Source: Apostichopus japonicus (Eukaryota > Echinodermata > Holothuroidea > Aspidochirotida > Stichopodidae). From it: a stretch of DNA of 64,000 nt. This document shows positions 1-64,000 of this stretch, one piece after another (position 1 is the first letter of the stretch; every line of letters begins with the position of its first letter). Under the pieces are notes generated by a model. The model made no database searches, was not told the DNA's origin, and worked only from the letters and a program-made list of their open reading frames with translations. The position numbers and the translations under genes are program-made. The stretch is taken from the NCBI RefSeq assembly GCF_037975245.1, contig NC_092571.1:27935564-27999563 (forward strand), read 5' to 3'.

Positions 1-401
1 AGTGAGCCGCACACAATAAGTAATGTAACGTTATTAAACCCGATTGAAGTTAGCATGAACGTTTAGCACCACTGCTGCTGAACGTGTTATCAGGGGTTGC
101 AGCTTTGAACTTCTCCACCGCAGGGTAGATAATGACATGTAAATCAGTTGCGCCCACCAAAATAAGCGATGATAGGTAGTTGGTCAGCGAAGAAAGAACC
201 ATTGAGCTATTGTAAATGAAAATTCAGTTAGCACAGTTGTCGGAAATGTTGCTATTGGCGTTTAGGCAGATTAACTCCCAAGAAGCTTATAAAAGAAACG
301 TGCCGTGTGGAAATTGTTTGAGCTAGCACAGCTATTGTTTGTGTTAGCACAGCTATTGTGAAGTTGATTTAGCAGAGTTGCTTGGAATGTATATTTGTGA
401 T
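1..401. other. Spacer left of the transposon nest
   Basis: I see no gene or complete repeat here. A short phrase (tagcacagctattg) occurs twice near 324-357, a small local duplication. Confidence 0.5.
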
Positions 402-551
402 CAGGGACGTAGCTAAGGCCTGATGATTGGGGTGGGGGGGGGGTGGAGTGGCTGAAATTCCAACTGGATGGGTTTTGGAGCCAGAGAATTCCGACTGCTG
501 CCTTGTACCCCCCACCCCCCCCCCCGCAATACTCGTTAACAATACGGTCAG

Positions 552-1119
552 CAGGGGCGTATCCAGGATTTTCTAACCCGGGGGGCGCGAATTACTATCT
601 AAGCGAAGCGCCACCATCGGTTGGCGCGCAGCGTACAAGAACATTTTTGGTTTTGATACCCCCTCAGATCACCGGAAATGACACTTCTCGGGCTTGAAAA
701 TGACCAACCAGATGTACACTTTTGCCTGAGAATCAAGTATTTCCCACTAGTTTTTCCCCCATCCATAACCTATTTGAAGATTGTCACCAGTCACACATCA
801 TGTTCGACCTCATCGCATCTCCTGTGAATCATTACTTTTTGTAGGTGATTCTACGTCGCGGCCCACAATACCCGACAGCCCCACTTTTGAAGGTTTTAAG
901 CCCATTTTTTGTTCAGAATTTGAAAATTCACATTTCTCGTGATTAAACTCACTTCAAAACATACCCATAATGTTGCAAAAAATTTCATCTATGGACAACC
1001 AATATAGAAGAACCTCCTTGAACCCCTAACAGACTGGTCAAAATTGCATGAGTAGAGGGAAGTATGATGAAGAATGTTGGTCAGGAAATTTTCGAAAATT
1101 CAGACACAGTTAATTTATT
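552..1119 (+). mobile_element. Partial copy of the GTATCCAGG-type element
   Basis: This begins with the terminus CAGGGGCGTATCCAGG and matches 1411-1985 and 21830-22395 throughout before the homology stops. It includes the shared core with the GCGCCA/TGGCGC hairpin near 600-630. The 5 bp before it (gtcag, 547-551) recur directly after the right end of the neighbouring full copy at 3562. The partial and full copies therefore appear to form one insertion with a 5-bp duplication. Confidence 0.7.
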
Positions 1120-2101
1120 TACCCACATAGGTCAAAGTGACGGGGGGGGGGGGAGCCTAACGAAATATTCTTTCTGAAAATTCGGGCTATATGCTGAGAA
1201 TTTTTCGGGCACCTATACTGAAAGAAAAATACATTGCAATGATGTAGCTAAAGGAAATGAATAGTTTAAAATTTATCTCCTTAGTAATTAAAATAAAGTT
1301 CTAAGCTTGGCCGACTAATTCGCCATTACTAATGTAAAAGAGAGTTTTGACATAGCTGGACCTCCATGCTTTTTCTCCATCTACATAGGACAATTCGTTG
1401 TTTATATGAGCAGGCGCGTATCCAGGATTTTCAAACCCGGGGGGGGGGGGGCGCGAATTACTATCTAAGCGGAGCGCCACCATCGGTTGGCGCGCAGCGT
1501 ACAAGAAAATTTCTTATTTTGATACCCCCCAGATCACCGGAAACGGCACTTCTCGGGCTTGAAATGACCAACCAGATGTACACTTTTTGGCTGAGAACCA
1601 AGTATTTCCTAAAGTTTTTTTCCATCCATAACCTTTTTGAAGATTGTCAACCCGGCACACATCATGTTCGACCTGATCGCATATCCTGTGGGTCTTTGCT
1701 TTTGTAGGTGATTCTACGTCGCGGCCCTCAATACCCGTCAGCCCCACTTTTGAAGGTTTTAAGCCCCATATTTGTTCAGAATTTGAAAATTCACATTTCT
1801 CGTGAATAAACTCACTTCAAAACATACCCATAATGTTGTACAAAATTTCATCTATGGACAACCAATATAGAAAAACTTCCTTGAACCCCTAACAGACCGG
1901 TCAAAATTGCATGAGTAGAGGGAAGTGTGATGCAGAATGTTGGTCAGAAATTTTCAAAAATTCAGACACAGTTAATTTATTGGTGTAGAAATATTAAAAC
2001 CTCTTATAACGGCTATTATAAAACTTGGTTGAAGGAAATGAAAAAATAGCAGATATATCCGAAACCGAACACTACACACATAGGCGTAGGAGGGGCGGCG
2101 G

Positions 2102-2482
2102 CAGTGGCGGAGCTAGGGGTATTGGTCAGGAGGGGCGAGAATGGTCTGTAGGGACGCTTTCGACACTATCTAAGCGGAGCGCCACCACTGGTTGGCGCGT
2201 AGCGTACAGAAAATTTTTGAGTAAAGATACTCCCTAGATCGCCGGAAATGACCCTTTCCGGGCCTGGCTACTTTGCATATAAACGAAGAATAAGGTGTCA
2301 TCGCCAAATTACACCAACAAAATGTGACAAATGTCAATAAGTAGATGAGAGCGCAATAAAAAAGTCAATAATCTTGAATAAGTAAAACGTGGTAAAGAGC
2401 TGAAAAAGGCTCCAGCAGTCCATTTGAGTCCGTCGGGGGGGGGGGGATCCGCCCCCATGACCGTATGGACGCTCCGCCACTG
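2102..2482 (+). mobile_element. hAT-like MITE (GGAGCTAGG family) nested in composite copy 1
   Basis: It runs from CAGTGGCGGAGC to its inverse GCTCCGCCACTG. The flanks ggcggcgg and cgcggcgg match at 7 of 8 positions, a slightly decayed 8-bp duplication. The copy at 22519-22900 sits in the same place in the second composite with an exact duplication. Confidence 0.85.
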
Positions 2483-3360
2483 CGCGGCGGGGGTGCAGCC
2501 CCTAATTCGCCATTACTAATGTAAAAGAGAATTTTGACATAATTGGACCTCCATGCTTTTTATACATCTACATGAGACATGTCGTTGTTTACATTAGCAT
2601 CCCGCGGTATACTGCGCAATTTGAACGGACCGTACGGTACATGATGGCATGCGATGTAATAACCGATGCTTGCTTATATGATATTGACATTAACACGTTG
2701 AACGCGCGGTCCGCGCGCGAAAATTTTTGGTTATTTTTTCAGGCAAGTCGGACAGTTTTGAGGCTTTTCATCCTCGAACGCCATTTTCATGCTCACTGAT
2801 ATGATGTGATATCTGCTGTTTGCGTTACAAATTCGAACAGGCGCGTAGCGAGGAATTTGCCAAGGGTGGGGCGAAGCCTGTAGGCAAACTATCTAAGCGT
2901 AGAGCCACCATAGGTTGGCGCGAAGCGTACAAGAAAATTTTGGCCGCAAATGCCTCCCAGATCGCTGGAAATGGCACTACCCATGCAGGACCATTTGTTA
3001 GCGCGAAGCGTACAAGCAAATTTTGGCCGAAAATCTCTCCCAGATCGCTGGAAATGACACTTCCCAGGCCTTGTAAGTTGCATCTAAGCACTTTCTATTT
3101 TGAAATTACTTAGCGATATCATTTAAAAAAATGCTGAATGGGGGGGGGGGGGCGGGCGGTCGTCCCCATGGTTTCATAGCACAATTCTACACACGCGTTA
3201 TGATAGACCATATACTGTATAGTATATATATAGATCATTAGTGAGAGAGGAAAATGGAAACGTCAAAAAATGGAGTTGTCGGTGTAAGGGGTAGGGTGAG
3301 TCACACTTTTACGAAATCATTGATCCGTCACTGACTACCCTTCAGCGCTGTAATGATGTC

Positions 3361-3520
3361 ACTGTTCCTCTCTCTCTTCGAGTTTTTCTTTTACTCCCTC
3401 CTTTTCTCCTTTTTCTCTCTTTCTTCTTTTTCTTTTCCCTTCCTTCCTCTCCTCCTCCTCTTTTTTCCCCTCTTTTTTCCTTTTTTCTTCCCTTTTTTTT
3501 CTCTCCTCTTTTTCTTACCC
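3361..3520. repeat. Pyrimidine-rich low-complexity stretch
   Basis: Almost pure C/T on the + strand, with many CTTT and CCT runs. The long open frames through it (lysine/glutamate-rich one way, phenylalanine/serine-rich the other) are composition artefacts. An equivalent stretch sits at about 23830-24000 in the second composite. Confidence 0.8.
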
Positions 3521-4351
3521 GGGGGGCGCGCGCCCCCAACGCCCCCCCTGGATACGCACCTGGTCAGTGTCAGTCAGACACCCAATCTTTCGCGACTGCA
3601 CTTTTGTTCCGAACTTTTTTCGGTAGGCCTACATTTTGTACCACTGGCCCTCACTTCACAAACTGATTAATCACTCTGGTTAAGCGAGTAAGCAACTGAG
3701 TATAAGTTATCTGCTTGATAGGCTACATAGACTACTAACTACAAAAGCTATGTTAATGTAACAAAAGGGGAAAACTTTTTTTTTCAACAAATTATATTCG
3801 GCGACATAGTGAATTACCAAAAATACAGTGCTTTTTCCTAACGCGCTTAATATTATTTTCTTGGGGAGGGGGGGGGGTGGGGCTATTTATCACTCACACT
3901 GAGCATTTGGAATGAAGTGAACAATTAAACATTTTGCAGAAAAATGTTGAGTTGACGAGATAAGTTGTCAATTAAACATTTTTCGGAAAATTATTCAATT
4001 GCTTAGTTAAAGCAACTGAGCAATCCAACATTTTTATGTTTTTTGATAAGATTTTATCTTGTTATCTAAACAGTTTACTGAAAAATTTCACCTTATGTGG
4101 CAAACTTTTTCTTACGTTGATGGCATTTTTAAGCTTCCGTATATTAGCATTGAGTGTTTTAATTGTATACGTTGTACAGTTTTTTTTTAGAGTATTCACA
4201 AGCCTACAAAGTTTTGTATGATGGAGTATAAAGATCGCGAGATACAATTTCTCAATGTGACAAAGAAAACGTGGTAAATATGACTGATTAAAGGTCAAAT
4301 TTGACCGAAAAATTTAAGTCACTCACAAATAACAAGAATATATGGAAATTA

Positions 4352-4409
4352 GAGTGCGACAGTCGGAAAAATTAGAGTGTGACAGTTGGAAATTCCGACT
4401 GTCGCACTC
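4352..4409. repeat. 17-bp inverted repeat inside the outer hAT
   Basis: GAGTGCGACAGTCGGAA at 4352-4368 is exactly inverted at 4393-4409, with a loop of about 24 bases. The loop holds a third, imperfect copy of the same words. Confidence 0.8.
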
Positions 4410-4639
4410 AACTTTTCCAACTATTGTCAGTTTTACCAAGATTGGGGGGGGGGGTGAGACACCCCCACACCCCCTCTAGCGACGTCCCTGTTTGTGATGA
4501 GTTGCTATTGAAGTCAGGGCAGTTGAGCGTGCAATAAGGAGATCTGAAAACTTCAAAGCGAGGTGACCGAGTGTAGCGAGGTGACCGAGGGAGCCGAGAC
4601 TTGCGGCGGGAGCCGAGAGTTGCGGCTTATAGAGAGAAA

Positions 4640-5080
4640 CTTCGACTGTAATGAAATGTCATAGAAACGAAAGAATAATGTCCCATACGTTCGTTTATGA
4701 TGGTCATATGATGGCACAGCATTTTCACGGGGTTAAATTAAGCAATTAAATGGGAGAAATCATATTTCTTATTTCCTTGTTTATTGCAGTACTATTTTTG
4801 AATTGAAATAATAAGGGCGCTGCCGGAATACGCCTGCCAGAGTCGTATATGTATACGACTCTGGCGCCTGCCTCCTGGCTAGTAGAACCAATTTGAGTGT
4901 CATGAAATGTCATGAAAACGAACGAATAATGTTCCTTACATTCATTTATGATGGCCATTTGATGACACAACAGATGAAAAAACAGATGAAAAACGTGGTG
5001 AAATTAAGCAATTAATGGGATCATTTATTTTTCTTTTGCATTTATACGATGTGGGCGCTGCTGGAATACCCCCTTCCTCA
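4640..5080. repeat. Diverged direct duplication of about 200 bp
   Basis: About 4640-4840 and 4890-5080 share the same ordered words (atgaaatgtcat, gaaacga, aattaagcaatta, gggcgctgc.ggaatac). This marks a local direct duplication. I see no coding signal. Confidence 0.6.
4836..4865. repeat. Perfect 14-bp palindrome with a 2-base spacer
   Basis: GCCAGAGTCGTATA is followed by TG and then its exact inverse, ending at 4865. It lies at the join between the two parts of the local duplication. Confidence 0.85.
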
Positions 5081-5300
5081 AAAGTAAAGTACCACAAATT
5101 TCAAAATGTTAATAGTTTTTTACATAAAATGAATGTGCGGCTGAGTTTATATCTGCATTTTGTCTAATAGAATTTCCTTCGAATTATTATATGGTGTAGC
5201 AATACACTTCCTATATACCCTCATCTAATGGTTGGAGTGATATCTGCATTTTGCCTCATAGAATATTCTTCGAATTAATATATGTTATGGCACGATTACA

Positions 5301-6026
5301 GTCCACGAGACCGAAGGTCCGTGAGACCGAAGGTCCGCGAGACCGAAATTAAAAAGGTCCGCGAGACCGAAGGTCCGCGAGACCGAAATGAAAAAACGGT
5401 CCGCGAGACCGAAATTACAAAAAGGTCCGCGAGACCGAAATTAAAAAGGTCTGCGAGACCGAAGGTCCGCGAGACCGAAATGAAAAAATGGTCCGCGAGA
5501 CCGAAATTACAATAAGGTCCGCGATACCGAAATTAAAAAAAGGTCCGCGAGACCGAAATGAAAGAAAGGTCCGCGAGACCGAAATTAAAAAAAGGTCCGC
5601 GAGAGTGGGTGTGTGTTTGTGGTACAAAATGTACAAATATTCGTATACTAAGTTAAATTATTTTAAAATTAATTATGAGGAAATTGTGTCAACTGTTACG
5701 GCTAGAGGTTAAAAGTTGACCCCTAATTAACTTCGGTCTCGCGGAACTTCGGTCTCGCGGACCTTTTTTTAATTTCGGTCTCGCGGACCTTTTTTAATTT
5801 CCGTCTCGCGGACCTTTTTCCAATTTCGGTCTCGCGGACCTTTTTTCAATTTCGGTCTCGCGGACCTTTTTTTCAATTTCGGTCTCGCGGACTTTTTTTC
5901 AATTTCGGTCTCGCGGACCTTTTTTCAATTTCGGCCTCGCAGACCTTTTTTCAATTTCGGTCTCGCGGACCTTTTTGTAATTTCGGTCTCGCGGACCTTC
6001 GGTCTCGCGGTCCTTCGGTCTCGCGG
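5301..6026. repeat. Large inverted tandem array (hairpin-forming)
   Basis: The left arm (5301-5604) is about 14 units of GGTCCGCGAGACCGAAATTA type, with spacings of 16 or about 25 bp. The right arm (5731-6026) is about 13 units of the inverse word, GGTCTCGCGGACC plus T-rich linkers. The 126-bp spacer at 5605-5730 is unrelated. A transcript could fold into a hairpin of about 300 bp. Open frames across it are arginine-rich repeats with no gene character. Confidence 0.9.
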
Positions 6027-6682
6027 AATTCCCCCTATGGCACTACCCTTCCTCATAATGTCAACTTATGGGGCAAAGTCCTTCATATATTGATGGCACT
6101 TTTAAGCTTCCGTACTTAAGTGTCTAATCACGTTTAATAAGGATTTATGGCATATTGTCTTTTGCAGGTGACAAAGGCAACCTTTGAAGTCATAAAGGGA
6201 ACGATTTACACTTTCTCAAATGTAAATCAACAGTGCGGACATACCCTTATACCGTGTACACGTGCACACAATTATGTTCATTAAAGCACCGTAAACTCGC
6301 AGCTGTCGAAAATAAGGCGAAAATACACGTTAAGCACCGTATGCTAACTTCAATTTGGTGTAATTACGTTCATTCAACTTTGTTGCATAAAGTATAATAG
6401 CGAGTAATTCCCCAGTTGCGCTTCACTGACGAACGGACAGTTGTGATAAAACTTTTGGCAAGGACTTTCGTCAATGCGTACTGCAGCGTACGATCCTTGA
6501 ACAGTATTACTCACTGCGCCCGTGCCGTATTTACAAAAGGTCCGTCTGTGTAGATTTTAATATGGACACTGTACACCGTCTAGAATAGCGCGACACAATA
6601 ACACAGAATTTACCTGGATTTAAGTTGTAAACAACGAGTGTGGATTTCTTATGGTGTAATTTATCATCGAGAGGGCCAAACT
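6027..6682. other. Spacer upstream of the glycosyltransferase gene
   Basis: No repeat or gene is recognised. The promoter and any 5' untranslated exon of the downstream gene should lie here, but I see no decisive core-promoter motif. Confidence 0.4.
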
Positions 6683-6836
6683 ATGCATGTAACTACGCCG
6701 TCATTGCGTTCCTCTGTTTTTATTGGTTTAATTACCTGTATTCTTGTCATGTTGTACCTAACGTTCAGTAACTTGACTTCTAAAACTTCTATTGCACAGA
6801 ACCGTGAGCGTGAATCCTCGCCTAACAGATATTTCG
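6683..6836 (+). CDS. Glycosyltransferase exon 1: cytoplasmic tail and signal anchor
   Basis: This probable first coding exon encodes 51 residues starting MHVTTPSLRSS. The open frame runs further up, but only from a GTG; the first ATG is at 6683. Residues 10-28 (VFIGLITCILVMLYLTF) form one hydrophobic segment without a cleavage-like end. That is the layout of a type II Golgi enzyme: short tail, anchor, then a polar stem containing NLTS. The exon ends at a consensus donor (TTTCG|GTAAGA) in phase 1. The exon at 14558 opens with two bases that complete a codon, so direct joining keeps the frame and gives a 350-residue protein. The pairing is inferred from position, phase and domain logic; no similarity search was possible. 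Confidence 0.6.
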
Positions 6837-8212
6837 GTAAGATTTCATGTTTATTATTATATGTAGGCCCTATATATATATACTGTATCATACATGGTAA
6901 GCGTGTATCGTTTGCAACCCAACAAACAAAGAGAACACAGTGATGCATCGTTTACTACCCTTTGTACCACAGTAAAAACTGGATCATGTGGAAAAATGTG
7001 CCACCACGATTAACGTAAGATCTGAGAATATGTGTAATCCCAACAAAAGCATTAAGTATTGTTTAGAACTTGGTCGCCAGCGACTGGTGAGAGCCTATGG
7101 AAAATGAGAGCAGAAGATCTTGCTTGGCCACCGACGTCAAGATTGCAAGGTAAATGTTCCACTTTCTTGAAATCGTTAGGAGCATATAGGGTCACTATAA
7201 TTTAGAAACTTCAAAGTAGTTTATACACATGTTTATGGCATGTGTATAAACTGTATACTACTGTCGCAATTTCTAGAGGGGCCAAGTAGGTCTCAAACAG
7301 AAGACACAATAAGCCAGGGCATATAGGCTATCACTATACGCCTAGTACAGTTTGCCTAGGCTTTTAGCCATTTGCTTACATACTGTAGCCTGTAGGGTCT
7401 AGTTAAGGCAACAGCCAATTCTTCAAAAGACCCAGAACCTAGGCTACTGTAGGCCTCAAAAGGATGTCTCAAGTATGAACTATGATGTGCTGTATATGGA
7501 CCATGATTGAGGGCTAGGCCTTGGGTCTGCTGTGTATACAGTTACAGTAGTCTAGCCTAGTTCCCAATCTAATTAGGCCTAGGCTAGGCAACAGTATAGT
7601 ATACTTTTGCCTAAACTATGCCTACTGAGTACTGGCACTGACAAGATAGATAAAAATTATCCCTAGCCGAGTGATATTGTTGAATTAATGTGTAGTTTCA
7701 TCAAAAAGTCAGGCCTAGCACTTGGTCAAGAAGCCTAGCTACATCAACCTAATCAGGGACACATACTGCCAGTAGATATTGGTACATGTAAAAGTATACT
7801 GCTTTTGACAGCGATTGAATGCTTTTAAAATTGTCACAGCTTGAATATTTCATACTGTTTTATTTGCAAAAGTAATAAAACTTTTGTATATTTACAACTG
7901 TAAGTACTCATTAATTTATAATAGGTTCGTCCTCCCACTGAATTATAAGACTGAGGTGAACAACAAATCATGATGTATTTTGTTGTCAACATTTATACTG
8001 TTCATTTGCCCATTTCGACTGCGGACATACTGTCTAGATGGCTCTACGCTACTGTATGTACAACACAAGTATCATGTTGCCTTGCAATTCATCAATCTTA
8101 CTGGATGTAATTATATTGCCAAAAGATTTATTTTTATTTTCAGATAATGGTACCGTATAATTTCATGTGGTTACTGACATGATGCAACATTGAGCAACTC
8201 ATCTTCTTTCAG
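6837..8212. other. Intron sequence of the glycosyltransferase gene
   Basis: Non-coding. About 7290-7760 is dense in short GGCCTA/TAGGC words. No exon, RNA gene or complete transposon is recognised. Confidence 0.5.
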
Positions 8213-8312
8213 TACTACCTGTACCTGTGCCAGGTGTCAAAAGAGAACAGAATTTAACTCCTGTAACTGGGAATGAAGATGTATCAGACTACTGGCATTC
8301 TGTACACTCATG
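8213..8312 (+). other. Candidate extra or alternative exon (100 nt)
   Basis: A pyrimidine tract and AG (cttctttcag) precede it and CATG|GTAGGA follows it. Entered in phase 1, as exon 1 leaves it, it is fully open and reads LPVPVPGVKREQNLTPV and onward, plausible stem-region sequence. It leaves in phase 2, which does not fit the exon at 14558: that join makes a stop within a few codons. It is therefore a cassette that needs a missing partner exon, an untranslated or pseudo exon, or chance. Confidence 0.3.
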
Positions 8313-8430
8313 GTAGGAGAGTCTGTTAATAGTGAATGGTGATAGACGTGGCTCTCAACCACTGCTCTTTATTACCAAAACCTGACATAGGGAAGCATTG
8401 GCAATGCAGGAATAAGATGTATGTATGTTT

Positions 8431-8669
8431 TTTAGATCCTCCTGCAAGGAGGAACTCGCGAAGAAGCCTTATTGGCTTATCAAAGCCGCAAGCTGACCGA
8501 AGTCAGTCTCTTACATTCATATTTAACGTCCATGATTATGAATTGTCAACAACTCTGTAACTGGACGACATGTATTAATCTTGGAGTGACTCGAACCGGA
8601 GACCTTATGATTGGAAGGCACTGGCCTTAACCAACGAGATAGCACTAACACACCGGGCTAACACTCCAA
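8431..8669 (-). mobile_element. tRNA-derived SINE, copy 1
   Basis: Read on the minus strand, the head is tRNA-like, with a B-box (GGTTCGAGTCACTCC). The body has the words gttgttgacaattcat and gacttcggtcagcttgcggc, and the tail runs into catacatac simple repeat. It matches 24364-24590 almost base for base, but the head has an extra stretch of about 20 bp near 8630-8655 that interrupts the A-box. Confidence 0.85.
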
Positions 8670-8686
8670 GTTGGTCTACTACAGAA

Positions 8687-9500
8687 ATGTCTTGATGATA
8701 AAACTTCAGAAATACTGATTCATGCTTTTGTGACCTCCTGCTAAACTTCCTCAAAATTTTGTTTACTTTATGGCCAGTCAGAATTAATAAAAAGCTTCAG
8801 AAAATTCAAAACTCAAGCATTGTGACAAGGAAAAGGGGAAGTTGCCATACAACTGCACTCTTAAAGGAACCTCACAGGCTTCCTGTTAGTGATCGAATTA
8901 AGTTTAAAATAAGTACTACTACTCACTTTCTGCGCTCATCAGGGGCGTAGCGAAGGGGTTTTTGTTGGGGGGTGTGGAGAATTTGATTTGCCGACAGATC
9001 TGGGAGTGGTGACTGAAATGGGGGAGGGGTCTAAGGGGAGGGGGTGTCCCCCTCCCCCTTTGGAAAATTTTTAGTTTTGAAACGTCCTTAGATGCAATCT
9101 GGTGTATATTTTAAGTCAAATTTGATTTGCTGATGGATCTGGAAGTGGTGACTGAAATGGGGGAGGGGTCTAAGGGTAGGGGGTCTACCCCTCCCCTTTG
9201 GAAAAATTAGTTTGAACGTCCTTAGATGCAATCTGGTGCATATTTTAAGTCAAATTTGGCACAGAAGAAGCTCCCGTTCTCCTTTTTCTATTCAGCTTTC
9301 CTTCTTTCTTCCCCTTCCGCTCTCTTCACCTTTTCTCCTTTTGCCGACAGACCCAAAATTTGCCGACAGCGACCAAATTATTGGGGGGGTGTGACACCCC
9401 CCCGCTCGCTACGCCCCTGGCGCTCATCATTTGGAACAGCTAGTATATACAGTATCGCTCAACTACTCTCTCCCTATGCTCCTGCCAATTGCCTTGCCTC
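8687..9500 (+). pseudogene. Remnant of a LINE reverse transcriptase (C-terminal part)
   Basis: With frameshifts the translation reads LIHAFVTS, then LLYG, then KKLQKIQNSS, then the phrase LLKEPHRLPVSDRIKFK. After a 480-bp insertion it continues as LLSPYAPANCLAS. This order is typical of the end of the reverse-transcriptase region in CR1/L2/jockey-type LINEs. A stop follows FVTSC and at least one frame change precedes KKLQ. A hAT-like element at 8940-9419 splits it; taking out the element and one target duplication restores the frame across the break. No upstream endonuclease part is visible. Confidence 0.7.
8940..9419. mobile_element. hAT-like MITE inserted in the LINE remnant
   Basis: The ends are CAGGGGCGTAGCG and the inverse CGCTACGCCCCTG, flanked by exact 8-bp duplications gcgctcat (8932-8939, 9420-9427). 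Inside, a segment of about 140 bp beginning near aatttgatttgc is repeated twice in tandem (about 8978-9120 and 9118-9255). It includes ggggaggggtctaagg motifs shared with the GTAGGAACC family. Confidence 0.95.
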
Positions 9501-10396
9501 ATGCCCCAACCCCCCCCCCCCCGCATCAGGGACTGTAGACCTTTGACACCCTTTTTCTTCACTTGTATTGATTGCTTTTGACTTGTTTTGTTAAAGATGC
9601 TACAGTATGTCGTCTCATTGGAATCTGACAATATTGCATGCTGGATGTTGCGTGACGTCACAGCTTGCCTTTCTGAACTGGGATCGAGAGCTGAGTTGTA
9701 GTGGCCCTCCTATAATTAATATGCGTAACGCGCGAAGAGGCCTACTGTACCGTATGTGATGTAGCCGTTGTACGACATAGTCCATACATATGTACTCAGT
9801 ATTGCACACTTGAGAACACATTGTAAACTTATCGTTTAGTCTTACCAATCGACTCCCAAGTGAACTTCAGGAAAGGGAACGCAGTGACGTCACACAAAAT
9901 CTGGCATACAAAATTGTTGGATTTCGCTGAGAGGACATAACATCTTTAAGCACCCAGAGCAACTACTTCCTGTTTCTGATTTGGCACTTTATAAAACCAT
10001 TGTATTATTATCATCATTATTGAGTTGATCAATGCAGAGTTGATGAACCAATAAGGAAGTAAGAGTGTTCCACGTTTATTTTACATGTTTCTTTGACATT
10101 CTGCCAATGAAGTATACGTACTAAGGCACATAGGAAATAATAAGGTAGATATGGAATTAATGTGCACGTGCCTTAACAAAACATGACGGTCTGTTTGGTT
10201 GAAGATTATTTTGTGTGTGATTGTGTATATGTACCTGAGCTTTAATAGAGTGTTTTTGCAGTTACTGTAAGTGTGTGTGATATCACGATGAACCCATATT
10301 GAACCCCTATTGATTTCCATTTAAAATTGAAATGATTGTTTCAGTCAGTCAGCAAGATCCTGACTGACAGTGACTGACATATATACTGTATGTATA
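9501..10396. other. Intron sequence
   Basis: I see no gene or complete element. It may include the decayed 3' end of the LINE, but the frame cannot be followed. Confidence 0.4.
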
Positions 10397-10494
10397 TGAA
10401 TCCAGAACAGTGAAAAAACTGTCAGTGTCCACCGGGATTCGAGGCCTCCAGGTTTATGTGGGGAAACCTTAACCACTAGGCTATGGACGCTGAT
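10397..10494 (-). mobile_element. tRNA-derived SINE (second family)
   Basis: The minus strand reads a tRNA-like head: A-box-like TAGCCTAGTGGTTAAGG, then a B-box-like CCTCGAATCCC, then a tail phrase ttttttcactgttctgg. The same tail phrase follows the fragment at 10759-10822. Confidence 0.75.
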
Positions 10495-10758
10495 TGTACG
10501 TCCAGAGGTTCGAAACCGGTAAGGAAGTTTGTAATTCCACTGTAGGCACCGGCCACCCTGTATCAAACAATGCTACAGTAGTTCTGTTTTGGTGACATAT
10601 TTTGCCTTATTCAAGATATCAAACATGTGCTAACTAACTTGAATTCAATTGTGATTCCTAACGCCTAAAGAGATACTTTGTACAGACTCTTGTTAAATGA
10701 AAATGGATATAAACGACAAAGGCAAATGAATATAATTGAAGTTGTAGTGAGTTGGAAA

Positions 10759-10822
10759 TCCAGATTCCAGAACAGTGAAAAAACTTCCAGCCTCCACCAG
10801 GATTCGAACCCGGGCCTCCCGC
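10759..10822 (-). mobile_element. SINE fragment: B-box and body only
   Basis: The minus strand reads GGGTTCGAATCCTGGTGG followed by the same tail words as the SINE at 10397. The A-box half is missing, so this is a truncated second copy. Confidence 0.7.
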
Positions 10823-11409
10823 TATGTATATATTGTGTATATGACATATAATACATATCTATACATTATGGAGAGGAAGTGTTTCTTGTATGGTTGAAAC
10901 AGACTTCTGTGTATCATGTTTGGTTTGTCCAAATTTATACCACTATTAAACTGTTACAGTAATGTATTAAAAGAAAACTGTCATTACTATCTCAATATGT
11001 GAACTGGACTGAACAATTTCAGCAATCATGAATCAGATACTTGTAGATGTTGCTTCTTCTGAAATAAATGAATTGATATTTCTGGTGGGCATGTTTCACC
11101 TTAATGATAAGGATAACATCCCTAATGTAACATTTATGTATTTTCCTACTATTGATGTGTTTTGAGAAACTTTTGACGTTAGAGGTTTAAGATTGAGGGT
11201 CTTTTACTAAGGACAACTGTATTACACTGGACCTTCATGTATTATGTTTAGACATGTTATTCATAGCTTGAGAAATATAAAATACATGAAATGCATCTTC
11301 AGCTGGCACGAGCTGACTGAAATGCATATGAATGTACAGATTATACATTTCCTATGTTGTACTTATTCATAAAATAATGTCATATATATGTTAGTGTTCA
11401 GAAGTAGAA
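10823..11409. other. Intron sequence
   Basis: AT-rich sequence with no recognisable feature. Confidence 0.4.
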
Positions 11410-13960
11410 CTGTGCGAAGGGCCACATGTGAACTCCTCATTAGGTCCCAAACTTTGGTGCAGGTAACACTGAGAATATTGCAAATCCAATAGTGGATTGG
11501 AGTTTGGTAATATCACATCTATTATGTAGCTACTACCTACCCATCTTATATCCCTCATTGGTAATATGTAGTGGTTCGAAGGATATTTGTGGGTTTAGCA
11601 AAATAACTCCCGAGAATGCCATGTGTGCATCTCATATGATAATGTGTCCTAAACACATAAAGCTTCACAATGTGTTGGTTTTGTTAATTTCTACTACATT
11701 TATCTATTTGGAATTTATATTTTAAGCTCAGACAAGTAGCATTCTTGGAAAAGCCTCATACTTGTGCATCTAGCCCAGGCTCTGAACAAAGACCGATACG
11801 CTGTGTGCACATTGTAACATACTGTACTGTATATGCCCATATTAAACATGGGATGGGCTAAATTTACTTCTCAATAATGAAGAAAATGTTGTTTATTTCT
11901 ACTAGTTGGATCGTGTATGTAGGAAATGTTCATTTTGGGCTCAGACAAAGCCCTTTCTTTGGAATTCCCCATGTGAATCTCATATGCTAGGACCTTGAAC
12001 ACGTAGGTATGGACACATACACATTGTAGAATAAATGCCAATATTAAACAGGTGAGATATGGCCTATTTTTGCTGCTCAGCAATGAAGAAAATGTTGTGT
12101 ATTTCTACTAGTTAGACTAGTTTGTGTTGTATAATAAATAATATTATTAGGCTCAGTCAATGATTTTTGTTTGGAATGCCCCATGTGAATCTCTATATAT
12201 GCTAGAACCCTGAACACACAGGTACACAATATACACATTGTAGCACATATGACAATATTAATCAGCAGGTGAGATATGGGCTAATTTTACTCCTCAATAA
12301 TGAAAAAAACATTGTTTATTTCTGCTAGTTATACCTGTTTATGTTGGAAATTAAACAACAGGTGAGATATGGTCAGTTTTGCTTCCCAAAAATGGAGAAA
12401 ACATTTCTACTAGTTAGGCTTGTTTATTTAGAAATGATATTTTTGGACTCAGACAATGTCTTTCCTTTGGAATGCCCCATGAGAATCTAATATGATATAG
12501 TACCCTGAACACATCGGTACACCATATACACATTGTAGCATAAATGCCAATATATTACAGGTGAGATATGGGCTAGTTTTACTTCTCAATAATTAAGAAA
12601 CCATTGTTTACTTCTACTAGTTAGACTACAGTAGTTTATGTTGTAAATAATATTATTAGGCTCAGACAATGAACTTTGTTTGGAATGCCCCATGTGAATC
12701 TCATATGCTAGAACCTTGAACACACAGGTACTGTACACCATATACACACTGTAGCACATACAGTATGCCGATATTAAACAGCAGGTGAGATATGGGCTAA
12801 TTGTACTTCTTAATAATGAAGAAAACATTGTTTATTTCTACTAGTTAGACCTGTTTATGTTGGAAATGATATTATTGGGCTCAGACAATGAACTCTATTG
12901 GAATGCCCCATGTGAATCACATATATGCTAGAACCCTGAACACACAGGTACACCATATACACACTAGCATTTATGTCAATATTAAACAACTGGTGAGATA
13001 TGGGCAGTTTTGCTTCTCAAAAATGAAGAAAACATTTCTACTAGTTAGGCTTGTTTATTTTTGAAATGATATTTTTGGACTCAGGCAATGTCTGTCCTTT
13101 GGAAAGCCCCATGTGAATCTTATATGATATAGTATAACCCTGAACACACAGGTACAACATATATACATTGTAGCATACAGTATACAGTACATGTCAATAT
13201 TACACAGGTGAGATATGGTCTAGCCCGCTAGGTTTGCTTCTAAATAATCAAGAAAAAATTGTTGTTTCTAGTTAGAACTGTTTATGTTGGAAATGATTAT
13301 TTTGGTCTCAGACAATGAACTTTAGGAATCTCATAGAACCCTGAACATGCACGAACAGCATTTACAGTGTTAGCATGTGCCAATCTTAAAAAGGTGAGAT
13401 ATGGGCTAGCTTTACTTCTCAAAAATGAAGTAACATTTCTATTGGTTAGCCCGGTTTATGTTGGAAATTGTATTATTGGGCTCAGACAATGATTTTTGTA
13501 TGGAACACCCCAATTGAATCCCATATACACATTGTAGCATATATACAGTATATGCCAATATTACACAGGTGAAATATGGGTTTGGTTTGCCTCTCAATAA
13601 TGTAGAAATCATTATTTCAACTAGTTGGACTTTTTATGTTAGAAATGATATTTCTTAGCTCACAGAGAGCCTTTCTTTGGAATGCCCTGTGTGAATCTCA
13701 TATGCTAGGACCCTGAACACACAGCTAAAATATATTTACTGTAATGTACACATTGTAACATATATGACATGATTAAACAGATGAGAAACGAGCTTGGTTT
13801 GTTCCTCATAAAGAAGTAAACATTGTTTGTGTAGACGTGTTTATGTTAGAAATGATATTTTGGTGCTCAGTGAACTTTGTGAGGAATGCCCCATGTGAAT
13901 GTCATACTGTATATGCTGGGACCCTGAACACACAGGTACAGTATGGCATGGACATATTGC
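11410..13960. repeat. Tandem array of about ten or eleven units of roughly 215 bp
   Basis: Phrases recur in fixed order: ggctcagacaatg, ggaatgccccatgtgaatc, ccctgaacacacaggtac, tacacattgtagca, caatattaaacaggtgag, atatgggcta, tgaagaaaacattg, tttctactagttag. The anchor phrase gtgagatatgg or a variant appears near 12053, 12270, 12365, 12562, 12785, 12990, 13206, 13393 and 13570. Most spacings are 175-220 bp; one of about 95 marks a truncated unit. Units near both ends are more diverged. It lies wholly in the glycosyltransferase intron and is non-coding. Confidence 0.9.
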
Positions 13961-14557
13961 AGTGTATAAATCCAAATTTTCTCCTTATCCGAAACCTTTC
14001 ATTTACTTACTGAGAATATCTCAAATTTGACATAAATTTCGAAAGAATTTTCATATCAAAAAGTAAGACAAACAAATGTAAATATTTCATATTTTTTACT
14101 GACACCTAATGTCTCCATATTAGTTATGAATCCTTTCCTTAACATATTAATACACAATATTTCTGCAATGTAAACATTTTCATCACAATATCATCTAAAC
14201 CGGTTCTGGCAGCATACAACCTATATATATATTGATATTTATTTACACACATACCTGAGGACAGTTTTTCATAGTCACAACATAGAGTAAATAAGAAGCC
14301 ATTTTTGCTTGTAAATATATTATTTCATTTAGACATACCTCTGGTTTGCAAGTTGGAACGAGATTTCCCTCTTCCTTACTACTTTGCAGCCCTGCAGCAT
14401 GCATGTCAGTCTACAGCCATGACCACTATGTGTTAGACGTTTTTGGGTAGCCTACATTAAATGTTTTCCATGTGTTATTAATGATGATTAATAATTAGTT
14501 AATCCTTCAATTAGTTGAATAATTAGTTAATCCTTCAATGATGTTGCCTCAACACAG
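13961..14557. other. End of the glycosyltransferase intron
   Basis: AT-rich sequence with a small direct repeat (gttaatccttcaat, twice at about 14499-14540), ending at the acceptor tcaacacag. Confidence 0.5.
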
Positions 14558-15456
14558 AATACACTGTAATTTTGAGTGATGACAACAACACTATTTTGAA
14601 GAGAAACTCTTTCAGGGTTAAAGATGAAAGTGCACATTTTCAAAGCGACATTTTCTTCTCTAATTTTTCAGATGTATTCCGTGGTAAAACCGTGGTAAAA
14701 GAACGCATTACTTCCCCATTGGCAGATAGTGAACGAACGCTTGAAGGTCTTATCCCAAGATTGGAGTCACCGGTCATTCTGAGTGTGACAAATGCCGGAT
14801 ACCTGAATCTAACTGAAAACATGATTTCAAGTGCCACAAGATTAAAACTTAAATATGATTTTATACTCGTTTGTGAAGACGATATTGCCTTTGATTATTT
14901 CCGGAATGATACAAATGTTTATGCTATAAGGACACACTTTACTCGTAATATTACCGGTCCCCAAATACACTCGTCAGAATTATTCGAGCAACTTGTTAGT
15001 CGCAAAATATTCTATGTACGTGATTTGATTCAACGAGGACTTGATGTCTTCTTCGTCGACTCAGATGTTGTCTTTTTACAAGATCCAACACCTTATCTTA
15101 GAAAAGATTTTGATATAATTGTTAATGATGAGTCGGGCATTCCGCATTGTCCAGGATTATTCTTTATACGGTCTACGGAGGAATCGATGAAAATGATATC
15201 AGCATGGATTAAATATTTACATGACGGCAAGGGGAACCAGGTTGCCTTTAACAAAGCGATATTTCTGACACAGCAGTTATCTGTAACGAGGTTCAGTCAA
15301 TTTTTATTTGTAAGAGGGGACCATTATTTTAGTACCAAATTTAACTGGAAGGAAGAATATCCTTTCACTGTCCTGGTACACGTAAACCATGTTTTAACTC
15401 CTGAAGAGAAAATGGTAAAACTGAAAGAAGGTAAACTATGGTTCACGACGGTTTAA
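14558..15456 (+). CDS. Nucleotide-diphospho-sugar transferase (GT77-like), last exon
   Basis: This last coding exon has the catalytic domain. It starts after the AG at 14557, since an in-frame TGA closes the frame at about 14537, and stops with TAA at 15456. Joined to 6683-6836 it gives 350 residues. Family signs: SPVILSVTNAGYLNLTENM at the domain start, the metal-binding DxD in VDSDVVFLQDP (about residues 219-221), HCPGLFFIRS, and GNQVAFNKAI in place of the usual D-D-Q-x-x-F-N. This is the pattern of Pfam Nucleotid_trans, whose members move a sugar from a nucleotide donor to glycans, usually in the Golgi lumen. Donor and acceptor cannot be told from the sequence. The frame is intact, so I expect a working gene. 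Confidence 0.85.
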
Positions 15457-15472
15457 GGGAAACATGAAACAT

Positions 15473-16821
15473 CAGGGGCGTATCCAGGATTTTCCAATAG
15501 GGGGGGGGGGGGCGCCAGGCATGAATGATCGCCGTCCTGGGGGATGGGTCTAAGGGGAGGGGTGGACAATTTTTGCTTTCGAAGAAGGGCTGAAATGCAA
15601 AATGGTGCCATATGCATGGGCGGCGATCCGTACTTCCGAGTGGGGGGGGGGGGGGATATGACCTTGTTGACTATCTAAGCGTAGCGCCACCATGAGTTGG
15701 CGCGAAGCGTACAAGAAAATTTTGGGATTAACAAACCCTCTAGTTGGCCGGAAACGGCACTTCCCGAGGTTTCCAAGCGGCATATACCCAACTTTAAAAT
15801 AGGGATGTCATGTCCGAAATATCTCATAATCAGGATCCAAAATACTTTTTTTTTTAAATTTCGGGTGTTATTTTGGGAAAATTGCCCCTGTCAATCTTGT
15901 TTCAGGCGCAACGTTAGAATGTTCGAGAGCTCTTTTATATTATTCGATGAAGAAAATGGCCTCATGCAGGCTATTATAGGCCTATACACATGCAATACAC
16001 AATTACACATAGTTACATTCCTAGGTACCGATTGCTAGGGCATCCAGGTGAAACGTGTATTAAGCATTACCCTGGTAACATGAGATTCTCAGCTGTTCGA
16101 GGGAACATGTACGTGTGTAGGCCTACTATAGGGCCTATATGAATACTATGAGGGTGCATATATGTACTAGCCTATATCAATACCGTGGGCGCAATAATAC
16201 ATTTTGTTGTTATAGGGCCAATGAAGCCTACAGTCAACTATTCTTGCTTTATAAAGACGCTTTATTTGAAAAGATCGCACTGCGTTTATGGTAGGCGAGA
16301 AATGAAGCTAAAAAAGAGCCGTACATTAACGATGATGCATAAATGTAGGCATGAAAATATTCTTATCCCTGGCATTTGGTGGGGGGGGGGGATATGGTGT
16401 ATTACATCCCCTCCACCCATTTTCATGGGGGATATATCCCCCTTCCCCCCCCCCCCCCCAGGATCGCCGCCCATGGCCATATGTGACCCATTTTTCGACC
16501 TTAATAATAAGCAACATTTCCAGTAAATATGGACACAAAATGCACAATTTAGTATGGCTGGCATGTCACTTAGTGTTTATAGTGATAATACAAACACAAT
16601 TACCATCTATGTTTCTAAAACTATTATGCCGCCGAACTTCGCCAGAACCTTTTTTTGGCAAACAAAAATAAAGCATACGGGAGGGGGGGGGGGGGGTTGA
16701 GCGATCACCGACATCTCACATAAAGGTCGTCTTTTTTTCTTTTTTTTGCTAATCTTTTTTTTTTTGGTGACGGCCAATAGGGGGGGCGCCTGTTGTGCCC
16801 CCCCCCCTGGATACGCCCCTG
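15473..16821. mobile_element. GTATCCAGG-type element 17 bp after the transferase stop
   Basis: It has perfect 16-bp inverted ends (CAGGGGCGTATCCAGG and inverse). The target duplication is unclear: tgaaacat on the left resembles tgaaagat on the right only if the latter overlaps the terminus by 2 bp. A second element (15615-16475) sits inside; the outer element's own sequence is only about 490 bp. It lies in the 3' untranslated region of the transferase gene, or just beyond it. Confidence 0.85.
15615..16475. mobile_element. Nested hAT-like element
   Basis: The ends CATGGGCGGCGATCC and GGATCGCCGCCCATG are perfect inverses. Exact 8-bp duplications gccatatg flank it (15607-15614, 16476-16483). 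The hairpin core (agcgccaccatgagttggcgcg) lies about 66 bp from the left end. Long G-runs and C-runs near both ends may be unstable in length. No transposase is visible. Confidence 0.92.
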
Positions 16822-18481
16822 AAAGATAGTTAAAGTACTGGCAGTGAGTTTACAGGATGCTTGTGTTACTGTATATACGTTGTGTTAAGGGCTACTGTGT
16901 TTCTGTGAACTTGTGCGAAGGCTGTCATCTCTAAACTGAATATTCCAAAACAACTAACGTCATTGTTATCTTAACAAAACGAATTAACTGAACAATTTTT
17001 GTTCAGAACTGTCGTCATATAGGCAGAAGGATGAACATTCCATGGAAAGATACATTTTTTTCCATCGGATATCTAAGGAAAATATATAATTCGAAGATAT
17101 CCATGTAAGGAGAAAATAATTTACATTACAACAATAACTTTGTGTTCTTTCCTTGAAATAAAATTTGTATATTGTTAAGTTAAAATATTGTAATGAGAAT
17201 TCATTGTCGAATCATTCTAAATTTTAACAATTTACGGTGCAGCTCCCATGAAATGGGGAAAAACATATATATGTCAACACATGTTTTGTCCTTGCTCTTT
17301 AATTTTACTACTAACTGGAATATTGTGTAAATATATAACATTAGTTTGTGGTGTGTTCATGTTTCAGTGGTGAAAGCCAAACTTATCAGCAACTCAAATT
17401 ATGTAACGCCTACTACGAAGAAAATGTATCTCAAATAAAAAAGTTACTTACAACAATGATTATTTCAGCATCTCCTGTTTTCATAAGTGATTTTTTTCCC
17501 TTCAGGTCTTTCCACTTTTCACATTTCTAAGAAGTCACAATCTTAGCCCCCTGGTGAAATAGCATCCAATTCATACATGTCGCAATTCAAATATTAACTA
17601 ATTGGAAGTTGATAGTGTGTTGCCATAAATTGAACTTGAATGAAACACAGATAAGCTGATTCCTGATCATTATAATCATTTGAAATGTATTATGGTAGCT
17701 AATATTGTAATCAGTATCCAAGCATCAGTCAAAAGTAACTTTTCATAACTTGTAGTACATTTGGATACATCTTTATTATTTATAGAACATGTTATTTTCA
17801 TGATGATGTCATTTATTTGTTACAAATTTGCAACACGGATGCATTATCGCTAACTTGTGCACCAGTTTCGAAAACAAGGTTGTTGAAGGAGGGTAAAGCT
17901 TTTGAAGAAACACTGTCACCATGGTCACACACTACCTGCTAGTATGCACGGTATATGCTTACAACATACATTTTAGTTTCGATTTGTAATAGCATACAGG
18001 AGTGTGTGTAGCAAGCGGGCCATCATAATGTTACTATAACTAATTCCGATTTTTTTTTTTTTTTTTAAATACTCATTCCAATATTTTACAATGCTCCATT
18101 AAGGCTAATTCATGATGGCGTCATCATCGCACACACTATAGTACTAAATTTTAATGCTAGTCCACTGTTTTTCAATTTGGGATAATTCATGAATATGCCT
18201 AAAATATGCAGTGCTCATCTTCATATACAAACAAGATCAGCCATGGATAACGTTCAACGCACTTCGTCATTGGGAGACTCGTATTTGTGTACCTTAGGAA
18301 ATACTCGGAATGTCAGCAGGTATCAAACTTAAGTAAGTAGGATTTTAAGTGAAAGCCGACGCTGAACTGCAGCACCCTACAGATCTGAATGAAAATAATT
18401 CAAATATTTATCATTGGTACAGTACATAGCGCCAAAACTTGTCTCTAAGCGTATGAAAAACCAACCCTTAACCTTATCAGA
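16822..18481. other. Spacer between the transferase and transporter genes
   Basis: AT-rich, with a 16-17 base T-run near 18050. I see no exon or complete repeat. The transporter's promoter should lie at its right end. Confidence 0.4.
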
Positions 18482-18743
18482 ATGAATATTCATATAGGCA
18501 AGAAAAGAACAGAAATGATTTTCATTATACGCTTAAACTTTGCAATCATGTGGAACGAAAAATTGGGAAGGCTTTTCGATTCGTTTGGAATATTGTTTGC
18601 CGGGATGTTAGCCGTTTTTCTCGAGAGTGGGTCATATAAAGCTTTCGGTGTCCTACTTGACGATATCGTGGACGAATACAAGACTTCAAACACGTATGCT
18701 GGATGGGTGCTTAGTTTTCAAGAGTCGGCCTCCTATATTGTCG
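18482..18743 (+). pseudogene. SLC16/MCT-like transporter, exon 1
   Basis: It encodes residues 1-87 of a major-facilitator transporter of the SLC16 type, from ATG 18482. The phrase LFDSFGILFAGMLAVFLESGSYKAFGVLLDDIV matches the first membrane helix and the conserved E-x-G-x-x-K-x-F-G-V signature of monocarboxylate transporters. The motif AGWVLSFQESASYIV starts helix 2. It ends at donor GTCG|GTAAGA, phase 1, fitting exon 2. This exon is intact but belongs to a gene broken downstream. Such proteins carry monocarboxylates, thyroid hormones or aromatic amino acids across the plasma membrane; the substrate here is unknown. A decayed duplicate of this exon lies near 24755. Confidence 0.75.
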
Positions 18744-20312
18744 GTAAGATTTCAAAAAGCCTATAGCCGTTGGCATGCATAGTGACATTGTATATGTTAA
18801 ATGTACGAGGGTTCCAAACTCGGCAATCAAACTTCGAACACCATTTACTACTTCTTACAAATTTAAAACAAAATCAAATAATTGTATTCACAGAGGAAAT
18901 GTCCCACCATCAAACCAGCCCGAGCAGAAGCCATGATATCAGTTCGTGATATTAATTTCACAACTGCAGAACGATGTTAACAAATCTCGTGTCGATCTGC
19001 TACCGATTGATATAAGCTTTAACAGTTACCTTAAAGCTATTTCAAATTTATTATTGGTTTATATGCGTATCTATAGCTAGCAAAAGCCATCTTGATTTAC
19101 CAAAACCTGGGTTTAGGCTATAGATAATGAACTATTGAAGCTATAATTCAATGTAATTGTAACATATTTTGGAAGAATATAGGCTTTTTGCAAATTATAG
19201 TTGTTCGGTATCTCCAAGGGCGGCGGAAACACTTTTAATCTGGGGGGGGGGGGGGGGGCACCGACATCAAAGGGCACTTTGCAGAAATTCGATTGGACTG
19301 ATGCAGCCTTATATTTAGTACCCTTTATTACTCTCATTGTATTATCTTATTTGCGCCCCCTCCCCCCCCCCCCCTCAAGGAAAATATGCATACTAGCACT
19401 GCAATATCCAATGTGCAAATTGGGAAACAAGGAACAATTAGTTTTCTTTTGAGATAATTAGGTGAAATCATGCTAGTTGCTAATGTAGGAACCTTCCGAA
19501 TAAGAGTTTATTTCTCGTTAATATTTTTTCCACTCGAAATAGCTTTAATTTGACCCACAGAAGTTCATTAAAAGTCAGGGCGTAGCCAGGATTTGCAAAG
19601 TTGTATGCACGACTATCTGAGCGGAGCGCCACCATCGGTTGGCGCGGAGCGTACAAGAAAACTTTTGGTTTTACAAACCCCTCAGATGGCCGGTAACGGG
19701 TATCTCCAATGAATTTGGTCAATTGTAATATAAGGTTTGGAAACCCAGCCGCAGGCATAATCATTTTCTAACTATAGATGCATGCTAAATAAGCTATTGC
19801 TGGCCATTTTGCTACCTACATATAGAAAAATATGATGTATTGAGTTCCAGTTTTCGTTTATATAAGGGACAAGGAAACGTAAGTGCATGAGAATTAAGGA
19901 AAACGGACAAATAAAAGGGGGAAAAATGGAAGAAAGTACAATAAAGAAAAAAGACAAAGAAATAGTAGCCAAAAAAAGGAACACAAGTAATACACACGAA
20001 TTATTAAAAGAATTGTCCAGCTCAAAATATATATTGACAAATGAAAGAACTTATTTTAAGTTGACTGTTGAAATCTGCAGTCATTTCCTTTGAATCGCTT
20101 TCCGAGGTGAAAACATTGAAAGTTGACATGTTTTGATCTAAAAGTGAACTTGAACATGCATAGTGATAAACACTGACAAATTTGTTTCATGTTTTGATTT
20201 TAAATCTGCATCCAACATTTCCAATATTGTGACGCATTAACATAATGTTTACCCCACATATATCAGGGCATCAATATGTTCACGTCCCCTTACGCAAGGA
20301 AGCTAACCCGTC
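18744..20312. other. Transporter intron 1, first part
   Basis: It holds a 17-base G-run at 19242-19258, a C-run near 19361 and a single transposon fragment at 19576-19720. Nothing else is recognised. Confidence 0.5.
19576..19720 (+). mobile_element. Fragment of a hairpin-core transposon
   Basis: It starts CAGGGCGTAGCCAGG and carries the core words ctatctgagcggagcgcc, ggttggcgcgg and cagatggccgg. No right end is seen, so this is a truncated copy. Confidence 0.65.
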
Positions 20313-20681
20313 CAAGGGCGTAGGAACCGGGGGGCTGGGGGGGTCAGCTCCCAGTGAAAAATGTGGAGGGGCGGAAGTATCATTCCGCCCCCCGGTTCGC
20401 AAGTCAGAAAACCCCTTTTTCATTTCCAAATGAGAAAAAAAGATCTCATTTGGAGCACCAAATTGCATCTAAGGCCAGGTGAAAATACAAAATTAAGTTT
20501 ACAAAATGGAGTGGGTGTTGAAGTGTGCTATATGGCACCAAATTGCATCTGAGGCCACCTGGAAATGCAAAAAATAGGGGAGGGGTCTAAGGGGAGGGGG
20601 ACACCCCCTCCCCTTAGACCCCTCCCCCAGGCCGGCCATCAGTCTTCAGCCCCCACTCAAATCTACCTTCCTACGCCACTG
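20313..20681 (+). mobile_element. hAT-like MITE (GTAGGAACC family), copy 1
   Basis: It runs from CAAGGGCGTAGGAACC to CTTCCTACGCCACTG. The flanks aacccgtc and aacccccc match at 6 of 8, a decayed duplication. Copies occur at 26112-26477 (opposite orientation) and 48508-48875. This copy contains an enlarged perfect hairpin at 20577-20627. Confidence 0.85.
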
Positions 20682-21170
20682 AACCCCCCAATCCATGGGG
20701 CAAAACAATATTGAAGTGGGAAGAATTACAGAGAAAAAAAACAAAAAAACATTTGACTGTCAGTGTGCAACTATCACATCACACCTGTTTTCATCAAGTT
20801 TTCACATGGTGTCAATTTTAACTATCAATGTCATGAAATTATAATGTAAATTTTCACCAGAATACTCGTTCAAATGATCTAAAATAAAATTACAACATCC
20901 TCTAGACTATCCTTTTATATGTACAGAATGGAGTTTTGAGTGGCCATATAGAGCATTGGTTAAATATTATTACGAATGATCAATTTAGAGTTGTTGCATA
21001 CTCTAACCTCATACTCATATAACGTTACTGTTACTCAAACCATGGAGCTTTAAACATAGCTCCATGCTCAAACGTTGTCATGAATACGTAACTATAGCAA
21101 TTGGTAACACTCTCAGATATGAAACGTCTGCAATATTACGCAAACGTTTCAGGGGTTTTAACGGGTTTAC
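20682..21170. other. Intron sequence
   Basis: AT-rich, no recognisable feature. Confidence 0.4.
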
Positions 21171-21560
21171 CAGTGGCGGAGCTAGGGGTATTGGTCAGGA
21201 GGGGCGAGAATGGTCTGTAGGGGTGCTTTTGGCACTATCTAAGCGGAGCGCCACCACAGGTTGGCGCGTAGCGTACAGAAATTTTTTTGAGTAAAGATAC
21301 TCCCTAGATCGCCGGAGATGACCCTTTCCGGGCCTGGCTAATTTGCAGATAAATGAAGAATAAATAGGTGTCATCGCCAAATTACACCAACTAAATGTGA
21401 CAAATGTTAATAGGTAGATGAGAGCGCAATAAAAAAGTCAATAATCGCGAATAAGTAAAAAGTGGCAAAGAGCTGAAAAGGGCGCCAGCAAACCATTTGA
21501 GTCCGTCAGGGGGAGGGGGGGGGGCATCCGCCCCCTGACTGTATGGACGCTCCGCCACTG
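21171..21560 (+). mobile_element. hAT-like MITE (GGAGCTAGG family)
   Basis: It runs from CAGTGGCGGAGC to GCTCCGCCACTG with exact 8-bp duplications gggtttac on both sides (21163-21170, 21561-21568). The hairpin core lies about 77 bp from the left end. Confidence 0.95.
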
Positions 21561-21829
21561 GGGTTTACTTTATCTCTGCCTCAACTAAAGCAGTATCATT
21601 TTGTATCCTAGTATCCTGTCAACCTACTGTACAGCAATTTCATTTTTTGTATAACGTTATACAATTAAGGAGGGTATTCACTAGTTTTGCGCAAGAAGTG
21701 TCCAAAACTACCAAAATGACGAGTAATGTATGAGTAAGATCCAAAGGTTATAGCCTAACGACGTGGGTGCGGTTAGAGACTTAGTCCCGGGCCCGGTGTC
21801 AAGTAGGGCCCGGGAAAATATACAGTGGT

Positions 21830-24045
21830 CAGGCGCGTATCCAGGATTTTCTAACCCGGGGGGCGCGAATTACTATCTAAGCGGAGCGCCACCATCGGTT
21901 GGCGCGCAGCGTACAAGAAAATTTCTGGTTTTGATACCCCCCCAGATCACCGGAAACGGCACTTTTCGGGCTTGAAATGACCAACCAGATGTTCACTTTT
22001 GGCCTGAGAACCAAGTATTTCCTAATAGTTTTTTTTTTCCATCCATAACGTTTTTGAATATTGTCAACCCGGCACACGTCATGTTCGACCTGATCGCATC
22101 TCCTGTGGGTCTTTGCTTTTGTAGGTGATTCTACGTCGCCGCCCACAATACCCGTCAGCCCAACTTTTCAAGGTTTTAAGCCCCAAATTTGTTCAGAATT
22201 TGAAAATTCACATTTCTCGTGAATAAACTCACTTCAAAACATACCCATAATGTTGTACAAAATTTTATCTATGGACAACCAATATAGAAAATCTTCCTTC
22301 AACCCCTAACTGACCGGTCAAAATTGCACGAGTAGAGGGAAGTGTGATGCAGAATGTTGGTCAGAAATTTTCTAAAATTCAGACACAGTTAATTTATTGG
22401 TGTAGAAATATTAAACCTCTTATAACGGCTATTATAAAACTTGGTTGAAGGAAATGAAAAAAATAGCAGATATTTCCGAAACCGAACACTACACACATAG
22501 GCGTAGGAGGCGCGGCGGCAGTGGCGGAGCTAGGGGTATTGGTCAGGAGGGGCGAGAATGGTCTGTATGGGCGCTTTCGACACTATCTAAGCGGAGCGCC
22601 ACCACTGGTTGGCGCGTAGCGCTCAGACAATTTTTGAGTAAAGATACTCCCTAGATCGCCGGAAATGACCCTTTCAGGGCCTGGCTAATTTGCAGATAAA
22701 CGAAGAATAGGGTGTCATCGCCAAATTACACCAACAAAATGTGACAAATATCAATAAGTAGATGAGAGCGCAATAAAAAAGTCAATAATCTTGAATAAGT
22801 AAAAAGTGGTAAAGAGCTGAAAAAGGCGCCAGCAGTCCATTTGAGTCCGTCAGGGGGGGGGCATTCCCCGCCCCCTGACCGTATGGACGCTCCGCCACTG
22901 CGCGGCGGGGGTGCAGCCCCTAATTCGCCATTACTAATGTACTAATGTAAAAAAGAGTTTTGACATAATTGGACCTCCATGCTTTTTATACATCTACATG
23001 AGACATGTCATTGTTTACATTAGCATCCCGCGGTATACAGCGCAATTTGAACGGACCGTACGGTACATGATGGCATGCGATGTAATAACCGATGCTTGCT
23101 TATATGATATTGACATTGACACGTTGAACGCGCGCTTCGCGCGCGAAAATTTTTGGTTATTTTTTCAGGCAAGTCGGACAGTTTTGAGGATTTTCATCCT
23201 GGAACGCCATTTTCATGCTCACAGATATGATGTGATATCTGCTGTTTGCTTTACAAATTCGAACAGGCGCGTAGCGAGGAATTTGCCAAGGGAGGGGCGA
23301 AGCCTGTAGGCAAATTATCTAAGCGTAGCGCCACCATAGGTTGTCGCGAAGCGTACAAGAAAATGTTGGCAGAAAATGCCTCCCAGATCGCTGGAAATGG
23401 CACTACCCAGGACCATTTGTTAGCGCGAAGCGTACAAGCAAATTTTGGCGGAAAATGTCTCCCAGATCGCTGGAAATGACACTTCCCAGGCCTTGTAAGT
23501 TGCATCTAAGCACTTTCTATTTTTAAATTACTTAGCGATATCATTTAAAAAAATGCTGAATGGGGGGGGGGGGGGCGGTCGCCCCCATCCCAAAATGCGT
23601 CATGTTCCCCGACGACACGGTCGAGTTCGAGACCAGCTTCAGTTGGTTTCATAGCACAATTCTACACACGCGTTATGATAGACCACATATAGTATATATA
23701 TAGATCATTAGTGAGAGAGGAAAATGGAAACGTCAAAAAAATGGAGTTGTCGGTGTAAGGGGTAGGGTGAGGCACACTTTTACGAAATCATTGATCCGTC
23801 ACTGGCTACCCTTCAGCGCTGTAATGATGTCACTGTTCCTCTTTCTCTTCCCGGTGTCTTCGCGTTTTTCTTTTACTCCCTCCTTTTCTCCTTCTTCTCT
23901 CTTTCTTCTTTTTCTTTTCCCTTCCTTCCTCTCCTCCTCCTCTTTTTCCCCTCTTTTTTCCTTTTTTCTTCTCTTTTTTTTCCTCTCCTCTTTTTCTTAC
24001 CCGGGGGGCGCGCGCCCCCAACGCCCCCCCCTGGATACGCACCTG
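21830..24045 (+). mobile_element. Full composite GTATCCAGG-type element, copy 2
   Basis: Same ends and same internal order as 1411-3562, in the same orientation 20 kb away. It includes a nested hAT at 22519-22900 and the pyrimidine-rich stretch. It has about 60 bp not in copy 1 near 23590-23645. The 5 bp on each side are identical (gtggt), suggesting transposition with a 5-bp duplication. Open frames in it are repeat translations. Confidence 0.88.
22519..22900 (+). mobile_element. hAT-like MITE nested in composite copy 2
   Basis: CAGTGGCGGAGC/GCTCCGCCACTG ends with the exact 8-bp duplication cgcggcgg. It occupies the same internal site as 2102-2482, so it entered the composite before the two copies separated. 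Confidence 0.92.
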
Positions 24046-24363
24046 GTGGTATATAAGGGCAAATATTGAGAGGCCCAATAACAGTATAGATATATCAGAA
24101 TAAGTTTGAGTTACTTTAAACCTTTACCGTTGGTGAATAGTATACTTTGGATTTGATCAAAATAAAGGCACCTAGTTTAGTTGAAAATAAATAAGATATG
24201 CTTGTAAGGTTGTTACACGCATTTCGAGTGAAGCTTCAGTTTAACACAACGGTAGTTTACCTGCAGAATCTTTGCCAGAAATTTTAGTGGCAATTTGACA
24301 GCATGCCGCTTATACACCGTATATCGATATGTATATATGTATGTATATGTATGTATATGTATG

Positions 24364-24590
24364 TTTTAGATCCTCCTGCAAGCAGGAACTCGCGAAGAAG
24401 CCTCATTGGCTTATCAAAGCCGCAAGCTGAGCGAAGTCAGTCTCTTACATTCATATTTAACGTCCATGATTATGAATTGTTAATTGTCAACAACTCTGTA
24501 ACTGGACGACATACATTAATCTGGGAGTGACTCGAACCGGAGACCTTATGATTGAAAGGCACCGGCGTTAACCACTGAGCTAACACTCCA
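24364..24590 (-). mobile_element. tRNA-derived SINE, copy 2
   Basis: The minus strand reads GTTAGCTCAGTGGTTAACGC (A-box) and GGTTCGAGTCACTCCC (B-box), then the body shared with the SINE at 8431. The tail borders a tacatatac repeat (about 24325-24363). The head is more complete than in copy 1. Confidence 0.88.
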
Positions 24591-24754
24591 GAGTGTTGTA
24601 TACTATCATACACTCTATAAGGTCATAACAAAAAGACAGTGGAAACTATAACTTTTGCACACATAGATTTGCTGGCATGATTATTATTACTTAGCATGAA
24701 TGTCTTTATGATATCATGAAATTTGAATGAGATGACAGTAGTGATTATTTGCAG

Positions 24755-24965
24755 GCCTGAACGAAAACAATTCAAATAACATTGCGCCAATACGTATCTC
24801 AAAGCTCATTAAAACATATACCCTTAACTTATCAGCATGAATATGGATAGGCACAACAGTACAGAAATGATTTTCATTATACGCTTTAACTTTAAGTACG
24901 CTTTAACTTAACTTTGCGTGGAACGAAAAATTGGCATAATTTTTTTCGATTCGTTTGGATTTTAT
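24755..24965 (+). pseudogene. Decayed duplicate of transporter exon 1
   Basis: About 24755-24965 follows 18390-18600 with indels, sharing acagaaatgattttcatta and gtggaacgaaaaattgg. It spans the start codon and first codons of exon 1 but has a duplicated tacgctttaactt segment and no open frame. The match stops before the signature region. It lies in the intron of the gene it copies. Confidence 0.7.
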
Positions 24966-26006
24966 TGGATATCACTGGGTAACTGACAAGTTGGCCTTTC
25001 ATGGCACCGTCATTTTTCCGTATCATGAAAGTACAGATTTGTTTACTATCCGAGCCGGAAGTTTTCGTCACTAAACAAACCTCTTCACCCAGTGGTAAAC
25101 AATTTTCGTACGCTGCTCCTGGGAGGCATAATGGGGATTAAAATTGCCTCATATGTCCCAATTTTTTGCACCACATGTACTTCCATTCATGCTTCTCAAC
25201 ATGCAAGCAAAAAAAAATAGCTTATTTGTAACACCCGAAGAACGGAACACAGTTTTACTCTTTTAAATAATTGTGGCCAAGTTTCTTTATATCATGGCCA
25301 AGGTAGCTCTGACATAGATTAACCTGCTTCCTATCATGTTATATTTTATTTGCGTTCGAAACCCACGTTGTGTCGCTTCCCTTAACGACGTGTTTGGAAA
25401 TTTGATTGTTCAGAAACCGCTTCTGACACCATTTTATAGTTGGCTGAATTAGTTGTTTGAGAACGAAAATAGAACACTAGACGATGATCGTGCACGCTGT
25501 GCTGGTAGCCATCTTTGCTCAACTGTGATCTCTGTCAACAGGCTAATACGTCACTGGTGAGGTGCATTTAAATTATAAAAGGTGCAATAAGTGTATGTGT
25601 AACAACGACATGTGCAATAACACGTAGTCAGAAGTAACACAATTGATGAGGTGCAACTTTTTATGGCTTTTGAATATTACCGGTCATCGTAGTTTTATTC
25701 GACGACGGGCAAAATATTGTTTTTCATCAGTCAGCATTGTCTTTTATCGCATCTAAGAAGTTGGTTGCAACCATTCTCAAACGACGATCTATGATTGCTG
25801 CCGGTAGACTGCAACATCTCAACTGTATAATGACATTTTCAAGTAATGAATGTTGTCATGCTGCTGACATTTTGGTTTCCTACTTGGTGGCTCACACAAG
25901 AAGGTTAATTAATCCATGAACACTGGAAAAAACAGTTTAATTCATTTTAACAGTCATCTTTATGGATTCAGTCATGGAGTAGTTCTTTAATAATTTATCC
26001 TTACAG
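24966..26006. other. Transporter intron 1, last part
   Basis: No exon or complete repeat is recognised; it ends at acceptor atccttacag. Confidence 0.45.
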
Positions 26007-26524
26007 CAGGATTTGCTGGATCTCTCCTTGTCGGTTTCAAAAACAGGACTGTCGGTGTTATTGGTGGTGTTCTATTTGGCCTGGGATTCGTCATGAATGG
26101 ATTGCTTTGCCCAGTGGCGTAGGAAGGTACTTTTGAGTGGGGGGGCTGAAGACTAATGGCCGGCCTGGGGGAGGGGTCTAAGGGGAGGGGGTGTCCCCCT
26201 CCCCTTTGGAATTTTTTGCATTTCCAGGTGGCCTCAGATGCAATTTGGTGCAGTATAGCACACTTCAACACCCACTCCATTTTGTAAACTTAATTTTGTA
26301 TTTTCAACTGGCCTTAGATGCAATTTGGTGCTCCAAATGAGATTTTTTTTCTCATTTGGAAATAAAAAAGGGGTTTTCTGACCTGCGAACCGGGGGGGCG
26401 GAATGATACTTCCGCCCCTCCACATTTTTCACTGGGGGGCTGGCGCCCCCCCCAGCCCCCCGGTTCCTACGCCCTTGGCTTTGCCGAAATATCTTCCAGC
26501 TCTTCATCTTTACAGGAGTTACAG
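26007..26524 (+). pseudogene. SLC16/MCT-like transporter, exon 2, split by a transposon
   Basis: The exon proper is 26007-26111 plus 26486-26524, 144 nt, phase 1 in and phase 1 out. It encodes the helix 2-3 region reading AGFAGSLLVGFKNRTVGVIG, then GGVLFGLGFVMNGLLC, then RNIFQLFIFTGVT. It is bounded by ttacag| and GTTACAG|GTGATA. A 366-bp element plus an 8-bp target duplication sits after codon C of NGLLC. Reading into it gives P-V-A-stop, truncating the protein after about 125 residues. Removing the insertion restores an unbroken frame, so the exon was intact until a recent event. Confidence 0.85.
26112..26477 (-). mobile_element. hAT-like MITE (GTAGGAACC family), copy 2, inside a coding exon
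   Basis: The ends are CAGTGGCGTAGGAAGG and GTTCCTACGCCCTTG. Exact duplications gctttgcc flank it (26104-26111, 26478-26485). It lies opposite to the copies at 20313 and 48508 and is closely similar to both. Confidence 0.95.
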
Positions 26525-27332
26525 GTGATAAATTGTAACCAGTATCATTGGCAACAGTACAACATCGTATAAGCTTTTATTGCAAATCCTCGAAGCAACA
26601 TGCCTCCTGTATGGAACGCGAATAGAGAAAATTATGTTGTCGTTTAAACTAAGTTTGTTGTTATCTAAGCTAAAGTTGTTGCTGCTATTTTACCATGTTG
26701 CTGTTATTCGTTGACGTCTAAAGTCACGTCAGTGATTTCTTCAATTTCGTAGCTATCTAACATGCCGTTGTTGTAATAAAACACATTGTGAACGAACATC
26801 ATTCTTTCTTTTAAAAAAAATACTTCTTCCCAAATCTTCTTCCAATTCTACAGATGATTATTTGAAACGAAATAACATCATGACAATCAACCGCAACTTG
26901 TTTCCGTGCAGAGCTAACAACATCTCTATTACAGATATTTTCATGCTAAAGATAGCCAATGATGTTTTTTATTTATTTCTGGTCATTTGATTGGCTAATA
27001 GTCCCTTACCCATTGTCTGCCAACATTATTGTGCATGTTATTCGACACTTGACCTCAATAAGTCCACTTCCACAACATCTACATGAGACAATACCATCAA
27101 GGCTTGCCCCAATTAATGTACGTTTTTTGTTGGGGAATACAAAAACACCACAATAATTCACATTTGTAGTCGGATGGCCCCACTACTTCATTGCATTACT
27201 CTGACATAGCTTTTTCTTGCCCTTCCATTTCCTTGCAATACTTGAGGGCTGGCAAATGCGGAGATGGGGTTTGTGTAACCCATTAATTGCTACACTGGGG
27301 CTGTTGTACCCACACTCGGATCCTTTCTTAGT
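26525..27332. other. Transporter intron 2, first part
   Basis: No recognised feature. Confidence 0.4.
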
Positions 27333-27809
27333 CTACAAACTTTTCTCGACCGCCCGGTGGACGAATGAGGCAGTTATCTTCCCCTTTCTCCTGTCAGCCC
27401 AAATCTTACAGATATGTACTTTGACCTCCAGTAAGTTCTTCACTACAATTAACTTGAGAAGATGAATACATTGGGATCGCTTATAGAAAAGAGTCAATGT
27501 GTGTGAACATGTCTCTACTAGCTCACAAAGACTTGGAGGATCTGCATCTTCTGTTTGAACTATTACATGTTTGTCAACAATAAAGTCACTATCATGTAAA
27601 CTTGGCTGGTAGTTACTTGCTGTTTGGTATATGTACTGCAAGAAACATGCATATCTACACGATGAAAAGACGGTATCTATACTAAAATCCTCTACAGTGA
27701 TGGATTTTGGCGAAGTTGCCAATGGTTGAAATAACTTCTTGGCAGGAGGGGTTAATTCACTCTCCGAGACTCTGCACATGTTGCGAAAGAAAAACGCGCA
27801 TATCAGCAT
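27333..27809 (-). CDS. Uncharacterised open frame, 158 codons, inside the intron
   Basis: An ATG-initiated frame on the minus strand (start 27809) in intron 2 of the plus-strand transporter. The protein is mixed in composition, with no repeat or low-complexity bias, and ends with ITASFVHRAVEKSL. It has scattered cysteines and a basic stretch (KIWADRRKGK). I recognise no family. It could be the last exon of a nested gene, or a degraded transposon coding piece; length and composition argue against pure chance but do not settle it. No splice partner was identified. Confidence 0.35.
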   Translation of the reverse strand: MLICAFFFRNMCRVSESELTPPAKKLFQPLATSPKSITVEDFSIDTVFSSCRYACFLQYIYQTASNYQPSLHDSDFIVDKHVIVQTEDADPPSLCELVETCSHTLTLFYKRSQCIHLLKLIVVKNLLEVKVHICKIWADRRKGKITASFVHRAVEKSL

Positions 27810-29652
27810 TGCTTTGGTTTATCTATGGAGTACTACTGTAAGTACAATCAGACACATCACGAAATATGTGCAGTATTTGGCATAACCTAGGCTTTCTTTG
27901 TTGTTACTGTACCACCGAAGTTTTAAAAGAAGAGACAGATTAAAGGGAACATGCAGAAATTTGAACTGGTATGACTTTTTATTGATGGCTTTCTATTATA
28001 GTTATTCCCTCCACCCCACCCCACCCTGCTAAATAAATAATAATAGCAGTTGCGTACTTCATGGACTGTTGCAGACAAAATACAGGAGGCCTTAAAGTTC
28101 ATTATTGTACATAACATTGTTATGAGAGATGAATTTTATCAGCAAACTGACAGGCCCTTGCAGTGTACCCTTTATTCCACAGGTAGGTCTGCTGCTTTCC
28201 TTTACCTTGCACGCTGAGAATGGAGGGGTAGAGTTTGATCATAAGTCTCACCTTGTTTCGAGAAGCTATGCATTGCTCACTTCACCTCACACACTCACAC
28301 TGGTTGGATAGCAAACTTGGCATCATAAGGGTTCCATTCACAATGCATTGTGGTGCAAGATTTCTGTGTCAAGCCGTTTCTCAAAGCATGATCCACCATT
28401 CCACAAAATTGCAAAGCAGGTACTATAACAAACCTGGAAAAAAATAAGTGCAAATAAAAGTTACTCTTTACCGTAGCGTTTATTGATTTTTTCTACCGAG
28501 TATGTCAAATTTCATAATGTGTCCCTTTCGCGTTCCATACTCCTGTACTAAGATGTGTTTCCGTTACTTTGTCCTGTACCACCTCCTCGGTCGCCTCATC
28601 TGCACGGCATTTCCGTCTTGCGTACTCTCCCACCTACGGAGACAAGTGGACCAGGCTATTACAGAACTAATAATATAATCTATAACTCTCATTATTAACT
28701 TAAAGAATATGTTGATATGTAGTAGCCAAACATACAGAAATTAAAACTTCGTGCACATGTGTCAACATACTTTTGTGGTGTTTACTTAAAGATACTGGCG
28801 TGACCATTTCTTAAAAATGTTTTGCCTTCTGGAATGTTTCTTTATGGCAAAGTCGACATTGACGTTGGGCCATCGGTACGTTTCTCTATACTAGATCTTT
28901 GCTTTATAAATAATAATTACTCAAAAAGTAAACCACCCATAGAATAATGATGATACAAAAAGCACTTTTCCTTTAGAATTATTGATAATTTTGTAAACAT
29001 TATTTGGGACCATACATGTATTTTCCTTTCATTGATCTTGGTATAATTACTACGAGGAACTAACTTTATGTTTTGTGTGCCAGCTAAGTTATAGTCCACT
29101 GACTTCCAATGATGACACCCTGGATATTAATAACGATAATTAACAGTACATACAAATACACATTGGATTAATATTAGCATAGTTTTTACTTGTTCGCAAC
29201 ATCATACTTTTTTTCTACGAATAGAGAACGAGACGGACTTATGGAAGGATTGTACGCACATAATTAGTTGGTAATTAGTATACTAGGCATATAAAAATTC
29301 CTTTCCTAATGAAAGAAATGGAACGCTGCTTAAATCCTCAGCAGCAATTGATAGGTGTTATGTTGGATTTAAAAATTGCTTATTATCACACTGATTAACG
29401 AAGTTTCATTTGAATAGCGAATTACACGTACTGGTTCAAGGTCAGTAACTTTGTTCTTCATGTCAACTGAAGTTAAAACAAAATGGCACACCCAACACTA
29501 TCACTTTGTATTAAACCACTTAATACTGGGATTCTAACAGAAAGAGTTTTATATAAAACATATACTTCCAATGTCTCTAGTTAGCAATATACTGTGTATT
29601 TTGCCTAATCGTTTTCTCACATAAAATAATTATGTTTGTCCTTATTTTTCAG
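27810..29652. other. Transporter intron 2, last part
   Basis: AT-rich, nothing recognised. It ends in a good acceptor, ttatttttcag. Confidence 0.4.
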
Positions 29653-30490
29653 CGATAGGAGGAGGAGGGCTTTACCTTTCTATGTACATGGCATTTGTTG
29701 AACACTTTGATTCGGATACTTTCCCTACGGCCTACTCAACAAAGGAACTATTTACGTACTTAGGGATAATAGTAATTCCCATTATGGTGGATATCATTCG
29801 AAGGCAATATGGGTTGTTCGGATCTTTTATCTGATCATGGGCGCTGTATCATGGAACACTGTGATATCAGGGATATTGCTGAAACCCACGAAACGACAAA
29901 CAAATGCTCCTCTTGACCCACTCATCAGTGAGGACGCTCAGTTGACGACCCACGGAGATACGTCCAACAATGTGGGCAATAGCAGCGAGGGAGTGAAGCA
30001 TAAGCTTCTCGAATTAGTTAATGTAGCACCCATTGTTGAACATCCTACATTTGCTCTATTTATGGCTATGCATTCTTTTTTTTGTTTCACATTTGCTTCT
30101 TGGGCTATATTCTTGGTTCCTTTTGGTAAATCTCAAGGACTCTCATCCGAAGTTGCAGTCCTTCTGTCAGCAGCAGGAGGAGTTGGCGGATTCCTTGGCA
30201 AGACTGCGGTACTAATCGTAGTCTGGTACGATCGCATGAATGTTGTCACATCGTCCGTTGTTCCGGCGACTATTTGCACGATATCTTTGTCAGGATATCT
30301 TGTTGCTTCCTCTTTCTTAGGACTCGCAACGGCATCATTCTTCTGTGGGTTCGCACTGGCTTACGGAGACACTGCTCTCACAGGAAGCTTACCATATTAT
30401 TTGTGCAAGATGCACTTCAGGCAAGGTGCAGCTTTGACCTACTTTTGTAGGATTGTGGATTGTTTATTCAAATTGGTGGGATCGTATCAG
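29653..30490 (+). pseudogene. SLC16/MCT-like transporter, exon 3, with a frame break
   Basis: The large central exon. It opens in phase with exon 2 and reads IGGGGLYLSMYMAFVEHF, then YLGIIVIPIMVDIIRRQYGL, then FGSF and a TGA at 29832. The next residues expected of the family, LIMGAVSWNTVISGILLKP, are present but in another frame, starting at 29837. Two extra bases near 29828-29831 explain this. After that the frame is open to donor TATCAG|GTAAGC. It contains the polar central loop (KRQTNAPLDPLISED), then helices 7-11. The exon thus carries a second, independent lesion besides the transposon in exon 2. Confidence 0.75.
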
Positions 30491-31041
30491 GTAAGCAGAT
30501 ATCTGATGAATTTGGTCTTATAAGCAATGGACACAATTCGGAAAACTAATCGTAAAAAGTCTGTTTTATGCATAATTAGAAACTGTAACTATCATAGGAA
30601 TTTGACTCAGTTGGTACCGTAAGCTCTCTGAGGTGTCACAAATCATATGCTTCATAGCAGAGTATACATTGATACAACATATCCAAGATAGTGACATCAA
30701 TTTAGAGCACCTTCTTGTTTCACAGTCATGGCAATGATGGTGTTTGTCGAACGATGGATATGGTGCTATAAAATGATGATATGCAATCTTGAATGATAAC
30801 AATAAATAAACCATGAATAATGTTGATGAAGGTGATTAAAATAATGTTCAAATATGATTACTCGTTACGCAACAGATGGATTGTAAAAATTTGAATAAAT
30901 GTAATAGTTATAGTTTAACATATGAACAAGAAAAATAGGACAAATTGTATGTGCCATTTAAAATACGGTCGTTTTGATTGTATCTTTCATATGACTATTG
31001 ATAATCATGCATCTCAGTTCAATTTTCCATTCTTTTCAAAG
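30491..31041. other. Transporter intron 3
   Basis: AT-rich intron between a consensus donor and the acceptor tcttttcaaag. No other feature is seen. Confidence 0.6.
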
Positions 31042-31172
31042 GTGCTCTCCTGGATGTTTCTGGATCATTCTCTACGACTTTTGGTTTCACGGCAGTCGTG
31101 AATATTGTTACAATTGTATTGGGTCTCTTAACATATAAACTTCACGATGGCAAAGTCAAGGAATGCCAGTAA
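31042..31172 (+). pseudogene. SLC16/MCT-like transporter, exon 4 and stop
   Basis: It encodes GALLDVSGSFSTTFGFTAVV and a final helix ending LLTYKLHDGKVKECQ. This corresponds to the G-A-L-Y-D-V-T-G-S-Y motif and helix 12 of SLC16 proteins. The family frame needs a preceding exon ending in phase 1, but exon 3 ends in phase 0 in its own family frame, so this junction is also out of register. Either one base was lost near the end of exon 3 or a different donor is used. Confidence 0.7.
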
Positions 31173-33238
31173 CGAAATAACGCACACGGCCGTGAATGTT
31201 ATTCATTGATGCTTCCTTTCAGAGTTATTTTCAATGTCAACCAATTTCACTGGTGCCACACTTCCTTCCCCTTAGTCAATTGGTACACCGAGAAAAAAAA
31301 AACACCCGTATGTAATCTATTTTACAATATCCTTAAACAGGTAAATACAGTGACCGTGAAAAAGGAGTCAGTCTGGGAGGAGCACACTAACTTCGAGAGA
31401 CAGTGAGACGAATGCATATCATTAAGGAGGAATATGTGAGAGGGGGGGGGGGGATGGAGAGGGCACAGATTCACCTTCAAACCGTGCCTTCCATAACACA
31501 AATTCCAGTATTCGTTATATTTGGCGTCGTTAGAAATATTTCCACATGTGTTGACGATGAGGAATCAGTAGCTTGACATTGCTGAATCGGAATACAGAGT
31601 GATTTTAGCCTTCCGTTTAGTATAGGGTTATTACACTTTCTTCTTGCATGACGATCTCCTTGCACATGGGTTTGGAATGATGTTCTGTGAAAGGGCGCAG
31701 CACGTGTACCATTGTAGATGGCGAGGTGATCTTATATTATCATCCTAACAGAGGTTGATATATACTTGTTCATGGGATGTGTTTCGATATGTTCTGTTCA
31801 AGGTTTAATGGTTTATGAGAAGTTTATTCTGTTAACTCGGTGATGATTAATAATTACAACTGACATGCGAGGACCGACTGCTTAGAATAGAGGGTTAAGT
31901 TCCAGCAACTGAAACGATTAGTCCTTTTTGTTGAAAATTTACATCCATATTCATGATTAGTAAAACTGACGTTACCATGTACCAGTCCTTGGGATGGTCA
32001 AAGCTGCATTTTTTTTTTACAGTCACTATACGTTTTATGAGTGGTGAGCAGGCCATGCAGGTGTTTATGATGCAACTCAAGCAATCCTGAGGGTGACTGC
32101 GACAAACTATTTAGCGGCGCTATTAATGTTTAGGTTGAGCGTTTTGAATTCAGTGAGAAGTAATAGATCAATGTACAGCATAAAAATTACTAGGTCGTTC
32201 TCGAGTGCTTAAGGTCGGATACCACCGTGACCCAAAGCAAACACATTCAGTAAAGATGCATGTATTTATGAGGGCTCGGGTGAACGTTTACGGATGAATG
32301 ACAAACGGACGTATGACTGTTAAGCAAGCATACGTTATGTCAGAGCAGGCTGCAACTTCTTGGTGCCCTGTTCTTCGAGCCTATAACAGTTTACAGTAAG
32401 TTGTAATTATAAAGCAAAGATGGATGGTAGGGGGTGTTCCATGGCCACCTAAATTTCATTGTGTTGCGCACCTTATACAGGTGTGGTTTGCGCATTTGGC
32501 CCCCTAACTGTTTGCATGGACCACTTGCTGTCCACTACTTTGGCATTTCTGGTGCCACCAATGTGTACGAGGACTTATATTTCGAAAATTGTACGAAGAA
32601 AAGGGGACAGGGGTGCAAAAGAAAGAAGAAAGTACGGGGTATCATCAAAATGAATGTATTTTAAAGGAACTATACAGGCTACTATAGGCAACGATTAGCA
32701 AACATTATTTCAAGTTTGAGTTTTGTAACACATAATATCCTTATTAGAGTTATATTAGACACGTTTGCTTCGAAATTCCTATAATGTTACTCAATTAATA
32801 TATCATCGGTTGTATCGTTATTATAGCTTCCAGTGGATATAAAAATATTCACTTTGGAATTAACCATCTGAAGAAAGGTAAATAGAAACTGAAAAAATAC
32901 GGGAGGGATAAAAAGAATAAGAATAGAGAAAAAGAATAACGTAAAAGAACGAAATAAAACATTTCTAATCAGTAACCACCATGATGAAAATGAATTTGCA
33001 TATTGATCAGTCATCACACCGAGGTCAGAAGTCAAAAGAACTGTTCTTTACAAGAGTGCCGAAGTTAATTATGTTATTTATTATTTACAAAAGCGCTAGC
33101 TGCCAAGCAACATATTCTGAAAGATAGGTCTTTACGTATTGATAAATAGCCAGCCACGTGAAGATAGATATTTTGTTATCAATCATCTGATCGAGATCAA
33201 AACTCAATCACACAGGTGTTTAGTGATATTGGTGATAG
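31173..33238. other. Spacer
   Basis: Contains a 12-base G-run near 31442. Near 32520-32570 are words (ttggcatttctggtgccacca) similar to 37270-37300, probably traces of an old transposon. No gene is seen. Confidence 0.4.
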
Positions 33239-34071
33239 CACCGACGTAGCCTGGAATTTGAAAGGGGAGCACTTTTTGCGATTGATATGGGGTAGGGGCT
33301 AAGGGGAGGAGGTGTTCCCTTTTTTTTATTGAACAATTGAAGGTCCTTAGATGCGATCTGGTGCAATGTTTTGCCAGTTTCATCATTATCATATGATATC
33401 ATATTATCAGCAGATTTTGTTTCCTGTTTGAATTCTATTACATGTTCTTTTACATATCAGAAAGACAAACATAGTGCTCTTTTACAGTTGTTCCAGTAGG
33501 ATGACTCTTGTTTATTGTCCAATGTCTGGACTTTAATACATATGACGAACTTAACTGAGGGACAATATAAACTTTCTTATTTTGTAAGACAGCCAGATGT
33601 GCAGTGGCCTTAAAACAAATATCGTTATCGCAGTGTATTAGGAGTGTAATAATTATTTATAGGAAGCGCGTATACGATTTCTAGCTTAGCTTCATAACAT
33701 GCTGCACGTGCAACAACTTAGGACGAATCATAGCAAGGATGAGAACGAACGTTGTCGACGTCGTTCTGCATACGGTTCGTGACACTCCATCGATTGCGGT
33801 TAGGTAGGCAATATGTATTTTATTACGCAGCGGCCAGTTGTAGGCTTGTAATAGGCTATAGGCTAACTGTAGCTAATTGCATCAGCCAAACTAAGTAAGT
33901 AGCTGAATTAGTAGGCCTGAATGTTTCTACGATTATAATCGAGTTAACGGAGCTGACGAGTATTCAAGATCAAAAGGGCACTGACAAAATACCATACTAA
34001 AAAATACAGCAGTTTATCGACACTAAAAGGGTGAGCAGTCGCTCCCCTGCTCCCACCTGGCTACGTCACTG
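33239..34071. mobile_element. Old hAT-like element
   Basis: The ends CACCGACGTAGCCTGG and CCTGGCTACGTCACTG are diverged inverses. Exact 8-bp duplications ggtgatag flank it (33231-33238, 34072-34079). No G-run or hairpin core remains and no transposase is visible, so it is older than the other copies. Confidence 0.85.
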
Positions 34072-34154
34072 GGTGATAGCAGTGATAGTTATGAATGATA
34101 GGCATGAAGATGGCTGTCTACGTGACAGCCTGCATCTCGTTCCTGTCATTTCCT

Positions 34155-34583
34155 TAATTAGGACAAGAACCGATAACAGTGAAAACAGAAGCAATTAAAA
34201 ATATGTTGTTTGTTAAAAAATGGATGATGTTTAAATATGAAAATGTCTGTGCTATAGGAAGTGTTATTTGCGATTATTTTTGTTTCACATGTAATTTAAT
34301 CTTTATTAATAAATGGATTCCGGAGGTGCTACTAATTGCTGAACAAAACTAGTTATACACTTTCAGCTTTCGCAATTAGGACAAGAACCGATAACAGTGA
34401 AAACAGAGGCAATTAGAAATATGTTGTTTGTTAAAAAATGAATGATGTTTAAATATGAAAATGTCTCTGCTATAAGAAGTGTTATTTGTGATAAGTTTTG
34501 TTTCACATGTAATTTAAACTTAATAAATGGATTCCGGAGGTGATACTAATTGCTGAACAAAACTTATACAATTTCAGCTTTCG
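34155..34583. repeat. Tandem duplication of about 215 bp
   Basis: 34155-34372 and 34373-34583 are nearly identical direct copies. Both contain acaagaaccgataacagtg, ggattccggaggtg and ctgaacaaaact. The pair lies about 0.4 kb upstream of the first receptor gene and may fall in its promoter region. Confidence 0.9.
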
Positions 34584-34995
34584 TTTTTATCATAAGACTA
34601 TTCTAGATTCGTTATAAACCACAATGACCTTCATATTTGTAAATGTTGATTGCAATGAAATTTAGAACTTAAGTTTAGATTCTTCAGTAGCATGCCTAAA
34701 TTTAAAATGGTTTGAGGTTTTCATTTGGCGCGGTCTAAACTATTAATATCTAGCATAAATTAAACAGTAAGACCAGAAGTTTCAACGAAGTAATTTAGAC
34801 GAGATTGTTTCATGGTTGTCTCGTGCAGTCACATACACAATAACAGTAAATCGTTTTGTTTTTGACCTGAAATGTGTAGCTATTAGTGGAGAGTTCAGAT
34901 TAACTATATCGGTAACAACGAACGAGTGTCAGGCTGCCATTTACTCGACGTGGTAACTTAAGACAGAAATATTTCACAAATCAACTGGTACAGAT
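34584..34995. other. Upstream region of receptor gene 1
   Basis: No repeat. It should include the promoter and 5' untranslated region. I see no strong TATA box or a clear splice acceptor just before the ATG. Confidence 0.4.
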
Positions 34996-36519
34996 ATGGG
35001 AAACGTCAGTACCTTGCGAAGATTCCTTGCGCTTTTGCTACTCACGGAGTTAGTATTGAACACTCTTTGTAGAGTTAACTTGGAGTTTGACAGCGGCTAT
35101 GAATATAGTGTGATAGAAGGTGATGACGTTGTGCTGGTTTGTCAAAGTCAAGGAAATGATTCTGTCACAATATTTCGAGGTTCCATGCGAGAATACATGA
35201 TTATAAATAATAGCGTACTGGAGGGGAATCCAAAGCGATACGATTTTCAGTTCAATGCAACAGAACTTGGTTTTAATCATTGGTTAACTATTAGGAACAT
35301 TTCCACAGAAGACGGAGATGTGTATTTGTGTGTACGAAAAGAACACTCGTTTGAACCGGCATCTCTGACCGTGAACGTGATATTTGCATCATCAAAACCC
35401 ATTTGCTCATCCCCGGCGGAACTAGTGTTTTTTGAAGATGAAATAAACAAGAGAATTGTTTATCAATGCATAAATAAAAACAACGATGATCCTTCTACAC
35501 AGTTATCCATTAAAGGTTTTCCGAAGAATATGCCTGTGAAGACTGATTCAGTGCGACAAGGTGATATATTGAACAAATATGTGTCCTTCATACCTTCACA
35601 CGAGATTAATCAAACCGTCATTACTTGCCATCTTCGTCAAAATGTAACTTCGTCTAATAAAGTTACATCTTTTCACGATTTCTGCACATTTCCACCCCTT
35701 TTGTTTTTGAAAGAGCTAGTAATGTCTATAACACCACCAAGTTATAGCATTACTAAACCAGGGAAGGTTGCGTTCACCTGTCTCAGTAATGCCGGAAGAA
35801 ATGACAAATGGAAAACAACGTGGAAAATAACTTCCGAAATTCCGATTTTCGTGAAGTATTCGATTTCCTCTAGCCGTTTAACGTTTGAAGTAAATGAACC
35901 TTTAGATATAACTACTACGGTTGCAATCCTTTTTGAATGCAGTGGAGAGGTGAGACATCACATAGCAAAGACAGTTGCTTCTCTCTCCATCACGCACAAT
36001 TTCACATCCGGATCAATGTCGGAACCATCAAACCTAACGTTTGTTTTATTTGTTACAGCATTTCCTTCGGTGGTTATTCTTGTTTTGATCATACTCTATT
36101 ACATTTGCTATAAACTAAGGTCAAGAAACCAACATGTAGACCATATTGACAAAGGACCAACAACACCCATGCCAGAAAATGACCTCCTACAGAAAAGAGA
36201 TAAAAACCTTGAGGTTCAAGGACAGCCGTTTGATACTTTTTCAAAACACATGGATAACATTCAGATTCAGACTCTTAAAAGTGCTTCGAGACGTGATAAC
36301 ATGGAAGCAATTGGAGGTGAAACAGTAACCACCTTTGACGAATACCCTACTATTCAGTTATCGAGTACCAATGACAGCTACACAACGACAGTAAGACCTG
36401 TAAGTGTAACGATGGAAACCAGTCTAATTGGAAAGGATCCACAAATGCACGTTCCTACAGTACATGTACCCAAAGTCTCGGACTCGGCGACAGAAATCAA
36501 ATATGCTGAGATAGTGTGA
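34996..36519 (+). CDS. Ig-domain type I receptor with C-terminal ITIM, gene 1
   Basis: 507 residues in one coding exon, starting MGNVSTLRRF. Residues 8-25 are a signal peptide. The first Ig (V-like) domain runs about 30-128: C49 pairs with C112 in the classic D-G-D-V-Y-L-C. A second region (C137, C158, C211, C230) and a third (C262-C315) look like further, atypical Ig folds. There are many N-glycosylation sites. A membrane helix spans about 347-373. The tail of about 134 residues has DSYTTTV and ends EIKYAEIV, whose I-K-Y503-A-E-I is a consensus ITIM. Such motifs recruit SH2 phosphatases in vertebrate inhibitory receptors; that role is inferred here. It is diverged from the cluster downstream but shares its layout, the Y-T-T-T-V tail motif and the terminal ITIM. 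Confidence 0.85.
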   Translation: MGNVSTLRRFLALLLLTELVLNTLCRVNLEFDSGYEYSVIEGDDVVLVCQSQGNDSVTIFRGSMREYMIINNSVLEGNPKRYDFQFNATELGFNHWLTIRNISTEDGDVYLCVRKEHSFEPASLTVNVIFASSKPICSSPAELVFFEDEINKRIVYQCINKNNDDPSTQLSIKGFPKNMPVKTDSVRQGDILNKYVSFIPSHEINQTVITCHLRQNVTSSNKVTSFHDFCTFPPLLFLKELVMSITPPSYSITKPGKVAFTCLSNAGRNDKWKTTWKITSEIPIFVKYSISSSRLTFEVNEPLDITTTVAILFECSGEVRHHIAKTVASLSITHNFTSGSMSEPSNLTFVLFVTAFPSVVILVLIILYYICYKLRSRNQHVDHIDKGPTTPMPENDLLQKRDKNLEVQGQPFDTFSKHMDNIQIQTLKSASRRDNMEAIGGETVTTFDEYPTIQLSSTNDSYTTTVRPVSVTMETSLIGKDPQMHVPTVHVPKVSDSATEIKYAEIV

Positions 36520-38160
36520 GGATTGGTCGCCATGCTTGATAGGTTATATTGTTCGAGCTTGGGTGGCGCGCAAGTAAACCATAATGTAAATATAACTTTT
36601 TTTTATCAATCTTAAATGTATACTAACCATTAAATATCGGACAGATGCTGACTATAAGTTTAATCAACGTTCGAAAGGATTAAAGGGGAGAATGGAATCA
36701 CTTACCTAATTACGAAATGAAGTCCCACAGACAACTCAGAACGTACCGGAATATGAATCGAATATTTGTTCAACTTCCTTAATGTGGGGTGAAGGAAGCG
36801 TTTCAAGATTTTACTTGGTCTCCCATGTTGAGTTTCAGATCGGATATTCTGAGATTTATAATTTAAAATAAAAATCGATTCCTAATAAGATATAATTAAT
36901 CTTGAACTATTTCTTTATATATGCGAACAGTTATGATTCTGTAAGAGATTTTTTTTTGTATGTTTAACACGAACACGAAAAATATTTAATTTTTTTTTCT
37001 CGGAAATATTTTAAGAAACACGTGAAGTGGATCACTGCACTCGTGCGTAAAAAGCCAACTCGATGTCGAATTCAACCACCATCCTTCTTGAAGAGTGGTG
37101 AATGCACAACCTACTTTACAAACATTGCAATTTCATAATTCAAATTTGGTTCACCGATAGGTGGGGGAGATAGGAGGTGTTCCTTGGTTCCCTTATTTCA
37201 CCGTGATGTACACTTGCCAGTGGGTTTTTGCACTTCATAAAGTTTCAATTTGCCCCACTTGCCCCTCTCCACCTTGGAATTTCTGTTGCCGCCACAACTG
37301 TTAATCAGGGAATTGTTTGAATTACTCCATGCCTTTACATCTGTACATAGACCGTCACAGCGAGAAGTGACATTAAATATATTTAATAATTAATGATTTG
37401 CAAAATGACATTAATGATAGCAAAAATATAATATTCACCTCGTCAGACAGAATCTTAGCACTCTGAACAGGGAACTACAATTTCTGTATATCAAATGCAG
37501 ACTATACTTGGACTTAGACTTTTTTGGTAAACCTTTTACCCAAAGTTTGGTTGACTAGATATGCGTATCCAATGTTGGGCAAAACAATTCACCCAACTCA
37601 AAAGTGTTTCTTCGACTGATTAAAGGTGATTACTATATTTTATTGTGGACATTTGCATATTTCCATACCCATTTGTAGTCGAATTGGTTAACGCAAATAT
37701 TAAGCTTTGATCAAATAGGTGTTCTCTCAGTGTTCACATTGCAAAAGCTGGTTTTTAGCGTACCTTTAGAACCCTGGTGAATTCAATATCAAAGCTTTCG
37801 ACTGAATCATAAAACTAGTTTACTAAAACTAAATTGCTGTAAACTGCTGTATTTTAAAAAATTCGACTAATTTATCACTCAATATTCCGAAATTTATTCC
37901 TCAAAGTTTACACCAAAAAATAATAACTAATAACAAACTATAGCAAACTATAACAAAAAATAGAAAATTTACTGTATCGTTAGGTACACATACAAAGGAT
38001 ACAGCTAATTGAGAATATAACGACTCCAGCTCTATGATCCAACTTAACACTGTAAATATTTTGAAAAGTAACATTTTGTGAAGAAACACGTGCCGTGTAA
38101 AAGGATGTGTGCCCTTTGCATGATGTTCAGTGCATCACATCCAAATGATAATCATATTTT
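36520..38160. other. 3' region of gene 1 and spacer
   Basis: A candidate polyadenylation signal AATAAA lies at about 36867. Otherwise AT-rich. Words near 37160-37310 (ggaggtgttcc, ttggaatttctg) suggest a decayed transposon. No gene is seen. Confidence 0.5.
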
Positions 38161-38169
38161 GACGTTTTT

Positions 38170-39788
38170 CCAAACTGTCGTATCCATGAGGGAGTACTGG
38201 AGTGACTTTATTGTTTGAATAAATGGTTTGTACCTGTTTACCCAAATGTTGGGATGATATCTTCAACTTTATAAATTACCTACCGATATTCATATGTTAA
38301 ACATATTAACCGGTTAATTCAATAAATTGGACAGCTAATCGCTTATTGAAAAAAACAAAAAAACATTAAAGGGTGTTTTGCGACCTCTATTCTTGTTTTG
38401 TGCGGATGTCCAAGTTATTGTTGGCAACCGCTACAGAACGTACAAGTTTTCTTTTGTAGTTTCTGTTTGTCAGTGATACTTTTAATATTCATTGAACTGT
38501 GCTTATTGTGATCCTACTGTATATTTCAATCTGTAGTCTTTACTTACGTGCTGCTTCATAAGACTTGCCAATATAGTGTCTACTGTACTCAGTATTAGTT
38601 TGTAAAATATTTCTCTCCAATATCAACTTTGATACTTGAAAATTGATCTATACTGAATATGTTATCTATTTTAAATGGTGATAGTTGTGATTGGTATACA
38701 AAAGGCAATACGATACCCCATAGACCGCTGGTTAAGATAAGTTCTTGTTAAACATCCCATGTTTTTACTTTCAGTCTTACTGATTACCTTTTCACTTGGG
38801 GTGGGGGGGGGGGTTACACCCGTGGTAGTGGTCCGACTCTTTCTCGGCTAAATGCAAAATAACCCCCGAATGAACAATTTACCCCCGAATGATAATGGAC
38901 TTGTCTTCTATCAGTCACGGGCACGATATCAGCTAATAGTGTCTGCAGTGCATATAATTGATCAATTTGTGCATATTCTTGAGTGGCATTAACCATTTGT
39001 TATATTGTATATCGCGAACATTGCTTCCCTTTCATGTTGTTAACATTCCAGGCATGTTTGGATAACGTTGAACAAATGCCTTTAATTTATGATCAGCCGT
39101 GTTAGCTAAACTCCAACGAATTTCGGAGAACTATCGGAGACACCATATGAACGCATCTAAGGTAATATTTTCATATACGTTATGTCTCACGCACTCACAC
39201 TGCTATACAGACTTGACCAAAAGCTCGAGTATGAAGAGGTCGCTAAAAATATTTTGCCTGACGATGTTTCACCAAGTTCCAACTGTTTAGGGTGTTAAGA
39301 GAACGTCGCGTATGTTCAGTGTCATTACATTAAACATAGATGATTTGCCAGTAATTAGGTTTAACGAAATATTTATTGGTTTTATTGGGCATGGCTAAGA
39401 ATCCCACTTATACTTACGATACATCAATTACATTTACATTGCTATTGACATTGAGTGCCAACTGGTAATACATTATTCATGCTGTTCAACCAATTCAGTA
39501 CCGTTTCCAGTGTTACGAGAAAATACTTGTTGGTGTTTTTAGTAGGACGTATCGACTTGTCGCTGTTATGGGCATGTCACTCGTGTAGACCGAAGTCGCT
39601 GGGTGGCAAGTCTAATGGATGAGGGAGTTAACGGGGCGTAGGATCCGCCTTAAATTTATGTGGCATAATTAACAACCCTACGTTCAGCATTTTGATGTCT
39701 ATCCATGCAAAATGTACACATGACTCGTCTCAATTAACAATGATGTTAATATACCTTTTTATGTTTTTTTTTTCTCTTTAATCTCCAG
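38170..39788 (+). repeat. Receptor 5' module, unit 1
   Basis: Repeated with changes in unit 2 (45785-46080, 48399-49269, then 51370-52937) and unit 3 (58290-60541). It carries the candidate non-coding exon at 39052 and, before each gene, a conserved stretch including catgtcactcgtgtagac and gaagtcgctgggtggc (near 39570). Copies of the latter stretch also precede both truncated receptor copies (about 44706 and 57713). Confidence 0.8.
39052..39161 (+). other. Candidate 5' untranslated exon of receptor gene 2
   Basis: 110 nt between acceptor ttaacattccag| and donor catctaag|gtaata. The boundaries and the interior are kept at 51607-51714 and 52052-52159. The first ATG in it meets a stop after two codons, so it is non-coding. 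It would splice to the acceptor ttaatctccag at 39788, 57 nt before the start codon. Confidence 0.5.
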
Positions 39789-39845
39789 TTTGTGGTAGTA
39801 CCTGTCACCTACACGAAAACCAGAAACAAATTAACAGGTGTTAAG

Positions 39846-41255
39846 ATGAATACAACTTCAGTATTTCTGGTACTGGTGTTTTCCGATTTTTTTGTATTTA
39901 TGAAAGCAATTGTTGTAAATAGAACGTTACAGTTTGAAGATCCTATGAAGATATACACAGTTTTGCAAGGTGATAGAGTTGGTCTTTTATGTAGCCCAAA
40001 TGATGTTGATGATATAAAAATTTTTACCACAGGATCACTGGTTGCCTCAGGGAGACTGGAGGAACCGGTATCAGATGAATTTGACTTTGAATGCAATGAA
40101 ACAAGTTGTACACTAAGCATTAAACAAGTAGAGAAGAAACATGCTGACATTTATACGTGCTATTTGCCCCAGACGTCTTTGAAGATAGAAGTATTGAGCA
40201 GTCCTTCACAGGATTATCCTGTGTGTAATTCAAGCTACACCAATCATACATTCTTCCTCGATTCGTTCCAAGAACCTTTTTGTTTTAGTTGTCTGTCTGA
40301 AGAAGGATTTCCAGCAGTTAACATGTCATTATCTGTCAATCATGGAGATGGTGAGATAAACAACATAAGTGACGAAAATTTAACGATTTATGAAACAAAT
40401 GAGACTGTTTTAATTTCTTATTCATCATATCTGGATTCATCGTTTAATAACAGTACCTTTGTATGTACTGTCACACAACAGTTACCTGCTCCCTATCACA
40501 GCTACAATAAATCTTGTTCTTTCGGACCATTGATGCTACCGGTATTCTCGGTATCGATTCATCCATCTTACTATACAGTGACCACAAAGAATACAGAAAA
40601 CATTATTCTCATGTGTACCAGTAATGTGAGTGGAGTTGTATTAGAGTGGACCAATATTCCCCTCGACGATTGGAATTATAATATCACTCGGATCAATGAT
40701 TCATCACAGCTGAAGATTTTAGATTATGGATCAAGTATCGATCTACCAATAACTATGCAGTGTAGTGGTTCGTATGGAGGAATAACTGTCTCCCAATACG
40801 CCACAATCGATATCGCGAGTACAGACGAGCATATAATCCTCTCTACATTAATCACAGCGGTATTGATAGTGTTCGTCATCTTGGTCATTATAGCTATAGT
40901 TCTTGAACTAATCGGAGTACTTATAAACAGAAAAACAAAAAAACAGCAGCTTCCTGCAATGTCATTAACGGATACAGGACTGACACGCTCTAACTTATCT
41001 TCTCAGGGTAACACTCAGTCACCGCTTCCTGTCACTTACACGACTACAGTAAGTCCTGAAAGTATGAATATGCAACATCGACGAATGAATGAAGACTTAT
41101 TGTACGCTCGATCGATAACTTTACAACAAGAAACAGAGAAAGAAACAGAACAATATTTTGATATCAATGAAGTCGCCTCATTTACATACGACAAAGATGA
41201 TTATCTCGATCCAAGTCAGCATGAAACAGCGGTTTTGTACCATGACATTAGTTAA
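39846..41255 (+). CDS. Ig-domain type I receptor with C-terminal ITIM, gene 2
   Basis: 469 residues, one coding exon. The frame extends 18 codons further up, but only from GTG and after a splice acceptor at 39788, so ATG 39846 is the start. Signal peptide about 1-20. First Ig domain about 24-118 with C49, C105 and D-I-Y-T-C. The second region has C127, C146, C149, C207 and C224; the third is C257-W268-C306. About a dozen N-glycosylation sites. Membrane helix about 333-360, then an N-R-K-T-K-K stop-transfer. The tail has Y398 (VTYTTTV), Y420 (LLYARSI), Y437, Y448, Y453 and the final VLYHDIS, a consensus ITIM at Y465. Binding partners are unknown. From about residue 120 on it is nearly identical to gene 3, but its first domain resembles the truncated copies at 45119 and 58046. 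Confidence 0.88.
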   Translation: MNTTSVFLVLVFSDFFVFMKAIVVNRTLQFEDPMKIYTVLQGDRVGLLCSPNDVDDIKIFTTGSLVASGRLEEPVSDEFDFECNETSCTLSIKQVEKKHADIYTCYLPQTSLKIEVLSSPSQDYPVCNSSYTNHTFFLDSFQEPFCFSCLSEEGFPAVNMSLSVNHGDGEINNISDENLTIYETNETVLISYSSYLDSSFNNSTFVCTVTQQLPAPYHSYNKSCSFGPLMLPVFSVSIHPSYYTVTTKNTENIILMCTSNVSGVVLEWTNIPLDDWNYNITRINDSSQLKILDYGSSIDLPITMQCSGSYGGITVSQYATIDIASTDEHIILSTLITAVLIVFVILVIIAIVLELIGVLINRKTKKQQLPAMSLTDTGLTRSNLSSQGNTQSPLPVTYTTTVSPESMNMQHRRMNEDLLYARSITLQQETEKETEQYFDINEVASFTYDKDDYLDPSQHETAVLYHDIS

Positions 41256-44200
41256 AGGAGCGTGCGCAAGGGCGGGGTAGGAATGGGGTGATGGGAGCAA
41301 TTTATTATATATACCTACGTTATAATATAAACATGCATGAAAGGGTATCATTTCCAAGCCACCACAATCTTGTTGGGCCAATGTGGGTTGATGTAGAGAG
41401 CGTGGAGTCAGCTGGACTTGAGCTAACATTGAAGTTACTTGTTGGGCACCGTGTGTTTTTGCATTAGATGAGTAAATTACATGTTTCTTGGGATGTGGTT
41501 ACATTAATGTGTAAGTTCTGGGACGAGTAATTGCGTTCGATTCGGGGTTTGACATGTGGACATGGACAATTTATTGAGGGTAATGGCTGCCCACTTGTGT
41601 TGTATGTGGGTAGAGTATTTGATGCACAATTAATTAAGTATACTATCAGGACCCCATTTGGCTTTCATGGAGGCTACGAATGGGTAAATTAGCGTTGTGT
41701 TACCATGATATGACTGATTGAATCCCATTTGGGTTTTTCATGGGTTATACAAGAGCAACTTAATGTGGGTTAACCAAGTTATACACAGTTGTGTTCCATG
41801 TTGGTTAATATGTACTTGACATGCCGGGGTAATTACTGTGGGTAACCATGAAATGAATGTATTAGGCTACAAATGGACACATTAGTTTGGGGTCACTCTG
41901 ACATGACTAATTGAGTTCCAATTGGGAATCTACATGGGTTAATTTGTGTGGATAAACCAATGGATGTCCAGTCATGTCTACCATATGGGTACAAAGTGGG
42001 CTGTACATGGGAAATTAATGTGAGTATACCATGTAATATAAACCTGGTTTTTGGAGGTTAGAAACTGTCACATTCGTGTGGGGTAATGCTGGACTGACTG
42101 ACTGGGTCACATTTTGGGTTATACATGTGTTATGCACGTGTTGTGGGTTAACGAAGGGAAAACATTCTCGGGTGAATATCATGATTAGGCACAATTTATA
42201 TATGTCATCGTGGTACCATTCATTTAGTTATTATATAATCCTAGACAGCACGATAAATTCGTATCCGTAATGTTTCGATAGGCTAACCTTACTTTCTGTT
42301 ACTGCTAAGTTAACGTATTAAACTATACTAGGCCTAATGTTCAATATCGTCAGTGTGGGACATCCCTGGATCGAGGTGTACTTGCAAAACACCTGGGACG
42401 GGATACTACATGTACATCGAGCTATATATTTGGGTACAGTCTTCAGAATTTGTCAATACCTATATGTTTATGTCCTAATTTAGGCTAACTTTAGCTATGA
42501 ATGAGAGGATAGGCCTACTTAGCAATCACATCCATGGGGGCCCCATGCAGGTTATATGTGAAAATCGTAAGGAGGGCTAACTATGGATTACATACTAGCG
42601 ACGCGTATGGTAGTTGTATTAAGTATGTGTGGAGGGAAATACGTGGGCTTACATCACCGCTTTAGCTTAGACCTTTGACCAATTAATGTGGGTTGCAAGT
42701 AGGCTTCAAATGGGTACATTGATGTGAGTTAACCTTAGGATGACTGACTGGTTCTCGCCTGTGGTTTTACATGACTTTGGAACGTGCCAATTTTGTGTGG
42801 GTAAATCAAGGATTGCCCAGTTGTGTTTCAAGTGGGTATAATATGAGCTGCACAGGAAAAATTACTATGATTATAACATGTATATAATATCAGCTGGGCC
42901 ATTCGTTCGTTATGGAGGCTACAAAGTGCTCCAAAGGGGTAATATTATTCACTGCTTTACCTTTAATATGATTTGTTTTTAAATTACCACACCTAGATAT
43001 TGCCAAATTTCTTGCACAGAAAGAACAGAGAACCTACAAATAGTTCAGCTATACACTACAATAGTGGAGTGCATATGTATTTGCTTATCATATCCAGGAA
43101 GTTAACGTGCAACTCCTGTCAATGGCATTTACACAACTGGTCATATACGTATTCAGTTATATTGCTGCTAAAGCATTCATTGCAGTTTTAAAATGCTGAC
43201 GGAAGTATAGCTTTCGATTTCGACGCCGGAGGCTCGAAATCCAAACAGTCAATGCTGACGTGTGTGTATTTAAGGGCTTGAGTATATTTGTGTTTTTTGA
43301 CAGCTAGCTCGCAAACAAGAAATAGTGGCAATTCATACCTACATAATTTATGCGATTTGATGAGCAGATATGCTCAATTTCTTTAATGAAACCCTTATAT
43401 GAATATTAATGTTTGGTCAAGGATTAATGTAAAGTTTGTAATTAATATTCTTCGTACTTGATATGATGGTGTAAGTATGCGATATGTACATTTTATTATT
43501 ATTAAATTTAATCTCATTAGTAGTCATGATTGGCCGAAGTTTGAAATTTAATTGCTAAGATTGCTTGTTAACTCGAAATAAAAAAAAAGGACGTGTTGGA
43601 TCAATGTCATACTTACATGTTAGATGAACCGATGTGGTTAGATGTGCTCTATTACCTTCATAACATGATTGTTAATGAATAGGTTGCCTTTACGTAACTT
43701 CACAACCTTGTCTGATTCACTTTACTTAGTGTGGTTGTGTTAACAGATGATAGGTATAATTTCGTATGATTATTGTGTATCATTTTCTTAACACGCATGG
43801 TTTGGAAGAGTAAAAACTTGGTCGCTGAAAAAAATTCTAGGCATGACCTCAAAGAAAACAAAGTTGATTAACATCATTCTGGACAATGAGATGCCATGAT
43901 GAGTAGATGTGCCGAATTGATCGTGGTTTGTCATATTGTAATGTGCTCGTGGCTTAATTGGGATGAACTCCTTAAACTGTCAGCATTTTTGCAATGCTCA
44001 TGTCCACTCAACTAGAAGATCATTATCTTCACAACATGATATATAGGCAGCTTGATATTTAGTGCTGTTGATACGGCTGTTTTCAGTCAATGATAAACTG
44101 TTAATAAACAACTAAACATTCAATTATAGACACCATTATGAGATTTGAACACATTGAGCCCATTATGCGTCACGCAAACAAAACCTTTACAGGGGTTGCC

Positions 44201-44330
44201 CAATTTGGTCTATAATAGTCTAGACCAGATGGATTCTATGTGAGTTGCCTAGTTCACACCTGTATCAGCTCTAAAAAGAACCCAAAAATACCCTGCTTGG
44301 GACCATCAATATCCCTAGATTTCCCTTTAG
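41256..44330 (+). repeat. Receptor 3' flank module, unit 1
   Basis: It matches 54411-56455 and 62034-63500, starting with ggagcgtgcg.aagggcgggg right after each stop. About 41430-42900 is a decayed series of phrases such as ttaatgtgggtta, acatgggtta and catgtggacatggg, which looks like an old tandem repeat. No gene is seen. Confidence 0.8.
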
Positions 44331-45118
44331 AAAATTCCCTCGAAAGTTGACTTAGAATCATTCGCAAAATGTATTTCTATCAATTAAATCATAGTATAGG
44401 AAAATGAAGTTATTTGGATACATGGTTGGATGGTCGAACAACCGATTTTGGTTGCAAATTTACTGTGAGATTTGGTCTATACATGTTCAGTCAAACTCGG
44501 AGAGATATTCCAAAACGATATTGGAAGGTTATGGCTAAGAATCCCATTTCTACTTACAGCACTAACATAGTCATTATCGCACGATCGAGAGTACAGGGTT
44601 GCCAATTGGCAATGCGTTCTTCCTGCTTTTCAATCAATTCCGAAAAGTTTCCAGTGTTAAGAGAAAATATTGTTTTGGTGATGTTATGTACGAGCCGGGC
44701 ATAAATTCATGTCACTCAGGTATAATTGGGTCACTGGGTGGCGAGTCTAATGGATCAGGAAGTAAGCGAGGGCTTGGAATCCCTCTCCTTGAAACATTTG
44801 GCATAATTAACCACCTTACGTTCAACGTTTTGATATCTATCGGCATGCAAAATGTACAAATCACTTTCATGACTTTAAACGGACCAATTAGCCCCTTCAA
44901 AGGACTGTGTTTAGGTTTGTCACTCTCATAGTGATATGTTACTTAAAACGAAGTTTTTTAAATTGAAACTAGTGTGTTTGAGACTTAACACATCAATTCG
45001 TTTCAATGGACAACGATGCTAATATACCCTTTCATGTTTCATTTTTCTCTTTTAATCTCCAGTTTGTGGTAGTACCTCTCACCTACATAAGCAGGGGAAA
45101 AAATTAGCAGGTGTTAAC
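44331..45118 (+). repeat. Short 5' module before the truncated receptor copy, unit 1
   Basis: It parallels 57305-58045 and the gene-proximal 5' modules. It keeps tggtctata, ggttatggctaagaatcccat and tcatgtcactc, and a good acceptor (tcttttaatctccag at 45062). Open frames in it are not conserved between copies. Confidence 0.75.
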
Positions 45119-45434
45119 ATGACTTCAGCTCCAGTATTTCAGGTTCTGGTGCTTTTCGCAATAGTTGTATTTATGGAAGCAACTGTTGTAAATAGAACGA
45201 TACAGTTTGAAGATACTTTGAAAATATATGCAGTTTTGCAAAGCGACGGATTTAGTCTTTCGTGTAGCCCAAATAATATCGATAATTTACTCATGTTTAC
45301 CTAAGGATCACAACTGGTTACCAGATGAATTTGACTTTTAATGAAACAAGTTACAATAAGCATTAAACAAGTAGAAAAGAAACATGCTGACATTTATACA
45401 TGCTTTTTTTCCAAGAAGATCAAGATTGGTGGGT
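45119..45434 (+). pseudogene. Truncated receptor copy (type of gene 2)
   Basis: It begins MTSAPVFQVLVLF, with signal peptide and the first part of the Ig domain (NRTIQFEDTLKIYAVLQ), as in gene 2. A TAA at 45302 follows MFT where gene 2 has TTG. Further homology in shifted frames runs to the D-I-Y-T-C region, then stops near 45434. No second domain, membrane helix or tail remains. The splice acceptor upstream is still good, so a transcript is possible but would encode only about 60 residues. Confidence 0.85.
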
Positions 45435-46080
45435 GGTACAAGGGGTTGGGTGCTGGCCTTGTAGTGTTTGTGTTATTAATGATGTCATATGGTCAGAATT
45501 CAAATAACCCCCCAACAGCAGTGTGGTCATTAAGCGTCTACAAACATAAAAATATTGCCCAATATTTCATACACTAGTAAGTTATCACAATAACTAAGTA
45601 AAAATGCCAAAGGTCACGTGATCAAAGGAGATAAGGTTAAACTTGTGCACGTACCATAATGACCTAAAATCTGGAGTTAACTCTTTTCAGGTTTTCAAGT
45701 CAAGGATATTTCGGTAGCTAACCAAAGTGCTTAGCATTTTAAACTTAGTCAGTGTAATAAAACTGTCATTTTAACTAATTAATATAATCGACAGTGTTGT
45801 AACCATGAGGAAGTACTGAAGCACTGCAATGTTTAAACGAATGTTTATTGTACCTGTTTACCCAAATGTTAGGATATCTGCAACTCTATGGATTGCCTAC
45901 TGTACCTATTCCTACTGTATACAAGTTAACTGGCTAATTTCATTGGACAGTTAACCGCTTATTGAAAACATCGAAGGGTGCTTGCGCCCTCTTTCTTTCG
46001 GCGGATGTCCATAGAAATAGCCCTTTTAATTGTTTTTAACCCTATGGACCGCACGAGCTTTCTTTTGTAGTTTCTGTTTG
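45435..46080. other. Junction between unit 1 and unit 2
   Basis: About 45435-45780 is unique. From about 45785 the sequence follows the 5' module of unit 1 (38170 on), up to the insertion at 46081. Confidence 0.6.
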
Positions 46081-46224
46081 CAGACAATTTCGTAATGCTA
46101 ATACCTGTCTAAACTGTACACCGGTATCATGCTCTCAAAGAACGGGTATTGACAGTAAAAACAGTTCCTAACCTTGATCTGATAGAAACATGAAATTCAT
46201 ACTGCTCGTACTGAAAATACCGTG

Positions 46225-46510
46225 ACCGGACAAATACCCCCAGACAAATACCCCCCGGACGATAACCCACCAGACAATAACCCCTCGGACGATTACCACC
46301 CGGACAGATACCCCCCGGACAAATACCATCCCGGACAACTACCCCCCAGGACAACTACCACCCGGACAGATACCCACCGGACAATTACCCCCGAGGACAT
46401 AAACCCCCCCCCCCCCGGACAACTACCCACCCGGACAACTACCTCCTCGGACAAATACCCCCCAGACAGTTACCCCCCCCCCGGATAAATACCCCCGGAC
46501 GAATATGCCC
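46225..46510. repeat. C-rich minisatellite, left arm
   Basis: About 17 units of roughly 16 bp with consensus GGACAAATACCCCCC and variants (GGACAACTACCCCCC). It is the inverse of 48000-48335. Confidence 0.9.
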
Positions 46511-46939
46511 CTTGACATATGCCAGCGACGGATACGCCCGTCTTTTTACGAGGTTAGTTTCCCACGGGCCTCAACATATACCCTGGTCTCCGGGCAACTC
46601 CGAGAGCATACTTACAATTGGGTCAGGGTGCCGGTAAAACTGGCACCAATAGGGTCGTCGTGTGCGTGGCCCTTTTAACCTCCTCCCGACTTTAAAAAAG
46701 ATTCGAGTGTTTCATATATAAGCCCCCAAAACTCCTGGATAGGGCTTGACAATGAGCCGATGCCCGGGGGGGGGTGGGTGGGTTTGGGCATTGCTCACTG
46801 ATGGTAGTTACGAATAATTTACTATTTGTTATAGTGACACTATTCTGTATTATTAATCTCCGAACAATTCCGGCTTATTGCGACTTAGCATTTTCAAGTT
46901 TCCTTCTGAGTAATTTTAATTGATGATTTGTTATGTTAT

Positions 46940-47200
46940 GTTAGTTTTTGTATAGCGCTTTATATGACACAGCTATCTCAAAGCATTTTGAATCACTGGT
47001 CATCAGGCTGGCTGCCGAGAATTCAGCGAACACACCTTATTTATCTCACAGGTACACATTTATACACGTGGATGGAGAGGGGCAGTCGAGATAAAAGTGC
47101 CTTGCCCAAGGACACAACATAAGGGTGAGAGCTTGAATCGAAACCACAGTCCTGTGATCATATATAAACCAAAAGCATTAGCCACTCTTTTGAACACCGC
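46940..47200 (-). mobile_element. SINE-like repeat inside the insertion
   Basis: The plus strand has tatagcgctttatatgaca, then aaagtgccttgcccaaggac, then tgagagcttgaatcgaaacc. Read on the minus strand, GGTTTCGATTCAAGC is B-box-like and GTGGCTAATGC is A-box-like. The order is that of a widespread tRNA-related SINE of marine animals. The copy is diverged. Confidence 0.65.
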
Positions 47201-47999
47201 TGGTCAGCCTATTCAACATTGTGACTCAACAGAATTAATCAGGCAAGCTCACCTGTTGTTGAAATACCTTCCCTACCGTACCCTAGTAGATTTTTTTGTT
47301 TATGGCAACAACTGGCCAATCAAGAGATAGTCTGGAAAAAAACACATGACTCAATTTTGTGGATACATACCATGTGCAGCCACTTTAGTAGAAGGACTTC
47401 ACCCTGGAAGCAAGAATTTTCTGCTAGACACATGCAACTGTATATTACAACTCATCTGCACTACTTTCTGTTTTATCCGCTGCAAAAACTACCAAGAGAA
47501 ATTCTCATATAGATTTAATCAATTGATAATGTAAGAATAGTTTATAAATAATTGTTACTCTGGTCGTAAGAATAGCCACGGCCATTTTTGTTTTGACGCG
47601 TTTCGTCGGGGTCCCTCGGACGCGGTCCCTTCATATACACGCGTTTTGACACCTATCAAAGAAAATTCATCTTCAATACATCTTTTTCTTTAAACCTTGG
47701 TGATTTTGTGGATTAGCAGTTTTTATCAGCTACGTTATTTTGCTTTTAAATTTGGTTATATAGAAGACGTGGAACAGCCGGTCAATTTCTAATTACAAGA
47801 TGCATATTTTGATTGTCATATAATCTGATATATCAGAATAATAATCTGATATACCAGATTAAGACAATTTTCTTTCATGGCCCTAATGGGCTTTCGTACT
47901 ACGGAGTTCACCAGCTAAAGGTCCGCTTGGTTAACGGGTTCGTGGGGGGGGGGGGGTGGCGTATTCTGGTTTAGTTCAGGTGCTAACCTGAGTGAGGTA

Positions 48000-48335
48000 T
48001 CTGTGCCGGTGTATTTGTGCGGGTAGAGCTTTCCCGGAGGTAATTGCTGGGGGTGGGGTTAATTGTCCTCGGGGGTATTTTTCCTCGTGGGTGTATGTCC
48101 GGGGTAGTTGTACCGGGGGTAGTTGTCTGGAGGGTACTTATCCTCGGGGGTATTTGTCCTCGGGGGTGTATGTCCGGGGGTATTTGTCCGGGGGGTAGTT
48201 GTCCTCGGAGGTATTCGTCCTCGGGGGTTTTTGTCCGGGGGGTGATTGTCCAGGGGGTACTTGTCTCGGGGGTATGAGTCCGGGGGTATATGTCCGGGGG
48301 GTATTTGTCCGGGGGGTATTTGTCCGGCAACCGAA
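48000..48335. repeat. G-rich minisatellite, right arm
   Basis: About 20 units of roughly 15-16 bp, such as GTCCGGGGGGTATTT and GTCCTCGGGGGTA, the inverse of the left arm at 46225. G-rich enough for G-quadruplexes. Confidence 0.9.
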
Positions 48336-48507
48336 AATACGAGTGCTCTGAAGCGGGTCATGACACTACAGTATAGAAAAAATTGTCCCAACTGGATGCT
48401 GTTTGTCAAAGATAGTTTGAATATACATTGCACTAGGCTCATCGTGATCCTACTGTAGATTTTAATCTGTAGTCCTTATGTATCTGCTGCTTAATAAGTC
48501 TTGTCAA

Positions 48508-48875
48508 CAAGGGCGTAGGAACCGGGGGGGGCTGGGGGGGGGGGGCGCCCCCCCAGTGAAAAATATGGGGGGCGGAAGTATCATTCCGCCCCCCCCCCGC
48601 TCCGCAAGTCAGAAAACCCCTTTTTCATTTCCAAATGAGAAAAAAATCTCATTTGGAGCACCAAATTGCATTTAAGGCCAGGTGAAAATGCAAAATTCTT
48701 TACAAAATGGAGTGGGAGTTGAAGTGTGCTATATTGCACCAAATTGCATCTGAGGCCACCTGGAAATGCATAAAAATTCCAAAGGGGAGTGGGACACCCC
48801 CTCCCCTTAGACCCTCCCCCAGGCCGGCCATCAGTCTTCAGCCCCCCCACTCAAAAGTACCTTCCTACGCCACTG
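48508..48875 (+). mobile_element. hAT-like MITE (GTAGGAACC family), copy 3
   Basis: CAAGGGCGTAGGAACC/CTTCCTACGCCACTG ends with the exact duplication cttgtcaa (48500-48507, 48876-48883). Unit 3 keeps an empty cttgtcaa site at 58596 and unit 1 a near-identical one near 38570. Confidence 0.96.
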
Positions 48876-49269
48876 CTTGTCAATATAATGTCTACTGTAC
48901 TCAGTATTAGTTTGTAAAATATTTCCCTCCAATATCAACTTTGGTACTGGAAAATTGATCTAGTTTAGAAATGTTATCTATTTTAAATGGTGATAGCTAT
49001 GATTTATATACGAAAGACAGTAAGATACCTCACCGACCGCTGGTTACGACAAGTTCTTGTTAAACATCCCATGTATTTACTTTCAGTCATATACTGCTTA
49101 CCTTTTCACTTTCATTGAAATGAAATTCAACCAAAGAAAAGATTTACTGCGCCATCATTTGACACTTCCGAAAAAATGATACTAATGCTACTTAGTCTCC
49201 AACAATCTTCTTTTATTTTTGGCATTGAATGTGTCAGTAATGCCAGTTGATGAGGGATATATTGCATCT

Positions 49270-50348
49270 CAGGCGCGGCGGAACGGAAAAATTATTGGGG
49301 GGCTAATGTGTGGACACTATCTAAGCGGAGCGCCACCATCGGTTGGCGCGGAGCGTACAAGAAAATTTTGGGTTTTTTCAAACCCCCAGATGGCCGGAAA
49401 CGGCACTTCCCGAGTGTTTTATGCTTCGAATACCTACCCCTAGAATATGGGTCTCAAGCCTGCAATTTCTCAGATTGTACGAAAGCCTGTAAAAACATTG
49501 TAATTTGTATATTCGATGGTGTTTTAAGAGAGCAGCTATTACTCGAAGTGTACTCGCAAAGACGTTTTTGAGTGTAGTAAGGGCAGTGGCGGAGCTAGGG
49601 GTATTGGTGGGGGGGGGGCAAGAATAGTCTGTAGGGGCGCTTTCGATACTATCTAAGCGGAGCGCCACCACAGGTTGGCGCGGAGCGGTAAGACATTTTT
49701 TGAGTAAAGACACTCCCTAGATTGCAGGAAATCACCCTTTCGGGCCTTACTAATTTGCAGATAAACGGAGAATAAATAGGTGTCGTCGCCATTTTGTCGG
49801 TAAATTACACCAACAGAATATGACAAATGTCAATAGGTATATGAGAGCGCAATAAAATAGTCAATCGCGAATAAGTAAAAAAGTAGTGAAAAGCTGAAAA
49901 GGGCGCCAGCAATCCATTTGAGTCCGTCAGGGGGGGGGGGGGCATCCGCCCCTGACTGTATATATGGACGCTCCGCCACTAAGTAAGGGGATGTTGGAGA
50001 ACTGGCTGAAATGAGGCAAGTCATTGGCCTAAGACGAAGTTGTGTTACGCTTACGGGTACTCACACTAACTTCTTCCACTTTTCACGGGGCGTGAAGACG
50101 CGGTTGGGGTGACAATGTGGTCTATAGCTAGGGGACGGGCCGAGGGTCCCCCAGCAATTACTAAAATTATTACACCTATATAGTATACGTGTGCATCGGA
50201 CAGATCGACAAGTATGCATTGACAAATGGGCAGATGCACGTTTCGGAACCTTGGTAAATATTGGGGGGGCTTATCATGCATTTGCCCCCTCAACTTTTTC
50301 ATTGGGGGGCTGAGCCCCCCCCAAGCCCCCCCGGTTCCGCCGCCACTG
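49270..50348. mobile_element. hAT-like element with a nested copy
   Basis: The ends CAGGCGCGGCGGAAC and GTTCCGCCGCCACTG are inverses with few mismatches. Exact duplications ttgcatct flank it (49262-49269, 50349-50356). Unit 3 has the empty site at 58927-58934. The hairpin core lies about 60 bp from the left end. A second element is nested at 49584-49981. Confidence 0.94.
49584..49981 (+). mobile_element. Nested hAT-like MITE (GGAGCTAGG family)
   Basis: CAGTGGCGGAGC and GCTCCGCCACTA, the last base changed from G. Exact duplications agtaaggg flank it (49576-49583, 49982-49989). Confidence 0.93.
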
Positions 50349-50356
50349 TTGCATCT

Positions 50357-51369
50357 ACAGTTATAAATATTCAAACTATTTCTTATGGTAGATCTCATAA
50401 ACTGGTCGCAATCAGAAGAGACGAAATCTGAGCTACATGAATATACGTCCCCATGCAGTTGTTAATGATACCGAACGATTCGTTTTAATACGTTAGATAT
50501 GCCCCCTGTAGCCATTTTGTTAATAAATTAACATTGATGTCATAAAATATTCTAAATTTTCAAATTCAGGAATTTGTGGCTCGGAATGCACAAGGATCCA
50601 GTGGCGTTCACATGATTCAAATGTTACGAGCCAAACTCAAAATTTCCTACGACTGACTTGGGTAAGGTTCTGACCTTTTGGGGAAATACCCAGATGCGAA
50701 TTAAAGATTTTAAAAAGAAATGCAAAAATAGAGATTAAATGGTGCGTGCATTCTGAGGCTGTTTTAGACTAGGTCGGTTTAATATCAATATATATGGAAG
50801 GATGTTCTCACAACTAATAATAGGTTCAACATTTCCCTTGGCTGATTTAAAGGGTGTGAAGACTCGCGCAAAAAGAAACGTCTAATGCCGGTACTGTGAC
50901 CTAGTTTCGAATGAGGTGTAACAGAAGTTTTAAACACCACCATCGATCCCAGAGAATACACACAGCTTGCTACCGTGGGTAATTAGACACTAGTGTACAG
51001 CCAGTACATACAGCTGCGGTCAATACCCACAGCACAGTATAAAAACGATACAGCGATGGACATGTCAGGTCCAGCTAAATATGACAAGGTATCACGTTTC
51101 ATTACTGTCTGCATTTTGTAGCGACACGAACAAAACGTCACTTGCAAGCAACAGAAAGTTAACTTTTTTTTAGATAGCCGCACGCGGTTTGGGGCGAGTC
51201 TTCAATGCCTTTAAGTAGAGTCCATGTCCTATTATAATAGGACATTACTATTTGGGTTCAAGGCTCCCCAGCAATAACTAAAACAAAACAATATAGACGT
51301 CAAATGGTGCATTCTGATACATATTTAATTAAACCTTTAGCAACGTTTTGCTAATAAGTACTTTTAATG
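50357..51369. other. Unit 2 segment without a counterpart in the other units
   Basis: Unit 3 jumps from gatctc at about 58970 to words found near 52075, so this segment is either an insertion here or lost there. It includes an 18-bp perfect palindrome GTCCTATTATAATAGGAC at 51226-51243. No gene is seen. Confidence 0.5.
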
Positions 51370-51606
51370 AGGTTGCAAAAGGGCGGGTGGGGGATACACC
51401 CGTGGAAGTGGTCCGACTCTTTCTCGGCTAAATGCAAAACAAAACCCGACTGAACAATTTATGATAATGGACTTGTCTTGACTATAAGTCACGCGCATAC
51501 GATATCAGTTAATAGTGTCTGCAGTGAATATCATTAATCAAGTTGTGCATATTCTTGTATGGCATACACGATTTGTTGCTTCCCTTTCATGTTGTTAACA
51601 AGACAG

Positions 51607-51714
51607 GCATGTTTGGATTACGTTAAACAAAAGCCGTTAGTTTGTAATCCGCCGTGTTCGCTTAATTTCTACGAATTTCGGAGTACTATCGAAGACACCA
51701 TAAACGCAACTAAG
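51607..51714 (+). other. Candidate 5' untranslated exon, unit 2, first copy
   Basis: 108 nt, acceptor ttaacaagacag| (weaker) and donor caactaag|gtaaca, homologous to 39052-39161. It is repeated again 445 bp downstream. Confidence 0.45.
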
Positions 51715-52051
51715 GTAACATTTTCATATACGTTATGTCTCACCATGGAGCTATTACCGACCGAAATTCGCTAGAATGGATGCAGACATTTGATAACCTC
51801 GAAGTCAAGGTTTCCATTGTTATGACGTAACTTTTCCGACCAATCATGAGCGACTATTTACACACAATTGCGAACCTGTTTGGGGAAAAAATTCCCTGCC
51901 CGGATGTCTAAGTCACGAGCGTATGTCAAGAGTTAGATATCAGCAAATAGTGCTAAGTGCCGCAGCAGTCACTTGAACAAGTTGTGTGGCTTTAATGATT
52001 TCTTATTGTATATCGTAGACATGCGTTCCTGTTCGTGTGGTAACATTACAG

Positions 52052-52159
52052 GCATGTTTGGGTGACGTTCATCATATGCCGTTAATTTATAATCGGCCGT
52101 GTAAGCGAAATTCCTACGAATTACGGAATACTGTCGGACGTACCATAAACGCAACTAAG
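52052..52159 (+). other. Candidate 5' untranslated exon of receptor gene 3, second copy
   Basis: 108 nt, acceptor gtaacattacag| and donor caactaag|gtaaca. It would join to the acceptor taatcttcag at 52937. The long frame running across it from 52037 is not maintained in the other units. Confidence 0.5.
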
Positions 52160-52988
52160 GTAACATTTTCATATACGTTATGTCTCACGAAATCACACTT
52201 CTATACAGATTTGATCAATAGCTCGAGTATCAAGGGGTCGCAAAATATATTTTGCCTGCCGATGTTTAAAAATCGAAATGTTTGCAGTGTTAAGAGAACG
52301 TTGCGTACGTTCAGTGTCCATACATTAAACATAGATGACATCCCAGTTAATAAGGATAACGAAATATGTATTGTTTTTTGTTGCCAACTTTTCAGTGAGG
52401 TTTGGTCTATAAATGCTCAGTCGCACGTTGAAATATATCACGCAGCTATTGCAATGTCATGGCTAAAAATCCCACTTACTTACATCAGTGACATTAACAT
52501 TGACATTGGGTGCCAACCGGTAATACATTATTCCTGCCGTGCAACCAATTCAGTACCGTTTTCAGTGTTACGAGAAAATACTTTGTTGTTGATGTTACTA
52601 TGACATCTCCACTCGTCGTTGTTATGAGCATAACTTCATGTCACTCGTGTAGACAGAAGTCGCTGGGTGGCGAGTGTAAGGGGAGAGGAAGTTGGCTGGG
52701 CTTAGAATCCCCCCTCCATCATTTGACACATAGTCCATGCAAAGTTAGTAAACAAAATAATTCCATACAGTTAAACGGGGTAAATAGCCCCTCCCCTCCC
52801 TCAAAGATATGTGTTTAGACCAGGCACTCTCTTAGCAATATATTATCGATAATGAATCTTCGTAAGTTGAAGCCATAGAGCATTCGTTTCAATTGACAAT
52901 AACTTCATCCCTATTTTTTTCCTCTTTTAATCTTCAGTCTTTCTTCGTACATCTCCTCCACAGGAAACAAATAATAGCAGGCGTTAAG

Positions 52989-54410
52989 ATGACTTCAGTT
53001 TCAGTATTGCGGATCCTGGTGCTTGTCATTTACACAAATGTTTCATTTCTTGAAGCAAGTGCCGCATATAGGGAAATACAGTTTGAAAATATTACGAAAA
53101 CATATTCAGTTTTGGAAGGCGCTGAGATTAGGTTTATATGTAACCCAATGGATATTAAGAAAATGTTAATTACTACCACATTATCGACGTTGGTTAACTC
53201 GGGGAATTTGGAGGAAGCATTATCAAAAGAATTTGACTTTGAATGCAATGAAACAAGTTGTGCACTAACCATTAAACAAATAGAGAGGAAACATGGGGAC
53301 GAATATGATTGCAGTTATCCTAAAAAGTCTTTGACCATAAAAGTACTTAGCAGTCCATCACATGATTATCCTATGTGTAATTCAAGCTACACCTCTAATA
53401 CATTCTTCCTCGATTCGTTTCAAGAACCATTCCATTTCAGTTGCCTGTCTGCAGAAGGATTTCCAGCAGTTAACATTTCATTATCTGTCAATCATGGAGA
53501 TGATGAGATAAACAACATAAGTGACGAAAATTTAACGATTTATGAAACAAATGAGACTGTTTTACTTTCTTATTCATCATATCTGGATTCAACATTTAAT
53601 AACAGTACCTTTGTATGTACTGTCACACAACAGTTACCTGCTCCCTATCACAGCTACAATAAATCTTGTTCCTTCGGACCATTGATGCTGCTACCGGTAT
53701 TCTCGGTATCGATTCATCCATCTCACTATACAGTCACCACAAAGAGTACAGAAAACATTACTCTCATGTGTACCAGTAATGTGAGTGGAGTTGAATTAGA
53801 GTGGACCAATATTCCTCTCAACGATTTGAATTATAATATCACTCGGATCAATGATTCATCACAGCTGAAGATTTTCGATTATGGATCAAGTATCGATCTA
53901 CCAATAATTATTCAGTGTAGTGGTTCGTATGGAGGAAGAACTGTCTCCCAATACGCCACAATCGGTTCCGCGAGTACAGACGAGCATATACATCTCCCTA
54001 CATTAATAATAGCGGCATTGATAGTGTTCGTCATCTTGGTCATCATCGCCATAGTTCTTGTACTAATCGGAGTACTAAAAACCAGAAAAACAAAAAAACA
54101 GCAGCTTCCTGCGATGTCATTAACGGATACAGGACAGACACGCTCTCACTTATCTTCTCAGGGTAACACTCAGTCACCGCTTCCTGGCACTTACACGACT
54201 ACAGTAAGTCCTGAAAGTATGAATATGCAACATCGCCGAATGAAAGAAGACTTATTGTACGCTCGATCGATAACTTTAAATCAACAAAATGAGAAAGAAA
54301 CAGAACAATATTTTGATATCAATGAAGTTGCTTCATTTACATACGACAAGGAAGATTATCTCGTTCCGAATCAGCTTGAAACAGCGGTTTTGTACCATGA
54401 TATTAGTTAG
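52989..54410 (+). CDS. Ig-domain type I receptor with C-terminal ITIM, gene 3
   Basis: 473 residues, one coding exon from ATG 52989, 52 nt after an acceptor. Signal peptide about 1-24 (LVLVIYTNVSFLEASA). The first Ig domain has C51 and C108 within D-E-Y-D-C. The second and third regions, membrane helix (about 336-364) and tail follow gene 2 nearly residue for residue, including GTYTTTV, LLYARSI and the final ITIM VLYHDIS (Y469). In the first 125 residues only about half the positions agree with gene 2. The broken copy at 60593 is its close relative. No premature stop or frameshift, so I expect it to be expressed. The ligand is unknown. Confidence 0.88.
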   Translation: MTSVSVLRILVLVIYTNVSFLEASAAYREIQFENITKTYSVLEGAEIRFICNPMDIKKMLITTTLSTLVNSGNLEEALSKEFDFECNETSCALTIKQIERKHGDEYDCSYPKKSLTIKVLSSPSHDYPMCNSSYTSNTFFLDSFQEPFHFSCLSAEGFPAVNISLSVNHGDDEINNISDENLTIYETNETVLLSYSSYLDSTFNNSTFVCTVTQQLPAPYHSYNKSCSFGPLMLLPVFSVSIHPSHYTVTTKSTENITLMCTSNVSGVELEWTNIPLNDLNYNITRINDSSQLKIFDYGSSIDLPIIIQCSGSYGGRTVSQYATIGSASTDEHIHLPTLIIAALIVFVILVIIAIVLVLIGVLKTRKTKKQQLPAMSLTDTGQTRSHLSSQGNTQSPLPGTYTTTVSPESMNMQHRRMKEDLLYARSITLNQQNEKETEQYFDINEVASFTYDKEDYLVPNQLETAVLYHDIS

Positions 54411-56455
54411 TTTAAGGAGCGTGCGTAAGGGCGGGGTAGGAATGGGGTGATGGGACGTTTGTGCATTCAGTGGAAAATAGAGCCATTTAATATATAGACC
54501 TATGTTATAGTATAAACATGCATCCAATGGCATCATTTCCCAGCCACCACAAACTTGTTGGCCCTATGTGGGTTTTATGTTGCGAATGTGGTGTTAATTG
54601 GGTTTGAGCTAACATTGTACTACTTTGTAAAGCATCATGTTTTTTTGCATTAAATATGACCTGGTTACATGTGGGCTGTAAATGGTTAAATTAATGTGGG
54701 TTAATTCTGGGACGAGTAATTGCCTTCGATGTGAGGTTTGACATGTGGACATGGGCAACTTATTGTAGGTAAACCAAGGGATTCCCTGTTGGGTTGCAAT
54801 TAATGAGAGTTTATCAATCGGGGCCCATATGGCTTTGCAATTATGTAGGCTGTAGGCCTTGGCCTCATTCATATTAGCGTAGCTTAGATACGCAAAATTT
54901 AGGATAACGAGTGGGAGGAAAGGCCTACATAGCAATCACATCCACAGAGGCCCCATGCAGGTTGAAAAACGTGGGATTAAAAGTAGGGAGGGCTAACCAT
55001 GGATTATATACTAGCGACGACGCGTATGGTAGTTGTATTAAATATGTGTGGACAGAACTACGTGAGCTAACATCAACGCTTTAGCCCAGACCTTGTCCAA
55101 TTAATGTGGGTTGCATATTAGCTTCAAATAGGTACATTAAACTGGATTAAACTTAGGATGATTGACTGGTTCTCGCGAATGGTTTTACATGACTTTGGAA
55201 TGTGCCAATTTTGTGCGGTTAAATGAAGGATTGCTCCGTTGTGTTGATGTGGGTAAATTATGAGCTTCAAAAGGACAATTAATATGATTATAACATGATT
55301 GTAATATGTCTCAGCTGGGCCATATGTTTGTTATGGAGGCTAAAAAGTGTACAATAGAGGTTATACTAAATTTAAACTGCTTCACCTTTTATGTGATTTG
55401 TGTAAAGTACTTCACCTAGCTATTGTCAAATTTCTTGCACAGAGAGAACAGAGAACCTACCCATTGTTCAGCTATATACACTACAATATGAAAGTGCATA
55501 TCTATTGCTTATCATATCCAGGAAGTTAACGTGCAACTTCTGTCAATGGGATTTACACAACTTATCATATACATACTCAGTTATATTGATGATAAAGCAT
55601 CCATTGTAGTTTAAAGTGCTGGAGTATAGTTTTCGGTTTCGACGCCGGGGGCTCGAGAATGTATACAGTCAATGATGACGTGTGTGTATTTAAATGCATG
55701 TGTATATCTGTGTTAGTGCGGACAGCAAGCTCGCAAAGAAGAAAAAATGTCATACTTACATGTTAAATATACCAATGTGGGTATATGTACTCTATTCCCT
55801 TCATATCATGATTATTAAAAAATAGCTCAACGTAACTTCACAACCTTGTCTGATTTACTTTACTTAGTGTTGTTGTGTTAATAGGTGATAGGTATAGTTT
55901 CATATGATTATTGGGTATCGTTTTCTTAATACGCATGGTTTGGAAGATCTTAAAACTTGGTCGCAGATAACAAATATTGTAGACATTACCTCAAAGAAAA
56001 CAAAATTGATTAACATCATTCTGGACAGTTAGATGCCATGAAGAGAATATGTGCCGAATTGGTCGTGGTTTGTTATATCATGAAATGTAATGAACTCGTC
56101 GCTTAATTGGAATGAACTCCTTACAATGTCAGCATTTTTGCGAAGCTCATGTCCACTCAACTAGAAGATTTTTTCTTCACAAAATTGTATCTAATCAGCT
56201 TGGTATTTAGTGCTATTGTTACGGCTGTTTTCAGTCAAGGATAAACTGTTAATAAACAACTAAGCATTCAATTAAAGACACCATTTGAACACTTTGGGCC
56301 CATTATGCGTCAGGCAAACAAAACTTTAAAAGGGGGGCCCAATTTGGTCCATAAAAGTCTTGACCAGGTGGATTCTATGTGAGTTGCCTAATTCATACCT
56401 GTATAAGCTCTACAAAGAACCAAAAAATATCCTGCTTGGGACCATCAATATCCCA
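54411..56455 (+). repeat. Receptor 3' flank module, unit 2
   Basis: It follows unit 1 from 41256 on, with about 300 bp missing near 55735 relative to units 1 and 3. No gene is seen. Confidence 0.8.
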
Positions 56456-57305
56456 AATGGACTGCACATATGAAATTTGTGTAAGAACCTAATGTTTCCC
56501 TCTTTGATTTCCTGAATAAAGACCAATGTAAGTCCCAACATCCCATAAACTTGAACTCGTTTGGGGCCAACACAGGCCAGGGAGATAAACTGTATAGAAC
56601 TTATCGAGTTTTCCGATGTGGGATGTCTAATTTGTAAGTCCCACAATAAACCCACTAATATTTTGTGTGGAAGCTAAATAGGACACATCTATATCCCAAT
56701 AATATCCAAACTTTAAACCATTTCAGTACGCCCACATGGGTCCGAAATGGTTCTGACGGACAAAGAGGTGAAGGTACCACAAGGGGTTGCCCATATTGAC
56801 CAATATATGTTGCCAGACCAAAGGGGCCTATCAATATCCTGCACCTGAGCCAACAACTTAGTGCGATAACCCATGTGATACCCATTTAGGACTCATGTCT
56901 ACCCCACACAAGTTTGCTTAAATGGGACCCACTGTTATTCTACTTGGGATTGCCTTCTTGAGGCCAACAGGTGGACAAAATTTCATAGAACAAATTGGCC
57001 CACGTTGATCCCACTATGTTGCCCTTATACAAGCCGTATCAGGCCACTATAGGTGTGACGGCTGGGTTCAAGTCTGCGTTAATGATATTTTGTTTGGGGG
57101 AGTCCCCAAACTTCAAGAGACCCCTGGTATATACATTGATTGTTATGAACATCCCGAATGCAACTGCCAACTTCATATTTGTAATGAACATTGGCGTCTG
57201 AATTCACGCCATTTGTTGCAAATGTCCAAACCATTGCTTCGTACATTTTTTATACATATGGCATTCCGTAGATTGAATTAAGGATCGATCTAATATATAC
57301 GTATA
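56456..57305. other. Unit 2 extra segment of about 850 bp
   Basis: Unit 1 passes directly from gggaccatcaatatccc to tagatttcc (44325), while unit 2 has about 850 bp between these words. The segment is rich in tgggac and cccacatggg phrases, like an inverted relative of the decayed repeat in the 3' flanks. I see no terminal repeats, so it may be a deletion in unit 1. Confidence 0.6.
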
Positions 57306-58045
57306 TATTCCTAGATTTCTCCCTGAAAATATTCCCTCGAAAGTTGACTCAGAATCGTTCGCATAATGTATTTCTATCAATTAGATCATGGTATCCGAAA
57401 ATGAAGTTATTTGGATACAATCATGGTTGGATGGTCGACCAACCGTGTTTGGTTTTGATTACAAATTTACTGTGAGATTTGGTCTATACATTTTTAGGGA
57501 AACGTTGAGATATTCCAAGACGATATTGGAAGGTTATGACTAAGAATCCCATTTCTACTAACAGCAATGACATAGTCGTTATCGCACGATCGAGAGTATA
57601 GGGTTGCCAATTGGCAATATATTCTTCCTGCTATGCAAACAATTCAGAAACCTTTCCAGTGTTGAGAGAAGATATTGTTTTGGTGATGGTATGAACTAGC
57701 CGGGCATAAATTCATGTCACTCATGTTGACTGAAGTCACTTGGTGGCTAGTCTAATGGATCAGGAAGTTAGCGAGGGCTTACAATCCCCCTCCTTAAAAC
57801 ATTTGACATAATTAACCACCTTACGTACAACATTTTGATATCTATCGGCATACAAAATATACAATTCACTTTCATAATTTTGAACAGACCAATTAGCCCG
57901 TTCAAAGGTTTGTGTTTAGGTCTATCACTCTCTTAGTGATATATTACTTAAAACGAAGTTATGTAAAATGAAACTAGTGTGTTTGAGACTTAACACGTAG
58001 CACCTCTCACCTACATGAATAGCAGAAAAAATAGCAGGTGTTAAA
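57306..58045 (+). repeat. Short 5' module before the second truncated receptor copy
   Basis: It parallels 44331-45118, but about 90 bp containing the splice acceptor are missing just before 57998 (acttaacacgtagcacctctc). Confidence 0.75.
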
Positions 58046-58270
58046 ATGACTTCAGCTTCAGTATTTCGGGTTCTAGTGCTTTTCGCAAATGTAATATTTA
58101 TGGAAGCAACTGTTGTAAATAGAACGATACAGTTTGAAGATATTATGAAAATATATGCAGTTTTTCAAGTCGACGGATTTAATCTTTCATATAGCCCAAA
58201 TGATATTGCTAATATATACCTATGTTTACCTAAGGAGCATCACTGGCTACCTCAGGGAGACTCTCGGAAT
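58046..58270 (+). pseudogene. Truncated receptor copy, second instance
   Basis: It starts MTSASVFRVLVLF, with VVNRTIQFEDIMKIYAVFQ as in gene 2. The first Ig cysteine is changed (L-S-Y-S in place of L-L-C-S). Homology ends near 58270 within the first domain, and the frame runs on into the next unit's 5' module to a stop at 58291. It lacks its splice acceptor. Clearly non-functional as a receptor. Confidence 0.88.
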
Positions 58271-60592
58271 CGTTACCAAATGTATGTATGATATATGCAA
58301 CTCAATGGATTGCCTAATTATTCCTATTATAAACAAGTACACCGGCTATAATTTCATTGGACAGTTAACCGCCTATTGAAAAACATCAACATGTGATTTG
58401 CGCCCTCTTTATTTGTTTTCCGCGGACGTCCATGGAAACAGTCTACTTGTTTTCAACCGCTACAAACCGTGCACATTTTCTTCTGTATTTTCTGTTTGTC
58501 ATTATACTGTTTGTATATTCGGTGCACTAGGGTTATTGTGATTCTACTGTAAACTTCAATATGAAGTCGTTACTTATCTGCTACGGCATAAGACTTGTCA
58601 ATATAGTGTCTACTGTACCCAGTATTAGTTTGTAAAAGACTTTCCCCACAATATCAAGTTTAATACTTGAAATTGATCTAGCTTAGAGATGTTATCTATT
58701 TTAAATGGTGATGGATGTGATTAGTATAAGAAGAAAATTAGATCCCTCAATGACTGCTGTTTACGACAAGTTCTTGTTAAACATCTAATGTACTTAATTT
58801 CATTCCGAGTGCTTACCCTTTTACTTTCATTGAAATGAAATCCAACCAAAGAAAAGTTTAATTGCGCCATCATTTTTTTTCTCATTTTCTTTTTTGCATT
58901 AAATGTGTCCGTTGATAAGGGGTATATTGCATCTACATTTATAAGTCTTCAAAATAATTTTATAGGGGATCTCCTAAACCGTTATATGCCGTTAATTTAT
59001 CATCGTCGGTGTTAGCGAAATTCCTAAGAATTACGAAGTACTATCGGATACACCATTATACCGCAGCTAACGTTACATTTTCAGGTATATATGTAAGCAT
59101 CACACATGACTGTCCTCCTCAGTGGAGTTCGATTTACATTCGTCTTTTATGTATAATTTTTTCCTGCATAGGCGTGTAGGCTATCACTGTGTTAAGCCTC
59201 AGATGATTTACCAGAAAACTGTAGTACTAATCGAATTTAATCAATTCTATATATTCGGTTATATGTGTCTTGTTGTGGAGATATAAATGTAGTACAATAT
59301 TCGTATGACTATGGCATAAACCTATTTCTTTTCTATACTCAAATGGAATGATTTGATTCAGGATTGGTTGTTTGAATAAACGCTTCGGTGACTATGTATA
59401 CTATTCTAGAGAGAAAAAGCATTAACAATTTCGTCAAACGTTGATGCAGTCCACCTAGCTTTTGGAATGTTATGTACCACACAATCATAATTCTATAAAG
59501 ATTTGAGCAAAAGAACGACTAGGAAGGGGTTGCTACATATATTCTACCTGTTTAACCGAATTCGAACTGTTTGCAGTGTTTAGAGAACGTTGTGTTTAAA
59601 GTAGTCCCATAAGTTCAACTTCATTACATTTAACATATGATAACATCCCAGTACACTACTGTTTAGGTATAAAGAAATGTTTTTTCCTTCAATTTCTTAC
59701 CCGACCGAATGCTATCCCCCGCCCGAATGACGATCAGAGGTGGAGAAATGGGGATAAGCACCCAACAGTGTATGTAGGCATGGATTGTCTCTGCGAAGGG
59801 TTGCTAATAATTTATGAAGTTCGATCCATTACATGTATATTTTTCAAAAAGTCTCACTGGACATATTTGCTTCAAAAGTTGCGAAAAGTTCAGTTTCAAG
59901 TTCAACCGTTTTTGGTTTTTATTGCAAAGTTTTCAGTGAGGCTTGGTCTATAAAATGTCCAGTCGCACGTTTAGTAGTTCACCGAGCCATTGGAATTTCA
60001 TGGGTAAGAACCACACTACTACTTACATCATTGACATTGGGTGCCAACTGGTTATACATTATTAATTCCTGCCGTTCAGGCTTCAGCCAAATTGAGTACC
60101 GTTTTGCAGTGTTACTAGAAAATACTTTGTTGGTAATGTTACTATCAAACCGACTTGTCGTTGTTATGGGCATAAATTCATGTCACTCGTGTAGACAGAA
60201 GTCGCTTGATGGCGAGCATAAGGGGAGAGGAAGTTGGCTGGGTTCAGAACCACCCCCCCCCCCACCACACACACATCCTTTTTCATCATTTGCCATACTA
60301 ACCCCTTACTTTCAACATTTGTATGTCTGTCCATGTAAAGTATACAAAATAATTTTATACAGTTGAACGGGGTAATTAGCATCATTCAAAGAAATGTGTT
60401 TAGACCAGTCACTCTTTCAGCAATCTATTACCGATAATGAATCATCGTAAGATGAAACCAGTGTGTTTAGGGCATGAAAAAAACCGTTTTAATTGACATT
60501 GTGCCCAATTATTTTTTCCATGTTTCTGATTAAATCCTCAGTCATTGATCGTACATCTCATCGACTTGAAACACATAATAGCAGGCGTTAAG
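58271..60592 (+). repeat. Receptor 5' module, unit 3
   Basis: It matches the module of units 1 and 2 without their transposons, and keeps empty sites for three unit 2 insertions (near 58495, 58596, 58927). The candidate exon (about 58990-59080) has lost the AAG|GTAA donor (it reads gctaacgttac), so splicing should fail here. The acceptor aaatcctcag at 60541 is weaker. Confidence 0.75.
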
Positions 60593-62033
60593 ATGACTTC
60601 AGTTTCACTTTTGCGGATTCTGGTGCTTGTCATTTACACCAACGTTTTATTTCTTGAAGCAAGTGCCGCATATAGGACATTACAGTTTGCAGATACTAAA
60701 CAAAAATATTCAGTATTGGATCGTGATACGATTAGGTTTTTATGTAACCCACTGGATATTGAGAAAATGTTAATGTTTACCACAGAATCAACCCTGGTTT
60801 CTTTAGGGATATCGAATGTAGCATTACCAGATGAATATGACTTTGAATGCAATGAAACAAGTTGTGCACTAACCATTAAACAAATAGAGAGGAAAATGAG
60901 GACGAATATGAATGCCGGTTTCCTAAACGATCTTTGATAATACAAGTACTTAGCAGTCCATCACATGATTATCCTGTGTGTAATTCAAGCTACACCTCTA
61001 CTACATTCTTCCTCGATTCGTTTCAAGAGCCGTTCTAGTTTAGTTGTCTGTGTGAAGAAGCAAATCCACCAGTTAACATTTCATTATCTGCCAATCATGG
61101 ATATGGTGAGATAAACAACAAAACTGACAAACATTTAACGATTAGTAAAACAAATAAGACTGTATCACTTTTTTATTCATCCTGGATTCATCCTGGATTC
61201 ATCTGGATTCATCGTTTAATAACAGAACCTTTGTCTGTACTGTCACACAACAGCTACCTGCTCCCTATCACAGCTACAATAAATCTTGTTCCTTCGGACC
61301 ATTGATACTACCGGTATTCTCGGTATCGATTCATACATCTCACTATACAGTCACCACAAACAGTACAGAAAAAAATACTCTCATGTGTACCAGTAATGTG
61401 AGTGGAGTTGTATTAGAGTGGTATAATATTTCCCTCGACAATTGGGATTATAATATTACTCGGATCAATGATTCATTAGAGCTAAAGATTTTCGATTATG
61501 GATCAAGTATCGATCCACCAATAACTATTTGGTGTCATGGTTCGTATGGAGGAAGAACTGTCTCCCGATACGCCACAATCGGTTCCGCGAGTACAGACGA
61601 GCATGAACATCTCCCTACATCAATAATAGCGGCATTGATAGTGTTCGTCATTTTGGTCATCATCGCCATAGTTCTTGTACTAATCGGAGTACGTAAAAAC
61701 AGGGAAAGAAAAACAAAAATACAGCAGCTTCCTGCGATGCCATTAACGGATACAGGACAGACACGCTCTCACTTATCTTCTCAGGGTAACACTCAGTCTC
61801 CGCTTCCTGGCACTTACACGACTACAGTAAGTCCTGAAAGTATGAATATGCAACATCGCCGAATGAAAGAAGACTTATTGTACGCTCGATCGATAACTTT
61901 AAATCAACAAATTGAGTAAGAAACAAAACAATATTTTGATATCAATGAAGTTGCTTCATTTACATACGACAAGGAAGATTATCTCGTTCCGAATCAGCTT
62001 GAAACAGCGGTTTTGTACCATGATATTAGTTAG
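60593..62033 (+). pseudogene. Broken receptor copy (type of gene 3)
   Basis: It aligns with gene 3 over its whole length. Lesions in order: a one-base loss near 60895 that shifts the frame after KQIER; a TAG at 61036 in place of the H codon in EPFHFSC; a small expansion of attcatcctgg near 61175-61213; and a TAA at 61917 just after LNQQIE. The last would remove the final 38 residues including the ITIM, although the ITIM DNA is still present up to the original stop at 62031. The third Ig region, membrane helix and part of the tail stay open (61302-61919). A recently dead gene. Confidence 0.9.
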
Positions 62034-63590
62034 TTGATTGGAGCGTGCGTAAGGGCGGGGTAGGAATGGGGTGATAAGACGTTTGTGCATTCAGACGTGG
62101 AAAATAGAGCTATTTAATATATAGACCTTTGTTATAGTATAAACATGCATCCAAAGGCATAATTTCCCCGCCACCACAAACTTGTTGGCCCTATGTGGAT
62201 TTTATGTTGCGAATGTGGTGTTAATTGGGCTTGAGCTAACATTGTAGTACCTTGTAAAGCATCATGTCTTTTTGCATTAAATATGAGCTGGTTACATGTG
62301 GGCTGTAAATGGTTAAATTAATGTGGGTTAATTATGGGACGAGTGATTGCGTTCGATGTGAGGTTTGACATGTGGACATGGGCAACTTATTGTAGGTAAA
62401 CCAAGGGATTACCTGTTGGGTTGCAATTAATGAGAGTTTATCAATCGGGGCCCATATGGCTTTGCAATTATGTAGGCTGTAGGCCTTGGCCTCATTCATA
62501 TTAGCGTAGCTTATATACGCAATAATTTAGGATAACGAGTGGGAGGAAAGACCTACATAGCAATCACATCCACAGAGGCCCCATGCAGGTTGAAAAACGT
62601 GGGATTAAACTAGGAAGGGCTAACCATGGATTATATACTAGCGGCGACGCGTATGGTAGTTGTTATAAATATGTGTGGACAGAAATACGTGAGCTAACAT
62701 CACCGCTTTAGCCTAGACCTTGTCCAATTAATGTGGGTTGCATGTTAGCTTCAAATAGTTACATTCAAGTGGATTAACCTTAGGATGACTGACTGGTTCT
62801 CGCGAATGGTTTTACATGACTTTGGAATGTGCCAGTTTTGTGCGGGTAAATCAAGGATTGCTCAGTTGTGTTGGTGTGGGTATAATATGAGCTGCACAAG
62901 GACAATTACTATGCATATAACATGATTGTAATATATCTAAGCTGAGCCACGTGTTTGTTATGGAGGCTACGAAGTGCACAATTGGTGTTATACTAATTAT
63001 TAAATGCTCCACCTTTTATGTGATTTGTTTTAAAGTACTACACCTAGCTATTGTCAAATTTCTTACACAGAAAGAACAGAGAACCTACCCATTGTTCAGC
63101 TATATACACTGCAATATGAAAGAGCATATTTATTTCTTATCATATCCAGGAAGCCAACGTGCAACTTCTGTCAATTGGGATTTACACAACTGATCATATA
63201 CATACTCAGTTACATTGCTGATGAAGCATCCATTGTAGTTTTAAATTGCTGGAGTATAGTTTTCGGTTTCGACGCCGGAGGCTCGAGAATTTATACAGTC
63301 AATGATGACGTGTGTGTATTTATATACGTGTGTATTATGTGTGTTAGTGACAGCTAGCTCGTAAACAAGAAATAGTGGCTTGTCATACCTACATAATTTA
63401 TGCATTTTGATGAGCAGATATGCAATATTTGTTTTATAGTTCCCTTATGTGAATATTAATGAGTGGTCGGGGATTAATGTAAAGTTTTTAATTCATATTT
63501 TTCATACTTTATATGATTGTGTTAGTATGCGATATGTACATTGTCATTATTATAAAATTTAATCTTATTAGTATTCATGATTGGACGAAG
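62034..63590 (+). repeat. Receptor 3' flank module, unit 3
   Basis: It follows units 1 and 2 closely, including the segment near 63340-63590 that unit 2 lacks. Open frames in it are not genes. Confidence 0.8.
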
Positions 63591-63762
63591 TTACTATTTA
63601 AATGCTATGACTGTAAATATAACACTGTTGGTAGATGTGCTTTATTTCTTTCAAGTCATGACATGTCATTGACAGTTATTCAACGCCAGTTTATACGCAT
63701 TTACACAACAGCAGAATCACTGTTGTCGAGTGGTACGGACTTCGTGAAGTGGTCTTTTTCTA

Positions 63763-63832
63763 GATAGATGGATAGATGTATATATGGATAGATAGATGGA
63801 TAGATGGATAGAAATAGATAGATATATTTATA
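63763..63832. repeat. GATA/GATG microsatellite
   Basis: Imperfect tetranucleotide repeat (gatagatg, gatagata). The remaining sequence to 64000 shows no feature. Confidence 0.9.
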
Positions 63833-64000
63833 TATTATGAAATTTAGATGTTTATGTGACCGGGTTTGAGGATGACTCATGGGGTAACGGTATACAGATA
63901 TAGCGTCCTCTCTTGGCGCGAAGATGTGACCATATCATATATGTCAACGGATTAAACTCACTTCAGTATACAAGCCATATTTACGGAATTCGCTTCTACA

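Follow-up and report, generated by a model that had tools for sequence, protein, structure and literature searches.

The window, by which we mean the whole stretch of 64,000 nucleotides of Apostichopus japonicus DNA that was analysed, contains three intact receptor genes and three broken copies in a row, just as the first-pass annotation had it. The intact genes, all on the forward strand, are g1 (34996..36519, 507 amino acids), g2 (39846..41255, 469 amino acids; the listed open reading frame begins further upstream, at 39792, and 39846 was taken as the start of the gene) and g3 (52989..54410, 473 amino acids). Each is a single open reading frame for a signal peptide, three immunoglobulin (Ig)-like domains (Ig1 to Ig3), a membrane helix and a tyrosine-rich tail, 128 residues long in g1, the signal peptide and the single helix being clear by hydropathy. 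Genes g2 and g3 are 78% identical, and g1 matches g2 at 26% identity across 299 residues (E 5e-13), a likeness that is clear for Ig1 and Ig2 (0 of 2000 shuffles each) and not clear by shuffling for Ig3 (181 of 2000).

The broken copies lie on the same strand. Two of them, p4 (about 45119..45416) and p5 (about 58046..58285), retain hardly anything beyond the signal peptide and a portion of Ig1, interrupted by stops, while p6 (60593..62033) is a duplicate of g3, complete in outline and broken by frameshifts and stops. When p6 is compared with g3, the 3' flank is 93-97% identical, the first half of Ig1 68-77%, and the segments immediately 5' of the gene 66-87%. By blastn, the stretch holding g2 and p4 recurs as the one holding g3 and p5, and g3 recurs as p6. 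RNA families and tRNA genes were found nowhere in the window.

The proposal that these receptors have a single coding exon fits the sequence, in that the frames of the intact genes run uninterrupted from signal peptide to stop. In addition, a polypyrimidine tract with CAG lies shortly upstream of both g2 (39757..39788, forward strand) and g3 (52906..52937, forward strand), and these probable 3' splice sites, as read from the sequence, suggest an intron in the 5'-UTR of either gene. A second membrane-helix-and-tail cassette, preceded by a splice-acceptor-like CAG, is present downstream in all three D-tail loci examined (L028, L031 and L032); an acceptor scan of D-tail loci flagged only L031 and L032, and no convincing donor in matching phase, by which the cassette could be an alternative terminal exon, was found at the three loci.

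Family size and exchange of modules

A search of the 671.6-Mb A. japonicus assembly yielded approximately 93 merged related loci. They are spread over 8 contigs, and 60 lie on the contig of the window (C11), between 25.90 and 28.34 Mb of its 28.43 Mb, which is near one end. Among 66 distinct family loci that were fetched, 38 keep an ectodomain-helix-tail frame, the membrane helix being a selection criterion of this intact set for members outside the window, and 28 have no full frame; a further 11 unfetched loci have uninterrupted frames of at least 440 amino acids. The N-terminal hydrophobic stretch is weak, by hydropathy, in L046, L055 and L057. This invertebrate does carry a clustered and expanded set of Ig-type receptors, as had been supposed from the window. 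The further supposition that the family is undescribed also holds so far, since no description of it was found in the titles and abstract openings of the literature matches. The word 'immunoglobulin' is absent from the main texts of the A. japonicus genome papers examined, and some gene reported there, for example one of the expanded 'Fgfr' set, may belong to the family. As for viral relatives, a profile search of viral contigs matched one locus, L001, whose open reading frames, judged by eye, are phage packaging and head genes, and the match was rejected as due to chance.

Both the size of the family and the swapping of modules among its members escaped the first-pass annotation because they lie partly outside the window. 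The swapping is seen in g2, g3 and the next two copies, L012 and L014, in which two kinds of recognition end and two kinds of tail occur in all four pairings. In g2, the N module, consisting of signal peptide and Ig1 (39846..40290, forward strand, boundary approximate), resembles that of L014 and not that of g3. The central module, with Ig2, Ig3 and the membrane helix (40290..40990, forward strand), is alike in g2, g3 and L012; in L014 the frame lacks the last part of Ig3 as well as the helix. The tail module (40990..41255, forward strand) is common to g2 and g3, and a different tail occupies this place in L012 and L014, the switch continuing into the 3' flank. In quantitative terms, the N modules are 79% identical between g3 and L012 and 80% between g2 and L014 (dS 0.09 in both cases), as against 49-52% for the crosses (dS 0.30-0.38). 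The tails pair the opposite way, with 89% identity between g2 and g3 and 83% between L012 and L014, as against 22-30% for the crosses (dS 1.1-1.4), and the switch points in g2 are close to window positions 40290 and 40990.

The same pattern recurs elsewhere. A second cluster has three N classes and three tail classes, of whose nine combinations eight occur in the 12 intact genes fetched, and its uniform Ig2 (mean dS 0.14) is flanked by divergent ends (mean dS 0.65 and 0.72). In approximately unbiased (AU) tests, with groups chosen after the data had been seen, monophyly is rejected for every one of the three tail groups on the N data and for every one of the three N groups on the tail data, with p 0.0011 or less in both directions. 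In a third cluster, L043 combines an N module and Ig2 of the L041 type with an Ig3 and tail of the L046 type. The N modules and the tails thus have different histories, and consequently the copies have exchanged ends, be it by crossing-over or by gene conversion. What results is similar ectodomains joined to different tails, as in paired receptors of the KIR or NITR type.

Tyrosine motifs of the tails

The intact window tails do end in a strict ITIM, as first noticed, namely IKYAEI in g1 (36496..36513) and VLYHDI in g2 (41232..41249) and g3 (54387..54404), all on the forward strand and with the tyrosine fifth from the C terminus. Any strict ITIM appears in 15% of shuffled g1 tails and 21% of shuffled g2 tails, and the same C-terminal offset in both tails in 0.03% of shuffles. 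The motif YTTTV was likewise rightly reported as common to the three tails (forward strand; g1 36379..36393, computed from the protein position; g2 41037..41051; g3 54192..54206), any shared 5-mer arising in 1.3% of shuffles. A third motif, YDxxxYLxP, appears as YDKDDYLDP in g2 (41187..41213) and as YDKEDYLVP in g3 (54342..54368), both on the forward strand and computed from protein positions.

Do these features make the family one of classical inhibitory receptors, whose C-terminal ITIM recruits SHP-type phosphatases, as the first-pass annotation read them? The shared offset in g1 and g2 speaks for this, as does the frequency of C-terminal strict ITIMs in the 38 intact tails (3 against 0.5 expected from shuffled tails). 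That said, these three are g1, g2 and g3 only, no window tail has a second strict ITIM, and 13 of the 38 tails carry a strict ITIM at any position, which is near the 9.7 that shuffling gives, although members are related and such motif counts are therefore not independent. The inhibitory label thus finds no support at the level of the family, and we regard this reading as unlikely. More widespread are other tyrosine motifs: a C-terminal YxxPhi in 18 of 38 tails (1.8 expected) and YDxxxYLxP, a motif named after the tails had been seen, in 17 of 38 (0.01 expected).

It is on the YxxPhi counts that one could base another explanation, according to which these are endocytic or phagocytic receptors, with YxxPhi and NPxY (the latter in 4 of 38 tails) as sorting signals and not phosphotyrosine switches. 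Against sorting stand the YDxxxYLxP motif and the amplified Y[ST]TT[IV] and YLVP repeats in the tails of L050, L051 and L016, none of which, to our knowledge, are sorting motifs, and we give this explanation only a small chance.

A DAP12-coupled activating form was not evident among the 38 intact members. A lysine is found at the end of the helix or just beyond it in L062, L065 and L070, which are short-tailed C4 forms, and a histidine or lysine lies near the edge of the 19-residue helix segment in 2 of 38 members (L015 and L070), segments picked by hydropathy tending to shun charges. On the side of possible tail-binding partners, the genome gives 82 matches to SH2 domains, several of them repeat copies.

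Domain identity and selection

The claim of Ig-type ectodomains is borne out at the level of the family. For 37 aligned members, which are the 38 intact ones minus L037 with its poorly picked start codon, the profile matches Ig domains in the PDB (best E 1.6e-8), chiefly over Ig1, and Pfam Ig_3 is found in 21 of the 37 at E 0.01 or better. What is more, four cysteines in Ig2 and a C-W-C pattern in Ig3 are kept in all 37. For single sequences the signal is fainter, all Ig matches of the window proteins falling under Pfam's own cut-off and a PDB search with g2 alone giving no match. In the domain modelling that had been proposed, two AlphaFold models built from window sequences alone were poor (mean pLDDT 43 and 46); in Foldseek the first matched nectin-like ectodomains, which is weak support, and the second mixed folds. 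As both models are poor, we rely on neither.

Could the family simply serve cell adhesion or development, as kirrelL and IgTM do, without an immune role? Like the members here, these are echinoderm Ig membrane proteins, IgTM being from sea urchin (PMC6768484) and kirrelL being intronless (PMC8903837), as the coding regions of our single-frame members appear to be, and adhesion proteins (nectin-like, JAM and NCAM) are among the matches of the weak model and of the profile. In contrast, some 93 loci, many of them broken and with exchanged ends, are not what one expects of a conserved developmental gene; kirrelL is treated in the cited account as one skeletogenic cell-fusion gene, with no tail exchange described in the part available (PMC8903837). 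Kirrel is not among the best 60 of the 579 PDB profile matches. We consider an adhesion family improbable.

Regarding selection, dN/dS within N classes is 1.00 for Ig1 (0.76-1.35), barely overlapping Ig2 (0.57; 0.40-0.81), and 0.56 for membrane helix plus tail, the intervals of the latter two lying below 1. Across all 66 pairs, the ratio for the N module (0.55) is no higher than for Ig2 (0.52), Ig3 (0.55) or helix plus tail (0.65), and Ig3 equals Ig1 in dN, so that selection on Ig1 is only suggested by these sequences. A decaying expansion with few functional genes, driven by relaxed constraint and ectopic recombination, would agree with the loci that have no full frame and with the Ig1 ratio near 1, but the constraint on Ig2 and on helix plus tail and the invariant cysteines make it very improbable.

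Proposed explanation and known receptor systems

The explanation that we favour, and consider probable while leaving real room for error, is that the loci form a large paired-receptor-type family in the germline, whose members are each encoded in one coding exon, consist of three joined modules and were diversified by recombination. The recognition end, signal peptide plus Ig1, comes in several divergent classes; the central block of Ig2, Ig3 and membrane helix is more uniform; and the cytoplasmic tail is drawn from several classes of tyrosine motifs. Ig1 would bind a changing ligand, be it a pathogen, self or an allo-determinant, upon which Src-type kinases would phosphorylate the tail and SH2 proteins would dock according to tail class. 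In particular, the C-terminal YxxI may attract phosphatases of the SHP type in those tails in which it is part of a full ITIM, as in the window genes, and the YLxP and YxN motifs may recruit other adaptors. Through module exchange, one binding specificity would couple to different outputs, as it does in vertebrate paired receptors. The 3 of 38 tails from which YxxPhi is absent count against this explanation.

A bolder version, which we put forward tentatively and would not ourselves expect to hold, is that of echinoderm germline combinatorial recognition, in which the block from Ig2 to the helix is a recombination hinge and the tail a tyrosine cassette distinct from the classical ITIM or ITAM (YxxI, then YDxxxYLxP, then a C-terminal YxxI/V). 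Meiosis would then join many recognition ends to several phosphotyrosine tails, and each animal would receive its own repertoire of receptors for immune or self/non-self recognition.

How does a paired-receptor-type family compare with known systems? In the cited accounts, the fester co-receptors (FcoR) of Botryllus number 53 loci in one locus region and are type I Ig membrane proteins of 520-610 amino acids, with a V-type first domain, C2 domains and tails carrying ITIM, hemITAM or bare YxxI/L/V (PMC12065747). By description, not sequence comparison, they resemble our family as a large set of type I Ig membrane proteins with tyrosine-motif tails. As far as that account goes, FcoR differ in being from a tunicate, in being paired with fester genes, in their motif-swapping alternative splicing, which implies several exons, and in having a sushi domain, a family that is not among the 16 Pfam families listed as matches of the 37 members at E 0.01. 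The Alr proteins of Hydractinia (41 members in one gene complex, with V-set/I-set domains and ITIM/ITAM-type motifs; PMC11999971, PMC12065747) are, again by description, a similar invertebrate Ig family in a gene complex with tyrosine-type motifs, but they are cnidarian and have a known allorecognition role. The oyster receptor CgIgIT2, another Ig receptor from an invertebrate, likewise has a tyrosine-based tail, although it is described as having five Ig domains and an ITAM and as activating ERK signalling (PMC11999971).

Among vertebrates, KIR genes form a head-to-tail cluster in which recombination creates fusion genes with new pairings of binding and signalling domains (PMC7516082), and in both respects they are close to what we see. 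Unlike our genes, they are described as multi-exon, with ITIM tails and DAP12-coupled short forms, and their breakpoints map to intragenic transposable elements (PMC7516082), whereas the switch points of our genes fall within a single coding exon. Teleost NITRs, of which medaka has 44 in three clusters, with divergent V domains and many with ITIMs (PMC2442602), are multigene Ig receptors as well; they differ, in that account, in having one or two Ig domains and, in the activating forms, a positively charged membrane residue, which is not clearly seen here.

These results correct the label of ITIM receptors, since tyrosine motifs of other kinds are found in more of the tails. Diverse Ig receptors are coupled to phosphotyrosine tails in Botryllus, in Hydractinia and in vertebrates, and a further case would come from this echinoderm family, given its size, the exchange of ends within one exon and its presence in an aquaculture species. 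It would also make it testable whether germline recombination that couples specificity to varied outputs is a general design.

Receptor genes of the window and their family

The first-pass annotation had described a row of receptor genes in the window, and this row is real, consisting of three intact genes, g1 to g3, and three broken copies, p4, p5 and p6. The intact genes are uninterrupted frames of 507 (g1, 34996-36519), 469 (g2, 39846-41255) and 473 amino acids (g3, 52989-54410). Each begins with a hydrophobic segment, followed by three Ig-like domains, a single strong hydrophobic helix and 108-128 residues of tail. When the window is compared with itself by blastn, the g2-p4 stretch has a second copy as g3-p5, and p6 is a repeat of g3. 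Acceptor-like sites lie directly 5' of g2 and of g3 and, therefore, these two genes probably have one coding exon preceded by an intron in the 5' UTR, as judged from sequence; no donor for such an intron was seen in either, and no clear acceptor-like site was found near the start of g1.

As to the surroundings, a tandem duplication of 217 bases (34156-34583) lies directly upstream of g1, and minisatellite arrays with units of about 16 bp, in inverted orientation, lie between p4 and g3 (46226-48327). The ORF at 14572-15456 matches PF03407, the domain of nucleotide-diphospho-sugar transferases, at E 2.2e-21. Exon-like ORFs at each end of 18449-30523 resemble a monocarboxylate-type transporter by eye, the family scan of the later one giving no convincing match, and in the repetitive stretch at 5279-6119 the halves look alike on opposite strands (by eye, from the ORF list).

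Tests on their sequences assign the receptors to the Ig superfamily. In particular, Pfam at E 0.01 finds Ig_3 in 21, 'ig' in 14 and C2-set_2 in 11 of 37 aligned members, and every Ig match of the window proteins falls under Pfam's curated cut-offs. The 37-member profile matches Ig domains in the PDB, mainly over Ig1, the best being DIP-alpha (1.6e-8), followed, among the best 60 of 579 matches, by contactin, NCAM, JAM and CD4. Twelve positions are invariant in all 37 members, namely G42, P125, C127, C149, C207, Q211, C224, F226, C257, N260, W268 and C306 in g2 numbering. Structure models built from the window sequences are weak and add little to this assignment.

The genome (671,581,487 bases, 35 contigs), in which the window occupies C11:27935564-27999563, was searched with four proteins: g3, g1, one member from 27 Mb on C11 and one from C4, which gave 85, 50, 92 and 82 matches, respectively. 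Merged by place, these yield 93 loci (61 on C11, 12 on C4, nine on C19, four on C23, three on C13, two on C15, one each on C18 and C21), a figure that is approximate, since eight merged loci span more than 2.2 kb and may each be two pieces or genes, and since locus searches score best candidates only; a few weak matches, e.g. on C21 and C15, may be foreign to the family. Sixty loci fall in the stretch from 25.90 to 28.34 Mb on C11, near the end of this 28.43-Mb contig. We fetched 68 family loci (L010-L077), including g1, g2, g3 and p6; L064 and L068 repeat other fetched loci, leaving 66 distinct, and L075 and L076 showed no frame carrying the family signature searched for. In 38 fetched loci, ectodomain, helix and a tail of at least 45 residues lie within one frame.

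Exchange of modules

Together with L014 and L012, just outside the window, g2 and g3 make a complete two-by-two set of N modules (signal peptide plus Ig1) and tails. Namely, the N modules pair g2 with L014 and g3 with L012, and the tails pair g2 with g3 and L012 with L014. By sliding identity, the partners change at about 40290 and 40990 within g2, the tail switch extending into the 3' flank; the frame of L014 is without the helix and the end of Ig3. In the cluster at 26.8-27.6 Mb of C11 (36 merged loci), the 12 intact genes fetched fall into three N classes (E, T, A) and three tail classes (66, 83, D), and eight of the nine possible pairings occur. Here, L023 and L034 have a dS of 0.05 in the N module and 0.97 in the tail, and L023 and L027 of 0.83 and 0.06. 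With groups named once the identity table had been seen, the N-module data reject the tail groups as clades (66, p 1.9e-52; 83, p 0.0011; D, p 2.7e-7) and the tail data reject the N groups (E, p 4.7e-81; T, p 3.3e-6; A, p 8.2e-61); in the tail tree, group 83 is unsupported as a clade yet not rejected (p 0.39). A third case of exchange is L043 on C19. One tree does not fit N modules and tails; the natural cause of the mosaics is recombination or gene conversion, unless the assembly is in error.

Within N classes, dN/dS is 1.00 (0.76-1.35) for Ig1 and 0.57 (0.40-0.81) for Ig2; Ig3 gives 0.57 when pairs are grouped by N class and 0.76 (0.58-1.08) when they are grouped by tail class, and helix plus tail 0.56 (0.40-0.77). 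Over all 66 pairs, classes mixed, the N module stands at 0.55, like the other modules. Between g2 and g3 the values are 0.92 for Ig1, 0.42 for Ig2, 2.06 for Ig3 (few changes) and 0.47 for the tail. Ig1 of g3 and p6 gives 1.18, p6 being a broken copy; its identity is 68-77% in two 75-base windows and 85-99% in the following two. The 3' flanks of the two copies are 93-97% identical, and the sequence immediately upstream of the gene 66-87%. This pattern fits local diversification or the import of another Ig1, and relaxed constraint may also account for it.

Tails and proposed mechanism

Counts were made over 38 tails, with expected values from shuffled tails; members being related, these are non-independent events. 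Strict ITIMs occur in 13 tails against 9.7 expected and so, by this test, are not the defining trait of the family; at the C terminus they occur in three, all window genes (0.5 expected). C-terminal YxxPhi is found in 18 tails (1.8 expected), Y[ST]TT[IV] in six (0.02) and YDxxxYLxP in 17 (0.01), the last counted with a somewhat broader pattern, Y[DS]...Y[LM].P, composed after inspection of the tails. YLxP-type sites suit SH2 domains of PLC-gamma, Crk or RasGAP, and YxN suits Grb2.

Among individual tails, those of L050 and L051 (C11, 25.9 Mb) carry tandem YSTTI-type repeats with four and five strict Y[ST]TT[IV] copies, and that of L016 (C11, 18.4 Mb) ten YxxP motifs in repeats, mostly YLVP. 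In the C4 array, L062, L065 and L070 have short tails with zero, three and one tyrosines, and ectodomains resembling those of their tyrosine-tailed neighbours; they could be partner or decoy forms. They have a lysine at the helix end or just beyond. In the family at large, helix windows picked by hydropathy showed no clear DAP12-like membrane charge. About 0.8-1.2 kb downstream of three D-tail genes (L028, L031 and L032, at C11 27.455, 26.984 and 27.289 Mb) lies another cassette of membrane helix and tail, its frame uninterrupted within the sequence retrieved and preceded by an acceptor-like CAG, possibly an alternative last exon or a relic.

Anatomy, expansion, module exchange and motif enrichment are matters of observation. 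As to mechanism, Ig1 would bind ligand, the tail would be phosphorylated and SH2 proteins would then dock according to tail class, inhibitory output being likely solely where a full ITIM is retained. The genome gives 82 SH2 matches, several being copies within a dispersed repeat. In the four places examined, L078-L081 (C14, C4, C20 and C19), near-identical flanks surround a partial SH2 domain in a frame of 133-137 residues, which looks like an SH2 exon captured by that repeat.

In layout, the family is most like Botryllus FcoR; unlike it, the present family is coded in one exon and shows no sushi domain (Pfam, 37 members). For shuffled binding and signalling parts, the nearest published parallel found is KIR evolution. 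The family would operate like paired receptors.
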